DNA from: Pontibacter kalidii
GTDB lineage: Bacteria > Bacteroidota > Bacteroidia > Cytophagales > Hymenobacteraceae
Assembly: GCF_026278245.1 (NCBI RefSeq)
Contig: NZ_CP111079.1
Span: 2,172,501 to 2,236,500 of the forward strand
Reading direction: 5' to 3'
DNA length: 64,000 bases
Both the position numbers and the translations under genes were made by a program. Under the pieces are notes generated by a model. The model worked only from the letters and a program-made list of their open reading frames with translations. It was not told where the DNA came from and ran no database searches. How positions within the stretch are numbered: the first letter of the stretch is position 1; the number at the start of each line of letters is the position of its first letter. Shown piece by piece: positions 1 through 64,000 of the stretch.

Positions 1-1599
1 CTCGGCACGGTCGGTGCCGTCGGCAAGTATCACCATGCCTGCGTGCTGCGAGTAGCCGATGCCCACGCCACCGCCGTGGTGGAACGACACCCAGGTAGCC
101 CCACCGGCCGTGTTGGACATCAGGTTCAGCAGCGGCCAATCGGAGATAGCATCAGAGCCGTCTTTCATACCTTCTGTTTCGCGGTACGGAGAGGCCACGG
201 AACCGCAGTCGAGGTGGTCGCGGCCAATGACGATCGGTGCTTTTACCTTGCCTTCACGCACCAGTTGGTTAAAGAGCAGGCCCGCTTTCTCGCGCTCACC
301 CATGCCCAGCCAGCAAATGCGGCACGGCAGTCCCTGGAAGGCCACCTTCTCCTGCGCCTCGTCCAGCCACTTGATCATGTGTGTGTTTTCCGGGAACAGC
401 TCCTTCAGGGCCTCGTCGGTTACGCGAATATCCTCCGGGTCACCGGAAAGGGCAGCCCAGCGGAACGGCCCTTTGCCCTCGCAAAAGAGCGGACGGATGT
501 ATTCCGGCACAAAGCCTGGTATGTTGAAGGCATTTGCCTCGCCGCCCTGCTGGGCGAACTCGCGCAGGTTGTTGCCGTAGTCGAAGGTTTTGCTGCCACG
601 CTTTTGCAGTTCCAGCATAAAGCCCACGTGGCGGGCCATACTTTTCAGCGACAGCTCTTTATACTTGGCCGGGTCCTGCTGGCGCAGCTCCTTTGCCTCC
701 TGCAGGCTTAACCCGTTCGGCACATAGCCGTTGATCGGATCGTGGGCAGAGGTCTGGTCGGTGAGAATGTCCGGTGTGATGTTGTCAGCAAGCAGGCGTT
801 CCAGCACATCGCCGATATCCCCTACCAGGCCAACAGAGATTGCTTCGCCGCGCTCTTTCGCCTCCAGCACCCAGGCTTTTGCCTCCTCATAATCATAGGT
901 CATTTTGTCGATGTAGCGGGTCTCCAGGCGCTTTTTGATGCGGTCCGGGTCTACGTCTACTCCTAAAAAAGTGGCCCCGGCTATGGTGGCTGCCAGTGGT
1001 TGAGCACCGCCCATGCCCCCTAAGCCGCCCGTCACGAGCAGCTTGTGGCGCAGGTCGCTGTTAAAGTACTTATCGCCGCAGGCAGCGAAGGTCTCGTAGG
1101 TTCCCTGAAGGATGCCCTGCGAGCCGATGTAGATCCAGCTGCCCGCCGTCATCTGTCCGTACATGATCAGGCCGCGCTTGCGCAAGTCGTTAAAGTACTC
1201 CCAGGTGGCCCAATGCGGCACCAGGTTAGAGTTGGCGATGAGCACGCGCGGTGCCTCGGCGTGCGTACGCACCTTGCCTACCGGCTTACCCGACTGCACC
1301 AGCAGGCTCTCGTCCTCCTCCAGCTCCAGCAGTACTTTGATGATCTTGCGGGCATCCTCCGGCGTACGCGCCGCCTGGCCGGTGCCGCCGTATACCACCA
1401 GGTCGGCTGGGGCTTCGGCTACCTCGTCGGTCAGGTTGTTGAGGAACATGCGCAGCGCCGCCTCTGCCTGCCAGTTCTTGCAGTGAAGCTCCGGCCCACG
1501 CGGGGGAATGTAGGTCGGGTGGTTGGCGTATTGCTGTATAAATTGCTCAGCGGTGAGGCCGGCTCTTGGTGAGGTTGCTGTGGCAGCGGATGAATTCAT
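1..1599 (-). CDS. hutU: Urocanate hydratase (urocanase), 3' end outside window
   Basis: Catalyses hydration of urocanate to imidazolonepropionate, the second step of histidine degradation, using tightly bound NAD+ in the cytoplasm. Translating the minus strand from the ATG at 1599 gives 533 codons open to the window edge, including the urocanase segments [30 protein letters not shown] and, close to the left edge, [19 protein letters not shown]. The family is usually about 550-560 residues, so only a short C-terminal stretch should be missing. No other hut gene is in the window; any partners would lie to the left. It is divergent from the methyltransferase at 1721 with a 121-bp shared upstream region. 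Identification is from conserved sequence blocks and is very secure. Confidence 0.97.
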
Positions 1600-1720
1600 A
1601 GTTCTTATTCCAGTTTGGGTTTGTTCAATAATCTGAAAAAATACTTAAAAAAGACAGCAAAAGCGTGCTAATTTTAGATGCAGCAGCCTATCCTGCTGAT
1701 CCAATTATACTTTTATACCT

Positions 1721-2356
1721 ATGTTTCACCTGCCCCTTTCCTCCGCCCCTGCCCAATTCGGCAACATCGATATCTACCTCTTCGACCAGTTGCTGAAAGG
1801 CCGTATCCAAAAAGGCATGAGACTGCTGGACGCGGGCTGCGGGACCGGCCGGAACATACAGTACCTGCTGCAGACCGGGGTAAAAGTATACGGTGCCGAT
1901 GCCTCCGAAGAAGCTATTGCAAAGGTACGCGCGATGGCGTCGGAACTTGCTCCTACCCTATCGCCGAAGAACTTTGTAGTGGCAGACCTGGCACAATTGC
2001 CTTTTGCGGAAGAGATGTTTGAGGTAGTGCTGTGCAGCGCCGTACTGCACTTTGCCCGTGATGAAGCCCATTTCAGAAGTATGGTGCAGGAGCTGTGGCG
2101 GGTGCTGCAGCCAGGAGGCATGCTGTTCTGCCGCCTCGGCACCTCCATCGGCCTGGAAGGTAAGCTGCAACAGGTAGAACCGGGGAAGTATAAAATGGCG
2201 CACGGGCCGGTCTGGTTTCTGGCAGATGAGTCGCTGCTGCGGGAACTGATTCATACTTTAAGGGCGGAGATGCTGGAGCCGCTGAAAACCGTGCTGGTGG
2301 AGCAGGAACGAAGTATGACGACGCTGGTGCTGCGTAAAAAGGGCCGGGATTTTTAA
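1721..2356 (+). CDS. Class I SAM-dependent methyltransferase
   Basis: A 211-residue protein with the class I methyltransferase glycine loop LLDAGCGTGRN near residues 36-46 (SAM binding), an acidic motif II after the GADAS strand, and the motif LCSAVLHF and LWRVLQPGGMLF that are typical of small-molecule (UbiE/Methyltransf_11-type) enzymes. The substrate cannot be told from sequence. The ATG at 1721 follows a TATACTT-rich spacer without a Shine-Dalgarno sequence. The gene stands alone, divergent from hutU. Confidence 0.85.
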   Translation: MFHLPLSSAPAQFGNIDIYLFDQLLKGRIQKGMRLLDAGCGTGRNIQYLLQTGVKVYGADASEEAIAKVRAMASELAPTLSPKNFVVADLAQLPFAEEMFEVVLCSAVLHFARDEAHFRSMVQELWRVLQPGGMLFCRLGTSIGLEGKLQQVEPGKYKMAHGPVWFLADESLLRELIHTLRAEMLEPLKTVLVEQERSMTTLVLRKKGRDF

Positions 2357-2626
2357 GCCTGGCGAAACGACAGGATTATGTTTCTCTTTGGCACCTGCTA
2401 TTGCTACTCCGATAGGCCACCCGCGGTCGCGGCCTTCTCTAGCAATACACGTCACCCCCTACCTTCCTCTTACTTCAGCATCGCCCCGGTGGGTGCTGGC
2501 CCGATCCTACAAAGCGGGCGCTCAAAACCAGATATTGGCGTGAATGCCGGCATTCACACTGTAAAAGCAACTTTTGCCTGCTACTGAAACAAAACGCGCA
2601 GCCTTTGGGGGCTGCGCGCTGTGCTG
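2357..2626. other. Spacer between convergent genes with an 18-bp perfect palindrome
   Basis: This 270-bp spacer between the convergent methyltransferase and cytochrome genes holds the terminator at 2587-2618 and a perfect 18-bp palindrome at 2540-2557 (GTGAATGCC followed by its reverse complement). An open frame of 69 codons on the plus strand has no recognisable protein character. Read on the minus strand, fragments such as SVNAGIHANIWF resemble pieces of an outer-membrane barrel, so decayed coding DNA is possible but unproven. Confidence 0.4.
2587..2618 (-). terminator. Rho-independent terminator of the cytochrome c gene
   Basis: Nine-bp GC-rich stem (2595-2603 pairing with 2610-2618) with a short loop; on the minus strand it is followed by TTTTGTTTC. 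It lies 8 bp past the cytochrome c stop codon. Confidence 0.8.
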
Positions 2627-3082
2627 TTATTTTTTCAGGGATAAGATGTAATCCACCATTTTACCGGCGTCGTCGTTGCTGATGTTGGGGTGCGGCGGCA
2701 TGGGCACCTGGCCCCATACCCCGGCGCCGCCTTCCTTGATTTTGCTGATCAGGTACTCCCTGTTCTTGTCGTTGGCTTCATATTTCTCGGCTACGTCCAC
2801 ATAGGCCGGCCCCACCAGCTTCTGCTGGTTGTTGTGGCAGGCCGTACAGTCAGACCCCGCGATCAGCATAGCACCCGGGTGCTGCTTCGGCTGCTCCGCG
2901 GCTGCTTTTGGGGCTGTGGGGGTTCTGGTGCCAGGTGCAGGCTCCGGCGCGTTTGCCCGGGCTGTGGCTACTGAGTCGCGGTAGCTCTGCTCGTAGTAGC
3001 GGTCATATTCTGATTCCTGGCCACCGCAGGAGGTAAGTATAAATCCTATACCTACAGCGGCAAAAAAGTACTTCGCGTTCAT
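2627..3082 (-). CDS. Lipoprotein c-type cytochrome (c551/c552-like)
   Basis: A 151-residue monohaem cytochrome c for periplasmic electron transfer. The N-terminus MNAKYFFAAVGIGFILTSCGG is a lipoprotein signal with lipobox cysteine, followed by a Pro/Ala-rich linker and a class I cytochrome domain with haem motif CTACH and a distal methionine in the VPMPPHPNIS segment. In-frame ATGs also exist at 3088 and 3097; the start at 3082 is preferred because it places the basic n-region directly before the hydrophobic stretch. Its partner is not apparent from the neighbours; it is a single-gene unit with its own terminator. Confidence 0.85.
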   Translation of the reverse strand: MNAKYFFAAVGIGFILTSCGGQESEYDRYYEQSYRDSVATARANAPEPAPGTRTPTAPKAAAEQPKQHPGAMLIAGSDCTACHNNQQKLVGPAYVDVAEKYEANDKNREYLISKIKEGGAGVWGQVPMPPHPNISNDDAGKMVDYILSLKK

Positions 3083-3279
3083 AGTCATATCAATCATGTT
3101 TATGCAAGTCTATACATTCTCCAAAGGGGGATTGTTGCATGATGCCCTCCGGCAGAGAAAGCTTCGCCGGCCCACTTCCTGAACAGCACCACCCCTGTAA
3201 GTTAAGCCAGGCGGGCGCCTAAAGTAAATTACAAAAAGTGTATATTACAACATCAAGCGCAAAACTAACCCGAAACACC

Positions 3280-5721
3280 ATGACATCACCCTTTACCAGA
3301 ACCCTCTGGCTACTGCTTCTGCTGCCCTTACTCACAACAGGTATGGCGGTGGCCCAGAAGCTCCCAGGCATTGCCTCTAAAACCGCGGGCATGCAGAAAT
3401 TCCCCGGCTACTTTACCTTTTACTATGATGATGCCTCGGGCAAAGTATGGCTGGAGGTAGACAAGCTGAACCAGGAATTCCTGTACGTGAACTCCCTCCC
3501 CTCCGGCCTCGGCTCCAACGACATTGGCCTGGACCGCGGCCAGCTCGGCGGGGAAAGGATAGTATACTTTGAGAAGATAGGCCCAAAGGTGATGCTCGTG
3601 CAGCCCAACCTCGCTTACCGCGCCATCACAGAAAACAAAAACGAGACCCGCGCCGTGGAGGAGTCCTTTGCCAAGTCTATCCTTTGGGGGTTCAAAGCCG
3701 AGGCTGAGGATGGAGGAAGGGTATTGGTGGACGCCACCGATTTCCTGCTCCGCGACGCCCACGACGTAGTAGGAAGTATAAAACGCACCAAGCAAGGCAC
3801 CTATAAGCTCGACGCCAGCCGCTCGGCCGTTTACCTGCCCCGCACCAGGAACTTCCCACAGAACACCGAGTTTGAGGCCACGCTCACCTTTACCGGAGGC
3901 GAGGATGCCGGCCGTTATGTGCGCGAGGTAGCGCCGGATGTGCAGGCCCTCACGCTACGCCAGCACCACTCCTTCATTGAGCTGCCCGACAACAACTATA
4001 CGCCGCGAGAGGCCGATCCGCGTGCCGGCTTCTTCGGCATCTCCTACTTCGATTATGCCACACCAGTGGATGAGAACATCGAAAAGCGCTTCATCGCCCG
4101 CCACCGCCTGCAGAAAAAGAACCCTGCGGCCAAGGTATCAGAGGCTGTGGAGCCGATCGTATACTACGTAGATAACGGCGCGCCGGAGCCTATCCGCACT
4201 GCCCTGCTGGAGGGAGCCCGCTGGTGGAACCAGGCTTTTGAGGCTGCCGGATACAAGGACGCTTTCCGGGTGGAGGTTTTGCCGGAGGGTGCCGACCCGA
4301 TGGACGTGCGCTACAACATCATCCAGTGGGTGCACCGCAGCACGCGCGGCTGGTCCTACGGCGCCTCAGTGGTAGACCCGCGCACCGGCGAGATCATCAA
4401 GGGGCACGTATCGCTGGGCTCCCTGCGCGTGCGCCAGGACTACCTGATAGCAGAAGGTTTGCTGGCGCCTTACGAGGAGGGCAAGCCGACAAGCAATGCG
4501 ATGATGGAGATGGCGCTGGCGCGTATCCGGCAGCTATCGGCGCACGAGCTGGGCCATACGCTGGGCATCATGCACAACTACGCCGCCAACAACAATGCCT
4601 CCGTCATGGATTACCCGCACCCGCAAGCCAAGCTGGACCGCGCCGGCAACATCGACCTGAGCAAGGCCTACGGTACAGGTATAGGCGAATGGGACAAGCT
4701 GGCTGTGGCCTACGGCTATCAGGACTTCCCGAAAGGCACCCATGAAAAGCAGGCGCTGGATGAGCTGCTGGCACAGGGTATAGCCCGTGGCCTCACCTTC
4801 ATCTCTGACCGCGACGCCCGCGCAGCTGGCGGGGCACACCCTACCGCCCATCTCTGGGACAACGGCGACAATGCCACAGACGAACTGCTTAATGTGCTGA
4901 AAATACGCGAGAAGGCCCTGCAGAATTTCTCTGAGAAGAACATCAAACCCGGCGCTCCCATGAGCACGCTGGAGGACGTACTGGTACCCATCTACAACTT
5001 CCACCGCTACCAGACAGAGGCAGCAGCCAAACTGATTGGCGGTGTAGAGTATACCTATGCCGTGCGTGGCGACAAACAAGTGGTGACGCAGGTGCTGGAC
5101 AAAAGGGAGCAGCAAAAGGCGCTGGACGCCCTGCTGAAGACGATCTCACCGGAGGTGCTCACCCTGCCGGAGAACATCATTGCTCTTATTCCACCGCGGG
5201 CGCCGGGGCTCCGCAACAGCCGCGAACTGTTTGCCAAGCGCACCGGCCTCACCTTCGACCCACTGGCAGCCGCCCAGGCTTCGGCCGATTTTTCTGTATC
5301 ATTCCTGCTGCACCCGGAGCGCGCCTCGCGTTTGGTGGAGCTGGGGGCCCGCACCAACAGCCTCAGCCTGCAGGACGTAACAAAGCAGGTGCTCGAAACC
5401 ACCTGGAAGAGCCGCCGGCAGAATGGGTTGGCGGCACAGGTACAGCTGCAAACCGAGCAGGTGGTACTCACCCACCTGCTGGCGCTGGCCCAGAATGACG
5501 ATGCCTCCTATCAGGCACGTGCCATAGCTACTGCTGCCTTGAACAATATCAAACAGCACGCCACCAGCCAGGCCAGGCGCACCCGCGACGACGGGTATAA
5601 GGCCCACCTGGAATTTGCCTTGGCCAGAATAGAGAATCCGGAGGAGATCAAACCAACCAAAGCACAAGACCTGCCGCCTGGTGCCCCTATCGGAAGCGGG
5701 GAGTATATGGGGTGTGAATAG
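3280..5721 (+). CDS. Secreted zinc-dependent metalloprotease (DUF5117/DUF4953 type)
   Basis: An 813-residue exported protein from the ATG at 3280, with signal peptide MTSPFTRTLWLLLLLPLL ending near AVAQ. The zinc site HELGHTLGIMH lies near residue 422 (HExxH plus third His), followed by SVMDYPHP, the Met-turn-like segment of metzincin-type enzymes. The N-terminal part matches the DUF5117/5118 architecture common in Bacteroidota and the C-terminal part is helical. An in-frame ATG-like start at 3238 would put 14 residues before the signal and is less likely. The physiological substrate is unknown. A terminator follows at 5744. Confidence 0.88.
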   Translation: MTSPFTRTLWLLLLLPLLTTGMAVAQKLPGIASKTAGMQKFPGYFTFYYDDASGKVWLEVDKLNQEFLYVNSLPSGLGSNDIGLDRGQLGGERIVYFEKIGPKVMLVQPNLAYRAITENKNETRAVEESFAKSILWGFKAEAEDGGRVLVDATDFLLRDAHDVVGSIKRTKQGTYKLDASRSAVYLPRTRNFPQNTEFEATLTFTGGEDAGRYVREVAPDVQALTLRQHHSFIELPDNNYTPREADPRAGFFGISYFDYATPVDENIEKRFIARHRLQKKNPAAKVSEAVEPIVYYVDNGAPEPIRTALLEGARWWNQAFEAAGYKDAFRVEVLPEGADPMDVRYNIIQWVHRSTRGWSYGASVVDPRTGEIIKGHVSLGSLRVRQDYLIAEGLLAPYEEGKPTSNAMMEMALARIRQLSAHELGHTLGIMHNYAANNNASVMDYPHPQAKLDRAGNIDLSKAYGTGIGEWDKLAVAYGYQDFPKGTHEKQALDELLAQGIARGLTFISDRDARAAGGAHPTAHLWDNGDNATDELLNVLKIREKALQNFSEKNIKPGAPMSTLEDVLVPIYNFHRYQTEAAAKLIGGVEYTYAVRGDKQVVTQVLDKREQQKALDALLKTISPEVLTLPENIIALIPPRAPGLRNSRELFAKRTGLTFDPLAAAQASADFSVSFLLHPERASRLVELGARTNSLSLQDVTKQVLETTWKSRRQNGLAAQVQLQTEQVVLTHLLALAQNDDASYQARAIATAALNNIKQHATSQARRTRDDGYKAHLEFALARIENPEEIKPTKAQDLPPGAPIGSGEYMGCE

Positions 5722-5743
5722 ATACTGGAGTACAGGCCACCGT

Positions 5744-5776
5744 AAACCGCCCTTTCGCTACGAAGGGGCGGTTTTT
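5744..5776 (+). terminator. Rho-independent terminator after the zinc protease
   Basis: Fourteen-bp stem (5744-5757 with 5761-5774, one G-T pair) closed by a 3-nt loop, then a short T run. It is 23 bp beyond the protease stop. Confidence 0.85.
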
Positions 5777-7804
<2,028 letters not shown>

Positions 7805-7830
7805 CATAGGGTATACTGCATATTTATAGA

Positions 7831-7865
7831 CAGAAGGGAGGGCTATTTGCCCTCCCTTTCTGCTT
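7831..7865 (+). terminator. Rho-independent terminator after tmm-like gene
   Basis: About 13-bp stem AGAAGGGAGGGC/GCCCTCCCTTTCT with one bulged base and a TATTT loop, 27 bp after the stop codon; the T-rich tail is weak. Confidence 0.65.
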
Positions 7866-7929
7866 TAACACTTATGGGTTTATACTTGCCCGCAGCCACT
7901 GCTTCGTCTGAAGTATAAATGTATAGAGG

Positions 7930-8076
7930 CACACGCACCGGGAGGCGCTAAGCCTGGCAAATGCTTGCTACGCCGCCCGGTTCTCCGGTTGGAAGCAGGG
8001 AGTTTCTGCGATGTTCGTAGCGGTGGAGTAAAGTATGAAAAGCGCCCCTGCGGGTTTTGGCAGGGGCGCTTTTTTA
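7930..8076 (+). ncRNA. Candidate small RNA ending in a terminator
   Basis: Stem 7937-7947/7971-7981 (ACCGGGAGGCG against CGCCGCCCGGT, one mismatch), an inner small hairpin, further complementary segments (GCAG/CTGC around 7994-8009), then the terminator 8041-8070 plus T run. No known RNA family was recognised; 6S, SRP, tmRNA and common riboswitch signatures were looked for and not found. The 5' end is a guess. Confidence 0.3.
8041..8076 (+). terminator. Strong rho-independent terminator without an upstream gene
   Basis: Perfect 11-bp stem AGCGCCCCTGC/GCAGGGGCGCT with 8-nt loop followed by TTTTTTAT. The nearest upstream gene already has a terminator at 7831. Confidence 0.8.
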
Positions 8077-8442
8077 TGGATAGCCATCTTCTGTAGTGAA
8101 CTACCTTTGACTAAAGAACCTTGAGGTAATAGGGCCTTCTCCCAATGCACCACTTATAGTCAGGCCGCTGGTGATAGCTATTCCTGCACGCTGCTGTACT
8201 TAATCAACAACCGGTATAATTATACTTTACTTTCAGGGGCGGGTGTCTTAAAGTACAGGAGCAAACCGCTAAAATCTCCACCTTATGCTTATTTATCTAA
8301 CACATAATCAGTAAATTCACCCGGGCATAATGTTTAGCCCACAGGAATATTAACATAACCTAAACCATTACATGCTACCTGAGCGAGCCGGTATTCACCT
8401 GCTGGTAAGCTCCTTATTTTTTCATTCTCAGTTTCATATCTC

Positions 8443-9786
8443 GTGCATTCTACTACTAACCTATCTTTTAAAGAAACCTTCTTTATTGGCCTGATGCTCT
8501 TCGCTATTTTCTTTGGCGCGGGCAACCTTATTTTTCCGCTGTCGCTGGGCCAGGCCGCCGGCGAAAACCTGGTGCCTGCTATTGTGGGCTTTCTGCTGAC
8601 AGGTGTCGGGCTTCCGCTGCTCGGTGTTATCGCCATCGGAATCTCCAAAAATGAAGATGTAGCCTCTATTTCCGCCAAGGTGCACCCTGTCTTCGGCCTG
8701 CTGTTTCCGGTGGTTATTTACCTGACCCTGGGTCCCCTGTTTGCCGTGCCAAGAACCGGGACAGTATCCTACGAAATCGGCATTGTGCCCTTCCTGCCCG
8801 AAGCGTTGCGGACATCCGCCTGGGGGATGGCGCTATACTCAGTAGTATTCTTCACCATTACGTACCTGCTTGCCCTGAATCCCAGCAAAATAGTGGATCG
8901 CATCGGCAAGATACTGACCCCGGTGCTGCTGCTGATTCTTTTCGTGCTACTGACAAAAAGCGTGGCTGATCCGCTCGGCAGTACCCAGCTGCCGGTGGGC
9001 TTATATGAAAGCGCGCCTTTCTTTAAAGGGTTTCAGGAGGGATATTTAACCATGGATACCATCGGCTCCTTTGTGTTTGGCCTGATTGTGATAAATACGA
9101 TACGCGCTAAAGGGGTGGAGAGCACCCGGCAGATAGCCAAAGTAACCGCTACGGCAGGCTTTGTAGCCGCCGCAGGCCTGGCCATTGTATACATCGGGCT
9201 GGCTTATACGGGCGCCACCAGTGTAGAAACGCTCGGGCATTTAGAGAACGGTGGCCTTATCATCACCAATGTATCGAACCTGCACTTCGGCCTTTTGGGG
9301 AATATGATCCTGGGCGTTGCCATTACGTTTGCCTGCCTGACCACCAGTATTGGTTTGATCGTGGCCTGTGCCAGCTTCTTTAACACGCTCCGTCCTTCCA
9401 TCTCTTATAAAACCTACGTGCTGATCCTGACGGCTGTGAGCGCCGTAATCTCCAATGTAGGGCTAACGCAGATCATTTCCTTCTCTATACCGGTGCTGGT
9501 GGCCATTTACCCGATCGTTATCGTGCTGATCGCTTTGACCTTGATGGGGTCGGCGCTCAAAAACAGGAACACCGTTTATACCTGGGCTGTTTTGTTTACC
9601 GGTATCATCAGTTTGTTTGACGGCATCAAAGCGGCGGGTTTTGAGCTCGGCATCCTTGCTTTTTTGGGGGAGCACCTGCCCTTGTTCAGCCTTGGCATGG
9701 GGTGGCTCATACCGGCCATCCTGGGCGGTATCATAGGCTACGGGCTTTCGTTCAGGCAAAAAGCGTATGCGCTGGAAGAAGCATAG
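8443..9786 (+). CDS. brnQ: Branched-chain amino acid carrier (LIVCS family)
   Basis: A 447-residue inner-membrane sodium- or proton-coupled importer of Leu, Ile and Val. It is hydrophobic throughout, with about twelve membrane segments, and begins with the BrnQ signature FIGLMLFAIFFGAGNLIFP followed by GVGLPLLGVIAIG and TLGPLFAVPRTG. The start is GTG at 8443, giving a short hydrophilic N-terminus before the first helix; no better start lies downstream within the conserved region. It is a single transcription unit closed by the terminator at 9807. Confidence 0.93.
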   Translation: MHSTTNLSFKETFFIGLMLFAIFFGAGNLIFPLSLGQAAGENLVPAIVGFLLTGVGLPLLGVIAIGISKNEDVASISAKVHPVFGLLFPVVIYLTLGPLFAVPRTGTVSYEIGIVPFLPEALRTSAWGMALYSVVFFTITYLLALNPSKIVDRIGKILTPVLLLILFVLLTKSVADPLGSTQLPVGLYESAPFFKGFQEGYLTMDTIGSFVFGLIVINTIRAKGVESTRQIAKVTATAGFVAAAGLAIVYIGLAYTGATSVETLGHLENGGLIITNVSNLHFGLLGNMILGVAITFACLTTSIGLIVACASFFNTLRPSISYKTYVLILTAVSAVISNVGLTQIISFSIPVLVAIYPIVIVLIALTLMGSALKNRNTVYTWAVLFTGIISLFDGIKAAGFELGILAFLGEHLPLFSLGMGWLIPAILGGIIGYGLSFRQKAYALEEA

Positions 9787-9806
9787 CGCATACTTTTAGA
9801 CAATAG

Positions 9807-9845
9807 AAAAAGGGCAGGCATCAAGCACGATGTCTGCCCTTTTTT
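9807..9845 (+). terminator. Rho-independent terminator after brnQ
   Basis: About 16-bp stem around AGGGCAG/CTGCCCT (one wobble) with an AAGCAC loop, followed by a T run. The A-rich 5' flank means it could also stop leftward transcription of the convergent gene at 9916. Confidence 0.85.
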
Positions 9846-9915
9846 GCGATAATACATGCTACTACCTGACGGGAAGCAGGAAGCCAGGGAGACGCCGGTA
9901 TAAAACTTCGGCTTT

Positions 9916-10173
9916 CTACCGGTCTAGCATACCCTGCACATCAAGCCCCTCCACATAGGGCTCCAGCACGGCCATGGCATTGGCCGACTTCTTAAAGGTG
10001 CTGATCACCTGCGCCTCTTCCCCTGTCCATACTTCCACAAAGGCGTTATGCAAAGTATAAAGCGTCACCGTCCAGCTGTTAAATTGGCGCTGCCCCAGGA
10101 GGGTGCCTTCTTTGGCTAACGTTTCGGCCTGGCTCCGCAGCGGCAGCCGCTCAAACATGGAGTGTTCCAGCAT
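9916..10173 (-). CDS. Small hypothetical protein
   Basis: An 85-residue soluble protein starting MLEHSMFERLPL, with a compact alternating pattern (WTVTLYTLHNAFVEVWTG) suggesting a beta meander, ending in a helix. I do not recognise a named family. The open frame extends upstream to 10296, but that part reads like AT-rich non-coding DNA with AAGTATA words, so the ATG at 10173 (or 10158) is preferred. It is convergent with brnQ and divergent from the M28 peptidase. Confidence 0.65.
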   Translation of the reverse strand: MLEHSMFERLPLRSQAETLAKEGTLLGQRQFNSWTVTLYTLHNAFVEVWTGEEAQVISTFKKSANAMAVLEPYVEGLDVQGMLDR

Positions 10174-10393
10174 ACATATTCTGTTATGGTGCGTTCTTGA
10201 TAAGTACGGAAACAGCAATTTAGTTTCCGTTTTTCCGGATAAAGTATAGCTTTGGAAGCGGATTTGGCGCTCAGTCAGGAAAAACCTCACGGCCATACTT
10301 TACAGCTTAAAACGATTGTTGATTAAACCATCCTGCCGCTTTCGCCTCTAATGTGAAACAACTATATACCTATTCCATATTTACTAAACCCTT

Positions 10394-11947
10394 ATGAAAA
10401 GAAAAGTTTACGCTTTCGCCTTTTTCCTGCTCCTGAGCGGCAACCTGGCGCAGGCACAGGTGAAGGACCCCGTAGTGGAGAGCATTGTGAAGGAGGCGAA
10501 CGAGAACTCACAGTTGGAGGTGCTCGCACATGAGCTACTGGACGGGATCGGCCCGCGCCTGGTAGGCACCCCCGAGATGCAGAAAGCGCACGACTGGGCG
10601 GTGGCAAAGTATAAAAGCTGGGGCATTGAAGCCCGCAACGAAAAGTGGGGTGAGTGGCGCGGCTGGCAGCGCGGCACCACGCACGTAGACATGGTGCACC
10701 CTCGGGTGCAGTCGCTGGAAGCGACGCAACTGGCCTGGAGCCCCAGCACGAAAAGCAAAGGCGTTACCGCCGAGGTGATCGTACTTCCTGAAGTGCAGGA
10801 CTCCGTAGCTTTCCAGCGATGGCTGCCAAATGCTAAAGGCAAGATCGTGATGATCTCGATGATGCAGCCGACCGGCAGACCGGACTATAACTGGGAAGAA
10901 TTCGCTACCAAGCAATCGCTGGAGAAGATGAAGCAGCACCGCGACTCGCTGAACGATGCCTGGAGTGAGCGCATGAAGACGATCGGTTACAACGGCCGCA
11001 CACTTCCTGCTGCCCTGGAGCAGGCCGGTGCCGTGGGGGTGGTTACCTCCAACTGGTCGCGCGGCTTTGGCGTGAACAAGATTTTCGGCGCCTATACCAA
11101 GAAGATCCCAAGCATTGATATGGCCCTGGAGGATTACGGCATGCTGTACCGTCTGGCGGAATCTGGCAGCAAGCCACAAATCAGGATTCAGGCTGATTCC
11201 AAAAACCTGAAGAACGCTCCCACCTTTAACACCATCGCCGAGATCAAAGGTACCGAGAAGCCGGAGGAGTACGTGATACTCTCTGCGCACTTCGACTCCT
11301 GGGATGGCGGCACCGGCGCAACGGACAACGGCACCGGCACGATTGTGATGATGGAGGCCATGCGCATCCTCAAGAAAATGTACCCCAACCCGAAGCGTAC
11401 CATCCTGGCCGGCCATTGGGGCAGCGAGGAGCAGGGCCTGAACGGCTCGCGTGCCTTTGTGGCCGATCATCCGGAGATCGTGAAGAACACGCAGGCCGTG
11501 TTTAACCAGGACAACGGTACGGGCCGCGTGGCCAACATCTCGGGCCAGGGCTTCCTGCACGCCTACGACTTTTTGGGCCGCTGGCTGAGCGCCGCCCCAA
11601 ATGAGATCACCAGCTCGATTGAGACGCATTTCCCGGGCTTCCCGGGCGGTGGCGGCTCCGACCACGCCTCTTTTGTGGCAGCTGGCGCTCCGGCCTTCAT
11701 GCTGAGCTCGCTTAGCTGGTCCTACGGCACGTACACCTGGCATACCAACCGCGACACCTATGACAAGATCGTGTTTGATGATGTGCGCAGCAACGCCATC
11801 CTGGTGGCCATACTTGCCTACAAAGCCAGCGAAGACCCTAACCTGTCGAACCGTGAGCGCATCATCCTGCCCATCGACCAAAGAACAGGTGAGCAAAGAA
11901 CCTGGCCGGCCCTGCGAGAGCCTACCCGCAAAGGCGGTCTGGACTAA
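10394..11947 (+). CDS. Secreted M28-family zinc aminopeptidase
   Basis: A 517-residue exported exopeptidase. Signal peptide MKRKVYAFAFFLLLSGNLAQA is followed by a PA-like inserted domain (about residues 120-260) and the M28 catalytic domain with metal ligands in SAHFDSWDGGTGATDNG (His about 299, Asp about 311), catalytic Glu in GSEEQGLNGS, and later SDHAS and HTNRDTYDK. The family removes N-terminal amino acids using two zinc ions. It is a single unit with a terminator at 11976. A second M28 enzyme of the window (43547) differs in domain spacing. Confidence 0.9.
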   Translation: MKRKVYAFAFFLLLSGNLAQAQVKDPVVESIVKEANENSQLEVLAHELLDGIGPRLVGTPEMQKAHDWAVAKYKSWGIEARNEKWGEWRGWQRGTTHVDMVHPRVQSLEATQLAWSPSTKSKGVTAEVIVLPEVQDSVAFQRWLPNAKGKIVMISMMQPTGRPDYNWEEFATKQSLEKMKQHRDSLNDAWSERMKTIGYNGRTLPAALEQAGAVGVVTSNWSRGFGVNKIFGAYTKKIPSIDMALEDYGMLYRLAESGSKPQIRIQADSKNLKNAPTFNTIAEIKGTEKPEEYVILSAHFDSWDGGTGATDNGTGTIVMMEAMRILKKMYPNPKRTILAGHWGSEEQGLNGSRAFVADHPEIVKNTQAVFNQDNGTGRVANISGQGFLHAYDFLGRWLSAAPNEITSSIETHFPGFPGGGGSDHASFVAAGAPAFMLSSLSWSYGTYTWHTNRDTYDKIVFDDVRSNAILVAILAYKASEDPNLSNRERIILPIDQRTGEQRTWPALREPTRKGGLD

Positions 11948-11975
11948 CAGGCCCAGGTTTAAAATTCATACTTTT

Positions 11976-12009
11976 AAGGAGGCTGCCGCCATGGCAGCCT
12001 CCTTTTTTT
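11976..12009 (+). terminator. Rho-independent terminator after M28 peptidase
   Basis: Twelve-bp stem AAGGAGGCTGCC/GGCAGCCTCCTT with a 5-nt loop followed by a T run. Confidence 0.9.
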
Positions 12010-12074
12010 ATAAAAGCTGATATAACTCAGTTTTCCCGCTGACCAGTAGCATCTTTTCCCCTCTGCTTTCGCGC

Positions 12075-12082
12075 TACTTTTG
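12075..12082 (+). promoter_or_regulatory. -7 box TACTTTTG of the universal stress protein gene
   Basis: Exact TAnnTTTG match, 56 bp before the ATG at 12139. The same 8-mer in the same GCTACTTTTGT context recurs upstream of the STAS-like gene at 13234. Confidence 0.6.
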
Positions 12083-12138
12083 TAGTGTAGTTGATGCATG
12101 TCACAGCTAGAGACCGGTAAGTAATAAACAGAAGCGCC

Positions 12139-13050
12139 ATGAAATCGATATTAGTCCCGATAGATTATTCCAATAACTCCCGAAACGCCCTTACATATGC
12201 CCTGGAGATTGCCCGGGTGACAGGCGCTGAGCTCATCCTCTTCCACGCCTTCTACCCGATCATGACGCCACCTGCCAGCCTCGACACAACCGATGTCATA
12301 CTTGCCCTGGAAGAGGGAAAAGCCCGGTCGCTGAAGGATTTTGCCCTGGCAACCAGGACAGAGATTGGACTAGCGGAAGGGCAGCTGGAGGCATATCAAA
12401 GCATCCCGTTGCAGGCGGTAGCCCGTATGGGAGGATCTTATGAGATGATCCTGGAGGCTATACAGAAGTATAAGGCTGATCTGGTGGTAATGGGCATGCA
12501 GGGCGGCGGGCCATGGAGCCAGGCCCTGCTGGGCAGCACCACCATCTCCGTGATGCAGGAAAGCAAAGTACCCATCCTAGCCGTTCCGGAGAACATACCG
12601 TACAGGTACTTCCAAAAGGTGCTGTTTGCCACCAACCTGAGCAAGCTGCCTGCCACCGCCGACCTGCAGCCGCTGCGCAGCTTCGTGGCCGCTTTTGGAG
12701 CCAAGTTGCAGGTGCTGCACCTTTACAGAAATAACCTGCAGTACGCCACTTTCGACCCGCATGAGGCGCTGAAGCAGCTGGCTGCCAAGCTGCAGGACAT
12801 AGCGCTCGATTTCTCGTTCGATATTCAGGAGGAAGTAGCCGAGGGCATATGCAAGTATGTTTTAGAGCAGCACGCCGACCTGCTGGTGCTTATTCCGCAG
12901 CGCCACAACTTTATGGAAAGACTACTGGACCGGAGCGTAACCGGCAAGATCACGGCGCACCCGCAGGTGCCCCTGTTGGCCCTGCCCGCCTCCACCCTCA
13001 CCTACAACCAAAGTATAACCGACCAGGAGAAGGCTGCAAATCCAGGCTAA
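12139..13050 (+). CDS. Tandem-domain universal stress protein
   Basis: A 303-residue cytoplasmic protein made of two UspA domains. The first (about 1-145) begins MKSILVPIDYSNNSRNAL and contains the ATP-binding G-x2-G-x9-G-S/T pattern in GMQGGGPWSQALLGSTT. The second (about 150-285) begins KVLFATNLS and lacks a clean nucleotide loop, ending in VPLLALP. Such arrangements are common in Bacteroidota and are induced in stress or stasis; the precise role is unknown. Confidence 0.9.
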   Translation: MKSILVPIDYSNNSRNALTYALEIARVTGAELILFHAFYPIMTPPASLDTTDVILALEEGKARSLKDFALATRTEIGLAEGQLEAYQSIPLQAVARMGGSYEMILEAIQKYKADLVVMGMQGGGPWSQALLGSTTISVMQESKVPILAVPENIPYRYFQKVLFATNLSKLPATADLQPLRSFVAAFGAKLQVLHLYRNNLQYATFDPHEALKQLAAKLQDIALDFSFDIQEEVAEGICKYVLEQHADLLVLIPQRHNFMERLLDRSVTGKITAHPQVPLLALPASTLTYNQSITDQEKAANPG

Positions 13051-13233
13051 GGTCATAATGACGCATACATGCTACCTGTACTCCCCGTCGGGAAACTTGA
13101 GACAACACGCCCAACCATGGCCCCACCGGCTGTCAGCAGGTTAACTTGTCACTTTCTAAAGAACTTGTTCCCTTTTTAGTATAAGATAGCTACTTCTCGC
13201 CTTTAGGCGCTGGATCGGCTTTTTCTCTTTTGC

Positions 13234-13241
13234 TACTTTTG
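13234..13241 (+). promoter_or_regulatory. -7 box TACTTTTG of the STAS-like gene
   Basis: Exact TAnnTTTG match ending 17 bp before the ATG at 13259, giving a very short leader and supporting that start over the in-frame GTG-region start upstream. Confidence 0.6.
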
Positions 13242-13258
13242 TGTTTTACGCACATAGT

Positions 13259-13669
13259 ATGATACAAGAGCTTCGAAACCCTTTTGGCCGGGTATACCTT
13301 ACCATCAATACCAATAGCAAGAACAGGTGGGTGCATGTAAACTGGATGGGCTACCTAACGGAGGAAAATATTAAAACCGGGGCCGCTGCTTATACAAAGG
13401 CCCTTTCGGAGGCCGGATACAGCTGCGTGCTGAACGACACCCGCCTGCTTATCGGCAGCTGGGACCACTCCATGAACTGGGTCGTAAATGAGTGGGCGCC
13501 ACGGGCGGCACGCGCCGGCTTGAAAAACTTTGCCATGGTAACCACGCCGGAAACCTTTGGCGGCTCCTCAGCAGAAAAGTTCTATAGCAACCTGAAAGCC
13601 TTTGAGGTCCGGGTTTTTGATGACATGGGCAAAGCGCAGGAGTGGCTACGGCAGTACTCGCTGGCGTAA
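13259..13669 (+). CDS. STAS/SpoIIAA-like domain protein
   Basis: A 136-residue cytoplasmic protein starting MIQELRNPFGRVYL. It has the pattern of SpoIIAA-like (CRAL-TRIO/STAS-like) proteins: an N-terminal sheet, WMGYLTEENIKTGAAAY, the VLNDTRLLIGSWDHS segment and a C-terminal helix after FEVRVFDDMGKAQEWL. No signal peptide or membrane segment. Proteins of this type are frequent in Hymenobacteraceae, often as paralogues, without known role. The promoter box at 13234 fixes the start. Confidence 0.65.
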   Translation: MIQELRNPFGRVYLTINTNSKNRWVHVNWMGYLTEENIKTGAAAYTKALSEAGYSCVLNDTRLLIGSWDHSMNWVVNEWAPRAARAGLKNFAMVTTPETFGGSSAEKFYSNLKAFEVRVFDDMGKAQEWLRQYSLA

Positions 13670-13771
13670 CAGGCCTGTTTTTCGGGTTGGTTTATACTTT
13701 GTTTCCTGAGGTGATGGGGCTCGGTGCGGAATATTCTGCCACCCGGCTTAGGTATACCACCGCCATTCCCG

Positions 13772-13779
13772 TACTTTTG
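13772..13779 (+). promoter_or_regulatory. -7 box TACTTTTG upstream of rluF-like gene
   Basis: Exact TAnnTTTG match, 58 bp before the ATG at 13838; overlaps an AAGTATA word directly downstream. Confidence 0.5.
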
Positions 13780-13837
13780 AAAGTATAACGTATGAGCACG
13801 GCGGATGGCACAGCAGCCGCTTTAGCCACGGCACACG

Positions 13838-14827
13838 ATGGAACCAATCAGACTGAATAAATTTATAAGCGACTCGGGCTACTGCTCCCGCCGCGAAGCC
13901 GACAAAATGATTGAGCAGGGCCGCGTAACCGTAAACGGCAAACGACCTGAGGTTGGCGCCAAAGTGACAGCCAGGGACAAAGTACGCGTGGACGGCAACC
14001 TGCTGGAGGCAGACGCCGTGGAGCCCGTGTACCTGCTCCTCAACAAGCCCCCCGGCATCGAAACCACCACCGATACCTCGCAGCGGGACAACATCATCAG
14101 CTTCACCAATTACCCGGAGCGCATCTTCCCGGTCGGGCGCCTCGACAAAGACTCCGAAGGCCTGATCATCCTGACCAACAACGGCGACATTGTAAACAAA
14201 ATCCTCAGGGCCGGCAATAACCACGAGAAAGAGTATATCGTGACCGTGGACAAGCCCATCAACCAGGATTTTGTAGAGCGCATGAGCAATGGCGTCTCCA
14301 TACTTGGGGTGAACACGAGGAAATGCTTTGTAGAGCAGCTCGGCCCCAACAAGTTTCGCATCATACTTACGCAGGGCATGAACCGGCAGATCCGGCGCAT
14401 GTGCGAAGCCCTTGGCTACGAGGTGCAAACCCTGCAGCGCACGCGCATCATGCACCTGTCGCTGGCTAAAATTCCGCTGGGCCAGTGGCGCAACATGACA
14501 GATGCCGAGGTAGCTGAAATGATGCGCCTGGTGGAGCGCTCCGCTAAAACAGAGGAAGCCTCTGCAAGCCGGAAACACGCCAACGAACCCGCTGCCCCTG
14601 CCAAAAGCAATAAGCCCAAGCCCCGTGGCGGTTCCCCTGCCGGTAAACCGGGTAGTAGCCCCAAGAGCGGCAAAAGCGCAGCTGCCGGCAAACGCGATAA
14701 ACCCAAGAACGCCGGAAGCGCCAGAGGCTCCCGCGGTGCAGCCAAAGGCAGCGCTGCCGGTACAGGCGGCAGAGGCAGAGGCACGGCCGGTAAAGGAAGT
14801 GCCCCTAAGGGAGGCCGAAGAAGATAG
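13838..14827 (+). CDS. rluF: 23S rRNA pseudouridine synthase, RluF type, with basic tail
   Basis: A 329-residue enzyme isomerising a uridine of 23S rRNA to pseudouridine. An S4 RNA-binding domain ([25 protein letters not shown]) is followed by the RsuA/RluF catalytic domain with [13 protein letters not shown] carrying the catalytic Asp, and the conserved [18 protein letters not shown] segment. The last 85 or so residues are a disordered Lys/Gly/Ala/Pro-rich tail (repeated [16 protein letters not shown] units) absent from the E. coli enzyme and probably an extra RNA-binding extension. A paralogue follows at 15003 after 175 bp. Confidence 0.9.
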
Positions 14828-14917
14828 CGCGTCTGCCGGGCCGCCCTCAGGCACAACCAAAACAAAGCGGCCCAATCTTACGCCTCAACAGCAATAGGTA
14901 AAGCAATCCTTTTGCTG

Positions 14918-14925
14918 TAATTTTG
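14918..14925 (+). promoter_or_regulatory. -7 box TAATTTTG upstream of the second RluF-like gene
   Basis: Exact TAnnTTTG match in the 175-bp spacer between the two paralogues, 77 bp before the ATG at 15003, suggesting that the second copy has its own promoter. Confidence 0.5.
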
Positions 14926-15002
14926 GCCACACATTTAAACCCGGCGTAATAAGAAGCGGCAGCACAGACGACATGTACCTGCCACCCTAGGCCAAACACA
15001 CC

Positions 15003-16007
15003 ATGGAACCAAAGCGATTAAATAAATTCATAAGCGACTCGGGCTTCTGCTCCCGCCGCGAGGCTGACCGGCTGATTGAAGAAGGAAGGGTAACGGTTAA
15101 TGGCAAACTGCCGGAGGCAGGTACGAAAGTAACCCCTAAAGACAAAGTAAGGGTGGATGACCAGTTGCTGAGCGTACGCGACGAAGCACCGGTGTTCCTC
15201 GTCCTCCATAAGCCGTCCGGTATGTCGGCCACAGCCGATATGGGTGTGCGCGACAACGTAGTACGGGCTATTAATCACCCGGCCACCCTGCAGCCTATCG
15301 GCAAGCTGGACCGGGATGATGAGGGTGTTCTTTTCCTTAGCAACGACAGTGACCTGGTGCGGAAACTAGCCAAGGTGGATAACAGGCTCGAAAAGGAATT
15401 GATCGTAACGGTTAACAAGCCTTTTTCTTCAGAGTTTATCTCCAAGCTCAGCGAGGCCTGCGCTTCTTTTGAAGATGGCAACCCGAAGAAGGCCGCTGTA
15501 CACAAAGAGTCCACCACCAGGTTCAGGATAGTGCTTGAGCCGGGCATGAGCCATAGCATTAAGAAGATTTGTGAGGCCCTGGGCTACCAGGTAACTTTTC
15601 TGCAGCGCGTACGGGTAGAGAATATCACCCTCACAAAACTACAAAAAGGGCACTGGCGCACCCTCAGCGCACCGGAATTAGAAAACCTGAAACAGATCGC
15701 CTCGGCCAAGCCGGAAAAAGCTGCCAGAGCTAAAGCAGACTCCAGAGACTTCAAGCCCAGAGCAGCAGCTGGCAAAGACAGAGCCTCCTCTGAAAGAGGA
15801 AGTTACCAGAAGCCTGCTAAAACAGGCGCGGCAGAATACGCTGGTTCCGGTAAGCGCATTGGAAAATCAAGGCCGGCCACGGCCGGATCGGGCAGCGCCA
15901 AAGGCTCGAGAGGCGGTGCCAAGGGGGCTCCCGACAAAGGGGGCTTTAAAGGCGGCGCGAAAAAAGGAAGTCCTTCCAGGGGAGGCTCCTCCAGCCGGTC
16001 GAGGTAA
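15003..16007 (+). CDS. Divergent RluF-type pseudouridine synthase paralogue
   Basis: A 334-residue tandem duplicate of the preceding gene: the first 27 residues are almost identical ([23 protein letters not shown]), and a basic Gly/Lys/Ser-rich tail is present again. The catalytic loop is IGKLDRDDEGVLFL, keeping the Asp of the GRLD motif, but the normally conserved [10 protein letters not shown] segment has become PGMSHSIKKI, losing the Asn and two Arg positions, and KEYIV has become KELIV. It may have a changed RNA target or reduced activity. A bidirectional terminator follows. Confidence 0.82.
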   Translation: MEPKRLNKFISDSGFCSRREADRLIEEGRVTVNGKLPEAGTKVTPKDKVRVDDQLLSVRDEAPVFLVLHKPSGMSATADMGVRDNVVRAINHPATLQPIGKLDRDDEGVLFLSNDSDLVRKLAKVDNRLEKELIVTVNKPFSSEFISKLSEACASFEDGNPKKAAVHKESTTRFRIVLEPGMSHSIKKICEALGYQVTFLQRVRVENITLTKLQKGHWRTLSAPELENLKQIASAKPEKAARAKADSRDFKPRAAAGKDRASSERGSYQKPAKTGAAEYAGSGKRIGKSRPATAGSGSAKGSRGGAKGAPDKGGFKGGAKKGSPSRGGSSSRSR

Positions 16008-16021
16008 GTTTATACTTATAT

Positions 16022-16060
16022 AAAAAAGGACAGCCACTACTGCAGTGGCTGTCCTTTTTT
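16022..16060. terminator. Bidirectional terminator between rluF paralogue and pirin
   Basis: Seventeen-bp near-perfect stem AAAAAAGGACAGCCACT/AGTGGCTGTCCTTTTTT with a 5-nt loop; A run on one side and T run on the other make it usable from both strands. Confidence 0.9.
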
Positions 16061-16174
16061 GTGCGTGCCAACGCCTGCTTTTCCAGCTCCAAGCCAGTAT
16101 TGCCTAAACGCACAGATACACATGAAAAAGTGAATCCAGCAAATGCCTTTTTCTCTTTCTAATCTCCTAAGGGC

Positions 16175-17035
16175 TTAGTCCCAGCTTTCCCAACTGCCCA
16201 TTTTGCCCTGCTGGTAATCCTGGAAAGCCTGGTGAATCTCTTCTTCCGTGTTCATCACAAACGGTCCGTGCGCTACCACAGGCTCGTTGAACGGCTGGGC
16301 ATGGCCGAAGAGGATGTAGCTGTCCTCCAACGCCTCCACCTGCACTTCCTCGCCCTCCTTGGCAAACTCCACCAAGTGCAGCTTCGCAGCTGTCTCACCA
16401 TTCACCTTCACAGCGCCGCGCACCACATAGAAGAAGATGTTGCGCACTGCCGGCACCTGGGCCGTAAAACGGCCGCCCTGCTGCAACGTTATACTGGCCA
16501 TGTGGATGTCGCTCAGTGATGGAATGGGCCCTTTCGTATCGCGCCAATTGCCGGAAACTACATGCGCTTTTACTTTGCCGGCATCCTCGGTAGCCACCGG
16601 TATCTTGTCTTTCTGCAGCCCGATGTAATTGGGCGCTGTCATTTTATACTTGGCGGGCAGGTTAAACCATAGTTGCAGAATCTCCAAGGGACCACCCTCC
16701 TGTTTAAATTTCTCTGAAGAAACCTCCGCATGGATCAACCCGCGGCCAGCCGTCATCCACTGCACGCCACCCGCCTGAATCACGTCTCTTCCACCACCGG
16801 TGTCCTGGTGCGTGATGTCACCGTCGAGTATAAAGGTCAGCGTTTCGAAGCCACGGTGCGGGTGCGGCCCGAACGGCAACCCACGATTGCCCGGTTTGTA
16901 CACCTGCGGCCCGTGGTGGTTCAGGAACAGAAACGGATCGATGTACTCCACCGAGTTGGTTGGCAAGGCCCGGTAGGTTACCAGATCATCAATGGGGGCG
17001 CTGATGGCTTTATGTATTCTCTTGATTTTCCTCAT
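16175..17035 (-). CDS. Pirin family protein (bicupin)
   Basis: A 286-residue double-cupin protein. The N-terminal cupin carries the pirin metal-site signature FGPHPHRGFETLTFILDGDITHQD and GVQWMTAGRGLIHAE (His, His, His, Glu ligands); the C-terminal cupin contains the IFFYVVRGAVKVNG segment. Pirins are metal-dependent, some with quercetin 2,3-dioxygenase activity. The start at 17035 (MRKIKRIHKAI) is preferred to 17086 because the extra residues are non-conserved and overlap an upstream spacer. It follows cysM in the same direction across a 170-bp gap holding a perfect palindrome. Confidence 0.9.
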   Translation of the reverse strand: MRKIKRIHKAISAPIDDLVTYRALPTNSVEYIDPFLFLNHHGPQVYKPGNRGLPFGPHPHRGFETLTFILDGDITHQDTGGGRDVIQAGGVQWMTAGRGLIHAEVSSEKFKQEGGPLEILQLWFNLPAKYKMTAPNYIGLQKDKIPVATEDAGKVKAHVVSGNWRDTKGPIPSLSDIHMASITLQQGGRFTAQVPAVRNIFFYVVRGAVKVNGETAAKLHLVEFAKEGEEVQVEALEDSYILFGHAQPFNEPVVAHGPFVMNTEEEIHQAFQDYQQGKMGSWESWD

Positions 17036-17134
17036 TTCATAAGTCAATGTATGCACACCAATGTACATACTCCCATATAGCCACACAAGTTTTGGATTTA
17101 TACTTTCGCATACACGTCAAAAGCTTCTACAAGT

Positions 17135-17164
17135 ATACATGTACCTCTTAGGAGGTACATGTAT
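17135..17164. promoter_or_regulatory. Perfect 13-bp-arm palindrome, probable operator
   Basis: Arms ATACATGTACCTC (17135-17147) and GAGGTACATGTAT (17152-17164) separated by TTAG. It is 41 bp after the cysM stop and 100 bp before the pirin start. There is no T tract on the minus strand after it, so it is unlikely to be an intrinsic terminator; a binding site for a dimeric regulator of the pirin gene is the better reading. No regulator gene is adjacent. Confidence 0.5.
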
Positions 17165-17205
17165 CCTGGTAAGAAAAGCGCCTTGGAGCCTCCTGCCATA
17201 CTTGC

Positions 17206-18093
17206 TTACTTCGCTGCAAACAGGTCCGAAGACAGGTAACGGTCGCCGCGGTCGCAGATAATGCAGACGACCACCCCTTCGTCGAGTTCCTCTATCACCC
17301 TGGAGGCGACATGTATTGCTCCGCCGCTGCTCATACCGGCAAAAACGCCCTCTTCCCTTGCCAGTCTACGGGTCATGGCGGTGGCCTCTTTCTGGCTCAC
17401 ATCGATGGTGCGGTCCACGCGCTCGGGCTCGAATATTTTGGGCAGGTACTCCTCCGGCCACCTTCGGATGCCCGGAATCTGAGCCCCTTCCACCGGCTGC
17501 GCGCCGATGATCTGTACTTGTGGGTTCTGCTCCTTCAAATAGCGCGACACGCCCATGATGGTGCCTGTGGTGCCCATAGAAGAGACGAAATGCGTTACAT
17601 TGCCTCCGGTGTCGCTCCAGATCTCGGGGCCGGTGGTACGTACATGTGCCAGGTAGTTGTCGCGGTTGCCGAACTGGTTCAGCACCAGGTACCCCCCTTT
17701 CTCCACTTGCTCCGCCACATGGTCTATCGCCCCTTCCATCGACTCTTCAGCAGGCGTAAGTATAACTTTAGCTCCGAAAGCCTCCATCGTTTGCACCCGC
17801 TCTTTGGTGGCGCTGGCCGGCATCACCAGTTCGATCTCCACCCCAAAAAGCCGCGCTATCATGGCCAGCGCAATCCCGGTGTTGCCACTGGTGGCCTCTA
17901 TCAGTTTCATCCCCGGCAGTAACTCGCCACGGTCCAGCGCGCCTTTGATCATACTATAGGCGGCGCGGTCTTTCACGCTGCCCCCGGGGTTATTGCCCTC
18001 CAGCTTGGCGTATAGCTTTACGCCGGGCTTTTTATTGATGTGCGTCAGTTCCACCAGTGGGGTGTTGCCTATAAAATCGAGCAGCGTTGCCAT
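17206..18093 (-). CDS. cysM: Cysteine synthase B (O-acetylserine sulfhydrylase)
   Basis: A 295-residue pyridoxal-phosphate enzyme making cysteine from O-acetylserine and sulfide (or thiosulfate in CysM). Lys41 in NPGGSVKDRAA is the Schiff-base lysine; TSGNTG (68-73) and SSMGTTGTIMG bind the cofactor phosphate. The sequence RRWPEEYLP is a CysM feature that distinguishes it from the longer CysK. A -7 promoter box lies at 18168-18175 on the minus strand. Confidence 0.93.
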   Translation of the reverse strand: MATLLDFIGNTPLVELTHINKKPGVKLYAKLEGNNPGGSVKDRAAYSMIKGALDRGELLPGMKLIEATSGNTGIALAMIARLFGVEIELVMPASATKERVQTMEAFGAKVILTPAEESMEGAIDHVAEQVEKGGYLVLNQFGNRDNYLAHVRTTGPEIWSDTGGNVTHFVSSMGTTGTIMGVSRYLKEQNPQVQIIGAQPVEGAQIPGIRRWPEEYLPKIFEPERVDRTIDVSQKEATAMTRRLAREEGVFAGMSSGGAIHVASRVIEELDEGVVVCIICDRGDRYLSSDLFAAK

Positions 18094-18167
18094 GTATACT
18101 TCTTAATAGTTGTAGACTAGTTATAGACGGATTAACAGCAGAAGTGGCCTGTTGTTAACTATTTCTG

Positions 18168-18175
18168 CAAAGGTA
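18168..18175 (-). promoter_or_regulatory. -7 box TACCTTTG of cysM
   Basis: CAAAGGTA on the plus strand, reading TACCTTTG on the minus strand, an exact TAnnTTTG match about 75 bp upstream of the cysM start codon. Confidence 0.55.
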
Positions 18176-18201
18176 AAACCAGCAGCTCATACTTGTGGAA
18201 T

Positions 18202-18240
18202 AAAAAAATCCCGCCGGCTATACTTCGTGCCTGCGGGATT
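18202..18240 (-). terminator. Rho-independent terminator of the DJ-1/PfpI gene
   Basis: Stem AATCCCGC/GCGGGATT extended by GCC/GGC pairs around a loop containing TATACTT; on the minus strand it is followed by TTTTTTTA. It begins 7 bp after the stop codon at 18247. Confidence 0.85.
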
Positions 18241-18246
18241 CTGTAC

Positions 18247-18927
18247 TTACTTCTGCAGCAGCTTTAGCAGCTCCTGCGCCGCCCCTTCGGAGGAGGCGGG
18301 GTTCTGCCCGGTTATCAGCAGGCCGTCCCGCACCACATGCGGTTGCCAGTCATCCTTTTTGGAGTAGTTGGCACCGAGTTCCTTCATCTTTTCCTCTACC
18401 AGAAAAGGCACCACCTCCGTCAGTTGCACGGCATCTTCCTCGGAATTGGTAAAGCCGGTCACCTTTTTCCCTTTCACAAGAGGCTCCCCGTCCTCATTCT
18501 TTACCTTGGCAAAAACGGCAGGCGCATGGCACACGGCAGCCACGGGTTTCTTCTGTTTGGCAAAGGCCTCGATCAGTTTTACGGAGTCCGCGCTCTCCGT
18601 CAGGTCCCACAGGGGGCCGTGGCCGCCTGGGTAAAATACCGCATCAAAGTCGTCGGCGCTTACCTGGCTCAGCTTCTTGGTATTACGCAGTTTCTCTTGC
18701 AGCGCCGCATCCTGGTTGTAGCGCTCGGTAGCCTCCGTTTGCGCTCCAGGCGCCTCGCTGCTCGGGTCGATGGGCGGCTCCCCTCCCTCCGGCGAGGCCA
18801 GTGTAACTTCCACACCCGCATCGGCCAGCACATAGTAAGGGGCGGCGAATTCCTCTACCCAGAAACCGGTTTTCTTTCCTGTGTCGCCCAGCTCTGCATG
18901 GGACGTTAAGACAAATAATACTTTCAT
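18247..18927 (-). CDS. DJ-1/PfpI family protein (Hsp31/glyoxalase III-like)
   Basis: A 226-residue type 1 glutamine amidotransferase-like protein. Cys133-His134 in AAVCHAPAVF forms the nucleophile elbow, with a conserved Glu in GFWVEEFAAPYY (about 25) and FYPGGHGPLWDL. This arrangement is that of Hsp31/YajL-type enzymes which convert methylglyoxal to lactate or repair glycated groups. The ATG at 18927 is chosen because MKVLFVLTSH is the first strand of the fold; an in-frame start at 18987 is not conserved. Confidence 0.88.
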   Translation of the reverse strand: MKVLFVLTSHAELGDTGKKTGFWVEEFAAPYYVLADAGVEVTLASPEGGEPPIDPSSEAPGAQTEATERYNQDAALQEKLRNTKKLSQVSADDFDAVFYPGGHGPLWDLTESADSVKLIEAFAKQKKPVAAVCHAPAVFAKVKNEDGEPLVKGKKVTGFTNSEEDAVQLTEVVPFLVEEKMKELGANYSKKDDWQPHVVRDGLLITGQNPASSEGAAQELLKLLQK

Positions 18928-19044
18928 AGTTCGTGGTTTTATACGTTGTACTAGTTTATACTTTGCACGCTCTCCTGCGGGCCGCATGGCCCTGAAAGGG
19001 TAAGTAGGGCTCTTATTTGAAACCGTAGTCGCTGCCGAATTGTT

Positions 19045-20355
19045 CTACCGCTGCGCCGCCACCCGCCATACCGTATTACCCTCATCGTCGGCGACCAGCA
19101 GCGAGCCATCGGGTAGTTCCGCCACGCCCGCTGGCCTGCCGTACACCTGGTTCTTACTTTCATCCGCTATAAATCCTGTCAGGAAATCCTCCAGATCGCC
19201 GCTGGGCCTGCCGTTCCGGAAAGGCACGAAAATAACCTTGTAGCCGGCAAACGCGCTACGGTTCCAGGAGCCATGCTGCCCCACGAAAGCGCCGTTTCTA
19301 TACTTCTCCGGGAAACTGTTCCCGTTGTAGAACTCCAGCCCCAGCGAGGAAGTATGCGCCCCCAGCGGCAGGTCCGGCATCAGGGCTTTCTCCACCAGGT
19401 CAGGACGCTCGCCCTTGCGACGCGGGTCCACGTGCTGCCCGAAGTAGGCGTAGGGCCACCCGTAAAAGGCACCTTCCTTTACGCTTGTCAGGTAATCCGG
19501 CACCAGTTCATCACCTAGCTCGTCGCGCTCGTTCACAACTGTCCAGAGGGTGTTGGTGCCGGGCGCCCAGTCCATGCCCACGGGGTTGCGGAGGCCGCTG
19601 GCGTAGATGCGCTCGCCGCTGCCATCGGGGTTAATCTCCAGAATGGCGGCGCGGCGTTCCTCCTCCTGCATCCCATACTCGCCCACATTGCTGGCTGAGC
19701 CAACCGAAATGAAAATCTTAGACCTGTCAGGGCTGGCGATGAGGTTGCGGGTCCAGTGGTGGTTATAGCCGCCGGCGGGCAGTTCCAGTAGCTTCTCTCC
19801 TTTGTCGGTTATCTTCGTCTGGCCTTCTTTGTAAGGATAGCGCAGGAGACCATCGGTATTGGCTACATAAAAGTAGTTGTTGAGCACCAGCATCCCGTAA
19901 GGCTGGTTCAGGCCGGTCAGGAACACCTCGCGCTGCTCCGGTTTTCCGTCGTTGTTGGTGTCGCGCAAGAAGGTGATGCGGTTGGCGCTCTTCTCCTTAT
20001 CATCCGACTCCACCACAAATATATCGTTGTTGGGAGCTACGTAGATCCGGCGCGGGTGCTTCAGCTCGCCAGCGAATTTAATGACAGCAAAACCAGCCGG
20101 GGCCGTGGGGGTTTTGCCTTCAGGCCAGCCGATGGTTTTACTGCGCTTCTCGGCGCGGTGCGTCGTGTCGGGGGGCGGTAGCCGCAGGTCTGTTTGGGTT
20201 TGAGGCATGAGGGAGTCGGCGGCACCTGTGGCACCTGCAACCATCGTGGTGTCGGTTTCTGCTTCCTCCACTGTTCGTGCTGACTCCGAGCAGCTGAGCA
20301 AGGCTACACTTCCAAGCAGGGTGAATGCCACGGCATATCTTTTCGTAAATTTCAT
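19045..20355 (-). CDS. Sorbosone dehydrogenase-like PQQ beta-propeller lipoprotein
   Basis: A 436-residue lipoprotein: the signal MKFTKRYAVAFTLLGSVALLSC ends in a lipobox, followed by an acidic low-complexity linker. The rest is the soluble glucose/sorbosone dehydrogenase propeller, with GFAVIKFAGELKHPRRIYVAPNNDIFV, NRITFLRD, NQPYGMLVLN, YNHHWTRNL, ASGLRNPVGMDWAPG and a terminal AGVAELPDGSLLVADD. Family members oxidise sugars or aldoses in the periplasm using PQQ; substrate and actual cofactor are not certain. A possible minus-strand -7 box CAAACGTA lies at 20556-20563. Confidence 0.82.
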   Translation of the reverse strand: MKFTKRYAVAFTLLGSVALLSCSESARTVEEAETDTTMVAGATGAADSLMPQTQTDLRLPPPDTTHRAEKRSKTIGWPEGKTPTAPAGFAVIKFAGELKHPRRIYVAPNNDIFVVESDDKEKSANRITFLRDTNNDGKPEQREVFLTGLNQPYGMLVLNNYFYVANTDGLLRYPYKEGQTKITDKGEKLLELPAGGYNHHWTRNLIASPDRSKIFISVGSASNVGEYGMQEEERRAAILEINPDGSGERIYASGLRNPVGMDWAPGTNTLWTVVNERDELGDELVPDYLTSVKEGAFYGWPYAYFGQHVDPRRKGERPDLVEKALMPDLPLGAHTSSLGLEFYNGNSFPEKYRNGAFVGQHGSWNRSAFAGYKVIFVPFRNGRPSGDLEDFLTGFIADESKNQVYGRPAGVAELPDGSLLVADDEGNTVWRVAAQR

Positions 20356-20676
20356 AGTCTCTATCGGGTTTGGGGTTCCGAGGTATTTCCTATACGGGCG
20401 CGTTCGCCCAAGCGATCGGGCTTGCTTTATTTTCATCCCTGGGCGAACACCAGGTTAAAGTATAGCCCCTGCTTTACCCTTTCACCGTAAGCCTTCATGG
20501 ACCAGACCTCCCCCCTCACACATTTTCCGGCAGGGCCTTTCCTGCTACCTCCTGGCAAACGTATACTTTACTAAGTTTTAATTAATTATTTGCACCTGAT
20601 CCAGCCGTGCTGTCAGCTTCCTCACCCTCAAGACCATCTCTGCGTAAGGGTGCAACTTAAAGAAAGGGAGGCGACT

Positions 20677-22065
20677 ATGATAGACGAAGAGAGTATTCAA
20701 CAACTGAAAGCAAGTATGCGGGGCGCCATCATGCAGCCCGGCGATAGCGGCTTTGAAGAGGCCCGCAAGGTTTACAACGCCATGATCGACAAGCACCCGC
20801 GCCTGATTGCCAAGTGCGAGGATGTGGCTGATGTGATTTACACCGTGAACTTTGCCAGAGATAACGACCTGCTCCTCGCGGTGCGGGGTGGCGGCCACAA
20901 CGGCGGGGGCCTCGGCATTTGCGATGACGGAGTGGTACTGGACCTCTCCCACCTAAACGGGGTGCAGGTGAACCCGGAGAAGAAGACGGTGCGCGTGGAA
21001 GGCGGCTGCACCTGGGGCAAGGTAGACCACGCCACCCACGCTTTCGGGCTGGCAACACCGAGTGGCATTATCTCGACCACAGGGGTAGGCGGACTTACGC
21101 TCGGGGGCGGCATCGGGCACCTGACGCGTGCCTATGGCCTGAGCATCGACAACCTACTGGAGGCCGATGTGGTGCTGGCGGACGGCAGCCTGGTAAAGGC
21201 AAGTGAAACAGAACATGAAGACCTATTCTGGGCCATTCGCGGGGGCGGCGGCAATTTCGGGGTGGTAACCTCTTTCCTGTTCAAGCTGCACCCCGTGGAC
21301 ATGGACTATGCCGGCCCGATGCTCTGGGAACTAAACCAGGTGAAGGAGGTGATGCAGTGGTGGCGCGATTTCATACTGGAGGCACCCGAAGACCTGAACG
21401 GCTTTTTTGCCTTTGTGCAGGTACCGCCCGGAGAACCTTTCCCGGCAGAACATCATAACAAGCTTGTAGGCGGCGTGATTTGGTGTTATACCGGAGATCC
21501 GGAGAAAGTTGAAGAGGTGTTCGGCCCTATCCGAAGTATGCAACCTCAGCCGATCATCGACCTGGTTGGCCCGCTTCCGCACCCGGTTCTGCAAAGTATG
21601 TTCGACCCGCTTTACCCGCCCGGCCACCAGTGGTACTGGCGCGCCGACTTTGTGAATGAGATCAGCGACGAGGCCATCGACCGCCACCTGGAATTTGCCC
21701 AAAAGCTGCCCAGCCCCCAGTCATCCATGCACCTGTACCCCATCAACGGCGCAGCACATGAACTGGATAAGGACGCCACGGCCTGGAGCTTCCGGGACGC
21801 CAACTGGTCGCAGGTCATTATCGGCGTGGATCCCGATCCGGCCAACAAGGAGAAAATAACCAACTGGACAAAGGCCTACTTTGACGCCCTGCACCCCTAC
21901 TCAGCGGGTGGCGCCTATGTTAACTTTATGATGGAGGAAGGAGACGAGCGCATCCGGGCCACGTACCGCGACAATTATGCCCGGCTGGCGCACATCAAGT
22001 ATAAGTATGACCCTAACAACCTGTTCAAGGTAAACCAGAACATTAAGCCGGCGGTGCTGGCATAA
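20677..22065 (+). CDS. FAD-linked oxidase, berberine-bridge-enzyme type
   Basis: A 462-residue flavoprotein. The FAD_binding_4 domain has His74 in AVRGGGHNGGG and Cys111 in VEGGCTWGKVD, the pair that gives bicovalent 8-alpha-histidyl/6-S-cysteinyl flavin in BBE-type oxidases. GVGGLTLGGGIGHLTRAYGL and the C-terminal YDPNNLFKVNQNI (BBE domain) complete the match. Such enzymes oxidise sugars or other alcohols with oxygen as acceptor. No signal peptide. An upstream in-frame start at 20590 adds non-conserved residues, so MIDEESIQQL at 20677 is preferred. Confidence 0.9.
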   Translation: MIDEESIQQLKASMRGAIMQPGDSGFEEARKVYNAMIDKHPRLIAKCEDVADVIYTVNFARDNDLLLAVRGGGHNGGGLGICDDGVVLDLSHLNGVQVNPEKKTVRVEGGCTWGKVDHATHAFGLATPSGIISTTGVGGLTLGGGIGHLTRAYGLSIDNLLEADVVLADGSLVKASETEHEDLFWAIRGGGGNFGVVTSFLFKLHPVDMDYAGPMLWELNQVKEVMQWWRDFILEAPEDLNGFFAFVQVPPGEPFPAEHHNKLVGGVIWCYTGDPEKVEEVFGPIRSMQPQPIIDLVGPLPHPVLQSMFDPLYPPGHQWYWRADFVNEISDEAIDRHLEFAQKLPSPQSSMHLYPINGAAHELDKDATAWSFRDANWSQVIIGVDPDPANKEKITNWTKAYFDALHPYSAGGAYVNFMMEEGDERIRATYRDNYARLAHIKYKYDPNNLFKVNQNIKPAVLA

Positions 22066-22156
22066 AGGCTCTGGTAGACGGCATGCGGGGTGGGGAAGTT
22101 CCGCTGAAAGTATAGCAAAGCAGTGATAGGCCCTGTACTTCCTGCAGCGGTTTTTG

Positions 22157-22164
22157 TACCTTTG
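22157..22164 (+). promoter_or_regulatory. -7 box TACCTTTG that decides the dinB start
   Basis: Exact TAnnTTTG match. It overlaps the upstream part of the open frame, so translation should begin downstream of the predicted transcription start near 22171, supporting the TTG at 22184. Confidence 0.6.
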
Positions 22165-22183
22165 CAAGTATAAAAGCCATACT

Positions 22184-23266
22184 TTGGAACAGCCCATCCG
22201 CAAGATCATTCACATCGACATGGACGCCTTTTTTGCCTCCGTGGAGCAGCGCGATAACCCCGAGCTGCGCGGAAAGCCCGTGGCTGTGGGCGGCTCTAAA
22301 GCGCGTGGCGTGGTGGCCGCAGCCAGCTACGAGGCCCGCAAGTATGGAGTGCACTCCGCCCTAGCCTCCAAAATAGCGGCCCAGCGCTGCCCGCAGCTCG
22401 TATTTGTAAAAGCCCGGTTTGATGTCTACAGTGCCGTATCGAGGCAGATACGCGAAATCTTTTATTCTTATACCGACTTGGTGGAGCCGCTCTCGCTGGA
22501 TGAGGCCTACCTGGATGTGACGGAGAACAAGATCGGCGTGCCTTCGGCCAGCATCATCGCCAAAGAGATCAAACAACGGATTTTGGAGGAGACAGGCCTT
22601 ACCGCCTCTGCCGGTGTATCGTTCAACAAGTTTCTGGCCAAGATCGCCTCCGATATGAACAAGCCCAACGGCTTCACGCTGATAACGCCGGACAAGGCCG
22701 AGCAGCTGGTGGCGGGGCTGGAGATCGAGAAATTTCATGGCATTGGCAAAGTAACGGCGGCCAAGATGCAAAGCATGGGCATTTTGACCGGAGCCGACCT
22801 GCGGGAGCGAACGGAAGAGGAACTGGTGCGAAACTTTGGCAAGGTGGGACGCTACTACTACCGGGTGGCCCGCGCACAGGACGAGCGCGACGTGCAGCCG
22901 CACCGCATCCGGAAATCCATTGGCTCGGAGCGCACCTTTGATACAGATTTAACGGAGGAAGATGACATGCTGGAGCGCCTGCAGCACCTTTCCGAGGAGG
23001 TGGCCAAGGACATGGCCCGCCTCCAGGCCAGTGCCAAAACGGTTACGCTCAAGATAAAGTACTTTGACTTTACGCTCAACACCCGCAGTAAGACGTACTT
23101 AGGTGAGTTTACCTCGGCCGATGCCATTTACACCATTGCCCGCGAGTTGCTGCGCTCGCCGCAGCTGCCGGCTTACCCGGTACGCCTGCTGGGCATCTCC
23201 GTCTCCAGCCTCACCTACCAGCACGACCGCCTGCGCGAAGGATATCAGCTGACGCTGGAGTTGTAA
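22184..23266 (+). CDS. dinB: DNA polymerase IV (Y family)
   Basis: A 360-residue error-prone translesion polymerase. Catalytic acidic residues are in IIHIDMDAFFASVEQ (Asp12, Asp14) and PLSLDEAYLDV; a helix-hairpin-helix region (FHGIGKVTAAKM) and a C-terminal little-finger domain follow. The likely start is TTG at 22184 (reading MEQPIRK); the frame continues upstream to a TTG at 22154 but the promoter box at 22157 lies inside that extension. A terminal beta-clamp-binding motif is not obvious. Convergent with the alpha/beta hydrolase. Confidence 0.93.
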   Translation: MEQPIRKIIHIDMDAFFASVEQRDNPELRGKPVAVGGSKARGVVAAASYEARKYGVHSALASKIAAQRCPQLVFVKARFDVYSAVSRQIREIFYSYTDLVEPLSLDEAYLDVTENKIGVPSASIIAKEIKQRILEETGLTASAGVSFNKFLAKIASDMNKPNGFTLITPDKAEQLVAGLEIEKFHGIGKVTAAKMQSMGILTGADLRERTEEELVRNFGKVGRYYYRVARAQDERDVQPHRIRKSIGSERTFDTDLTEEDDMLERLQHLSEEVAKDMARLQASAKTVTLKIKYFDFTLNTRSKTYLGEFTSADAIYTIARELLRSPQLPAYPVRLLGISVSSLTYQHDRLREGYQLTLEL

Positions 23267-23304
23267 TGCTGGCGGAGAGTTTGGGAATCTATGCTAATCG
23301 CCTG

Positions 23305-24189
23305 CTACAACTGGCCTTTCTCCGCCAGCTGCACCACCAGTTGCGCTATTTCCTCCGGCTTCTCCTCCTGTAGCAGGTGGCTGGCTTCGAGTTTATGCAC
23401 TACCGGTAAGTTCGCAGCAAGTTGTACTTCCCGACCGTAGCGTTCGTAGGTAAGGCCCGGGTCTTTTGCTCCCCAAATCGCCTGAATGGGATAAGGTGCC
23501 TTTTCCACTGCCTGCAGGCACAGCCTCCTGAAGTCCTCCGATTTATCGAAATGGCGCATGATCTTCAGGAAAGCAGCCCCGTCGTCCTCCCGTTTAAGCA
23601 GGTCCACATAGGCATAGACCTCCTCTTTCGGGATGCCATCGGCATGTGCTACTCCCATTGTTGTAAAAGCCGCATGCCAGGTTGTGTGGGTGATGCCTTT
23701 GAGTTCCGCCTCTCCCAGTAAAGGCACCTCGAAGGGCCGCATGGGCAAAGGCTTTTTAAAGTTCACCACGTCAATCCAGGTGTTGAGGACAGTCAGCGAC
23801 TGAACTTTCCCCCGGTTCTCTGCAGCCATGGCAAAGCCTATAGGCCCGCCAATGTCGTGCACGAGCAGGTGGTATTTTTCTACGCCGAGCACTTCAGTAG
23901 CCTTGGCCAGGAAGCGTGCAAAACGGTGGAAAGTATAATCAAAGTTTTCAGGCCGGCCGGAAAGGCCCAGGCCAGGCAAATCTACGCAGACCCCGCGCAT
24001 GCCTTTCGCTGCCAAAGCCCCTATCACCTTGCGGTACAGAAAAGAGGAGGTTGGCACCCCATGGATGCAGAACACGACTTCTCCTGCCCCTTCGTCCAGC
24101 ACGAAGGTCTTTACCCCCTCCACGGTGAGGTATCTGCCGGCGGCCTGATGCCTTTCGATCACCCGCGCTACTGCCTTGTCTGTACCCAT
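23305..24189 (-). CDS. Alpha/beta hydrolase, Asp-nucleophile (haloalkane dehalogenase/epoxide hydrolase-like)
   Basis: A 294-residue cytoplasmic hydrolase with oxyanion segment HGVPTSSF (43-50), nucleophile elbow LLVHDIGGPIGF (Asp112 instead of Ser) and catalytic His in EASHLLQEEKPE near residue 273. An Asp nucleophile is the mark of haloalkane dehalogenases and epoxide hydrolases. The residue after Asp is Ile, not the Trp that stabilises halide in most dehalogenases, so dehalogenase activity is doubtful. The start GTG/ATG region is unambiguous at 24189. Confidence 0.82.
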   Translation of the reverse strand: MGTDKAVARVIERHQAAGRYLTVEGVKTFVLDEGAGEVVFCIHGVPTSSFLYRKVIGALAAKGMRGVCVDLPGLGLSGRPENFDYTFHRFARFLAKATEVLGVEKYHLLVHDIGGPIGFAMAAENRGKVQSLTVLNTWIDVVNFKKPLPMRPFEVPLLGEAELKGITHTTWHAAFTTMGVAHADGIPKEEVYAYVDLLKREDDGAAFLKIMRHFDKSEDFRRLCLQAVEKAPYPIQAIWGAKDPGLTYERYGREVQLAANLPVVHKLEASHLLQEEKPEEIAQLVVQLAEKGQL

Positions 24190-24234
24190 GGCTTATTATT
24201 TCATACTGCTCCTATTACTACTACTCGTCAGGCG

Positions 24235-25137
24235 CTAGTCCAGTTGCAACTCCCGCCGCAGGGGCTCGTGCTCCTGCTTGTTTTTGGTCCAGTAGTCGGT
24301 CACCATTTTGGCTTTGCGGGTGGCGCGGCTCACCTCCTGCTGCCCGTCTTTTCCTGCGCGTTCTTCTTCCCAGCCGGCTATCTCGAAGGGGAAAGCAGAA
24401 GCATAAAAAATGCGCAGCGTGCGCGGGTAGGATGTATAGCTCACTTCCAGCACTTGCAGGTCTGCTGCGTTGAAGCCTGCCATCCCCTGTTTGGCAGACG
24501 TTATACGTATCTGCGCCTCCTCGGCCTCCAGCTTTTCATGCGTCAGGCGCTGGTCCAGCAGGCTGGGGATAAGTTTTACCTCACCGGTTGGCACCTGGCT
24601 GGGGTGCAGGCGCAGGAGCGTCCAGAGGTTATCTTCGGGCATGGCGTCGATGCTGCTTTCCTGGTCAGCTTCCTGCTCGAAGTATGAAAATAGCCGCGCC
24701 TTATACTTTCCGCCCTTCCTGTTGAGCTGGGTAAACGTCTGGCCGCACCACTCCTGTACACTGGCCGTTACCTTTACGGCCGGAATGTTGTCATACACGG
24801 GCGTGAACACGGAGAGCATCATGGAGTAGGGGTAAATGCCGGTTACGAATTTCTTCGTCAGGTTCAGTTTCAGCACCTTCTGCGCATCCCCTTGGTCTGC
24901 CTGCGGGTCGTCCAGTTTCACCTGCTTTTTCTGGGAGAAATCCTCGGTGACAAAAACCAGCACCGCCTCCCCCTCGCGCTTCTCGCCATAACGGTACTGC
25001 TCCAAGGTATACGTATTGAGCTCCGCTTTGCCCTGGTACCAGTAGGCACCAAAGGCATCAAAATCTATACTTCGGGAGCCGCCGGAGTTGCAGCTGGTTA
25101 ACAATGTAAGCAGCGCAAGGTACAAGAGCTTTTTCAT
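24235..25137 (-). CDS. Conserved Bacteroidota lipoprotein of unknown function
   Basis: A 300-residue lipoprotein: MKKLLYLALLTLLTSC carries a lipobox. The mature part begins SIDFDAFGAYWYQGKAELNTY and contains EQYRYGEKREGEAVLVFVTEDFS, TGIYPYSMMLSVFTP and VQEWCGQTFTQLN, blocks I recall from a Bacteroidota family that databases often name 'septum formation inhibitor Maf'. No Maf nucleotide-pyrophosphatase motif is visible, so I regard that name as a mislabel. Function unknown. It is in line with, but 116 bp from, the operon that ends at 25254. Confidence 0.7.
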   Translation of the reverse strand: MKKLLYLALLTLLTSCNSGGSRSIDFDAFGAYWYQGKAELNTYTLEQYRYGEKREGEAVLVFVTEDFSQKKQVKLDDPQADQGDAQKVLKLNLTKKFVTGIYPYSMMLSVFTPVYDNIPAVKVTASVQEWCGQTFTQLNRKGGKYKARLFSYFEQEADQESSIDAMPEDNLWTLLRLHPSQVPTGEVKLIPSLLDQRLTHEKLEAEEAQIRITSAKQGMAGFNAADLQVLEVSYTSYPRTLRIFYASAFPFEIAGWEEERAGKDGQQEVSRATRKAKMVTDYWTKNKQEHEPLRRELQLD

Positions 25138-25253
25138 GGTGATGTTACTGGGCTTTGGCGAAAAGCTTCCGCTTATGCCGGAATTATATACTTTGACTTT
25201 CAGAAGACAGGAAGCACAAACAATCGCTTACGTTATCCAAAGTGCTCATCAGT

Positions 25254-25616
25254 TTATACTTGCTTCCGCTGTAGTGCCTCGTCCAGCCGAGCCTTCAACG
25301 CCTCCAGGGTTTTCATACTTCCCAGTTCCTCCGCCGTCAGCAGCACCTCCACCTTTTCAACCGTCTGCAGCGCCACGACCGGAAATTTGTGGCAGACATC
25401 AGCGTGCTTCCACTCATTTTTATAGACAAACTCCAACTGCTGCGGAAGCTTGTCTAAATACTCGGCCCACTCCGGAAATATCGTAAAATTGCCGTACGTC
25501 AGGGCGCAGAGGCTGCAGGGGTAGGTTTTCGGGGAGATGATCTTGTGCGCGAAATCAGTAAGCTTGTTGAAAAAGCCCGTTTCGGCGTTGTATACGAAAA
25601 GCAGTTTAGGAGCCAT
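25254..25616 (-). CDS. Conserved 120-aa cysteine-containing protein
   Basis: A small cytoplasmic protein starting MAPKLLFVYNAETGFFNKLTDFAHKI, with CSLCALTYG (a CxxC pair) and a third Cys in HADVCHKFP. The first strand and helix suggest an alpha/beta, possibly thioredoxin-like, fold. Homologues are, as far as I recall, widespread in Bacteroidota and sometimes called GTPase, though no P-loop is present. Its ATG lies 3 bp after the glycosyltransferase stop, so the two are co-transcribed and probably translationally coupled. Role unknown; thiol or metal chemistry is plausible. Confidence 0.7.
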   Translation of the reverse strand: MAPKLLFVYNAETGFFNKLTDFAHKIISPKTYPCSLCALTYGNFTIFPEWAEYLDKLPQQLEFVYKNEWKHADVCHKFPVVALQTVEKVEVLLTAEELGSMKTLEALKARLDEALQRKQV

Positions 25617-25619
25617 CAG

Positions 25620-27089
25620 TTAGGATCGTCGGTAAGAGAGAACGGAATGGTAAAAAACGAGCAGGTAACCAAGGGCCAGCATGCAGTGGAAGACCAGCAT
25701 CACATACTCTCCCTGCACTACGCTCCAGGTTGCCACGGCCAAAAACAGCAGCCCCAGCAGTCCCTCCAGGTACGTGGTATAGGGTATTTTCAGGCTGCGG
25801 TAAAAGTTCTCCTGCCACCTGTGCTGGCGCGCCTCCAGGTTAAATTTCGGCGTGCGGATAAAGGGTGATTTGCGACCGGTCCAGCCCTCCCACACTGCCA
25901 CGGCGTTGTGCAGCGCCATGCCCATCGACACCGACAGGAACAGCGGGTAGTACAGCACGAAGCCCAGCACACGATTTAGACCGGTACTCTTGCCCAGAAA
26001 ATTCGCTTGGAAGTATAGCAGGCTGATCACCACGAACCCCACCAGCATCACAGCCGCCGCCTCATAGGCACCGGAAGGCAGCAGGTTATGTACCTTTGCC
26101 CACAGCAGCGGGATACTTGCCACCGAGGCCAGCAGTAACGCGACAAACACCGCACTATTGAGCAGGTGCGCCAGCGCATGATACTTTGTCCGCAGTGGCT
26201 TTTCGGAGCGCAGCACCGCACCCAGGTGCTTTACCGCCGACTCGGCCCCGCCCTTGGTCCAGCGGAATTGCTGCGACTTGAGGGCACTCATCACGGGCGG
26301 CAGCTCCGCCGGCGACTCCACCTCGGACAAGTATAAAAACTGCCAGTTTTTAAGCTGGGCGCGGTAGCTCAGGTCCAGGTCTTCGGTCAGGGTGTCGGCC
26401 TGCCAGTTGCCCGCATCCAGAATGGTGGCTTTGCGCCACAAGCCGCCGGTACCGTTAAAGTTCATGAAGGCGCCCTGGCTGTTGCGGCCCACCTGCTCCA
26501 CAAAAAAGTGCGCATCCAGCGCCAGCGCCTGCAGCCGGGTAAGGACTGAAAAATCCTTGTTCAGATGCGTCCAGCGGGTTTGCACCATGCCCAGGTGCGG
26601 GTTAGCGAAGTATGGAACAGTCTTTTGAAGGAAGTCCGGTTGCGGCGTAAAATCTGCATCGAAAATAGCGATCAGTTCCCCCTGTGCCAGCTCCAGTCCG
26701 TACTTCAGGGCTCCTGCCTTAAAGCCGCTGCGGTCGGGGCGGCGGAGGTGCCGCAGGTGCAGGTGCGGGTACTGCTTTGTCTTTTCCTGGATGATCTTTG
26801 TGGTTTCGTCGTCGCTGTCGTCGAGCAGTTGTATCTCCAGCCTTTCGGCGGGGTAATCCAGGGCAGCCACCGCATCTATCAGGCGCTCCACCACATACTT
26901 CTCGTTGTATACCGGCAGCTGCACCGTTACTGCAGGCCATACTTCGGGGTTAGGTGGCGCTTGCCTTCTGCCCTGCTTCCGGAACAGCCGGAAACGGTAC
27001 AGCAGGTGCGCCTGCGCCATGCTGTATAAAAGTATGAACAGCATGGCGAGCCCGTAAATCAGCAAACAAAAAATAAGGAGTAACTTCAT
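25620..27089 (-). CDS. Membrane glycosyltransferase family 2 (CESA/CslA-like)
   Basis: A 489-residue processive beta-glycosyltransferase. One N-terminal membrane helix, then the GT-A domain with VTVQLPVYNE, LLDDSDDETT, FDAD (144-147), TED (235-237) and QQFRW (273-277), i.e. the D, DxD, TED, QxxRW set of cellulose-synthase-like enzymes, followed by about four C-terminal membrane helices. The closest characterised relatives are glucomannan/mannan and cellulose synthases; donor sugar is unknown. Its ATG shares one base with the TAA of the upstream polyferredoxin gene (TAATG), so both are translated as a unit. Confidence 0.85.
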   Translation of the reverse strand: MKLLLIFCLLIYGLAMLFILLYSMAQAHLLYRFRLFRKQGRRQAPPNPEVWPAVTVQLPVYNEKYVVERLIDAVAALDYPAERLEIQLLDDSDDETTKIIQEKTKQYPHLHLRHLRRPDRSGFKAGALKYGLELAQGELIAIFDADFTPQPDFLQKTVPYFANPHLGMVQTRWTHLNKDFSVLTRLQALALDAHFFVEQVGRNSQGAFMNFNGTGGLWRKATILDAGNWQADTLTEDLDLSYRAQLKNWQFLYLSEVESPAELPPVMSALKSQQFRWTKGGAESAVKHLGAVLRSEKPLRTKYHALAHLLNSAVFVALLLASVASIPLLWAKVHNLLPSGAYEAAAVMLVGFVVISLLYFQANFLGKSTGLNRVLGFVLYYPLFLSVSMGMALHNAVAVWEGWTGRKSPFIRTPKFNLEARQHRWQENFYRSLKIPYTTYLEGLLGLLFLAVATWSVVQGEYVMLVFHCMLALGYLLVFYHSVLSYRRS

Positions 27090-28633
27090 TAATTCAGAAC
27101 TTTGATCGACTCATTCCCGGTCAGCACGGGAATGTCGGTGATACGGCCCTGCTCCGGTCCGTTCTCCAGTTTGAGCACGCCGCGCGGGCACACGCTGGCG
27201 CAGATGCCGCAACCCACACAGGACGACCTGACGATGTTCTGCCCCCGCTGCGCGTACCAGCGCACGTCAATGCCCATCTCGCAGTAGGTGGAGCAGTTGC
27301 CGCAGGAGATGCACTGGCCGCCATTGGTCGTGATCCTAAACCGTGATTTGAAGCGCTGCACCAGGCCCAAGTAGGCCGCCAGCGGACAACCGAAGCGACA
27401 CCACACGCGGTTACCCATCAGCGGGTAAAAACCCACACCCACCACGCCTGCAAAGGCTGCCCCTATCAGGAAGCCGTACCACTGATGCAACATGTCCGTC
27501 GACTGCTTCAGCAGGGCGAATTCCGTAAAATAATTGGCAATGGTAAGCAGGGTGATGACGGTGATGATGACAAGTATGCTGTGCACCATCCAGCGCTCCA
27601 CCTTCCAGGCTTTTAAGGACTTGTCAGAGAGATGGCGGTAGGGATCGCCAGCGGTTTCGGCCAGGCCGCCGCAGCCGCACACCCAGCTGCAGTACCAGCG
27701 TTTGCCATAGAAATACGTAAGCAGCGGCACGCCCAAAATGATCAGCAAAATCCCCCACACAAACAGAAACATCCCGATACTGCCACTGCCCAGCATGCTA
27801 GCCACGCTGTAGTCGAAGAAGAAGTCGTAGTCGAGGGGCCAGATGTTTTTCAGGTCGTACCACGGCAGGTTCAGCAGCACGAGTATCTCCGGAATCAGGA
27901 AGGCAAAACTCAACTGGAAGAACATGACCGAGGCGGTGCGCAGCAGCTGGTACTTGTTGCCTTTATACTTGCGGAACATCCGCACGCCCATCACCAGAAT
28001 GGCTAAGGTATAAATGGTGCCGTACAGAAACCACTGGCTGGCCGGCCCGCCGGATAGCGCGTAACTGAGCGGATCCACGAGCAAAGCCCAGTTCACGAGG
28101 TACTCCGGGTACCAGTACAGCAGCACGTAAATAGCCGTGAGGTACACGCCAATCGTTATCCCGACCACCCCGCGTGCTTTGTTGGAGGAGAACATGACGC
28201 CGTTATTTTTGATGCCCGCCGGTTCGCCACTGTACTTTGGCAGGATATGGAGCAACGCACCGGCAGCGCCCAGCACTACTGTTAGCAAGAGCAGGAGGAG
28301 CTTGTTATGCACCACAAAACCCTGGCTGGCTACCCTGGCCAGGGCAAAGGCATAGTCGTCCCAGATCACGCGGTCCCACTGCTGGCTGCGCTGTTGCTCC
28401 TCGTTATAGTTGTCGAGGTAGCGGTTAAAGTCGGAGGCAAAGCCGAAGCTGGACGTATAGGTTTTGCCCAGCATGGGCTGCAGCTCCTGCCGCAGCACCT
28501 CCACGTGCTCCTGTTTCACTGCTTCCTGCAGCTGCTCCTCCGTTAGCCGGAATTGCCCCATAAAGAGCAGCGCGTTGAAGAGCAGCAGCGCCAGCAGGAA
28601 AATACCCAAACCTATTTTCTGTATTGCCTTCAT
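27089..28633 (-). CDS. Membrane polyferredoxin (NapH/CcoG-like 4Fe-4S protein)
   Basis: A 514-residue inner-membrane electron-transfer protein. An N-terminal helix and a periplasmic segment of about 90 residues precede several membrane helices; cytoplasmic Cys motifs CSWVCGCGG and CRFGCP resemble NapH/NosR/CcoG, and the C-terminus has two ferredoxin motifs, CISCGNCSTYCEMG and CVGCGICASVCPRG, for two 4Fe-4S clusters. No nap, nos or cco gene is near. The neighbouring FAD oxidoreductase (28841) could be its electron source or acceptor. Confidence 0.82.
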   Translation of the reverse strand: MKAIQKIGLGIFLLALLLFNALLFMGQFRLTEEQLQEAVKQEHVEVLRQELQPMLGKTYTSSFGFASDFNRYLDNYNEEQQRSQQWDRVIWDDYAFALARVASQGFVVHNKLLLLLLTVVLGAAGALLHILPKYSGEPAGIKNNGVMFSSNKARGVVGITIGVYLTAIYVLLYWYPEYLVNWALLVDPLSYALSGGPASQWFLYGTIYTLAILVMGVRMFRKYKGNKYQLLRTASVMFFQLSFAFLIPEILVLLNLPWYDLKNIWPLDYDFFFDYSVASMLGSGSIGMFLFVWGILLIILGVPLLTYFYGKRWYCSWVCGCGGLAETAGDPYRHLSDKSLKAWKVERWMVHSILVIITVITLLTIANYFTEFALLKQSTDMLHQWYGFLIGAAFAGVVGVGFYPLMGNRVWCRFGCPLAAYLGLVQRFKSRFRITTNGGQCISCGNCSTYCEMGIDVRWYAQRGQNIVRSSCVGCGICASVCPRGVLKLENGPEQGRITDIPVLTGNESIKVLN

Positions 28634-28840
28634 ATTTTCCCTTCCCCTTCCCTAAAACAGGCAAGGGTTTATAGTTTTATACTTTTATGCCGAAAATTTA
28701 GCGCAAGTGTACCTGTGGCTGTAGTGCTTTTCTTGTTTCAGACTGGGAGGCCACAGCTTCCGTGCATTCTAAAACCTGACCTGAATGTATGCTTGTGTCA
28801 CAAAGTTGATGACCTGCGTCCTACTTGCCTAAACTTTAAA

Positions 28841-30229
28841 CTACAGCCCCAAAAAAGCCAGCAGCCCCTTCTTTTCTTTCTTCTCCGGCTCCAGGTGTGT
28901 TCCGAACTGCCGGTTGTAAGCCTGCAGGATAGCGCGGTGGTGGCGGTCATGAAACTCCGGGTCGAAGGCGGCTTTGTCTAGCTGCGACAGCACCTGCTCC
29001 ACCGCCCATTGCTCGCGCAACGCCTGGTCGAAGAAGTCGTGGCGCAGGCGCATGCCCAGCCCATTTACCCCGTGCAGGCGCTTGTCCTTCCCGTTAAATA
29101 CCGCCCGGAAGGCGATTTTACCGTTCGCGTGCTCCCAGTAAAACGACTCTACCGGCTCATGCCATTGGTTGGGTACCAGGCCATAAGTCTGGTACTCGAT
29201 ATCAAAGAACTTGGCGGAGTTAAACCACGGTCCCGGCGCGTAAGCAACAGGCTCCGGATGGGTAAGGCTGTGCGCCAGTGTTTCGCCATGCATGCGACCG
29301 GTGTACCACACCTGCTCTATACTTTGCCGCTGGGGCACCGGCACCCGATACTCGGCACAGTCTCCGATAGCAAACACATTGGGGATGTTGGTGGCAAAGT
29401 ACTGGTCAACCAGGATACCCTTCTTCACCTCCAGCTCTGTGCCTCGCACCAGCTCCATGTTCGGTTTCACGCCTACTGCCAGGCCTACGAACCGGCAGGG
29501 AATCTCTTCTCCGGATAAAGTTACCACCGCTCTCACGCGGCCTGTGCCATCATCCAGAATCTCCTTCAGCTCCGTCTGCAGGCGCAGGTCTACGTGGTGC
29601 TCACGCAGGTGCCGCATCACCAGCTCCGACTCCTCCTTTGGCAGGATATGCTCCCAGAAATGCTCCTCACGCACCAGGTACGTTACCGGAATTTTCCGGC
29701 TCAGCAGCATCTCCACCAGCTCCACCCCAATCAGGCCGCCACCCACCACCACGGCACGCTGGCAGCCGGCGGTGTTGTCGTTCATCTTTTGCAGGTCCTC
29801 GTACGAGTAGAGCCCCTGCACGCCCTGCAACTCCTGCCCGGGCCAGCCAAACATATTGGGTTTCGAGCCCAGTGCCAGGATCAGAATATCATACTGGAGC
29901 GGCTCCTGTTGCTGCAGGCACAGTTCCTTCTTTTCAAAATCTATACCTCTCACCCAGTCGTGTACCAGGTGGAGGCGGTTTTTCTCCCAGAACCCGTCTT
30001 CGTAAGGCTTGGTGTGCTCATAGGTCATGTGGCCCATGAAGATGTACATGAGCGCGGTGCGGGAGAAAAAATGCTCTGTTTCGCCGGAGATGATGGTGAT
30101 GTGCGCCTCGGAGTCGCGTTTGCGGAGATGGCGCGCGCAGGTTATACCCGAAATGCCATTGCCGATGATGACGATGCGGCGACCCTTCGTGCGGATGCAA
30201 AAATCACCTGTGTGTGCTGCCTCCCTCAT
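28841..30229 (-). CDS. NAD(P)/FAD-dependent oxidoreductase
   Basis: A 462-residue pyridine-nucleotide disulfide oxidoreductase-like protein without redox cysteines. FAD loop in RIVIIGNGISGITCARHLRKR near residue 18, second dinucleotide loop AVVVGGGLIGVELVE, and the FAD-closing motif NVFAIGDCAEY. The pattern is like NirB N-terminal domain, rubredoxin reductase and ferredoxin reductases, followed by an unusual C-terminal extension of about 120 residues (YQTYGLVPNQW to HDRHHRAIL). It is upstream of the polyferredoxin gene (207-bp gap) and divergent from the DUF2064 gene with a 189-bp shared promoter region. Confidence 0.82.
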   Translation of the reverse strand: MREAAHTGDFCIRTKGRRIVIIGNGISGITCARHLRKRDSEAHITIISGETEHFFSRTALMYIFMGHMTYEHTKPYEDGFWEKNRLHLVHDWVRGIDFEKKELCLQQQEPLQYDILILALGSKPNMFGWPGQELQGVQGLYSYEDLQKMNDNTAGCQRAVVVGGGLIGVELVEMLLSRKIPVTYLVREEHFWEHILPKEESELVMRHLREHHVDLRLQTELKEILDDGTGRVRAVVTLSGEEIPCRFVGLAVGVKPNMELVRGTELEVKKGILVDQYFATNIPNVFAIGDCAEYRVPVPQRQSIEQVWYTGRMHGETLAHSLTHPEPVAYAPGPWFNSAKFFDIEYQTYGLVPNQWHEPVESFYWEHANGKIAFRAVFNGKDKRLHGVNGLGMRLRHDFFDQALREQWAVEQVLSQLDKAAFDPEFHDRHHRAILQAYNRQFGTHLEPEKKEKKGLLAFLGL

Positions 30230-30418
30230 AAGAATGCTTTGCGCTGTTTGGCCTGCTTTTATACTGCTGCAGGCACTGGTTTCCCCAAATTTACCTCCAA
30301 ATTACGGATACACCTATACCTACCTGACAAAAGGCACGCATAGCGTGGCAGAAGCATGCCGGAAAGCAAATTCTTTTTTCTGAACATTTAACAGATATTT
30401 GTGTAAAGTATAAAATTG

Positions 30419-31105
30419 ATGACCGCGCCCGCACATACCGCCGTTTTGCTCTTTACCCGTACCTCTGCCGAGGAGGCGCAGGTCAAGCACTTCTGCCGGA
30501 GCCGCCGTAAAAGCGAGGCCATCGCCGCGCAGCTGATCAAGCACACCCAGGCACTTGTACAACAGGCAGGGCTTCCGCTTGTTATCATCAACTCATCAGA
30601 ACAGCAGGGCAGCAGCTTTGGCGAGCGGCTGCAGCACGCGTTCTCACAGGCATTTGCGCAGGGGTATGACAAAATCATCTGTCTTGGCAACGATACGCCC
30701 GGACTGACGCCTAAAACCCTACGCGCCGCTGCTGAAGCGCTGCAGCAGCAGGATTTCGTGTTCGGTCAGGCGACCGACGGAGGCGTGTATGTGATGGGGA
30801 TGCACCGCCACACGCTGCCTCAGCTTAATTTCTCGGCCATTTCCTGGAACACCTCACTGGTATTCGAGGAGCTTTGCCGGCAAACAGCCACTGCCAGCAC
30901 CTCCATCCTTGCCCCTATACTTGCTGACGCCGACAGTGCTGAAGACCTCCTTGTCTTGAGTGGACACCATGCTTTAGGTAAATTTGCCGGATGGCTTCGC
31001 GAGCTGCTGTTTTCTGGCAAATCATACTTTAGAGCTTATACTTCCTACCTGCCACAAACTACACCTGCCGCCTGCGGGCTGCGTGGCCCACCTGTTAGCT
31101 GTTAA
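30419..31105 (+). CDS. DUF2064 / CofC-like transferase (rSAM-associated transferase 1 type)
   Basis: A 228-residue protein with a MobA/CofC-like nucleotide-sugar or nucleotidyltransferase fold: TAVLLFTRTSAEEAQ, then YDKIICLGNDTPGLTPKTL, FVFGQATDGGVYVMGM, and SWNTSLVFEELC. This resembles the TIGR04282 family, which databases link to radical SAM partners and to arsenosugar synthesis. Activity is untested here. The ATG at 30419 is preferred to the TTG at 30416. It starts the rightward series leading to a TonB receptor, ABC importer and radical SAM protein. Confidence 0.75.
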   Translation: MTAPAHTAVLLFTRTSAEEAQVKHFCRSRRKSEAIAAQLIKHTQALVQQAGLPLVIINSSEQQGSSFGERLQHAFSQAFAQGYDKIICLGNDTPGLTPKTLRAAAEALQQQDFVFGQATDGGVYVMGMHRHTLPQLNFSAISWNTSLVFEELCRQTATASTSILAPILADADSAEDLLVLSGHHALGKFAGWLRELLFSGKSYFRAYTSYLPQTTPAACGLRGPPVSC

Positions 31106-31207
31106 CTCCTGTAACCGTTTTATTGGCAAAGGAGCTCAGTTATACGCTATACTTTGAGTTTTCCCGCTTTTTATACTTCAGCAGCTAAACAACCCTACTA
31201 CGTACGC

Positions 31208-34200
31208 ATGCGATTATTTTTACTCATACTGGGGTACATCATCCCCATGGCCGCTGCCTTTGCACAAGGGGCCATCGAGGTGACGGTGCTCAACCCAAAA
31301 CTGGAGCCGGTGCCACAGGTGCAGATCACAGCCTCCAACGAGGCCATTGGCTTCAGCGCCACCCGCACCACCAACAGCAAAGGCATGGCCACCTTCAACG
31401 GACTCAACACGGCCGGCGCCTATACGATACTTTCGGCGGAGAACGAGACCTACACTTTTGTTTCTTCCGAGCCGGTCGTACTGCGTTCCAATTTTACCCG
31501 CACCGTTACGCTGGTGCTGCCTTTCAGGCGCGAGGTAGAGCTGCAGAGTGTAACCGTGTTTGCCCCCAGCACCACGCGCCTCAACCTTTACAATGCCGAG
31601 GTGTCGTCGGAAATGCGGATCTCGGAGATTCGGGCGTTGCCGGTGGAGGGGCGCGACGTATCCAGAATGCTGTACCGCCTGCCTAACGTCACGCAGGCCA
31701 CGGGCTTTTTCCCGGAGGCACCGAATGTCAGTATAAACGGAGCCAACCCATTGTTCAACAACTACCTTATCGACGGCTTGGACAACAACGAGCAGTTTTT
31801 AGGCGGCGCGCGCTTTAACGTGCCTGTCGGGTTTGTGCAGAACGTGTCGGTGCTGACAAATAACTACTCAGCGGAGTTCGGCAACACGGGCAACGGCATC
31901 ATCAACATCACTTCCAGATCGGGCAGCAACAAGCTGCAGGGCGAGGCATTCTTCCTCACCCGCCCCGGTTTTCTGGATGCCTCCTCCCCTTACGCCCAGC
32001 GCGACTTATCCGGCAACCAGGTAAAGGACGGCTTTCAGCGCTACCAGGCAGGTTTTGGCGTGGGTGGCCCTATCCTGCGGGACAAGACATTTTACTTCCT
32101 CAACTACGAGCACACTACCGACCTGAAAGACAACATCCTGCGCAGCCCGGCTTTGGGCGTGAATGAGACTGTGCGTGGCCAGAACTACTTTAACTACCTC
32201 TCGGGCAAGGTTGACCACTACTGGAGCGACCGCTTTCACTCGGCCGTCAGGGCCAATGTAGGCATCGTAGGAATTGGCAGGCAGGCAGGAGGTTTAACAG
32301 GCGGCCTGAATTTCCCATCCGCCGCCAGCGACCAGGTGCGCAACTCGCTCAACCTGGCCAGCACCAACGTCTATACTTCCGGCAACCTGACGTTGGAGAC
32401 GAACCTGCAGTACGCCCGTTTCCGATGGGATTACGTGCAGCCCGAAAACCCCACAAGTCCGGACGTAACCGTGCTGGGGCCCACCGGCGAGACAGTGGCC
32501 GTGCTGGGCCACCCGGGCTACGCCTTCGAAAGTATACAGCACACCTGGCAGGCCCAGCAGAAAGCCACCTGGACGCAGGGCAGTCATACCTTTAAGGCCG
32601 GAGCCGAGATCCTGAGCACCGACCACGCCCTGTTTGGCGGCGGCAACCCAAATGGCAGCTATACCGTGCAGCTCACGCAAGGGCAAGCAGAGAATCTGCG
32701 GGCGGCTAACTTAGGCTCAGGCTTACGTATAAACGATATTCCCTCGGATGTGCTGGTGACCCGATATGCCGTGGAGCTGCGGCCGACTGCCTTTGGCAAA
32801 CGGCAAAACATCTATACTTTATATTTGGAAGACCAACTGCAGGCCACCGAGCGACTGAACCTGAACCTTGGCCTTCGTTACGATTACGATAATCTCTCCG
32901 AAGGCGGAAACAGCCAAGGCGATTATAACAACCTGGCTCCGCGCCTGAGCTTTAACTACCAACTCACCCCCTACAGCACCATACGCGGCGGTTTCGGGCT
33001 TTTTTATGACAAGATTCTCTACACCGTCTACAGTGATGCCCTGCAGCAGAACAACAACTCGCAGGCCTTTAAAAAGCAGCTTTCCTACTTTGTAGAGCAG
33101 GGTATTCTACCTTCGAACACAGACCTGGACCGCGTGACCTTTAACGGCAACCTGACCGTGGGGCAAAGCGACAACGCTGGCTTACCATACGGCTACCTGC
33201 AGGGGCCGCCGGCCGGGAGCTTTGCCAGGCAGCGCAACCTCTTCAGCAACGAGCGCCGCATCCTCAACCCCAACGGCTACGATAACCCTTACACGCAGCA
33301 GTTCTCGCTGGGCTACCAGCTGCAGATGGCGCCGCAGCAACTGTTTTACGTGGACCTGGTCTACAACCGCGGCCGCAACCTGTTTCGCACCGTCAACCTG
33401 AACGCCCCCGCCGCCTGGGACTACAGCCGAAGCCAGGAAGAAGGCATTGCCCGCAGCACCACCTGGGCCGACGAAACGCGCCCGCTCCCGATCTACGGGA
33501 ACTATGCGATAATCAATGATGAGCGTGTGGAAGGCGTAGCCAGGAACCTGGTGATGACGGAATCGGGGGGAGAAAGTAACTACTATGCCGCCAGCTTTAA
33601 CCTGCAGAAGGACAAGACCGACGATAAGTTCTCCTATCGCCTGATCTATACTTTGTCGTACCTTGAGAATAACACCGAAGACATCAACTTCCGGGCAATG
33701 GATGCCAATAATTTTGAAGCCGAGTGGGGCCCCAGCATCAACGACCGTCGCCACGTCATCAACGCCATTTATACGTATTTCCCGGTGAAAAACCTGACAC
33801 TCACGGCGGCGGCGCTCCTGCAAAGTGGGCAGCCCATCAACCGCATTCCGGACGCCACGCAGTATAGGATAGTAAATCGTGATGGAAGTCCTGTCCTGAA
33901 CGCTAACGGTGCCCCCATCTTCACCAACGATCTGAACGGCGATGGCGCTGCTTTCGGCGATGCCTATGTGGGCAACTCTGACCGCCATCCCGGCGAAGAA
34001 CGTAATTCCGACCGCCTACCCTGGTCCAACACCTTCGATGCAAGTGTGCAGTATTTTATACCTTTCGGGGCTGATAGAAGCAGCGGCTTGGAAGTACGGG
34101 CCGATGTGTTCAACGTTTTCAACGCCGAAAACCTGAGCGGCTATAGCAACAACGCCACCCAAAGCAACCAGATCCAGGTGGGTCCGGCCAGCAGCGGCGT

Positions 34201-34264
34201 GCTGGTGCGCCGCAATGCTGCCCCGCCAAGGCAGTTCCAATTTGGGATGAGGTATGTGTTTTAG
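31208..34264 (+). CDS. TonB-dependent outer-membrane receptor, Oar-like
   Basis: A 1018-residue outer-membrane transporter. Signal peptide MRLFLLILGYIIPMAAAFAQ, a carboxypeptidase-regulatory-like domain (about 20-110; VTVLNPKLEPVPQVQITA), a plug domain (about 120-240; SINGANPLFNNYLIDGLDNNEQ, IINITSRSGSN) and a 22-strand barrel ending in the aromatic C-terminus QFGMRYVF. The Oar-like group lacks a SusD partner. The start at 31208 fits the signal peptide; the frame extends to 31154. Location directly before an ABC importer suggests it brings the same substrate across the outer membrane. Confidence 0.88.
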   Translation: MRLFLLILGYIIPMAAAFAQGAIEVTVLNPKLEPVPQVQITASNEAIGFSATRTTNSKGMATFNGLNTAGAYTILSAENETYTFVSSEPVVLRSNFTRTVTLVLPFRREVELQSVTVFAPSTTRLNLYNAEVSSEMRISEIRALPVEGRDVSRMLYRLPNVTQATGFFPEAPNVSINGANPLFNNYLIDGLDNNEQFLGGARFNVPVGFVQNVSVLTNNYSAEFGNTGNGIINITSRSGSNKLQGEAFFLTRPGFLDASSPYAQRDLSGNQVKDGFQRYQAGFGVGGPILRDKTFYFLNYEHTTDLKDNILRSPALGVNETVRGQNYFNYLSGKVDHYWSDRFHSAVRANVGIVGIGRQAGGLTGGLNFPSAASDQVRNSLNLASTNVYTSGNLTLETNLQYARFRWDYVQPENPTSPDVTVLGPTGETVAVLGHPGYAFESIQHTWQAQQKATWTQGSHTFKAGAEILSTDHALFGGGNPNGSYTVQLTQGQAENLRAANLGSGLRINDIPSDVLVTRYAVELRPTAFGKRQNIYTLYLEDQLQATERLNLNLGLRYDYDNLSEGGNSQGDYNNLAPRLSFNYQLTPYSTIRGGFGLFYDKILYTVYSDALQQNNNSQAFKKQLSYFVEQGILPSNTDLDRVTFNGNLTVGQSDNAGLPYGYLQGPPAGSFARQRNLFSNERRILNPNGYDNPYTQQFSLGYQLQMAPQQLFYVDLVYNRGRNLFRTVNLNAPAAWDYSRSQEEGIARSTTWADETRPLPIYGNYAIINDERVEGVARNLVMTESGGESNYYAASFNLQKDKTDDKFSYRLIYTLSYLENNTEDINFRAMDANNFEAEWGPSINDRRHVINAIYTYFPVKNLTLTAAALLQSGQPINRIPDATQYRIVNRDGSPVLNANGAPIFTNDLNGDGAAFGDAYVGNSDRHPGEERNSDRLPWSNTFDASVQYFIPFGADRSSGLEVRADVFNVFNAENLSGYSNNATQSNQIQVGPASSGVLVRRNAAPPRQFQFGMRYVF

Positions 34265-34328
34265 GAGTTAGAGAGTTGGGGAGTTAGAGAGTTGGAGAGT
34301 TAGAAAGTTAGAAAGTTAGAAAGTTGAA
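34265..34328 (+). repeat. Tandem repeat, eight copies of an 8-bp unit
   Basis: Starting immediately after the TonB receptor stop codon: eight successive units of the form GAGTTAGA/GAGTTGGG/AAGTTAGA/AAGTTGAA. It is purine-rich on the plus strand. Number of copies would be expected to vary between strains. Confidence 0.85.
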
Positions 34329-34578
34329 AGATGCTCTATACGGAGTAGGCCTCTTAATTTCTATCTTCATTGTCATCTGAAAGGATCTTGGTAGCGAATA
34401 GTATAGGCTCAGCCCACCTTCCGACAAGGTTCTTTACAGAATGACCTATGTTTAAAGCTAGAGCGCTAGCGCGTCATCTCGGGAACCACCACAAGATGCG
34501 CTAAGCATGTGGCAAAAAAGTATAAAAGTATACATCCCTCCCCTGTCTTTAGGGAAGGGGCCGAGGAAAAGGTAAAAC
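34329..34578. other. Spacer with REP-like element upstream of the YnjB-like gene
   Basis: No gene. From 34371 to 34446 the arms TGTCATCTGAAAGGATCTTG and CAAGGTTCTTTACAGAATGAC form an imperfect inverted repeat of the kind dispersed in many Bacteroidota genomes. A 10-bp palindrome GCGCTAGCGC (34463-34472) and two AAGTATA words (about 34517-34532) follow, then the start of the binding-protein gene. Confidence 0.5.
34371..34446. repeat. REP-like dispersed inverted repeat
   Basis: About 20-bp imperfect arms (TGTCATCTGAAAGGATCTTG at 34371-34390, complementary to the stretch 34425-34446), separated by about 35 bp. Similar in type to the element at 39446-39511. Confidence 0.5.
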
Positions 34579-35793
34579 ATGAAGAACATCAGTATATTAT
34601 TACTACTCCTCACCCTGCTATGCAGCAGTTGCGGAAACAGTAACCAGCAACAACTGAATGTGCAGAAAGCCAGCTGGGCAAGTATAGAAGCGGCGGCCAG
34701 GGGCACCACGGTGCAGCTAATGATGTGGCAGGGCGATCCGCTCATCAACAAATACATGCAAAACTATGTGAAGCCGCAGCTGCAAAAGCAGTATGGCATC
34801 ACGCTCGACATTAACTCCGGGCAGGGAAAGGACATTGTGGGGCTGGCTTTGGGCGAGAAAGAAACTGGCAAAACTTTCAGTGAAATGGATGTGGCCTGGA
34901 TCAATGGCGAGACCTTTTACCAGTTGCGCCAGCTCGACGCGCTCTATGGCCCGTTTACGGAGCTTTTGCCCAACAACCGGTACGTGAATTGGCAGAGCCC
35001 TTTCATTGCCCGCGACTTTCAGCAGCCGGTAGAAGGCATGGAAGCGCCCTGGGGCAACGTGCAGCTGGCTTTTATTTATAATGCTGAGAAGGTACCAACA
35101 CCACCCGCTTCTTTTGCCGGACTGGAAAGCTACATCAGAAACAATCCCGGCACCTTCACTATTCCCAACGAATTCACCGGCATGACCTTGCTCAAATCCT
35201 GGATGATCGCCCTGGCCGGAAAAGAAGAATTGGCCGGTGATTTTGTCGAAGTGAAGTATAAAAAATACAGCAGGCAGCTGTGGCAAAAGATCAACCGGCT
35301 GAAACCCTACTTCTGGAAGCAGGGGCAGACCTTTCCGGCCACGCTTTCGCAGCTGCACCAACTCTACGCCAACGGCGAGGTGAACTTTACTTTCAGCAAC
35401 AACGACGGCGAGGTAGATAACAAGATCCTGCAGGGCGTTTTCCCGGAAAGCTCCCGTGCCTATGTGCCGGAGCCAGGCACGATCCAGAACACCCACTACC
35501 TGGGCATCCTAAAGCAGTCAGGTAACCTGCCGGGGGCGCTGGTGGTGATCAACTTCCTGCAGTCGCCGGAGGCGCAGTATCAGAAGGCCAGCCCCGAAGT
35601 ATGGGGAGATGGGACGGTGCTGGCAACTGAGAAACTGCCTACCGAGTGGCAGCAAAAATTCCAGAACATCCCTGCCCGCCGGCATGCCCCCGACCGCGCT
35701 GCCATCCAGGACAGGGCTTTTGAGGAACTAGCACCTGAGTATATGATCAGACTCTATGACGATTTCAGAACAGAAGTTATTGAGCAAAACTAA
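34579..35793 (+). CDS. YnjB-like ABC transporter substrate-binding lipoprotein
   Basis: A 404-residue lipoprotein (MKNISILLLLLTLLCSSCG with lipobox). The mature part follows E. coli YnjB closely as I recall it: GTTVQLMMWQGDPLINKYM, DVAWINGETFYQLRQ, LLPNNRYVNW, GMEAPWGNVQLAFIYN, GTFTIPNEFTGMTLL, LKPYFWKQGQTFP, INFLQSPEAQYQKASPEVWGD. YnjB belongs to an uncharacterised importer (YnjBCD). First gene of a tightly overlapping operon; its 3' end overlaps the first permease by 38 bp. Confidence 0.85.
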   Translation: MKNISILLLLLTLLCSSCGNSNQQQLNVQKASWASIEAAARGTTVQLMMWQGDPLINKYMQNYVKPQLQKQYGITLDINSGQGKDIVGLALGEKETGKTFSEMDVAWINGETFYQLRQLDALYGPFTELLPNNRYVNWQSPFIARDFQQPVEGMEAPWGNVQLAFIYNAEKVPTPPASFAGLESYIRNNPGTFTIPNEFTGMTLLKSWMIALAGKEELAGDFVEVKYKKYSRQLWQKINRLKPYFWKQGQTFPATLSQLHQLYANGEVNFTFSNNDGEVDNKILQGVFPESSRAYVPEPGTIQNTHYLGILKQSGNLPGALVVINFLQSPEAQYQKASPEVWGDGTVLATEKLPTEWQQKFQNIPARRHAPDRAAIQDRAFEELAPEYMIRLYDDFRTEVIEQN

Positions 35794-36634
35794 GGTAGGC
35801 GCTGGCATATACCTACGCTTAGCTTTCCTGCTGCTGGCAGTGCTGCCCGTGGCGGGCGGACTACTTTATGGCCTGGCCTATAGCTTCGGATTGACGGGTG
35901 CGCTCAGCACGGGCTTTACCCTGCAGCATTGGCAAACCGTATGGAGCAGTGGCGCTTTCCTCCACTCCCTGGCCTACAGCCTTTATATAGCCGTAGTCGC
36001 TATCACCATTGCCACAGCCGCTGCCCTCTTCCTGACCTTATACTTTCAGAAAAGCCTCCGAAGCGGTTCCCTGAGCTACCTTTTATACTTGCCCCTCACC
36101 CTTCCGGCCATGGTCATGGGTTTTCTGGTGTTTCAGCTGCTTACCAAATCCGGGCTGGTGTCGCGGGTAGTGTATGGAGTGGGTTGGATAGCTGAACTGC
36201 AGGAGTTCCCCAGCCTGGTGCACGACAACCTTGGTTTCGGCATTATACTGGCGCATGTGCTGATGGCAGTGCCGTTCCTGACACTGCTCTTCCAGGCTAT
36301 ATACCGCGAGCAGCACCTGGCGCAGTTGCAGGAGGTGTCGGTTAACCTCGGAGCCGGCAAGCCATACTTTGTCAGGCGCATCGCCATCCCCACCATACTT
36401 AAAACCGCTGCGCCAAACCTGCTGCTATACTTCATTTTTATCCTGGGTTCTTATGAAATCCCGCTGCTCATCGGCAGCCAGCAACAGCAGATGGTGTCGG
36501 TGCTGGCGGTGCAGAAGTTTCAGCGCTTCAACCTGCTCGACATCCCGCAGGGCTACGCCATCAGCGCGGCCTTTACCTTGTTTGTATTGCTCCTGCTCTC
36601 TATCAGCTTTAAAAAACTGCAGCGCCATGCTTAG
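35756..36634 (+). CDS. ABC transporter permease (YnjC-like, first half)
   Basis: A 292-residue inner-membrane protein with six predicted membrane helices and the binding-protein-dependent permease loop EVSVNLGAGKPYFVRRIAIP (EAA motif), which contacts the ATPase. The ATG at 35756 lies inside the preceding gene; a TTG about 23 bp later is an alternative start. E. coli YnjC is a single double-length permease, whereas here the two halves are separate genes. Confidence 0.85.
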   Translation: MTISEQKLLSKTKVGAGIYLRLAFLLLAVLPVAGGLLYGLAYSFGLTGALSTGFTLQHWQTVWSSGAFLHSLAYSLYIAVVAITIATAAALFLTLYFQKSLRSGSLSYLLYLPLTLPAMVMGFLVFQLLTKSGLVSRVVYGVGWIAELQEFPSLVHDNLGFGIILAHVLMAVPFLTLLFQAIYREQHLAQLQEVSVNLGAGKPYFVRRIAIPTILKTAAPNLLLYFIFILGSYEIPLLIGSQQQQMVSVLAVQKFQRFNLLDIPQGYAISAAFTLFVLLLLSISFKKLQRHA

Positions 36635-37388
36635 GAGAATCCTGACTGCCTTACTTGCCTCGGCCATACTTTTGCCGTTCCTATTCTTCGGGATGCTGTC
36701 GGTGGGGCAGGCGTGGTTTTACCCGAGCATTTTGCCCCAGCGCTTTACGCTGAGCAACTGGCAGGAGCTGCTGGTGGGGCAAAGCGAGCTGCAGGGAAGC
36801 CTGTTGCTCTCGCTTTTGCTTGGTGTGGGCGTGGCCATTCTTGCTACCTTGGCAGGCTTCATCATCAGCAAGGAAATAGCCCAGGCAAAGTATAAAAACC
36901 GCTGGCTGCTGCTGGCCTACTGGCCTTTCGTGCTCTCGCCGGTGGTGCTGGCCATCCTGGTGCAGCGTTTTTTTCTGTTAACTGGCATGAGCGGCGAAGT
37001 GATCGGTGTGCTGCTGGGCCAGCTTATATTGGCTTTCCCGTTTGCCGTGATTTTTTTCCAGAGCTTCTGGAGCTATGAGGTACTGCAGCTGGAGCAACAG
37101 TCGCAAACCTTGGGCGCTTCGACGGTTTATACGTTGCAGAGCGTGCTGCTGCCACTGGCAAAGCCCCTGCTGCTCATCTGCCTTTTCCAGACCTTCCTCA
37201 TCTCCTGGTTCGAGTATGGATTAACCCAGTTCATCGGTTTGGGAAAGGTAAAAACGCTGACCATCTTAGTGTTTAAGTATGTGAATGAAGCCAACATTTT
37301 TCATGCAGCCCTGGCTTCGCTGCTGATCATGCTGCCTCCTGCCCTTTTGCTGTGGCTCAACAAAAAGTTTGTTTTTAGAGGGATCTGA
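36627..37388 (+). CDS. ABC transporter permease (second subunit)
   Basis: A 253-residue inner-membrane permease with six membrane helices and an EAA-type loop QSQTLGASTVYTLQSVLLPLAKP. The start at 36627 (MLRRILTALLAS) overlaps the stop of the first permease by 8 bp; the long open frame upstream in this frame is out-of-frame noise over that gene. Its TGA overlaps the ATPase ATG by one base. Confidence 0.87.
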   Translation: MLRRILTALLASAILLPFLFFGMLSVGQAWFYPSILPQRFTLSNWQELLVGQSELQGSLLLSLLLGVGVAILATLAGFIISKEIAQAKYKNRWLLLAYWPFVLSPVVLAILVQRFFLLTGMSGEVIGVLLGQLILAFPFAVIFFQSFWSYEVLQLEQQSQTLGASTVYTLQSVLLPLAKPLLLICLFQTFLISWFEYGLTQFIGLGKVKTLTILVFKYVNEANIFHAALASLLIMLPPALLLWLNKKFVFRGI

Positions 37389-38137
37389 TGCTGTCGATAC
37401 AAAACCTATATAAGACCTATAATGCTCACACGGTGCTTGATCAGGTGTCGTTGGAATTGCCGCAGGGGCAGATACTGGCGGTGCTGGGGCGCTCGGGCTG
37501 CGGCAAGACCACCTTGCTCAAAGCAGTGGCCGGGCTGCTCCCACCGGACAACGGAAGTATAACATGGGCCGGCGAAAGTATGGATACCGTGCCACCGCGC
37601 GAGCGGGAGATGGTCTACCTGTTCCAGGAGCCTCTACTTTTTCCGCACCTGAGCGTGTTTGAGAACATTGCCTATGGTTTGCGTGTTCGGAAAGAGGCAG
37701 AAGACAAAGTGAGGCAGAAAGTACAAAGTATGCTGGAGGAACTGGAGCTGCAGGAGCATGCACAGAAAAAGCCGTCGCAGCTGTCGGGCGGACAGCGGCA
37801 GCGGGTAGCCTTTGGCAGGGCCATCATTTTTCTGCCGCGCGTCCTTTTGCTCGATGAGCCCTTCGCCAGCCTAGACACCCAAACCCGCGCCAGCATGCAA
37901 AGGCTGTTCCTGCAACTGGCCCGAAAGTATCGCATCACCGCCCTGTTTGTAACACATGATGTGAAGGAGGCGCTGCTGGTTGGCAACCGTTTTGCCTATA
38001 TGGTGGCGGGTAAACTGCAGGTTTATACTTCCAGGGAAGCATTTATGGAAGACCCTCAGACCGGTGTGCAGGAAGAGCTGGCTTTCTGGCACAGTATTGA
38101 ACATAATATACCAACTAATCATGCCACAGGACTTTAA
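37388..38137 (+). CDS. ABC transporter ATP-binding protein
   Basis: A 249-residue ATPase energising the importer. Walker A GRSGCGKTT (34-42), Q-loop Gln80, signature LSGGQRQR (132-139), Walker B LLLDEP (153-158) and the H-switch in FVTHDVKEA. It resembles the PotA/CysA/ThiQ group. Starts at a TGATG overlap with the second permease and ends 17 bp inside the radical SAM gene. Confidence 0.93.
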   Translation: MLSIQNLYKTYNAHTVLDQVSLELPQGQILAVLGRSGCGKTTLLKAVAGLLPPDNGSITWAGESMDTVPPREREMVYLFQEPLLFPHLSVFENIAYGLRVRKEAEDKVRQKVQSMLEELELQEHAQKKPSQLSGGQRQRVAFGRAIIFLPRVLLLDEPFASLDTQTRASMQRLFLQLARKYRITALFVTHDVKEALLVGNRFAYMVAGKLQVYTSREAFMEDPQTGVQEELAFWHSIEHNIPTNHATGL

Positions 38138-39065
38138 CCATATCGAATCGGTTTACTGGGTGTTCACGCAGCTCTGCAACGACCACTGCGACCACTGCTA
38201 TAATAACTCCGGTCCGCATGGCGAGCGCATCTCCGAGGAGGAGTGCTTGGCTATTATTGGAAACCTTCCCGATAGCATGGATCGCCTGATCCTTTCGGGT
38301 GGTGAGCCATTGGCCGACAAAAAGCTGCTTTACGCTATCCTCGACCGCCTGCAGGAGCTCTACCAGGGCCGCGTGCAGATCATGTTGCAAACCAACGGAG
38401 ACCTGCTGACCGAGCAGATACTGGACACGCTACTCGAGAAAGGCATTACCCGCTTCGACATCGCCAGCATTGACCGTTACCACAAACACGCCGGCGCTCG
38501 CCTCATGGAACTGGCCGATTTGTTCCATCGCCGCGGCGTGAACGGCGACGACAAGGATCCACTCATCGAAAAAGACACCTATATCACCCGGCACAAAGCC
38601 AGCTGGGGCTATTGGGGCGCTACCATCGATATGTGGCTGGGTGGTAACTGGGCCCGCGGCCGCGCCTATGAAAAAGGCCACTGGAAGCAGGACCCGGAGC
38701 ATAACTTCTGCGCCATCCTCTCCGGGGGCAAAGGCTTCCTAACAGGAGCTGAGGACATTCCGCAGGAGATCTCTATCCAGCTCTGGAAAATAAATCCCTG
38801 CTGCCCAGGCACCAAAGTTCCGCTCGGCGATGCCCGCACCGAGAAAGTAGCCGACGTGCTGCAGCGGGTGTCTAAATCCGAGATATGGCAGAAGATAAAT
38901 GAGGGCAATCCCCTGGCTATGGGCGAAAGCATAGGAATACCCGAGGAGTACGCCAGGGAGCGAACAGCACAGCTACAGAACATCTGCCTCTGGTGCGATG
39001 AGTTTTTCGAAAAGCACTACCAGGGTGGGGCCATAGAGCGAAGCTGTAGTGGTTGCAACAAGTAG
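38121..39065 (+). CDS. Radical SAM protein with C-terminal cysteine cluster
   Basis: A 314-residue enzyme. The radical SAM motif is CNDHCDHC (Cys19, Cys23, Cys26) with GGEPL as the SAM-binding segment LILSGGEPLADKK. After the barrel there are further cysteines in INPCCPGT, NICLWCDEF and RSCSGCNK, consistent with an auxiliary iron-sulfur site of SPASM/Twitch type. The target is unknown; there is no recognisable precursor peptide nearby. Its start lies within the ABC ATPase gene, so expression is tied to the importer. It is not the arsenosugar enzyme ArsS, as far as the visible sequence goes. Confidence 0.85.
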   Translation: MPQDFNHIESVYWVFTQLCNDHCDHCYNNSGPHGERISEEECLAIIGNLPDSMDRLILSGGEPLADKKLLYAILDRLQELYQGRVQIMLQTNGDLLTEQILDTLLEKGITRFDIASIDRYHKHAGARLMELADLFHRRGVNGDDKDPLIEKDTYITRHKASWGYWGATIDMWLGGNWARGRAYEKGHWKQDPEHNFCAILSGGKGFLTGAEDIPQEISIQLWKINPCCPGTKVPLGDARTEKVADVLQRVSKSEIWQKINEGNPLAMGESIGIPEEYARERTAQLQNICLWCDEFFEKHYQGGAIERSCSGCNK

Positions 39066-39156
39066 TATTCGGCTATACCTCTTTTAATTCCTCCTCTTCA
39101 TTAACCTCTTCCCTTTTTGAGGGGTTTACCCAGAATAGAGGAAGTTCAGCAGCGCT

Positions 39157-39370
39157 GGGCCCAACCACCCCTGCCCCTCTTCCGAAACAAGTCCGGGATC
39201 CGAGGCTTTGCTAGGTGGGGAGCCTGTGACTACTGTGGCTCAAGTATAAATTTCATAGTTGCTGATGTCACGCGGACTGGTCGCGACCTGTTCCTACAGG
39301 TATAAACCCACCCCTACCCCCTCCCAAGAGGGGAATTCTGTAGCACCGGGTCCAACCACCCCTGCCCCTC
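39157..39370 (+). repeat. 23-bp direct repeat pair
   Basis: Two copies of GGGCCCAACCACCCCTGC followed by CCCTC, at 39157-39179 and 39348-39370, differing at one base. Each is followed by different sequence and preceded by a short related stretch, as in dispersed intergenic elements of Bacteroidota. Confidence 0.7.
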
Positions 39371-39445
39371 AGAGCTGCGCTCGCTACCTTCGAACTCTCG
39401 TTCTCGGTAGTCCAAGGAGGGGAGCCATACTTACTACTTTCCCTG

Positions 39446-39511
39446 TCATCTCGAGCAGGGCGAGAGATCTATCCGATATTCTATAGAGATTTCTCCCAAA
39501 GGTCGAGATGA
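39446..39511. repeat. REP-like inverted repeat
   Basis: Terminal arms TCATCTCGA (39446-39454) and TCGAGATGA (39503-39511) with inner complementary stretches GAGAGATCTAT and ATAGAGATTTCTC. The element type is common between genes in Bacteroidota. Confidence 0.65.
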
Positions 39512-39828
39512 TAAATAGCAGTGGCTATCGAAATGATACCCAGTCCTTGGGTGGAGCGCCTATGCGAGTTTTTCCGGTGCTGAACGAAGTGAGGCAGCCC
39601 GAGGCACGAGGGCAGGAAAAGCTCCCAGCGCGATGCCCTTATCGAGGGCCCCTACCCCCAGGACGAGCCCTCCCGGGCTAGAGGGAGCCAAAGTCAGAAA
39701 TGAAACGATAGGTCTGTAAAGCCGTGGATGAACAGCAGCTAGTAAGGATAGCTTGACTCAAGTTGCAGGAAGCAGAGGCTAAGAGAGGCACAAGCAGAGG
39801 CTAAGCGCCAGCAGGAGCTATAATGCTT

Positions 39829-39977
39829 AAACCGGCAAGTATAAAGAACATCCCAAGTATAGAAGTATAGATTTCAAGCTAGCCAGTCGGGTCCAAAACG
39901 CAACATGATTCGTAGGACACAAGTCGGAAGACCTGCACCAGAAAGACACGATATAAAGTATAACCGGCAAGTATAAA
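39829..39977 (+). repeat. 16-bp exact direct repeat containing AAGTATAAA
   Basis: AACCGGCAAGTATAAA occurs at 39829-39844 and 39962-39977, 133 bp apart, upstream of the membrane protein gene at 40039. Confidence 0.75.
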
Positions 39978-40038
39978 AGCATAGCCAAAACACTAACCAC
40001 CGCTACAGAGTAAGTATAAACCACTAACCTGAAAAGCT

Positions 40039-40548
40039 ATGCAGAACGACAAACAAACAGTTAACGACATCACATCCACTACAGCCCGAGTAGCAGGAGC
40101 CATTGGCAAAGGCATTGTGGCCGGACTTATCGGAACCGCCGCGATGACCATTGCCCAGATGCTAGAGATGCGGCAAAACAACCGCGAATCCAGCGACACG
40201 CCCTATCAGGCAGCTAAAAAAGTATTTGGGGTGAAAGCCGAAGACGAGGACGCCAAGGAGAACGTCAATAACCTGATGCACTTTGCCTATGGCACCGCCT
40301 GGGGTATACCTCGCGCGCTGCTGGCGGAGTTTGGCATGAGCGGCACCGCGGGCACATTAACGCATCTGGGGGCCGTGTGGGGTACAGAGCTCGCGGTAAT
40401 GCCACAGCTGGGTGTGATGGAGCCAGCTACGGAGTGGAAGCCAGCGGCTATCGGCAAAGACCTGCTGTTCCATACTATCTATGCCGTAGCCACAGGCTTG
40501 GTAGTCGATGCGCTAGTAAAAGGGACAGAGGAAAATAAAGAAGCGTAA
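40039..40548 (+). CDS. Small membrane protein, YagU/DUF1440-like
   Basis: A 169-residue protein with a glycine-rich N-terminal membrane helix (GAIGKGIVAGLIGTAAMTIAQML), a charged soluble loop, then hydrophobic segments around HFAYGTAWGIPRALLAEFG, LGAVWGTELAVMPQLGV and LLFHTIYAVATGLVVDAL. The pattern recalls DUF1440/YagU inner-membrane proteins; function unknown. Convergent with the histidine kinase, whose stop is only 3 bp away. Confidence 0.65.
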   Translation: MQNDKQTVNDITSTTARVAGAIGKGIVAGLIGTAAMTIAQMLEMRQNNRESSDTPYQAAKKVFGVKAEDEDAKENVNNLMHFAYGTAWGIPRALLAEFGMSGTAGTLTHLGAVWGTELAVMPQLGVMEPATEWKPAAIGKDLLFHTIYAVATGLVVDALVKGTEENKEA

Positions 40549-40551
40549 AGG

Positions 40552-42078
40552 CTATACTTTCAACCTGATCGTAAAAGTGCTTCCCTCCCCTACCTTGCTT
40601 TGCAGGTCAATCTCACCGCCGTTGTTCTGCACAACGCGTTTCACAATGTATAAGCCTATGCCAGTGCCTTGAACGTGCACGTGCAGGCGCTTAAACAGCT
40701 CAAACACCCGCTGCCGTTTAGAGTCAGGTATGCCCAGGCCGTTGTCCTTCACCTGCAGGTAAAAATCGCTCCCCTCCTGCCAGGTTTTAATGCCAATATG
40801 CGGAGCACGGTCCGGCGATTTATACTTGATGGCGTTGCTGATAAGGTTGTAAAGTATACTTTTAAAGTTGCGCTTAGAGAAGTATAGCTGCGGCGCGGCG
40901 CTACAATCCAGTTCCACCACGGCATCGGCAGCACTTATCTCAAAGGAAACAAGCTCTTTCACCTCCTTCACCATCTTTTCTACATGCAGCAGCGTGGCCT
41001 CCTGCTCAAAGCTCTTCTGGATGCGCGCCACCTCAGTAAGGTCTTCCACGGTGTTTTTAAAGCGCTGCACCGATGCCTTTATATGCGCCAGCTCCGCTGC
41101 CACGTCCTGCCGCTTCTCGCCCAGGCTTCCCTCCAGCAGCTCCACCAGCCCTTCAATGTTCAGGATGGGAGATTTGAGGTCATGGGAGGCGGTGTACACA
41201 AAGGTATCGAGGTCAGTGTTCAGGCGCTTGAGGTTAGCGTTCATCTGCTCCAGTTCGTGCAGGTGCGCCTGGGTGCGCTGCTGCGAGCGTATGGTTTCGG
41301 TGATGTCGTTGATGATGAGGATCCTGAAGTTCTCCCGGTTGCGGTCGTCCACCTCCGCCAGCGAAATTTCCAGGTACTTTACCCCCGCCTCGAGCGGCAG
41401 CTCAAACACGCGCTTCTGCTCCGTAATGGTCTCCTGGTTTACAAACTTTTCCACGTCCGGCTGCACCTGCACTGGAAACAGCGGCAGCAGGGGGCCGCTC
41501 AAAATCTCGCGCTCAGTTTTACCGAACAGGTGGGCCGCATACGTGTTAATGGTGAGCACCTTGCCGTACTTGGAAATAAGCGCTGCACCGATGGGCGCCT
41601 CCTCCAGCACACGGGCCGTGTAATCACCAGGCACCTTCTCCAGCGCCGTCAGGCTAAAGTCCAGGTCAGTGGCGACCGATTTCCGCATCTTCTGGAAACT
41701 GCGGCGCTGCGCCGTCCGCTGCGCGGCATCCTGCACCATGTCCACCAGCCGCTCCTGCACCTGGCTGGACACGCACATCACCGTTGGCCCCACAAATGGG
41801 GAGAACTGCAGCGACTGCTTTACCCGCACAAAATTGCGCTCATCGTTGATCAGCAACACCGACAGGGTTTTGTCGCGGGCATAAGCCTCCTGCGCCACGC
41901 GCACCGGGTTGTTCACCTCCTCACCCACCAGCAGTACGCCATACTTCTTCAGGTTGCCGTCCATGCGGCGCACCTCGCCCTCAGCCACCTCCTCGAACGT
42001 GACGTCCACCCCCTGCAAATTTTCCTTCAGGAGCGCAAGCGTGGAAGTATAGAGGCCGGTATAGAGGATCTCCGTCAT
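40552..42078 (-). CDS. PAS-domain sensor histidine kinase
   Basis: A 508-residue soluble kinase without membrane segments. The first 120 residues (MTEILYTGLYTSTLALLKEN, LLVGEEVNNP, VLLINDER) look like a receiver-type fold; a PAS domain follows (about 150-260; RVLEEAPIGAALISKYGKVLTINTYAA), a coiled linker, the phospho-acceptor TASHDLKSPI, and an HATPase domain with NLISNAIKYK, DNGLGIP and GTGIGLYIVKRVV. Its ATG is 7 bp after the acyl-CoA dehydrogenase stop, so they probably share a transcript. No cognate regulator is adjacent. Confidence 0.88.
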   Translation of the reverse strand: MTEILYTGLYTSTLALLKENLQGVDVTFEEVAEGEVRRMDGNLKKYGVLLVGEEVNNPVRVAQEAYARDKTLSVLLINDERNFVRVKQSLQFSPFVGPTVMCVSSQVQERLVDMVQDAAQRTAQRRSFQKMRKSVATDLDFSLTALEKVPGDYTARVLEEAPIGAALISKYGKVLTINTYAAHLFGKTEREILSGPLLPLFPVQVQPDVEKFVNQETITEQKRVFELPLEAGVKYLEISLAEVDDRNRENFRILIINDITETIRSQQRTQAHLHELEQMNANLKRLNTDLDTFVYTASHDLKSPILNIEGLVELLEGSLGEKRQDVAAELAHIKASVQRFKNTVEDLTEVARIQKSFEQEATLLHVEKMVKEVKELVSFEISAADAVVELDCSAAPQLYFSKRNFKSILYNLISNAIKYKSPDRAPHIGIKTWQEGSDFYLQVKDNGLGIPDSKRQRVFELFKRLHVHVQGTGIGLYIVKRVVQNNGGEIDLQSKVGEGSTFTIRLKV

Positions 42079-42085
42079 GGGGTAA

Positions 42086-43240
42086 CTAACTGTCGAGTAT
42101 AGGTTGCTCCAGCAGGGCGCGGCCCAGCCAGGTATAAAGTATGTCGGTGGTCGGGGCCATGACGTGTGCGGCGCGGGCATCGCGCAGCAGTAGCTCCAAC
42201 CGGGAGTTCTCGCGGTAGGCAATACCCCCGGAGAGGGTCAGAGCCTCGTTCACAACCTCTACGGCACAATTGGCCACCTCGGCTTTAGAGGATATGATGG
42301 AGAGCACGGCCATGGGGTCTCCGTTGTCGTATTGGCGAGTGGCACTGTAAATAAGCTGCCGTGTGCGCTCTATCTTGGCCCATAGTGTGCCAAGGCGGTG
42401 CTGCAGCAGCTGGTTATGGCTCAGCGACATACCGCTGTGGCGATAAGAGCGCTTCATCAGGTGCTCGCGGGCCTCATTAAAGGCGGCCTGCGCCACCCCC
42501 AGGTACGTACCCGACATGGCCGTGAGGAAGTAAGGCGCCACTACCTGAAATACGTACCACAGCTGGTCACCCTGGTCGCCTAACAGGTTTTGGGCCGGTA
42601 CCCTCACCTCCTGCAGGGCCAGGCTGCGCGAGGAGTTGCCGCGCATTCCGATTCCGTTCCACTTCGCCCCCCAACGCAGGCCCTCCCGATCTCCCTCCAC
42701 CACCACACATGAAAACTCATGCTGCATGGCCTCCGGGTCTACGCCCATTGTGGAGATAACGTACGAATCGGCCTTGCTGCCGTTGGTCACAAACGTCTTC
42801 TCGCCCTTCAGTATAAACTCGCTTTCAGATACCGACAGCAACTGCGTTTGCGGGAAGTAAAAATGGGAGCCTGTGCCGGGCTCACTCAGCGCCAGCGTGG
42901 TCAGATGCTCGCCAGCAGCTATGGGTTCCAGAAAGTTCTTTTTCTGATACTCCGTGGCCTTGGCCGCAATCATGGCCGTGCCCACGGAGTGCATTCCGAA
43001 GCAAAGCCCGGCTGAGGCAGACTCCTCTCCTATCAGCTCACAGGCCTGCGCCAGCCCGAAAAGGCCGTGCCCCAGGCCACCGCTCTCCTTCGGCACCACA
43101 AAACCTCCGAGCCCCTCCCGTTGCAGCCTGCGCATACTTTGCTCGGGCCACATCGCCTCTTTGTCCACTACGGGAGCTTCGTCACGTACGGTACTCTCTG
43201 CTATTTGCCTGATCAGGTCTAGTGTCTTCTCTAAACTCAT
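42086..43240 (-). CDS. Acyl-CoA dehydrogenase family protein
   Basis: A 384-residue flavoenzyme oxidising an acyl-CoA or related thioester. It shows the acyl-CoA dehydrogenase N-, middle and C-domains: GGLGHGLFGLAQACELIGEESASAG, LALSEPGTGSHFYFPQT (FAD and substrate contact), GEKTFVTNGSKADSYV, WNGIGMRGNSSRSLAL and a C-terminal ALTLSGGIAYRENSRLELLLRD. The usual catalytic Glu position cannot be assigned with certainty by eye. Precedes a histidine kinase in the same transcript. Confidence 0.88.
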   Translation of the reverse strand: MSLEKTLDLIRQIAESTVRDEAPVVDKEAMWPEQSMRRLQREGLGGFVVPKESGGLGHGLFGLAQACELIGEESASAGLCFGMHSVGTAMIAAKATEYQKKNFLEPIAAGEHLTTLALSEPGTGSHFYFPQTQLLSVSESEFILKGEKTFVTNGSKADSYVISTMGVDPEAMQHEFSCVVVEGDREGLRWGAKWNGIGMRGNSSRSLALQEVRVPAQNLLGDQGDQLWYVFQVVAPYFLTAMSGTYLGVAQAAFNEAREHLMKRSYRHSGMSLSHNQLLQHRLGTLWAKIERTRQLIYSATRQYDNGDPMAVLSIISSKAEVANCAVEVVNEALTLSGGIAYRENSRLELLLRDARAAHVMAPTTDILYTWLGRALLEQPILDS

Positions 43241-43546
43241 GTGTGTCTTATAGAATGGCGGCCATACCGAAAGTTCATACTTCCCGCTGCCGGTTACCGG
43301 ACGTATGACAGCCTAGCCATATCATCTTAAAGATAACGAGTTATAAGCGTATGCCCAGCATATTGCTGGTTAATTGAATGATATGGTTTCTCTTCCCTCC
43401 GATGTTAATAAAAGCAACCATGCCTGCTTACTCCATTTTATACTTCCGCGATACATCCTTACCCCATAAATTTCTGCTGGTTTGGATCATGGGTAGCATA
43501 AATGGCGGTTAATAGTTTAATTTACAGGATGATCAACAAGAGAATT
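43241..43546. other. Divergent promoter region with nested inverted repeats
   Basis: About 300 bp between the acyl-CoA dehydrogenase and M28 genes. Arms CCATATCAT (43317-43325) and ATGATATGG (43378-43386) are perfect reverse complements and enclose a 6-bp hairpin CCAGCA-TAT-TGCTGG (43355-43369). An in-frame start for the peptidase could extend to 43502. No other feature is seen. Confidence 0.45.
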
Positions 43547-45199
43547 ATGAAATGGAAATGTTTAGCGGCAGGCCTTTGCCTGGCTTTGGCCTCCTCAGCA
43601 GCTTATGCCCAAACGGCTGAGGTGCCCAGGCCCGTGGCCAAGGCAATGAAGAAAGTAAAACCCGCCGACATCAGCGCGCACATCGCCTACCTGGCCGACG
43701 ATAAATTGCTGGGCCGCAAGCCGGGCACGCCGGGCTTTCAGCTGGCTGTAGACTATGTTACCGACCAGTTCAGAAAGCTGAACGTGAAGCCTGCCGGGGA
43801 GAACAACACGTACCTGCAAACGGTGCGGGTGCGCACCGCTTACACCAACCCGAAGGCTACCATGCAGCTAACTGCCGATACAGCGGGCACTGTGGAGCTG
43901 GCATATGGCAAGGACTTTACGATCTTCCCGAACGCAGGCCAGGAGCAGGTGTCGCTGCAGGCGCCGCTGGTGTTTGCGGGCTTCGGCATCAGTGCCCCGG
44001 ACATGAACTATGATGACTATGCCAACATAGATGCCAGAGGAAAAGTAGTGGTGATCGTGCGCGGCACACCGGAGGGTTTCCCTTCTACGGTGGCATCTTA
44101 CAGCACCGATTACCAAACCATTCTGAACACCGCTGCCAAAAACGGGGCCGTGGGTGTACTGGTCGCATCGATGAACCCGAATGGGGGGCTGCCTGACTTC
44201 TCCACCCGTGGCATGTCCAGCGTAATGGGTGCCGATGGGAAAGTGGCCGCCTCGCGCAGTCACCATGAGGCTATCAAGCTGCTGGGGATGGTGCATTTCA
44301 ACGTTTTGCAGAAGCTGATGGCCGCCGCCGGGCAGGACCTGCAGCAGGTAGCCGGTAGCCTCCGCAGCGGTACACCCGCCTCTACACCGCTTCCGTTTAG
44401 CATCAGCAGCAACTACAGCAACCGCTACGAGGATATCGAGACATACAACGTGGTGGGCAAAATCGAAGGCTCCGACCCGGTACTCAAAAACGAGTACGTG
44501 GTGCATAGTGCCCACCTCGACCACGTAGGCGTAGGCAAGCCAATCGATGGCGACTCGATCTACAACGGCGCCCACGACAACGCTTCCGGAGTGGCCAGCC
44601 TGCTGGAGATTGCCAAGATATACGACAACCTAAAACAGAAGCCGAAGCGCTCTATACTAATCGTGATGGTAACGGCGGAGGAAATGGGCCTGCTGGGCTC
44701 TGCCTACTTTGCTAAATTCCCTACCGTGCCAGCCAGCCAGCTAGTAGCCAACGTGAATACCGACATGCCAACCCTTATCGCGCCGCTGCTGGCGGTGGTG
44801 CCGCTGGGAGCCGCGCACTCGTCTTTGCAGGATGAGGTACAGCAGGCCAGCGAGTACCTGGGTTTGGATGTGGAGGAAGACCCGGAGCCAGAGCAGAACC
44901 GCTTTGTGCGCAGCGACCAGTACAGCTTTGTGGTACAGGGCGTACCGGCGCTCCATATCAAGTATGGCAACAAAACCGCAGACGGCAAAAACAACCTGGA
45001 CGAGACCGTGAAAGTATGGCGCGAGAAATACTACCATAAACCGCAGGACAACTTCGAGGGCGGCACCTTCGATTTTGACGCCGCCAAAAAGTATGTGCAG
45101 CTCAACTTCCTGATCGGCTACCTGGTGGCCCAGGACGTGCAAAAGCCTACCTGGAACGAAGGTGACTTCTTCGGCAACAGGTTTGGCCGGGCTAAATAG
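43547..45199 (+). CDS. Secreted M28-family peptidase with PA domain
   Basis: A 550-residue exported aminopeptidase. Signal MKWKCLAAGLCLALASSAAYAQ; a start at 43529 (MINKRI) is equally possible. A PA domain (about 135-280; LVFAGFGISAPDMNYDDYAN, GKVVVIVRGTP) is inserted before the M28 domain, whose zinc ligands and catalytic Glu are in YVVHSAHLDHVG, YNGAHDNASGVASLLE, VTAEEMGLLGS and VNTDMP, with SDQYSF and HIKYGN later. A shared terminator with the opposing SusE gene follows. Confidence 0.9.
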   Translation: MKWKCLAAGLCLALASSAAYAQTAEVPRPVAKAMKKVKPADISAHIAYLADDKLLGRKPGTPGFQLAVDYVTDQFRKLNVKPAGENNTYLQTVRVRTAYTNPKATMQLTADTAGTVELAYGKDFTIFPNAGQEQVSLQAPLVFAGFGISAPDMNYDDYANIDARGKVVVIVRGTPEGFPSTVASYSTDYQTILNTAAKNGAVGVLVASMNPNGGLPDFSTRGMSSVMGADGKVAASRSHHEAIKLLGMVHFNVLQKLMAAAGQDLQQVAGSLRSGTPASTPLPFSISSNYSNRYEDIETYNVVGKIEGSDPVLKNEYVVHSAHLDHVGVGKPIDGDSIYNGAHDNASGVASLLEIAKIYDNLKQKPKRSILIVMVTAEEMGLLGSAYFAKFPTVPASQLVANVNTDMPTLIAPLLAVVPLGAAHSSLQDEVQQASEYLGLDVEEDPEPEQNRFVRSDQYSFVVQGVPALHIKYGNKTADGKNNLDETVKVWREKYYHKPQDNFEGGTFDFDAAKKYVQLNFLIGYLVAQDVQKPTWNEGDFFGNRFGRAK

Positions 45200-45286
45200 C
45201 CGGCAGAAGTGTAAATTAAAGTATAACGCCTGTAGAGAAGCCGTACATCTCGGCTAAGGGTTTATGCTTTCTCTAAAAGGTAAAAT

Positions 45287-45322
45287 AAAACAGCCCGGCA
45301 GCAAAAGCTACCGGGCTGTTTT
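45287..45322. terminator. Bidirectional terminator between M28 peptidase and susE
   Basis: Twelve-bp stem AAAACAGCCCGG/CCGGGCTGTTTT with a 12-nt loop; T-rich exits on both strands. Confidence 0.85.
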
Positions 45323-45342
45323 GGTTTTATATGTGGCCTTAC

Positions 45343-46353
45343 TTATTCTATTGTGTACGTGTAGCCAGACGGGGTCAAGTTTAGCTTCACGGTGTATTGC
45401 TTGGTGGCACCTACTTGAATGTTGCCGCCATCATACTTGAGCTGAGGTCCGGAACCGTCCAAGCCGAGGTTCACATCCCAGCCATCATTCTCCCTGAACT
45501 TGAAAGCTTTACCGCTTTCCAGGTTGATCGTGGCGGTCCACTCATACTTTCCTTTGCTGGCAGAAACCAGTGTCATGTCAGTATCGTTGTCCCATCCACC
45601 CGGGGTCGCATCACCAATAACTCCCCAGTTAGATTTAACCAGGCTGTACGTTCCAGCTTTAGGGTTGATGCGCAAGCGGTAGAAGCCATCGGCCGGAACG
45701 GTGATGTTATCCTCATCCGTGTCCGTCAGGGCACCTTCTTCTCCCTTTTTGGCCCCCATGTCGCCATCCCATCCTGTGTTAGTAGGAAGGATCTTCAAGC
45801 CATCGCCATCTACGGTGAAGTAACCGAACACATCATACCACTCGGTCACCACCCCATCATCTTCTTTTGTATGGCGCATCATCTTGATTCCGTTGGTTGG
45901 CTCCCAGCCAGCAGCAGACGACCCACCGACCAAATAATAGTTTTTGATTGGGGAAGGCTTGAAATGCACAGTTCTTGTCTTCTCCGTTTGGCCACCGCCA
46001 CCTACAGCAACAGCTTTCAGCACGTAATCACCGGACCAAGAGCCGTCTTCCGGCACCTCTACCTCCGTAGTGAAAACAAATCCATTTCCTTCGTTAACCA
46101 GCGTCTCAGTGTGAACTGTTTCAGTAGGGTTATCTTCATGAGCCAAGGAAATCTGCACTTCCCTGGCCTGGTTTGCCAACAACTTTACCTCAAACGTTTC
46201 ACCGAAGAAGACTGTATCCGGTGTCTGCGCGTCAAGCGACACTACAAGTTCATCCAACTCATGCTCTACCTTGTCGCAAGAGCTGAACGTCAGCAGGGCA
46301 CCGCTAAGCGAGAGCAGCGCCATAAGCCTGTATAGTATATTTACTCTTCTCAT
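45343..46353 (-). CDS. susE: SusE/SusF-like outer-membrane starch-binding lipoprotein
   Basis: A 336-residue surface lipoprotein (lipobox in LLTFSSC). An N-terminal SusE domain (about 25-125; SLDAQTPDTVFFGETFEVKLLA) is followed by two tandem CBM-like modules (NYYLVGGSSAAGWEPTNGIKM and SNWGVIGDATPGGWDNDTDM), the arrangement of SusE/SusF, which bind starch at the cell surface. Last gene of the susCDE operon, 18 bp after susD. Only one such protein is present rather than the SusE/SusF pair of Bacteroides thetaiotaomicron. Confidence 0.88.
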   Translation of the reverse strand: MRRVNILYRLMALLSLSGALLTFSSCDKVEHELDELVVSLDAQTPDTVFFGETFEVKLLANQAREVQISLAHEDNPTETVHTETLVNEGNGFVFTTEVEVPEDGSWSGDYVLKAVAVGGGGQTEKTRTVHFKPSPIKNYYLVGGSSAAGWEPTNGIKMMRHTKEDDGVVTEWYDVFGYFTVDGDGLKILPTNTGWDGDMGAKKGEEGALTDTDEDNITVPADGFYRLRINPKAGTYSLVKSNWGVIGDATPGGWDNDTDMTLVSASKGKYEWTATINLESGKAFKFRENDGWDVNLGLDGSGPQLKYDGGNIQVGATKQYTVKLNLTPSGYTYTIE

Positions 46354-46370
46354 TTTTCGAAATTTTAGGA

Positions 46371-47942
46371 TTAATAACCAGGGTTTTGCACAAGGTTAGG
46401 GTTTGACGCGATCGCTGTAGCTGGAATCGGAAAGAGACGCTTATAGGTCTCACCCGGGTTGGCAGGCTTAAACAGTATTTCATCCTCAAACCTCCCGAAG
46501 CGAATCATGTCTGTACGACGGGTCATCTCCAGCGCAAACTCGCGGCCTCTTTCATTGTAGATGTTCTGCAGAGTCAGGTTAGCGTCTGTGTACCTAAACT
46601 CAGGGTTATCGTTGAAGGCTCTGTCACGGACCTGGTTTACGAGCGCCAGCGCATCAGCCCTTGACCCTAGGCTGCTGCCCCTTAGGATAGCCTCCGCTTT
46701 CATCAGAAGCACGTCGGCATAACGGAAGATCACCACGTCGTTATTAGCGTTGAAGTTAACAGCGTTTGGGTCTGGCAGATACTTGATGTTACGGGCACCA
46801 GCTAGGCGGCCCAGGTCATCCTCGCCTCCTACATCGAAGGCCGGGAAATAGTAAGGATCCAGCACCACATTCACGCCATTGTACACAAGGTTGTCGCCGC
46901 TTGCGTTTAGTTGCTGCCCGTACAGCCACTGCTGCTTGCGTATGTCCTGATCTGCAAACAGGTTGAAGAAACTTGGCGTAGTGGTCCAGCCGTTCCAGGG
47001 GTTAGTGGTCAGCCCGTAAGTATCGCGGTGTGCGTAGTGCAGCACTTTGTTGTAGAGCAGGTTACCCTTTGCCTTCACCGCGTCAAACGGAATCGAGAAG
47101 ATGGGTTCTCTGTTCTGAGGGCCATTGGTAGGTTTAAACATATCGAAGTAGTTCGACTCCAACGCATATTTGTCCGAGTTGATGACTGCGTCGGCATGCT
47201 TTACCACCTTATCCCAGTAAAGCTCTCCATCCGGCGCCGTTGCTTTGCCGGTGTATACCTCAGAGTTTAGGTAGAGCTTCGCCAGCAGCGTGTGGGCCAT
47301 CCACTTGGTAGGCCTGCCGTAGGTGGTTGGGCTTACCTCCTCTGTCAGGTACTGCAGGTTTTCCTCTAGCTCAGCAGCAATAAAGGCAGCCACCTCAGCC
47401 CGTGGCATTTGCATCGGGGCAGCAGCATTATCATCAAATGTGGTCACTACCGGTATGTTCCCGAAAGCATCCATCATGTTGTAATAATACCAGGCGCGCA
47501 TGGTCTTCACCTCTGCAATCGTCTGCCGCTTGTTGTCAGACTCCGGAGCAGTCTCCAGTTGCGTCAGGATACGGTTCGCTGTACCGATGGCGTTAAAGCC
47601 CCAGTCCCAAGAGTTCCGCATCAGCTCGTGAGAAGGAGTCCAGGTGTGCAAGTGCATCGCACGCCACTTGCCGCCGTCAAACCAGTCACCGCCACGGGTA
47701 GGCACTACTACCTCATCTGTTGCTGTCTCCTGCAGGTCATAGAAGTTATTGTCGAAGAACTTCTGGGCGGCTACATACACAGGCCCGGTCAGGGCTGCGT
47801 ACTGCTCAGGCGTGGATGGGAAGTTCTGCTCTGTATAGTCAGAGTATACTTCTTCGTCCAGGTCTGTACAAGATGCGAAAGCACCCACTGAGGCACAGCC
47901 CAAGACTACCAAACTTTTTCTTATCAGTGATTTCATATTCAA
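46371..47942 (-). CDS. susD: SusD/RagB-family glycan-binding lipoprotein
   Basis: A 523-residue outer-membrane lipoprotein; MNMKSLIRKSLVVLGCASVGAFASC carries the lipobox (start at 47936 also possible). TPR-like helices typical of SusD are visible (NAIGTANRILTQLE, EVKTMRAWYYYNMMDAFGNIPVVT), and the C-terminus has DVLLMKAEAILRGSS, INERGREFALEMTRRTDMIRFG-like SusD blocks and a final LFPIPATAIASNPNLVQNPGY. It caps the SusC barrel and delivers oligosaccharide. 22 bp after susC. Confidence 0.95.
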   Translation of the reverse strand: MNMKSLIRKSLVVLGCASVGAFASCTDLDEEVYSDYTEQNFPSTPEQYAALTGPVYVAAQKFFDNNFYDLQETATDEVVVPTRGGDWFDGGKWRAMHLHTWTPSHELMRNSWDWGFNAIGTANRILTQLETAPESDNKRQTIAEVKTMRAWYYYNMMDAFGNIPVVTTFDDNAAAPMQMPRAEVAAFIAAELEENLQYLTEEVSPTTYGRPTKWMAHTLLAKLYLNSEVYTGKATAPDGELYWDKVVKHADAVINSDKYALESNYFDMFKPTNGPQNREPIFSIPFDAVKAKGNLLYNKVLHYAHRDTYGLTTNPWNGWTTTPSFFNLFADQDIRKQQWLYGQQLNASGDNLVYNGVNVVLDPYYFPAFDVGGEDDLGRLAGARNIKYLPDPNAVNFNANNDVVIFRYADVLLMKAEAILRGSSLGSRADALALVNQVRDRAFNDNPEFRYTDANLTLQNIYNERGREFALEMTRRTDMIRFGRFEDEILFKPANPGETYKRLFPIPATAIASNPNLVQNPGY

Positions 47943-47964
47943 TTCCGTATTAAATAGTATTAGA

Positions 47965-50900
47965 CTAGAAACTTAGGTTTACCCCCAGCAGGAAAGACCT
48001 TGTCTTAGGGTAGTAGTTACGGTTGTCGATACCTGGAGCCAGGCCATCTAGCGATACCTCTGGGTCTACGCCGGTATAATCCGTAATTACAAACAGGTTC
48101 TGGCCAGTCACATAAACTCTTGCCGTTTTCAGGTACTTCAAGCCAGCCACATTAAAGTTGTACCCTAGTGTGGCATACTCAAGGCGTGCAAAAGAGCCAT
48201 CCTCAATCCAGCGGCTCGATGCCACAGGCGCCTCGAAGATGCCATCCTCAAGCGCCTCCTGAGAGATATTGAATGATGTTGCCTGTGTTAGGCGAGACAA
48301 GTCGGCTCTGGTAGCATTGAAAATCTTGTTACCATACACACCCCTCAGGAAGAAGCCAAAATCAAAGGACTTATAGTTAAAGTTGTTGCTCCAACCGTAC
48401 GTAAACTTAGGCAAGGCCTGCCCAACAATTTGGAAATCGTCTGGTGTGCGCAGCTGATCTGCCGTCACCAGCTCGCCCTGAGGGGTTTGATAGATCGTCT
48501 GGCGCGTATTTTCATCATAGCCAATGTACCTGGCCGTATAGAACGTACCTAGTGGCAGACCTGGCTCAACCAAACTCACAGACTGGCCTGTCCAGCCATC
48601 CAACGTCAGGTAGCCTTCCAGGCGCTGCGTTACGTTCAGGTTGTCTACGTTACTGGCAAGTGAGCCTACCTCGTTCTTGTTGCGCGCGAAGTTAACCGAG
48701 CTGTTCCAGCTAAAGTTGCTGCTGCTCATTACCTCGCCTGTCAGCATAACCTCTACACCTTTATTACTCATGGTAGCACCATTGGCCAGCAGTCGGTTAA
48801 ACTGGTAAGGAGGGGTTGGCACATTGTACTCATACAGCAGGTCATCTGTCTGCTTATCATAGTACTCTACTGTACCGGAAACACGGCCATTCAGGATTGC
48901 GAAGTCCACACCCACGTTCAGCATCGAGGTGCTCTCCCACTTCAGGTCAGGGTTAGGGTTCTGAATAACGGAATAGCTGTTGATGAACTCACCATTGTAA
49001 AGGAACTGGTCTTCCTGAGGGCCGAACAGTGTAATAGAGCGGTATGGAGGAATGTTCTGGTTACCAGAGATACCGTAGCCAACACGAAGCTTCAGGTCAC
49101 TGAACAGGCTCTGCGTCTGCATGAACGATTCTTCGGATATTCTCCAGGCTGCAGCAAATGACGGGAACATCGCCCACCTGTTGTTCACCCCGAATTTAGA
49201 AGACCCGTCACGGCGCAGTGTGGCGCTCAGTATGTACTTTTCATCAAAGCTATAGTTTACACGGCCAAAAAATGACACCAGCGTAGACTCTTCTTTTCTT
49301 GGGAACCCTCTAAAGTGCAGGGCGGCATCACCGTTACCGGCGAACAGGTTACCAGCGCCAAGCTCATCAGAAGAGAAATTATCGTTAATGGCTTTAATAC
49401 CATCGTTTCTCATGGTATTCTGGTAAGAGTAGCCCCCTAAAAGCTTCAGCTTATGACGGTCAGCAAAGTTTTTAGTATAGTTCAATACCGACTCGAAAAT
49501 CTTGTCTGTGTGCTTAAGGCCTTCACGCTCGGCATAACCGATTCCTAAGGCACGCGGGTCGAAATCGCTACGGCGCATGTAGTAGTTGCGGTCATAGTTC
49601 TCTCGCTGCAACGAGCCTGTTAAGTCAAGCACCAGGCCTGGCAGAATGTCTACGCCAACCTTTGCAGAGCCCAGCATAATGTTTCTGTTGCGCTCCTCAT
49701 CACGCTGGTTCAACATGGCTACCGGGTTAAAGTAGTTTGTGCGGCCCGGCACCTGGAAATATCCTCCATAGCGCTCATACTCCGTAGCATCGCTGGTGAC
49801 AGGAGAAACAGGCAGGAACCTGGCAGCTCCGTTGAAGATACCGTAGTCTACGTGGTTAGAGTTGATCATAGTGTTCACTACAGACAAGCCCAAGCGCAGC
49901 CTGCCTTCGAACATATCCTGATCAACGCCTAAGCGGCCGATAACACGCTCCAGGGAATTTCTCTTTATGATACCTTCGTTATTGAAGTAGTTAACAGAGG
50001 CATTGTAGCGCGTAGTTTCATTCCCGCCGCTGAAACCTATGTTATGGTTCTGGGAAATTCCGTTGCGGTAGATCTCCTCCTGCCAGTCTGTGCTTGCGCC
50101 ATCCTCGCTGGCCGCCACTTCCATATCATTGTCAGCCAGAAAACGGTGGTACTCGTCCGCGCTCAGGACATCAATTTTGTTGGCTACTGTTTCTAAGGCT
50201 GCATAGCCGCTGTAAGATAGAGTTGGGGCACCTGCCTTGCCTCTTCTGGTGGTAACCATGATCACACCGTTCGCTGCTCTTGAACCATAGATTGCGGTGG
50301 CAGAGGCGTCTTTCAACACGTCCATGGATACAATGTCATCTGGGGCCACCAGATCGATGGAAGCGCCTGGCACGCCGTCAATCACGTAGAAGGGAGAGGA
50401 ACCTGCAGTAAGTGAGGACGGGCCTCTCAGCTGTATGGTAGAACCAGCGGTAGGGTCACCGCTGCTGCGGTTTACAGTCAGGCCGGGCACTTTGCCAGCT
50501 AGCAACTGGTCCGGGGTACCAACTACACCGTTATTAAACTCCTTAGGTGATATGGAGGCAACCGAGCCTGTTACATCCTGCTTGCGCTGTGTACCATACC
50601 CCACAACCACAACCTCCTCCAGCGCCTTGGTGTCGATTTGCATGGCGATGTTAAACGTGGCTTGATTGCCAACAGGAACCTCCTGCGTCTGGAAGCCGAT
50701 GAAGCTGAGCACCAGTGTGGAGTTGGCTGGCACGGAAAGGGTAAAGTTACCGCTAGCATCGGTAGAGGTACCACGCGTAGTCCCTTTTACCACCACGGTC
50801 ACGCCGGGAAGTGGGATACCGCCATCATCCGTTACAGTGCCGCGGATAGTCTGCTCCTGTCTCGCGTTCGTAGTTTTAGCCGGTGAGGCAGCCGGCGTGG

Positions 50901-51276
50901 CGGCGGGCGCAGTGTTCACATCCTTTACGATGATGTACACGTTGTTCACCTTCTTATAGGTCAAGCCGCCCGGGGTTAATACCTTTGAGAGCACCACCTC
51001 CACGTTCTGCTCCTCCGCAAGGCCAGCCGGCACCTGCAGCTGTAGGTTTTGCGCCACATCGGCCTTGTAAGAGTATTGTATGCCATACTTGTTGCGCAGG
51101 TCTCGCAGCACGTCGTTCAGCGACTTTGTGGAAGAACTCTGGCTCACTACGTTTGAACTGGCAGCCAAGGCCACCTGACCGTCGTAATGATCCTGAGCTG
51201 CTCCCGAAAAGTAAAGGAAACATGCAGCCGTTATGAGGCCGTATGTCCTTGTTCGGTTTGTAGTTTTTTTACCCAT
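47965..51276 (-). CDS. susC: SusC/RagA TonB-linked outer-membrane transporter with STN domain
   Basis: An 1103-residue barrel importing malto-oligosaccharides with SusD. Signal peptide, STN domain (about 50-115; LNDVLRDLRNKYGIQYSYK, GGLTYKKVNNVYIIVKD) that signals to a FecR protein, carboxypeptidase-regulatory domain (about 145-225; IRGTVTDDGGIPLPGVTVVVKG), plug with VDVLKDASATAIYGSRAANG, and barrel ending SFLLGVNLSF. The STN domain and the upstream FecR gene 18 bp away imply ligand-induced transcription. The gene is more AT-rich than its neighbours and nearly free of the AAGTAT word. Confidence 0.95.
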   Translation of the reverse strand: MGKKTTNRTRTYGLITAACFLYFSGAAQDHYDGQVALAASSNVVSQSSSTKSLNDVLRDLRNKYGIQYSYKADVAQNLQLQVPAGLAEEQNVEVVLSKVLTPGGLTYKKVNNVYIIVKDVNTAPAATPAASPAKTTNARQEQTIRGTVTDDGGIPLPGVTVVVKGTTRGTSTDASGNFTLSVPANSTLVLSFIGFQTQEVPVGNQATFNIAMQIDTKALEEVVVVGYGTQRKQDVTGSVASISPKEFNNGVVGTPDQLLAGKVPGLTVNRSSGDPTAGSTIQLRGPSSLTAGSSPFYVIDGVPGASIDLVAPDDIVSMDVLKDASATAIYGSRAANGVIMVTTRRGKAGAPTLSYSGYAALETVANKIDVLSADEYHRFLADNDMEVAASEDGASTDWQEEIYRNGISQNHNIGFSGGNETTRYNASVNYFNNEGIIKRNSLERVIGRLGVDQDMFEGRLRLGLSVVNTMINSNHVDYGIFNGAARFLPVSPVTSDATEYERYGGYFQVPGRTNYFNPVAMLNQRDEERNRNIMLGSAKVGVDILPGLVLDLTGSLQRENYDRNYYMRRSDFDPRALGIGYAEREGLKHTDKIFESVLNYTKNFADRHKLKLLGGYSYQNTMRNDGIKAINDNFSSDELGAGNLFAGNGDAALHFRGFPRKEESTLVSFFGRVNYSFDEKYILSATLRRDGSSKFGVNNRWAMFPSFAAAWRISEESFMQTQSLFSDLKLRVGYGISGNQNIPPYRSITLFGPQEDQFLYNGEFINSYSVIQNPNPDLKWESTSMLNVGVDFAILNGRVSGTVEYYDKQTDDLLYEYNVPTPPYQFNRLLANGATMSNKGVEVMLTGEVMSSSNFSWNSSVNFARNKNEVGSLASNVDNLNVTQRLEGYLTLDGWTGQSVSLVEPGLPLGTFYTARYIGYDENTRQTIYQTPQGELVTADQLRTPDDFQIVGQALPKFTYGWSNNFNYKSFDFGFFLRGVYGNKIFNATRADLSRLTQATSFNISQEALEDGIFEAPVASSRWIEDGSFARLEYATLGYNFNVAGLKYLKTARVYVTGQNLFVITDYTGVDPEVSLDGLAPGIDNRNYYPKTRSFLLGVNLSF

Positions 51277-51293
51277 AGGAATTTAGTTAATAA

Positions 51294-52325
51294 TCAGTTA
51301 GAGCTTATAGTGATGCTTTTGTGTTGTGTTTGCACCTCTACCTGCAGCGTTTCCGATAAGGTAGAAAGTATATGGCCTGGCGTGTTGCTATCCAGGTAAG
51401 CGGTGATGCGCTGGTGCTTCAGGGCAGGGTCCGTGATGGTTACTGAGTAACCATAGCTATGCTGCAGCATCTGGCCCACTTCCTCCAGCGTTATGTTTTC
51501 CAGCACCAGGTCCGTGTTCTTCCAAGCGGTGTAGAGCGCTGGCTTTACCTTCTTTTGAATGATGTGCCTCTGCTCCGTCACCTCCACCAGCTCGCCGGGC
51601 TGCATTTCCACCTGTTGCTCCTCTCCTTCGCCAGGCACCTTGAGGCGCACCTTGCCACTCTCAAGTATAACCTGCTGCTGGTTGCCTTTGCTGGAGACGC
51701 TGAACTCCGTGCCCAGTACCTCTACCGCAAGCCCGTCGGCGGTTTCAACTATAAATTTTTGATTGTTGTGTTTATGCGTTACAGAAAAGAAGGCCTGTCC
51801 CTCCAGGTGCACTGTTCTTTCTGCATCCTTTGGCCATTTGGCGGGAAGCACCAGCGTTGAGTTAGCGTTGAGCACCACGGTGGAGCTGTCGGGCAGGCGT
51901 AGGTGAAGGCGTTCCCCAGCTGCAGTAGCGTATGTTACGGTGGTTTCGCGCTGCTGGTAATAAAGGAAACTACTTACCAAAAGCAATGCGGCAGCGGCGG
52001 CGGCCCAAAGAAGGGCATATTTATTGGGGACAGCAGGTTCCAGCGCCACTACAACGGCAGATTCCTCCCCCACTTCGGTGTCGCGCTGGCGGGCAGCAGT
52101 GAGCTGTTCCCATACTTCATCCAGCGCGGTGTCTGCGGCTGGCCAGGAATCTTCCGACAAGTGGAGCACCATCTTACGTGCCTCCTGCACAGCAGTGCGC
52201 TGCCAGGGGTGCTCCTGCAAATAAGCATCCCAGAACGCATCCATCTCCTCAGTAGGCTGCTGCACCCATTTGATGAAGTCTTCATCCGCAGCAAAGTCAG
52301 AAGCCCTATAATTTTGATACTTCAT
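51294..52325 (-). CDS. FecR-type anti-sigma factor
   Basis: A 343-residue inner-membrane regulator: cytoplasmic N-terminus (about 1-100), one membrane helix KYALLWAAAAAALLLVSSFLYY (103-123 region), periplasmic FecR domain (ATAAGERLHLRLPDSSTVVLNA, EGQAFFSV, FIVETADGLAVEVLGTEFSV) and C-terminal DUF4974/STN-like domain. It should sequester an ECF sigma factor until SusC signals. No sigma-factor gene is adjacent or anywhere in the window, which is unusual. Confidence 0.92.
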   Translation of the reverse strand: MKYQNYRASDFAADEDFIKWVQQPTEEMDAFWDAYLQEHPWQRTAVQEARKMVLHLSEDSWPAADTALDEVWEQLTAARQRDTEVGEESAVVVALEPAVPNKYALLWAAAAAALLLVSSFLYYQQRETTVTYATAAGERLHLRLPDSSTVVLNANSTLVLPAKWPKDAERTVHLEGQAFFSVTHKHNNQKFIVETADGLAVEVLGTEFSVSSKGNQQQVILESGKVRLKVPGEGEEQQVEMQPGELVEVTEQRHIIQKKVKPALYTAWKNTDLVLENITLEEVGQMLQHSYGYSVTITDPALKHQRITAYLDSNTPGHILSTLSETLQVEVQTQHKSITISSN

Positions 52326-52486
52326 TTAAGTTAATAAGGAGTTAAAACAGACTCAGTGCCTGCTCACTAACTACTATAGTTGCAGTAAGTGCCTTTTATC
52401 CCTCCTACCTTAAAATATTTTTTGCTGATCAGACTAACGCAATGACCTCAGGCTACCCAGCTCCGGATTATAGGTTATACAAAACA

Positions 52487-52522
52487 AAAGCAGCTCCTAT
52501 ACCACGGCACAGGAGCTGCTTT
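52487..52522 (-). terminator. Rho-independent terminator of the alpha-amylase gene
   Basis: Twelve-bp perfect stem AAAGCAGCTCCT/AGGAGCTGCTTT with 12-nt loop, followed on the minus strand by TTTTGTTTTG; 28 bp past the amylase stop. It separates amylase from the fecR-sus operon. Confidence 0.88.
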
Positions 52523-52549
52523 ATACTTGGTAACAGTTTCAGCCCGCCT

Positions 52550-55375
52550 TTACTGCGCTACCTTTACCAGCTTCTGCACGTGGCGTTCGTGCCCGGCCGT
52601 GAATTGCAGGTAATAAAGGCCGTTGGCCATGTTTTGCAGCAGCACCTGTTGCTGCAAAACTTCCTGTGTCTTGTTTAAAGTCTGGTGGTAGATGATGCGG
52701 CCTGTCACGTCCAGTACCTGCAGTTGAACCGTGCCGCGGTAGGCGCTCTCAAAGTATAAAGTGGCCGCGCCCGGAGCCGGGTTTGGGTATACTTTTATAC
52801 TTCTGCCGGCCATTAACCCATCTTCCGCACCAAGTATAATACGCGACCACGGCAACAGGTTGGGCGCAGGCGCGTCCAGCTTTTGGGTGGTGAAGAGCCT
52901 AAACTCGCCCGGGGCCAGCAGGATCTCCTTGTCCGGTTCGGTAATAATCAGCTCATCGCCGGTAAAGTAGTCGTACCAGGTGCCGGCTTTGGGAAAATTG
53001 GCCTGAGGCTGCTGCTGCTTCACATCAAAGTTACCGATCAGGAACACGTCCATACCCTCGTCCTTCAGGGTGATGCGCTTCACGATGCTCTCTAAGTCGA
53101 GCGTAAAATCTTCGGTGGTGAAAGCGGGCTGGGATGTTTTGAGCTTGATCAGTTCAGCATATACCTGGAAGAGCTTGGCGCGCTCCGGATCGCTCTGGTA
53201 ATTCCAGCGCAGGGGTTTGTTGCTGGTGCGGCCGTTCTCGTCTATCGAAGTATCATAGCCCAGTTCCCCGAACTGCCAGACCATTTTCGGGCCGGGTATG
53301 GTCAGGGCAAAGGCAGCTGCCAGTTTAGCGCGGTTTAGGGCGGTGCTTTGGTCGCGGGTGTTGTAGCTGCCGGAAGATTTCCCATTCTGCTTTACATCAA
53401 ACAGAAAGCGCTCTTCGTCATGGCTCTCCATATACCCGATCACATGCGGTTGCTCCCACTCCCGCACCTGGTAAGACAACCACTGCGGGTTAGCGTTCTG
53501 CCCTTTGCCCAGCTGGCGCAAATCGTGGTTAGCATTGCCCCAGAACAGCATGCCATAGTTAGCCAGCTCCTTCTCCTCGGCGTTGTCTGCAAAGTGCTCC
53601 AGAATCACGTAAGCCGTCTCGTCCACGCTGCGGATCTCGTCGTAGATGCGTTTCCAGGTGGCTACGCGGTCGGCATCGTAGGCACTCCAGGCATCTATGT
53701 TGTCGCCTGTGTTCTTCTGGGTAAACCCTTTGGAGAGGTCAAAGCGGAAACCGTCCACCTTATACTCCTGCAGCCAATACGCCGTCACGCGCTGCACCAG
53801 GGCCTTGGTGGCCGGGCTGTCGTGGTTAAAGTCGAAGAACACGTTGAAGGGATGCGTGGCCTCCTGGTTAAAATATGGGTTGTTAGCTGCCGGACTGTCG
53901 TTCTCTTCATCCCAGTACAGCTTCACGTACGGGAACTCGTAGTCGGCCTGGTTCAGCACCACGTCAAGTATCACAGCTATGCCCGCTTTGTGCGCGGCAT
54001 CGATAAAAGCCTTCAGGTCTTCCTCGGTACCGTAGGCCTTGTCCGGGGCGAAGTAGAAGATCGGGTTATAGCCCCACGACTCGTTGCCTGTAAACTCCAT
54101 GACCGGCATCAACTGTATGGCATTTATACCCAATCGCTTGAAGTAACTGAGGGTATCGGTGAGCGTCTTGTAATTGCGCGTGGCCACAAAGTCGCGCACC
54201 AACAGCTCGTAAATCACGAGTTGGTCCACAGCCGGACGCTCAAAGTTTTCTGCAAGCCAACTGTACTCCTGCTGTTCTGTTTGCAATACCGATACAATGC
54301 CGCTGGCGCCTGTAGGGTATGGCTTCAGGTTGGGGTAGTTCACATCGCCCAAGTAAGGGTCGTTCCCGGGGTCGAGGATCTTATCCGTATAAGGGTCGGC
54401 CACGGCGATACTACCGTCCACCAGGTACTGGTACGCGACCTCCTCCCTGATAGGAAGTCCTTCTATGCGCAGCCAGTAGCGCTCGCCGTCCGGTGTTTGG
54501 TTCATTAAATGGTCCCGTGTTGGCTGCCAGTCGTTAAACTCGCCGATCACGTACACATGCTCTTTGTGCGGCGCGTACAGCACCAGCACCACTTCGGCCT
54601 CATTGATGTAATTTATGCCGTCCACCATGCCTGCAGGGAGCGCCGCCACCGGCACTTCTGGCTTGATCATGTACTCAAACACATCCGAGGCACTTTCCCC
54701 CGCTTTTATGGCTTCGATGGCTACCTGGTGGCGCAGCCCTCTGTCGGGGCCGGTGCGGATAGTTTGGCTCAGCTTCTCGCCGCCCACACTTCTTCTTACT
54801 TCCACCCCATCGTGCAGCAGACGCAGTTCGGCTGCTTCAGAGGCAACCGCCTCTACCTCGATGGTGCTGTTGGCTTGCACAAAGAAAAAGTCCTGCCCCG
54901 GCCTCTGAAACGAGACCTTCAGCTCATCCTCATACACCTCGATGATGATATCCTCGGTCTGCGCCGAACCGCTGCCATTTTTCAGCAGCAGGCCCAGTTT
55001 GCGGATGGGGGTAACGGCAGGCACGCCAAAGTACGTACGGGGCACGAGGGTGATTTGCCACTTGTCGTTGCCCAGCGGGGTCATTCTGCCTGGTTCAAAA
55101 GGCGCTCCCCAGGTCTTCTGCCCGGCAGGCTGGTACTCAAAGGCGTCTCCGGTCGCTGAGGTGCCGGCCCCGGACCACAGGTACACATCATTTGTTTTGC
55201 CAAGCAGGTTCTTGGCGCGTGGATCTTTAGCCTTGGTCAGGTCGAAGGTGATGGTTACCTCCTTGCCAGCCGTCGGGAAGGCCGGAACGGTGGTGACAAC
55301 CTGCGCCTGCACCTGCCAGTGCAGAACCTGAAGGATGAAGAGCACAAAGAAACGTGGGAGGGTAAAGAGCTTCAT
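52550..55375 (-). CDS. Secreted GH13 alpha-amylase with type IX secretion tail
   Basis: A 941-residue extracellular enzyme cleaving alpha-1,4-glucans. Signal peptide from the ATG at 55375 (MKLFTLPRFFVLFILQVLHW), two N-terminal beta domains (PTAGKEVTITFDLTKAKDP; a CBM48-like HVYVIGEFNDWQP), then the GH13 barrel with VILDVVLNQADYEFP, nucleophile Asp in VDGFRFDLSKG, acid Glu in AYVILEHF and HD in YMESHDEERF. A C-terminal sorting domain of about 80 residues (IKVYPNPAPGAATLYFE, VTGRIIYH, GLYYLQF, VQKLVKVAQ) directs it to the type IX system. A start at 55486 would add a non-conserved stretch. It feeds the sus operon downstream. Confidence 0.92.
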   Translation of the reverse strand: MKLFTLPRFFVLFILQVLHWQVQAQVVTTVPAFPTAGKEVTITFDLTKAKDPRAKNLLGKTNDVYLWSGAGTSATGDAFEYQPAGQKTWGAPFEPGRMTPLGNDKWQITLVPRTYFGVPAVTPIRKLGLLLKNGSGSAQTEDIIIEVYEDELKVSFQRPGQDFFFVQANSTIEVEAVASEAAELRLLHDGVEVRRSVGGEKLSQTIRTGPDRGLRHQVAIEAIKAGESASDVFEYMIKPEVPVAALPAGMVDGINYINEAEVVLVLYAPHKEHVYVIGEFNDWQPTRDHLMNQTPDGERYWLRIEGLPIREEVAYQYLVDGSIAVADPYTDKILDPGNDPYLGDVNYPNLKPYPTGASGIVSVLQTEQQEYSWLAENFERPAVDQLVIYELLVRDFVATRNYKTLTDTLSYFKRLGINAIQLMPVMEFTGNESWGYNPIFYFAPDKAYGTEEDLKAFIDAAHKAGIAVILDVVLNQADYEFPYVKLYWDEENDSPAANNPYFNQEATHPFNVFFDFNHDSPATKALVQRVTAYWLQEYKVDGFRFDLSKGFTQKNTGDNIDAWSAYDADRVATWKRIYDEIRSVDETAYVILEHFADNAEEKELANYGMLFWGNANHDLRQLGKGQNANPQWLSYQVREWEQPHVIGYMESHDEERFLFDVKQNGKSSGSYNTRDQSTALNRAKLAAAFALTIPGPKMVWQFGELGYDTSIDENGRTSNKPLRWNYQSDPERAKLFQVYAELIKLKTSQPAFTTEDFTLDLESIVKRITLKDEGMDVFLIGNFDVKQQQPQANFPKAGTWYDYFTGDELIITEPDKEILLAPGEFRLFTTQKLDAPAPNLLPWSRIILGAEDGLMAGRSIKVYPNPAPGAATLYFESAYRGTVQLQVLDVTGRIIYHQTLNKTQEVLQQQVLLQNMANGLYYLQFTAGHERHVQKLVKVAQ

Positions 55376-55763
55376 AAGCAGCATGTTGGAGATGGTAAGT
55401 AGGGTTAACGTCAGCAGAGCCAATGTATGATAGACGGCAAAGCGGGGAAAGTTAAGCAAGTATAGGGTAATTAAGAACAACATCACACCTTTAAAAAGTA
55501 TAATCCGAGCAAGTGATGCTGAAGATACAACTGGAACTTACAGAAGAATCATTTGCCATGCTGAGGTATGTGACGATGAGGGAGGGCCCCCTTGCCCATC
55601 GCATTGTTGCGTTTTTGTATAAAGAATAATTATAGAATAGGATTATACAAATCTTGTGTATATTGTAGCGAATTTCCGCATCGTCTGCGCCAGTTGTGAG
55701 AACGGCTCGGAAGTATAGCTGACAATGCTCCGAAACCTTTAGTCTAAATCTTAATTCAGCCGC
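55376..55763. other. Divergent spacer between amylase and kinase genes
   Basis: About 390 bp without a gene. It holds three AAGTATA words and an AT-rich tract at 55615-55670. No operator-like repeat or exact -7 box was recognised. Confidence 0.4.
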
Positions 55764-57257
55764 TTGCACCCCCCTGCTTTTAAAGAAATTAAGGAGAATT
55801 ACTCCCGTGAGTTCTACCAGGCCATCGTTGGCAATAGCCTGGAGCTGATTGCTGTGCTGAACGAGGAGGGTACTTATACTTTTGTGGGCGATTCTGTGAC
55901 GGCTTTGTTGGGTTATCAGCCGGCGGAGCTCCTGGGCGTAAATGCGCTGGCACACATACACCCGGATGACCTTGCTGGCGTGCAGGAGGCGCTGGAAGCG
56001 CTGCTGGCCTTCACCCCTGCGGCGGCTATTCCTCCCTTCCGTTTCAGGAACAAGAGCGGGGAATGGCGCTGGCTGGAGTGCAGCGGTCGCAACATGCTCT
56101 ACAACGAGCATGTGCGGGGCATTCTCACCAGTTCCCGCGACGTGACGGAGGCCGTTCAGCTTTCCTATGATCACGACCAACACCAGGCCTACTACAAATC
56201 CCTGTTCTTCGAGCACCCCGATACTGTTTTCACGCTGGATCTGAACGGGACTTTTCAGAAAGTGAACCGGCATGTACAGGAGCTCACCGGCTATACCGGC
56301 CCCGAACTTTTAAATCTGCCTTACACCACGCTGCTACACCCCGACTCAGTGGCGGTTGCCGCCGAATCGATGAAGCAGGTATGGGCGGGCCAGGCATGCA
56401 CCGCAGAGATTTTCATCATTACGAAGGAGGGTGCAAAGCGCCATATCAGTGTCACCATGATGCCGGTACACTTCCGGGGAGAAATACAGGGCACCCAAGG
56501 CATTGCCAAGGATATAACAGAAACGGTGCAGGCGCAGCAGCTGATCGTAAAGCAGGCAGACGACCTCTACAAGCACAATCTCGACCTGCAGCAGTTCACT
56601 TATATGGTCTCCCATAACCTGCGGGCCCCTGTGGCCAACGCCCTGGGACTGGCGCAGTTGGTAAACAAACTCCCAAAAGAGGCCAGCAACTACGACCAGG
56701 TCGTGCAAAAACTGCAAGGCTCCATCCGGCAACTCGACGAGGTGGTGAAGGATATCAACCACATCCTCTCCCTCCGCGACGCCAGCCGGGTATGCACGCG
56801 GGAACCGGTATACCTGGGGCAGGTTTGCCAGCAGGTACTGGAGCAGTTCAAAGATGAACTTGAGCTGAACAGAGCACAGGTAAAGGTGGAGGTTGACCCC
56901 AGCTACAGGCTCATGTCCATCCGGGCGTACCTGTACAGCATCCTGTACAATTTGATCTCCAACAGCCTGAAGTATAAAGCCGACTGCCGGCCGCTGGAGC
57001 TGGCGGTAGCAGCCAAACGCGATGCCCGGGGCTATGTACTTACGGTACGCGACAACGGCTCAGGCATGGACATGCACCTGGTGCAGCACCAGCTGTTCCA
57101 GCTCTACAAGCGCTTCCACCCCAACACCCATGGCAAAGGCATCGGGCTGTTTATGGTGAAAACGCAGGTGCAGGCGCTGAGCGGGAAAATAGCGGTTGAA
57201 AGTGTCCCCGACCAGGGCACCACATTTACGATATACTTAGGAGCAAAACATGTATAA
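55764..57257 (+). CDS. Sensor histidine kinase with two PAS domains
   Basis: A 497-residue soluble kinase starting at TTG 55764 (no ATG is available before the first PAS domain). PAS 1 (about 14-130; FYQAIVGNSLELIAVLNEEGTYTFVGD), PAS 2 (about 145-260; LFFEHPDTVFTLDLNGTFQKVN with a PAC tail IQGTQGIAKDITE), phospho-acceptor YMVSHNLRAPVANALGL, HATPase with LISNSLKYKAD, DNGSGMD and GKGIGLFMVK. Overlaps the response regulator gene by 8 bp, so the two form a pair. Confidence 0.88.
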   Translation: MHPPAFKEIKENYSREFYQAIVGNSLELIAVLNEEGTYTFVGDSVTALLGYQPAELLGVNALAHIHPDDLAGVQEALEALLAFTPAAAIPPFRFRNKSGEWRWLECSGRNMLYNEHVRGILTSSRDVTEAVQLSYDHDQHQAYYKSLFFEHPDTVFTLDLNGTFQKVNRHVQELTGYTGPELLNLPYTTLLHPDSVAVAAESMKQVWAGQACTAEIFIITKEGAKRHISVTMMPVHFRGEIQGTQGIAKDITETVQAQQLIVKQADDLYKHNLDLQQFTYMVSHNLRAPVANALGLAQLVNKLPKEASNYDQVVQKLQGSIRQLDEVVKDINHILSLRDASRVCTREPVYLGQVCQQVLEQFKDELELNRAQVKVEVDPSYRLMSIRAYLYSILYNLISNSLKYKADCRPLELAVAAKRDARGYVLTVRDNGSGMDMHLVQHQLFQLYKRFHPNTHGKGIGLFMVKTQVQALSGKIAVESVPDQGTTFTIYLGAKHV

Positions 57258-57648
57258 CAAGGTTTACATTGTAGACGATGATGAGGTGAGCATCTTCCTG
57301 ACGGAGGCCATTCTGGAGGCAGAACGCTTCGCCTCAGCGTGCGAGGGCTTCCAGGACGCGAAGATGGCGTTACAAAACTTGCTGGAGAGTGCCCGGGGCA
57401 ACAGCGCGGACTCCCTGCCCGAGGTTATTTTCCTGGACCTGAACATGCCTTTCCTGAGCGGCTGGGATTTTATTGACGCCCTTGCCCCTTATGAGCAGGC
57501 GCTGAAAGGCCACTGCCGCATTTACATCCTTACCTCGTCCGTGGATGAGCTGGAGCGCAAGCGTGCCAACGGCAACAGCCTGGTGGCCGGCTTTCTGCAA
57601 AAGCCGCTGGAGGACGAATGTCTGACACGGCTGAAGAAAAGCAGCTAA
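57250..57648 (+). CDS. Single-domain response regulator (CheY-like)
   Basis: A 132-residue receiver without output domain. Acidic pocket VDDDEVS (9-11), phospho-acceptor Asp in VIFLDLNMP (about 60), Thr/Ser in ILTSSVDE and Lys in FLQKPLED. Partner of the preceding kinase by an 8-bp gene overlap. Without a DNA-binding or enzymatic domain it must act by protein contact or phosphorelay. Confidence 0.92.
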   Translation: MYNKVYIVDDDEVSIFLTEAILEAERFASACEGFQDAKMALQNLLESARGNSADSLPEVIFLDLNMPFLSGWDFIDALAPYEQALKGHCRIYILTSSVDELERKRANGNSLVAGFLQKPLEDECLTRLKKSS

Positions 57649-57690
57649 CAACCTACCGAATACGACTACCCAATACAAACTTAATACCCC

Positions 57691-58815
57691 ATGGAAAACA
57701 TTTCACCCCTCACCCAAAGCAGCACAGGCCTTGCTTCCATGCGACTGGAGCGACTCAACCGGCTCCTGTTTAACAACTACCCCGATGCCATTTATACCAT
57801 CGGCATGGAAGGCGCCTTCCACACGGTAAACTATACGGTTTGCCAAATTCTGCAGCGCACGCAGGAGGAGCTGATCGGGCAAAATTTCCAGCTGTACATC
57901 CACCCGGAGCACTGGGAGGAATCATCTTATTACTTCAAGGCGGCCAAGCAAGGCCTGCCGCAGCGCTACCAAACGGTGGTACTCAACGGCAGCGGCGAGA
58001 CGATTTTCCTGGACGTGACGAATTTCCCCCTGAAAGTGGGGAGTGAGATGGTGGGCATTTTCGGCATCGCCAAGGACATCACCGAGCAGAAAAAGCACGA
58101 GCAAGCCATGCTTCGCTCCACGCAGGAACTTCAGCGCCAAAACGAGGAACTGGAGTTGTTCCGCAAGATCATCGCCCACGACTTCCGGAGCCCTATTGCC
58201 AGGCTGCTGGGCTTAGGAAGGCTGTTGCAGAAAGATAACCTGCCGGAGAAAACGCAGCAGACCGCGCTGGTGGCCCTGCTGCAGTCGGCACAGCAGCTTG
58301 ATGGCATGGTGCGCGACCTGAACCAGATGCTGGCGCTGCACCACCAGGGCGATGAGCCCCGCGAGCGGTGCGACGTGGAAGAACTGGTACAGCTATGCGT
58401 GGCCAACATCCAGCAGGAGATCAGCAGCGCCGGCGCTACTATAACACTGGCTGGCACAGAGCGGCTGGAGCTTTTTACCGTAAAAGCTTTCCTGGTGAGC
58501 ATCCTCCAGAACCTTTTATCCAATGCTATCAAATACAGGCTGCCGGAGCGCCCCCTAGAGGTAACGGTCTCGCTGAAGCAACAGGGGGAGGAAGTCCAGA
58601 TCTCGGTGGCAGACAACGGCACCGGCATGAACCTCGACAAGGTCGGCCCCTCGCTGTTTAAAATGTACAAGCGCTTCCACCAGGATGTGGATGGCAAAGG
58701 CTTGGGGCTGTACCTTGTAAAAGAGCAGGTAAGGCTGCTGCAGGGCCGCATTGAGGTGGCCAGTACCCCCGGCGTTGGCTCTACGTTTACCGTAACACTG
58801 CCTATGCATTCATAA
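57691..58815 (+). CDS. Sensor histidine kinase with one PAS domain
   Basis: A 374-residue soluble kinase. PAS domain (about 20-135; LLFNNYPDAIYTIGMEGAFHTVN, PAC tail VGIFGIAKDITEQKKHE), phospho-acceptor IIAHDFRSPIARLLGLG, HATPase with LLSNAIKYRLPERPLE, DNGTGMN and GKGLGLYLVKEQV. Strongly similar in plan to the kinase at 55764, minus one PAS domain, indicating tandem duplication. It follows the first regulator by 42 bp and is probably in the same transcript. Confidence 0.88.
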   Translation: MENISPLTQSSTGLASMRLERLNRLLFNNYPDAIYTIGMEGAFHTVNYTVCQILQRTQEELIGQNFQLYIHPEHWEESSYYFKAAKQGLPQRYQTVVLNGSGETIFLDVTNFPLKVGSEMVGIFGIAKDITEQKKHEQAMLRSTQELQRQNEELELFRKIIAHDFRSPIARLLGLGRLLQKDNLPEKTQQTALVALLQSAQQLDGMVRDLNQMLALHHQGDEPRERCDVEELVQLCVANIQQEISSAGATITLAGTERLELFTVKAFLVSILQNLLSNAIKYRLPERPLEVTVSLKQQGEEVQISVADNGTGMNLDKVGPSLFKMYKRFHQDVDGKGLGLYLVKEQVRLLQGRIEVASTPGVGSTFTVTLPMHS

Positions 58816-58930
58816 CTTTACGCTTTATAAGACCCTTTTGAGCTTCGTTTTATTATTGAACATACTTCTACCGACAGCGTCTGGCGCTGCAGCTGCATCC
58901 TGTACCTGGCTCACCCGGAATACGCTCCCT

Positions 58931-58958
58931 CCCGCTAATCAAAATAAAATTTAGCGGG
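58931..58958. repeat. 8-bp perfect inverted repeat in the spacer before the second regulator
   Basis: CCCGCTAA (58931-58938) and TTAGCGGG (58951-58958) separated by an A/T-rich 12-nt loop. No T tract follows on the plus strand; it may be an operator or an imperfect transcript stop. The spacer 58816-59107 holds no gene. Confidence 0.4.
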
Positions 58959-59107
58959 CACAAAACCTTAGTTTTCCCGTACATCCAATTTACCTGTGTA
59001 TCATATTTTTTATTGGAAGTATACCAACATCCCTACACCCTGCTGAGGCCTGCTTATACATTAAACCAGGCTGCAGGCTAGTGGGCTATGTAGGATAAGG
59101 CAAGCCT

Positions 59108-59506
59108 ATGTTTAAGTGTGTGTATATTATCGATGACGACGAGGTGAGCGCTTTCCTGACAGAGGCGATGCTTGCTACGGAGCACTTTGCCCGGAAGTAT
59201 GAATCCTTTCGGAACCCCGGCAAGGCGCTGCAGTGCCTGCTACCCCTCCTGCAGCAGAACGAGCACCACAAGATACCTGACGTCATTTTCCTGGACCTGA
59301 ACATGCCCTGCATGGATGGGTGGGAGTTCCTGGATGCCCTTTCCCTGCACGCCCCCTCGATAAAGAGCTGCAGCCTGCTGTACGTGCTTACCTCGTCCGT
59401 TGATTTCCATGACGTAAGACGCGCCCAGAAGTATGATTTCCTGGCAGGTTTTCTGCAAAAGCCGCTGGAGGAGGAAACGATCAGAAACCTGCTGCACAAG
59501 GCCTGA
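59108..59506 (+). CDS. Single-domain response regulator (CheY-like), second copy
   Basis: A 132-residue receiver domain closely resembling the regulator at 57250: IIDDDEVSAFLTEAML, VIFLDLNMPCMDGWEFLDAL, YVLTSSVDFHD and GFLQKPLEEE. No output domain. Unlike the first copy it is separated from its presumed kinase by 292 bp. Confidence 0.9.
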   Translation: MFKCVYIIDDDEVSAFLTEAMLATEHFARKYESFRNPGKALQCLLPLLQQNEHHKIPDVIFLDLNMPCMDGWEFLDALSLHAPSIKSCSLLYVLTSSVDFHDVRRAQKYDFLAGFLQKPLEEETIRNLLHKA

Positions 59507-59656
59507 AGTATACTTTAGAAGCAGAGAGTGCTAATAAGTTTATACTTCTGATGCCGCCTGCTGCCCGCTAATTGCTGCAAACTCCGCCATACTTCCTCGC
59601 TGCCGTCCACGCCCTTAGTATTTGCATCGTTGAGTTTCAAACTCCCCCATACTTTA

Positions 59657-59664
59657 TACCTTTG
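59657..59664 (+). promoter_or_regulatory. -7 box TACCTTTG upstream of the FUSC-family gene
   Basis: Exact TAnnTTTG match 57 bp before the ATG at 59722; a TTG at 59630-59632 may serve as the -33 element but the spacing is long. Confidence 0.55.
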
Positions 59665-59721
59665 CAGCGCCGGCAGCTGCTCCATTAATAACCTTACCAG
59701 CGGCCACAGGTATAGCAGAAC

Positions 59722-60774
59722 ATGCCCAGAGCCATCGACTTCTTTGCCCGTATCGGGCTCTCGCTCCAAATTGTAAAAACGGCGCTGGCCGCTGCCGTTT
59801 CCTGGCTGGTGGCCACTGCCGTGCTTGGTGCCGAGTACCCTTTCTTTGCGCCACTGGCCTCTATTCTAACCGTGCAGGTTACCGTAGCCGACTCCGTGGA
59901 GAAAGCCACGCAGCGCATCATCGGCATTATCGGCGGTGTGTTGGTCAGCCTGCTCATCGGGCACTGGTTCAGCGTGAGCAGCTTCTCCATTTTCCTGGCG
60001 ATTATCGTTGGCATGGGAATTTCCAAGGCGCTTCGGATGAATCCGCAGGTTGTGTCGCAGGTGGCGGTGAGTTCGTTCCTGGTGCTGGCTTTTGGGCTGC
60101 AGGAAGAGGGCTATGCCCTGGACCGTGTGGTAGAGACGGTAGTAGGATCGGTGGTGGCGGTGCTGATAAATGCGCTCATCGTACCGCAAAACGCCATCCC
60201 CGAGGTGGAGAACAGCATGATTGCCTTAGGCGAGCAGGGTACCCGAACGCTGGCTTTCCTAGCTTCGCAGCTGCGGCAAACCGAGAAAGGGCAACTGGTG
60301 GGCCGGCAGGAAACAGATGCGCTCATTGCCACCACCGAGCAAAGTATAAAATCACTGCAGCTAGCCGAGCAGAGCCTGAAGTATAATCCCTTTCTGACGC
60401 ACAAACGCACCCACCTGAGTAGGCTCGCCATCGGCGTGAAGCGGCTGGAGCACATCACCACCCAGATCCGGGGTATCCGCCGCGGCATCGCTGACCTTAA
60501 CTCCGCCCGCATTTTTGAGGCTAACCTGCAGGATACGCAGGCGCTGCAACAAGCCATGGAGGCCACAGCCGCCTGCATCACCCTGTTCAGCCATACGATG
60601 GTAGGGCCCACGGAGCGCCACCGCCCCGCCTTGCTGGCAAGTATACGGGAGGCTGAGAAACTGCAAAAACAGTGCCTTGACACGCTGCGCAACATCAACA
60701 CGAACCGCGCCCTGCGGGACGTGGGTAGCATCCTGACCGACCTGAGCCGGATCTTGGCAGAGGCCGCCCGTTAA
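59722..60774 (+). CDS. FUSC-family (aromatic acid exporter-like) membrane protein
   Basis: A 350-residue protein: the N-terminal half has about six membrane helices (LQIVKTALAAAVSWLVATAVLG, PFFAPLASILTVQVTVADSVEKATQRIIGTI-type FUSC signature, GVLVSLLIGHWF), the C-terminal half is a cytoplasmic helical domain (SMIALGEQGTRTLAFLASQL). This is the ArAE_1/YgaH-like layout of half-size FUSC proteins, which are linked to export of aromatic acids. Its stop codon overlaps that of the GH92 gene on the other strand by 4 bp (60771-60774). Confidence 0.82.
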   Translation: MPRAIDFFARIGLSLQIVKTALAAAVSWLVATAVLGAEYPFFAPLASILTVQVTVADSVEKATQRIIGIIGGVLVSLLIGHWFSVSSFSIFLAIIVGMGISKALRMNPQVVSQVAVSSFLVLAFGLQEEGYALDRVVETVVGSVVAVLINALIVPQNAIPEVENSMIALGEQGTRTLAFLASQLRQTEKGQLVGRQETDALIATTEQSIKSLQLAEQSLKYNPFLTHKRTHLSRLAIGVKRLEHITTQIRGIRRGIADLNSARIFEANLQDTQALQQAMEATAACITLFSHTMVGPTERHRPALLASIREAEKLQKQCLDTLRNINTNRALRDVGSILTDLSRILAEAAR

Positions 60775-63086
60775 GGCATGCTTACCTGCTTCCTGTTCGG
60801 CTTAGCCCCCATATAAAAGGTAAGCTCGCCGCCGTTTGCCAACTCCGAATGGGTGAGGAAGCTGCGGTTTAAGGGTTTGCCGTTCAGCTCCATTCGCTGC
60901 ACATATACATTCCTGTCGCTCTGGTTTTTGGTGCGGATGGTAAAGGTCTTACCGTTCTCCAGGTTTATACTTGCCTCTTTTACAGCCGGGCTGCCAATGG
61001 CATACTGTTCCGAGCCTGGCGCTACCGGATAGAAACCAAGCGCACTGAAAATATACCAGGCGCTCATCTGTCCGCAGTCGTCGTTGCCGCCCAGCCCATC
61101 TACTGTCGGCTTATACATGGCTTTGAGGATCATGCGCACCCGCTCCTGCGTTTTCCAGGGGGCGTCGGTCCAGTTGTAGAGGTAAGCCACGTGGTGCGAC
61201 GGCTCGTTACCATGCACATAATTGCCGATGATGCCCTCGCGGCTGATGTCCTCGGTGTTGGCAAAGTACTTATCCGGCAGCTCCATGGTAAAGAGTGAGT
61301 CGAGGTGCTGCACAAAGCGCTGCTTGCCGCCCATCATGCTGATCATCTGCGCCGGGTCGTGTGGCACGTACAAGCTGTAGTTCCAGGAGTTGCCTTCAAT
61401 AAAACCCTGCCCGTGCGTGTCCAGCGGATCAAACTCCTGCTTCCAAGTGCCGTCACTCAGCTTGGGGCGCATGTAGCCGGTGCGGGCATCGTACACATTT
61501 TTGTAGTTCTGCGCCCGCTGCATAAACTCCTTATAGATCTCCTGCTTGTCTAGTTTTTTGGCCATTTGGGCAATGCACCAGTCGTCGTAGGCATACTCCA
61601 GTGTCTTGGATACGGAGGAGCCGCTCTTATCCTCCGGCACGTAGCCCATGTCCATGTAGTAGCCCAGGCCATCGTAGTAGCGGGTGCGGGCGGTGGTCAC
61701 GCAGGCTTCCAGCGCTCGCTCCACGTCAAAATCGGCATTTCCTTTCATCACGGCATCGGCAATTACGGGCACACTGTGGTAGCCGATCATGCACCAGTTC
61801 TCGTTGGCGTGGTGCGACCACACGGGCAGCATTTTGTGCACGCTCTGGTCGTAGTGGGCCAGCATGCTTTTGACCATGTCGGCATTGCGCTTGGGCTGCA
61901 CAATGTTGAAGAAGGGGTGTAGCGCCCGATAAGTGTCCCAAAGCGAGAAGGTGGTGTAGTTCGTAAAGCCATTCGCCTGGTGGATGTTCTGGTCCAGCCC
62001 ACGGTACTTGCCGTCCACATCCATGTAAGTGGTTGGCCCCAGGAAAGTATGGTACATGGCGGTGTAGAAGTTCACCAGGTCATCGGAGCGGAGCGCCTTT
62101 ACCTGTATCTTGTTGAGCTCCTGGTTCCAGAGCGCCTGGCTTTGCTGCTTTACCTGCTCAAAGTCCCAGCCCGGCACCTCAGCCTGCATGTTGGCCAGTG
62201 CCCCCTCGGTGCTGACCGGCGAGAGGGCGAACTTCACCTGCAGCTGCTCCCCTGCCTGCACATCAAAGTTAAAATAGGCGCGCAGCTTGGTGCCGGCAAA
62301 CTCCGGGAAATCCTTCGTCTGGTCGAACTTACGCCAGAAGCCTTTGTATACCTGCGGCTCCGAGAAATCCTTGTTGCCATAGCTCTTGATCGGCTTGCTG
62401 AAGGACATGGCAAAGTATACCGTGCGGGTGCGGGCCCAGCCGTTGGTCTGGCGGTAGCCAGTTACGAGGGTATCGTTCTCCACGCGCACAAAGGTCCACA
62501 CGTTTTTGCCGTCGTAGTTATAGATGCCGTGCATCAGGTCCAGGATCACGTGCGCCTCCTCGGTTTTTGGGAAAGTATACTGGTGCATGCCCACGCGGTT
62601 GGTGGCGGTGAGTTCGGCGGTGATGTTGTGGTCGTCGAGCTGTACTTTATAGTACCCCGGTTCGGCAAATTCATTTTGGTGAGAAAAAACGGAGCGATAG
62701 CCGCTCTCGGGCCGATCTTCGGTGCCCGGATTTAGCTGCAGCTCGCCGGTGGTGGGCATCAGCAGGAAATCCCCCAGGTCGGAGTGACCGGTGCCGCTGA
62801 AATGCGTGTGGCTGAAGCCGACAATGGTGGGGTCGTCGTACTGATAACCCGCGCAGTATTTATAGACATCCTTGTTATACTTGCCATCCACCGCATACGG
62901 TATGGTATCGGTGTCGGGACTAAGCTGCACCATCCCGAAGGGCACGGTGGCACCGGGGTAAGTATGGCCCATCTTGGCCGTACCGATCATGGGATTCACA
63001 TACTTTACCAGGTCCTGCGGGCTTTTAGACTGTGCCATCGCCAGCAGGGGCAGCAGGAGAAGTACCGTCAGAAATGTCTTTTTCAT
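60771..63086 (-). CDS. GH92 alpha-1,2-mannosidase, exported
   Basis: A 771-residue calcium-dependent exo-alpha-mannosidase. Signal peptide MKKTFLTVLLLLPLLAMAQS. The N-terminal beta domain begins YVNPMIGTAKMGHTYPGATVPFGMVQLSPDT with GFSHTHFSGTGHSDLGD; the (alpha/alpha)6 domain has SLWDTYRALHPFF, GNSWNYSLYVPHDP, VHGNEPSHHVAYLYN and the GGNDDCGQMSAWYIFSALGFYPV block, all hallmarks of GH92 including catalytic Glu/Asp residues. It acts on mannose-containing glycans, probably in the periplasm. No PUL partners adjoin it. Confidence 0.94.
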   Translation of the reverse strand: MKKTFLTVLLLLPLLAMAQSKSPQDLVKYVNPMIGTAKMGHTYPGATVPFGMVQLSPDTDTIPYAVDGKYNKDVYKYCAGYQYDDPTIVGFSHTHFSGTGHSDLGDFLLMPTTGELQLNPGTEDRPESGYRSVFSHQNEFAEPGYYKVQLDDHNITAELTATNRVGMHQYTFPKTEEAHVILDLMHGIYNYDGKNVWTFVRVENDTLVTGYRQTNGWARTRTVYFAMSFSKPIKSYGNKDFSEPQVYKGFWRKFDQTKDFPEFAGTKLRAYFNFDVQAGEQLQVKFALSPVSTEGALANMQAEVPGWDFEQVKQQSQALWNQELNKIQVKALRSDDLVNFYTAMYHTFLGPTTYMDVDGKYRGLDQNIHQANGFTNYTTFSLWDTYRALHPFFNIVQPKRNADMVKSMLAHYDQSVHKMLPVWSHHANENWCMIGYHSVPVIADAVMKGNADFDVERALEACVTTARTRYYDGLGYYMDMGYVPEDKSGSSVSKTLEYAYDDWCIAQMAKKLDKQEIYKEFMQRAQNYKNVYDARTGYMRPKLSDGTWKQEFDPLDTHGQGFIEGNSWNYSLYVPHDPAQMISMMGGKQRFVQHLDSLFTMELPDKYFANTEDISREGIIGNYVHGNEPSHHVAYLYNWTDAPWKTQERVRMILKAMYKPTVDGLGGNDDCGQMSAWYIFSALGFYPVAPGSEQYAIGSPAVKEASINLENGKTFTIRTKNQSDRNVYVQRMELNGKPLNRSFLTHSELANGGELTFYMGAKPNRKQVSMP

Positions 63087-63265
63087 ACGTTAGGGGAGCT
63101 TATACTTTAGAGCGAATCGCTAAAGATAAAATTTACTTTATTAAACTCCTCTTCCACAGTATAAAAGCTACGGCTCCGGCGAGGTGCCGGCCATCCAACC
63201 TCAAACCTTATAAAGTGGAAGCTGTTAAGCAGGGAATAACCATACACAAACGAAGAACAAATACC

Positions 63266-64000
63266 ATGTCTATACTTTTCTCCCCCCTCACCCTCCGGGG
63301 CATCACCTTTAAAAACCGTATTGCCGTGTCGCCCATGTGCATGTACAGCAGCCAGGATGGCTTCGCTACCGATTGGCACCTGGTACACCTGGGCAGCCGG
63401 GCCGTGGGTGGCGCCGGACTGATTATTGCAGAGGCCACTGCCGTCGTGCCGGAAGGCCGTATTACGCCGCACGACCTGGGCATCTGGAAGGATGAACACA
63501 TCGAAGGGCTGCAGCGCATTACGAATTTTATCTCCGAGCAAGGATCCGTACCGGGTATACAGCTTGCCCACGCGGGCCGTAAAGCCAGCCACCGCCGCCC
63601 CTGGGAGGGCGGAGCAGCCATACTTCCGGAAGAGGAGAACGGCTGGCAAACCGTGGCCCCCAGTGCTATTCCGTTCTCTGAGGAAAACCCGGTGCCGCAC
63701 GAAATGACGCTGCAGGAGATCGAGGATTTTAAGGATGCTTTTGAAGCTGCTGCCATACGTTCGCTGAAGGCAGGTTTTAAAGTGATCGAGATACATGCCG
63801 CACACGGCTACCTGCTGCACGAATTCTATTCCCCGCTCAGCAACCAGCGCACCGATAAGTATGGCGGCTCCTTTGAGAACCGCATCCGGCTGCTGCTGGA
63901 GGTAACCGAGCGGGTGCGGCAAGTATGGCCGGAGGAGCTGCCGCTGCTCGTGCGTATCTCGGCCACCGACTGGACGGATGGCGGCTGGACCGGCGAAGAC
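63266..64000 (+). CDS. Old Yellow Enzyme family NADH:flavin oxidoreductase, 3' end outside window
   Basis: The 245 codons visible start MSILFSPLTLRGITFKNRIAVSPMCMYSS, typical of YqjM-like (thermophilic-type) ene reductases with the active-site Cys in SPMCMYS, the FMN segment QLAHAGRKAS with the His-His-type substrate pocket, IHAAHGYLLHEFYSPLSNQRTDKYGGS and RISATDW. Family length is about 340-365, so the C-terminal third lies beyond the right edge. Reduces activated C=C bonds with NAD(P)H. Divergent from GH92 with 179 bp between; an imperfect hairpin CTTTAG/CTAAAG lies at 63105-63125. Confidence 0.92.
   Translation, partial: MSILFSPLTLRGITFKNRIAVSPMCMYSSQDGFATDWHLVHLGSRAVGGAGLIIAEATAVVPEGRITPHDLGIWKDEHIEGLQRITNFISEQGSVPGIQLAHAGRKASHRRPWEGGAAILPEEENGWQTVAPSAIPFSEENPVPHEMTLQEIEDFKDAFEAAAIRSLKAGFKVIEIHAAHGYLLHEFYSPLSNQRTDKYGGSFENRIRLLLEVTERVRQVWPEELPLLVRISATDWTDGGWTGED

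Follow-up and report, generated by a model that had tools for sequence, protein, structure and literature searches.

The uptake words of the Pasteurellaceae (USS) build up through biased uptake. They are frequent and short, and by means of them cells prefer their own DNA, according to the available text of PMC7811141 and PMC1939737. The DUS of the Neisseriaceae form dialects with a fixed core, and the part of PMC3630211 at hand describes one genome carrying two dialects as well as overlapping dyads. HIP1 of cyanobacteria is another very frequent word which some lineages replace by a different one, and HIPs are tied to methyltransferases (PMC4390886, available text). Within the phylum of Pontibacter, the distantly related Riemerella is transformed via ComEC, DprA, ComF, RecA, a helix-hairpin-helix protein and unusual surface proteins; the excerpt of PMC8459023 at hand mentions no uptake word for Riemerella.

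The window analysed here is a stretch of 64,000 nucleotides from the chromosome of Pontibacter kalidii. AAGTAT and its complement ATACTT occur 90 times each, in total 180 sites in the window against 20.3 expected from composition. The excess reported by a first-pass annotation ("well over 150 sites") is real and stronger than stated there, and its figure of about 53% G+C is corrected by the base counts to 55.0%. The longer word AAGTATA/TATACTT is present in 104 copies against 4.6 expected from composition. Among its one-letter neighbours in the window, AAGTATG has 63 copies, AGGTATA 26 and each of the others between 2 and 12. Genome-wide, AAGTATA is found 4,451 times on one strand and 4,410 times on the other (8,861), whereas the reversed word reaches 170 and 186 copies (356); words of the same composition are hence not equally enriched.

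AAGTATR (R = A or G) has 167 copies across the genes and spacers of the whole window (1..64000), 84 on the plus and 83 on the minus strand. All codon phases and both orientations were seen, as the annotation had described. The longest run in the window comprises nine copies (one on the minus, four on the plus and four on the minus strand) at 58861..59654, with gaps of at most 250 bases. Clusters of six copies lie at 1706..2317, 21997..22346 and 44960..45549. Two clusters have a single orientation, namely five minus-strand copies at 30916..31178 and six plus-strand copies at 39837..40018, the latter within a spacer. By eye, this spacer also carries text common to other spacers of the genome. 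The region 34500..38060, highlighted in the annotation, indeed contains 18 AAGTAT/ATACTT sites (17 of them AAGTATR), and about one is expected by scaling the whole-window composition expectation; at the window average, however, 10 sites would be expected, so that the region is only a moderate local peak. Word density is 5.3 per kb between genes versus 1.7 per kb inside genes, and the reversed-word control rises likewise (0.67 versus 0.18 per kb). The highest density, 88 sites in 8.6 kb, is reached in spacers between convergent genes, compared with 34 sites in 8.9 kb for spacers between divergent genes, a contrast that speaks for the uptake reading given below.

Neither codon usage nor amino-acid content accounts for the excess, as follows from a synonymous within-gene shuffle and from the similar enrichment between genes. 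In 44 window genes, AAGTATR was observed 111 times against 17.7 expected. In 199 sampled genes, called with a simple purpose-made gene caller, 387 copies stand against 68.3 (z 42) in a shuffle that keeps the codon usage of each gene and not its codon pairs, and AAGTATA ranks first among all 7-mers. Intergenic copies number 276 against 31 under a trinucleotide Markov model (8.9x). A codon-pair, dinucleotide or other compositional bias acting without selection on the word would draw on the codon pairs that the shuffle left free, and on the mild excess (1.5–1.8x) that these genes and spacers show for the sister words AGGTATR and AACTATR. The spacers, however, have no codon pairs, and the word has sharp boundaries, differs by one letter among relatives and is not strong in some members of the same genus. 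Bias of codon usage or composition is ruled out by the synonymous shuffle and the spacer enrichment, and with the dialects described below we judge this explanation refuted, its probability being negligible. Of the mutational or codon-pair bias that the annotation had offered as its alternative, codon usage and amino-acid content thus fall away, and a mutational drive via biased repair would be a less likely cause. Mobile repeats that carry and spread the word would fit the dispersed repeated text of some spacers and the word runs in one orientation. They are ruled out as sole cause by the genic excess, the 387 copies in 199 genes being 5.7-fold over expectation, and the conservation reported below comes from aligned coding sequence alone. 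A spread by such repeats is very improbable.

A survey of 50 genomes of Pontibacter revealed three dialects sharing TATA: AAGTATA (A dialect) in 23 genomes, AGGTATA (G dialect) in 12 and AACTATA (C dialect) in seven. Three of the 50 genomes are bilingual, with 5,110–9,116 copies of the A word and 6,094–11,674 copies of the C word, and 11 genomes have no strong word (wordless genomes). The G genomes and the C genomes, among the latter G119, G121, G085 and G099, each belong to a single clade, and either dialect requires one change on the rpoBC tree. Changes of word state in the genus amount to eight on one tree and seven on the other. G043 combines the A word with a weak C excess (3,531 versus 849). 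In G117, CGGTATA, GGGTATA and AGGTATA reach 3.2–4.3x in 120 kb, and AGGTATA 5.7x genome-wide; a fourth dialect is not claimed. All words are non-palindromic, occur in thousands of copies and are balanced between strands. The AACTATAGTT dyad is frequent in the C dialect (62 pairs among 812 sites), with 11 dyad pairs among 764 sites for the A dialect in G000.

Similar to the DUS of Neisseriaceae, as far as the available text of PMC3630211 describes them, the words of Pontibacter have thousands of copies, lineage-linked dialects that share a fixed core and are set apart by one letter or a few, genomes with two dialects, and overlapping dyads. In contrast to DUS, they occur in another phylum, have 7–8 letters with a TATA core, are missing as a strong word from 11 members of the genus, come without a convincing type IV pilus ATPase, and have a function that is predicted only. 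With USS they share the nature of a frequent short word; word and phylum differ, and an uptake bias is putative in Pontibacter. A short asymmetric word far above chance on both strands, and variants with a common core in related lineages, are found here as in DUS and USS.

Words are conserved within a dialect and mostly not across dialects. Near comEC and the ComEA-like gene, 0.57–0.80 of aligned coding sites carry the identical word within a dialect (background 0.33–0.46), and 0.02–0.09 do so across dialects or towards wordless genomes (background 0.11–0.19). Aligned A sites are G words at 65 of 407 positions in G genomes and at 23 of 783 in wordless genomes. In rpoBC, C genomes retain A words at 0.33, with a background of 0.29, so that conservation across dialects is not below background there, and in some small samples of named genomes it lies above. 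Six wordless genomes share C words at 0.23 (background 0.12), which means that conservation above background is alone no proof of use. Lineage-specific dialects and dialect-specific conservation fit a word that is read by some cellular machine. Together with the shuffle and the spacer enrichment they support the proposal of the annotation that selection acts on the DNA word itself.

Genes for DNA import and processing are present in all genomes surveyed. ComEC, DprA and ComEA-like genes were each matched in all 50 genomes, with open frames in 47, 48 and 49 genomes, respectively; as in Riemerella anatipestifer, the set thus comprises ComEC, DprA and helix-hairpin-helix-type genes, broken in a few Pontibacter. 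In G000, the models for the ComEA repeat and the ComEC N-terminus score above the NCBIfam cut-offs and the full-length ComEC_Rec2 and comEA models below; its ComEA-like gene lies near C1:4,822,405. Two genomes, G089 and G046, have comEC and dprA broken together. G089, in which the ComEA-like gene is broken as well, has a ratio of word to reversed word of 8.8, the lowest of the 23 A genomes. G046 carries 9,303 G words, the highest count in its clade, so that under the uptake reading its loss of competence would have to be very recent. The comEC frame of G121 is split, yet this genome has the full load of C words, and in G073 the number of words per Mb is below that of G089 although its ComEC, DprA and ComEA-like genes are intact. 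A decay of the word after loss of competence would fit G089, but G046 and G121 do not show it. All 11 wordless genomes have open frames for ComEC (707–736 aa), DprA (374–385 aa) and the ComEA-like protein (314–331 aa). Word loss is therefore not simply competence loss, and the uptake reading must assume that the wordless genomes lost specificity only.

The 73.8-kb conjugative plasmid of the G000 genome contains 20 copies of AAGTATA against 11.3 by composition (1.8x) and five of the reversed word, whereas 304 kb of sampled chromosome contain 551 against 26 (21.2x) and 25 of the reversed word. A TraG-type ATPase of the plasmid scores above the NCBIfam cut-off; matches to a relaxase and TraJ remain below theirs. 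On this one plasmid, mobile DNA is near background for the word, as for DUS and USS, although measured against the reversed word an excess of 20 to five persists.

In the search for a type IV pilus ATPase (PF00437), up to 31 of the 45 preliminary candidates of a genome were scored, and no convincing match emerged: matches were weak and partial, exceeded the cut-off in three of 50 genomes, and were best in proteins of about 650 aa. A system of the Neisseria ComP type, in which a minor pilin of the type IV pilus binds the word, is not apparent from this search, which speaks against a ComP-type route and not against uptake by another. No genes tracking the dialects were seen at distances of up to about 10 kb from comEC or from the ComEA-like gene. 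The neighbours of comEC in G111, G097 and G089 were dropped as candidates since, judged from their protein starts, we take them to be haem-synthesis genes. A DUF5689 protein, the surface protein type of Riemerella anatipestifer, is present in its short form (413–450 aa) in only 12 of 50 Pontibacter genomes, all of them word-rich (three with the A word, two of these bilingual, five G and four C). Ten other genomes (five wordless, five A) have DUF5689 within a protein of 1,099–1,299 aa. The short-form genes adjoin SusD- or SusC-like frames, identified by reading of the frames rather than by family search. This distribution is too patchy for a universal receptor.

The best explanation, with a probability of roughly 0.52 by our estimate, is that the word would serve as a self-recognition signal for natural DNA uptake, acting as DUS do in Neisseria and USS in Haemophilus but of independent origin in Pontibacter. 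We infer the uptake function, the existence of a receptor and the drive. A putative DNA-binding protein, at the surface or in the periplasm, would favour word-bearing fragments, which the ComEA-like protein and ComEC would then pass on, with DprA and RecA mediating their recombination. The word would build up wherever it is tolerated because word-bearing alleles would be imported more often. An altered binding protein would favour altered letters and produce dialects around the common TATA core, bilingual genomes possibly representing a stage during dialect change.

A HIP1-like process, in which a DNA methyltransferase together with a biased mismatch repair linked to it creates and maintains the word and a new methyltransferase specificity yields a new dialect, would account for the similar enrichment in genes and spacers. 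It needs no competence, so that wordless genomes with intact competence genes pose no difficulty. The available text of PMC4390886 reports that in some cases alternate palindromes stand in for HIP1 and are matched by methyltransferases, and it mentions a proposed repair model. It also describes HIPs, however, as palindromic and GC-rich, and the word of Pontibacter, though likewise very frequent and swapped between lineages, is AT-rich and asymmetric; with comEC and dprA breaking together in two genomes, one of them having the lowest word ratio among A genomes, we regard such a process as unlikely. A nucleoid protein that binds the word across the whole genome and evolves along with it, with plasmids lacking the word as they are not so organised, is quite unlikely. 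Such chromosome organisation would agree with one AAGTATA per 570 bases, its presence in all 13 chromosomal regions sampled, in spacers and genes, and the near-background plasmid. Word density varies 7-fold among thirty 10-kb windows (6 to 42), hence spacing is not even, and a near-complete swap of thousands of sites within a genus would be easier by recombination drive. Should the word instead be linked to methylation or the chromosome, it would be an unusually dense asymmetric genome word. Chi and KOPS are strongly strand-biased, and the density of Chi in E. coli is far below that of the Pontibacter word. A Chi-like recombination hotspot or a replication-polar guide, read by an AddAB-type helicase-nuclease or FtsK, would match the asymmetry of the word and its weak excess on the G-rich strand, but this excess (436 versus 347 in 13 regions of G000) is similar in size to the gene-strand preference (220 versus 171). 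No strong replication polarity was seen by GC skew, which was used in place of a mapped origin and terminus, and this explanation appears highly improbable.

Against the uptake reading, no report of transformation in Pontibacter was seen in an indirect search for it. Among open PMC papers, none names two or more of the three words, none joins Pontibacter with 'uptake sequence' and none treats uptake sequences of Pasteurellaceae, Neisseriaceae and Bacteroidetes together. The literature found, as far as its text was available, describes such words in Pasteurellaceae and Neisseriaceae only. More tentatively, and at somewhat less than even odds, Pontibacter would possess an independently evolved uptake code that would be the first in Bacteroidota, comprise three or more dialects, include bilingual intermediates and repeated losses, and be read by a receptor not related to type IV pilins; a second such code may exist in Larkinella, whose word, AAAACCG, is a different one. 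If the uptake reading is true, it would represent a third, separate origin of uptake words, in another phylum, and the change of a DNA recognition code across thousands of sites would be observable inside one genus, where its dialects split and mix. It would also point to bacteria that lack a recognisable type IV pilus ATPase as carriers of a new type of sequence-specific DNA importer, and would help to delimit the species between which genes can pass.

An excess of AAGTAT and its complement ATACTT, proposed in the first-pass annotation, was confirmed by counting: the window holds 90 copies of each, about nine times the expectation from composition. The heptamer AAGTATA/TATACTT occurs 104 times against 4.6 expected, and among its one-letter variants AAGTATG (63) and AGGTATA (26) precede the rest (2–12). 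In the whole genome (G000; 5.05 Mb in two contigs, the window lying at C1:2172501-2236500), AAGTATA is present 4,451 times in forward and 4,410 times in reverse orientation, the reversed word (same letters read backwards) 170 and 186 times. The excess also withstood a codon-preserving shuffle in which synonymous codons were permuted inside each gene. In 199 genes that a basic gene caller predicted from 284 kb of G000, AAGTATR (R = A or G) occurs 387 times against 68.3 ± 7.6, and AAGTATA is the top-ranked 7-mer; the 44 window genes contain 111 AAGTATR against 17.7 after the same shuffle, and spacers contain 276 against 31 expected. The word reaches 5.3 per kb in spacers and 1.7 in genes and the reversed word 0.67 and 0.18; hence, the enrichment factor is alike in both. 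A or G directly follows AAGTAT at 0.92 of 764 G000 sites and occupies the next position at 0.79.

The first-pass annotation suggested testing for strand bias relative to ori/ter; measured against GC skew, orientation is near balance (436 to 347). Neighbouring sites up to a few hundred bases apart preferentially lie in the same orientation, a tendency that is stronger in spacers than in genes and partly due to dispersed repeated text, which in some spacers carries runs of the word. By eye, this text is a putative repeat family of Pontibacter spacers; long spacers with the common repeat and one-orientation word runs lie at 39066-40038 of the window and, in two sampled loci, at L166 2183-3228 and L169 2478-3212. 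The word is densest where a spacer separates convergent genes (88 sites in 8.6 kb) and sparsest where the flanking genes diverge (34 in 8.9 kb); tandem spacers contain 179 sites in 33.8 kb. In one spacer, a terminator-like hairpin is flanked on either side by the word.

The second contig (C2, 73.8 kb) encodes a TraG-type conjugation ATPase above the NCBIfam cut-off, and its matches to MobB-relaxase and TraJ fall below theirs. On this plasmid AAGTATA occurs 20 times against 11.3 by composition and 5 reversed words, compared with 551 against 26 and 25 in a chromosome sample of 304 kb; one plasmid is, however, little material for such a comparison. The plasmid also carries eleven direct, unevenly spaced copies akin to ttcAAGTATtgycwc (L170 1244-2390), possibly iterons.

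Comparison with named relatives places G000 in the genus Pontibacter. In a family survey of 150 genomes (50 Pontibacter and 100 from five further genera), AAGTATA exceeded the reversed word 8.8–38.5-fold in 23 of the 50 Pontibacter genomes and at most about 2.5-fold in the other genera. When the survey was extended to 118 genomes from the order, 109 of them belonging to other families, only the window's own surpassed about 2.2-fold. Two further words were first detected in 20-kb Pontibacter samples. By whole-genome counts, AGGTATA (G dialect) has 5,748–9,303 copies in 12 genomes, 17.7–38.4 times its reversed control, and AACTATA (C dialect) has 12,524–13,168 in G119, G121, G085 and G099. Three bilingual genomes (G018, G033, G058) combine 6,094–11,674 AACTATA with 5,110–9,116 AAGTATA (A dialect). 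With lines for a strong word set by us at 8 times the control for the A and 10 times for the G word, eleven genomes are wordless (G002, G013, G028, G075, G097, G111, G115, G117, G127, G129 and G131); 20–40 kb sampled from each yielded no other strong short word. G117 and G131 show a weak word excess; at L326 and further loci of G117, GGTATA with A, G or C in front of it is weakly raised, 3.2–4.3-fold, possibly a decaying or relaxed dialect. G043, with 10,614 A words, shows a weak AACTATA excess (3,531 against 849 reversed), which may be a second dialect at an early stage in a genome that does not belong to the C clade.

Every dialect keeps TATA (AAG-TATA, cAGG-TATA-G, cAAC-TATA-G), and in C-dialect samples 62 site pairs overlap as the dyad AACTATAGTT. 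An rpoB-rpoC tree, with weak support on some inner branches and base composition varying between rows, requires one change for the G dialect, one for the C dialect, and four (codon positions 1 and 2) or three (all positions) between word and no word. Genomes of the A dialect fall on either side of the midpoint root; this dialect is probably the ancestral one. Outside Pontibacter, all five Larkinella genomes (L044, L048, L049, L050, L053) carry 5,351–18,454 strand-balanced copies of AAAACCG, 4.2–6.3 times the reversed control (0.5–1.7 in seven other Cytophagales genomes), possibly a second, unrelated genome word. Adhaeribacter (L045, L046) has 27–38 AAATATT in 13–21 kb against 2.8–4.4 expected.

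Conservation of sites in aligned relatives, suggested as a check, was evident within dialects. The regions of comEC and of the ComEA-like gene were aligned by codon for 21 genomes, 20 grouped (including six of the 11 wordless) and G089 alone; such comparisons reuse sequences and are non-independent. Within dialects, words were identical in 0.57 of 778 comparisons for A, 0.64 of 680 for C and 0.80 of 377 for G, whereas 7-mers with a similar G+C content gave 0.33, 0.37 and 0.46. Across dialects or towards wordless genomes, identity (0.02–0.09) fell below background (0.11–0.19). Between wordless genomes it was 0.04 for A, 0.15 for G and 0.23 for C words against 0.12; C words are thus shared above background, for which our reading offers no explanation. 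The contrast was smaller in rpoBC (0.53–0.67 within dialects, background 0.29–0.41; 0.15–0.33 across, background 0.25–0.29), where retention of A words in C genomes slightly exceeded background. A comparison of named genomes agreed within dialects; across dialects its sites were few, and in some cases identity exceeded background. Aligned A sites read as the G word at 65 of 407 positions in G genomes and 23 of 783 in wordless ones (rpoBC: 397 of 1,842 and 125 of 1,666); part of the G dialect thus probably formed in place via one transition. Few A words of bilingual genomes survive in relatives that have only the C dialect (0.07 against a background of 0.23), and 46 of 401 such sites are C words there; towards distant pure A genomes 0.23 are identical (background 0.10).

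ComEC, DprA and a helix-hairpin-helix protein of about 315 aa were each found in all 50 Pontibacter genomes, the last matching the ComEA repeat above cut-off in G000. An internal stop interrupts comEC in G046 and G089, and in G121 its frame is split; dprA is broken only in G046 and G089, and the ComEA-like gene only in G089. If the two kinds of damage were independent, the probability that both broken dprA genes lie in the three comEC-damaged genomes would, by our arithmetic, be 3 in 1,225. In the G089 stretches nearly all other genes have normal length, with one further gene apparently short, and assembly errors are a possible source of its breaks. G089 has the lowest A-word ratio among A genomes (8.8), and its sites match relatives at 0.45 against 0.58–0.80 among those relatives, although its distance to them is also greater. 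The word density per Mb is lower still in G073, whose genes are intact and which is equally low in rpoBC. G033 (C2:451482) and G097 (C61:1243) have a second DprA-family gene in addition to the usual one. DUF5689 occurs in proteins of 1,099–1,299 aa in 10 of the 50 genomes (L223-L232), which may be secreted nucleases that contain a lamin-tail domain.

The word is non-palindromic, occurs in either orientation both inside genes and between them, is near background on the plasmid, is conserved within dialects and switches by one letter, which together suggest a cellular reader, inside or on the cell. The main rivals of a reading as an uptake word are repair of the kind envisaged for the cyanobacterial word HIP1 and a nucleoid protein; weak points of the uptake reading are that ComEC, DprA and ComEA-like frames are all open in the 11 wordless genomes and that no receptor was found. 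Compared by genome features alone, the Pontibacter word is like the uptake words of Neisseria (DUS) and Haemophilus (USS) in most that could be tested, but no convincing match to a type IV pilus ATPase was found in the Pontibacter genomes searched. The distant relative Riemerella is described, in passages of PMC8459023, as using ComEC, DprA, ComF, RecA, a helix-hairpin-helix protein and unusual surface proteins. The open PMC papers searched contained no report of these words or of any Pontibacter uptake word. For DUS, a passage of PMC3630211 presents multiplication through uptake bias as the most plausible hypothesis. Since uptake bias, a known process, multiplies such a word by itself, and since the competence genes decay jointly, our first choice, judged from the genomes, is that the AAGTATA-type word is a DNA uptake word, with a probability of about one half; word-bearing alleles would then be preferentially imported, and the bias itself would multiply the word.
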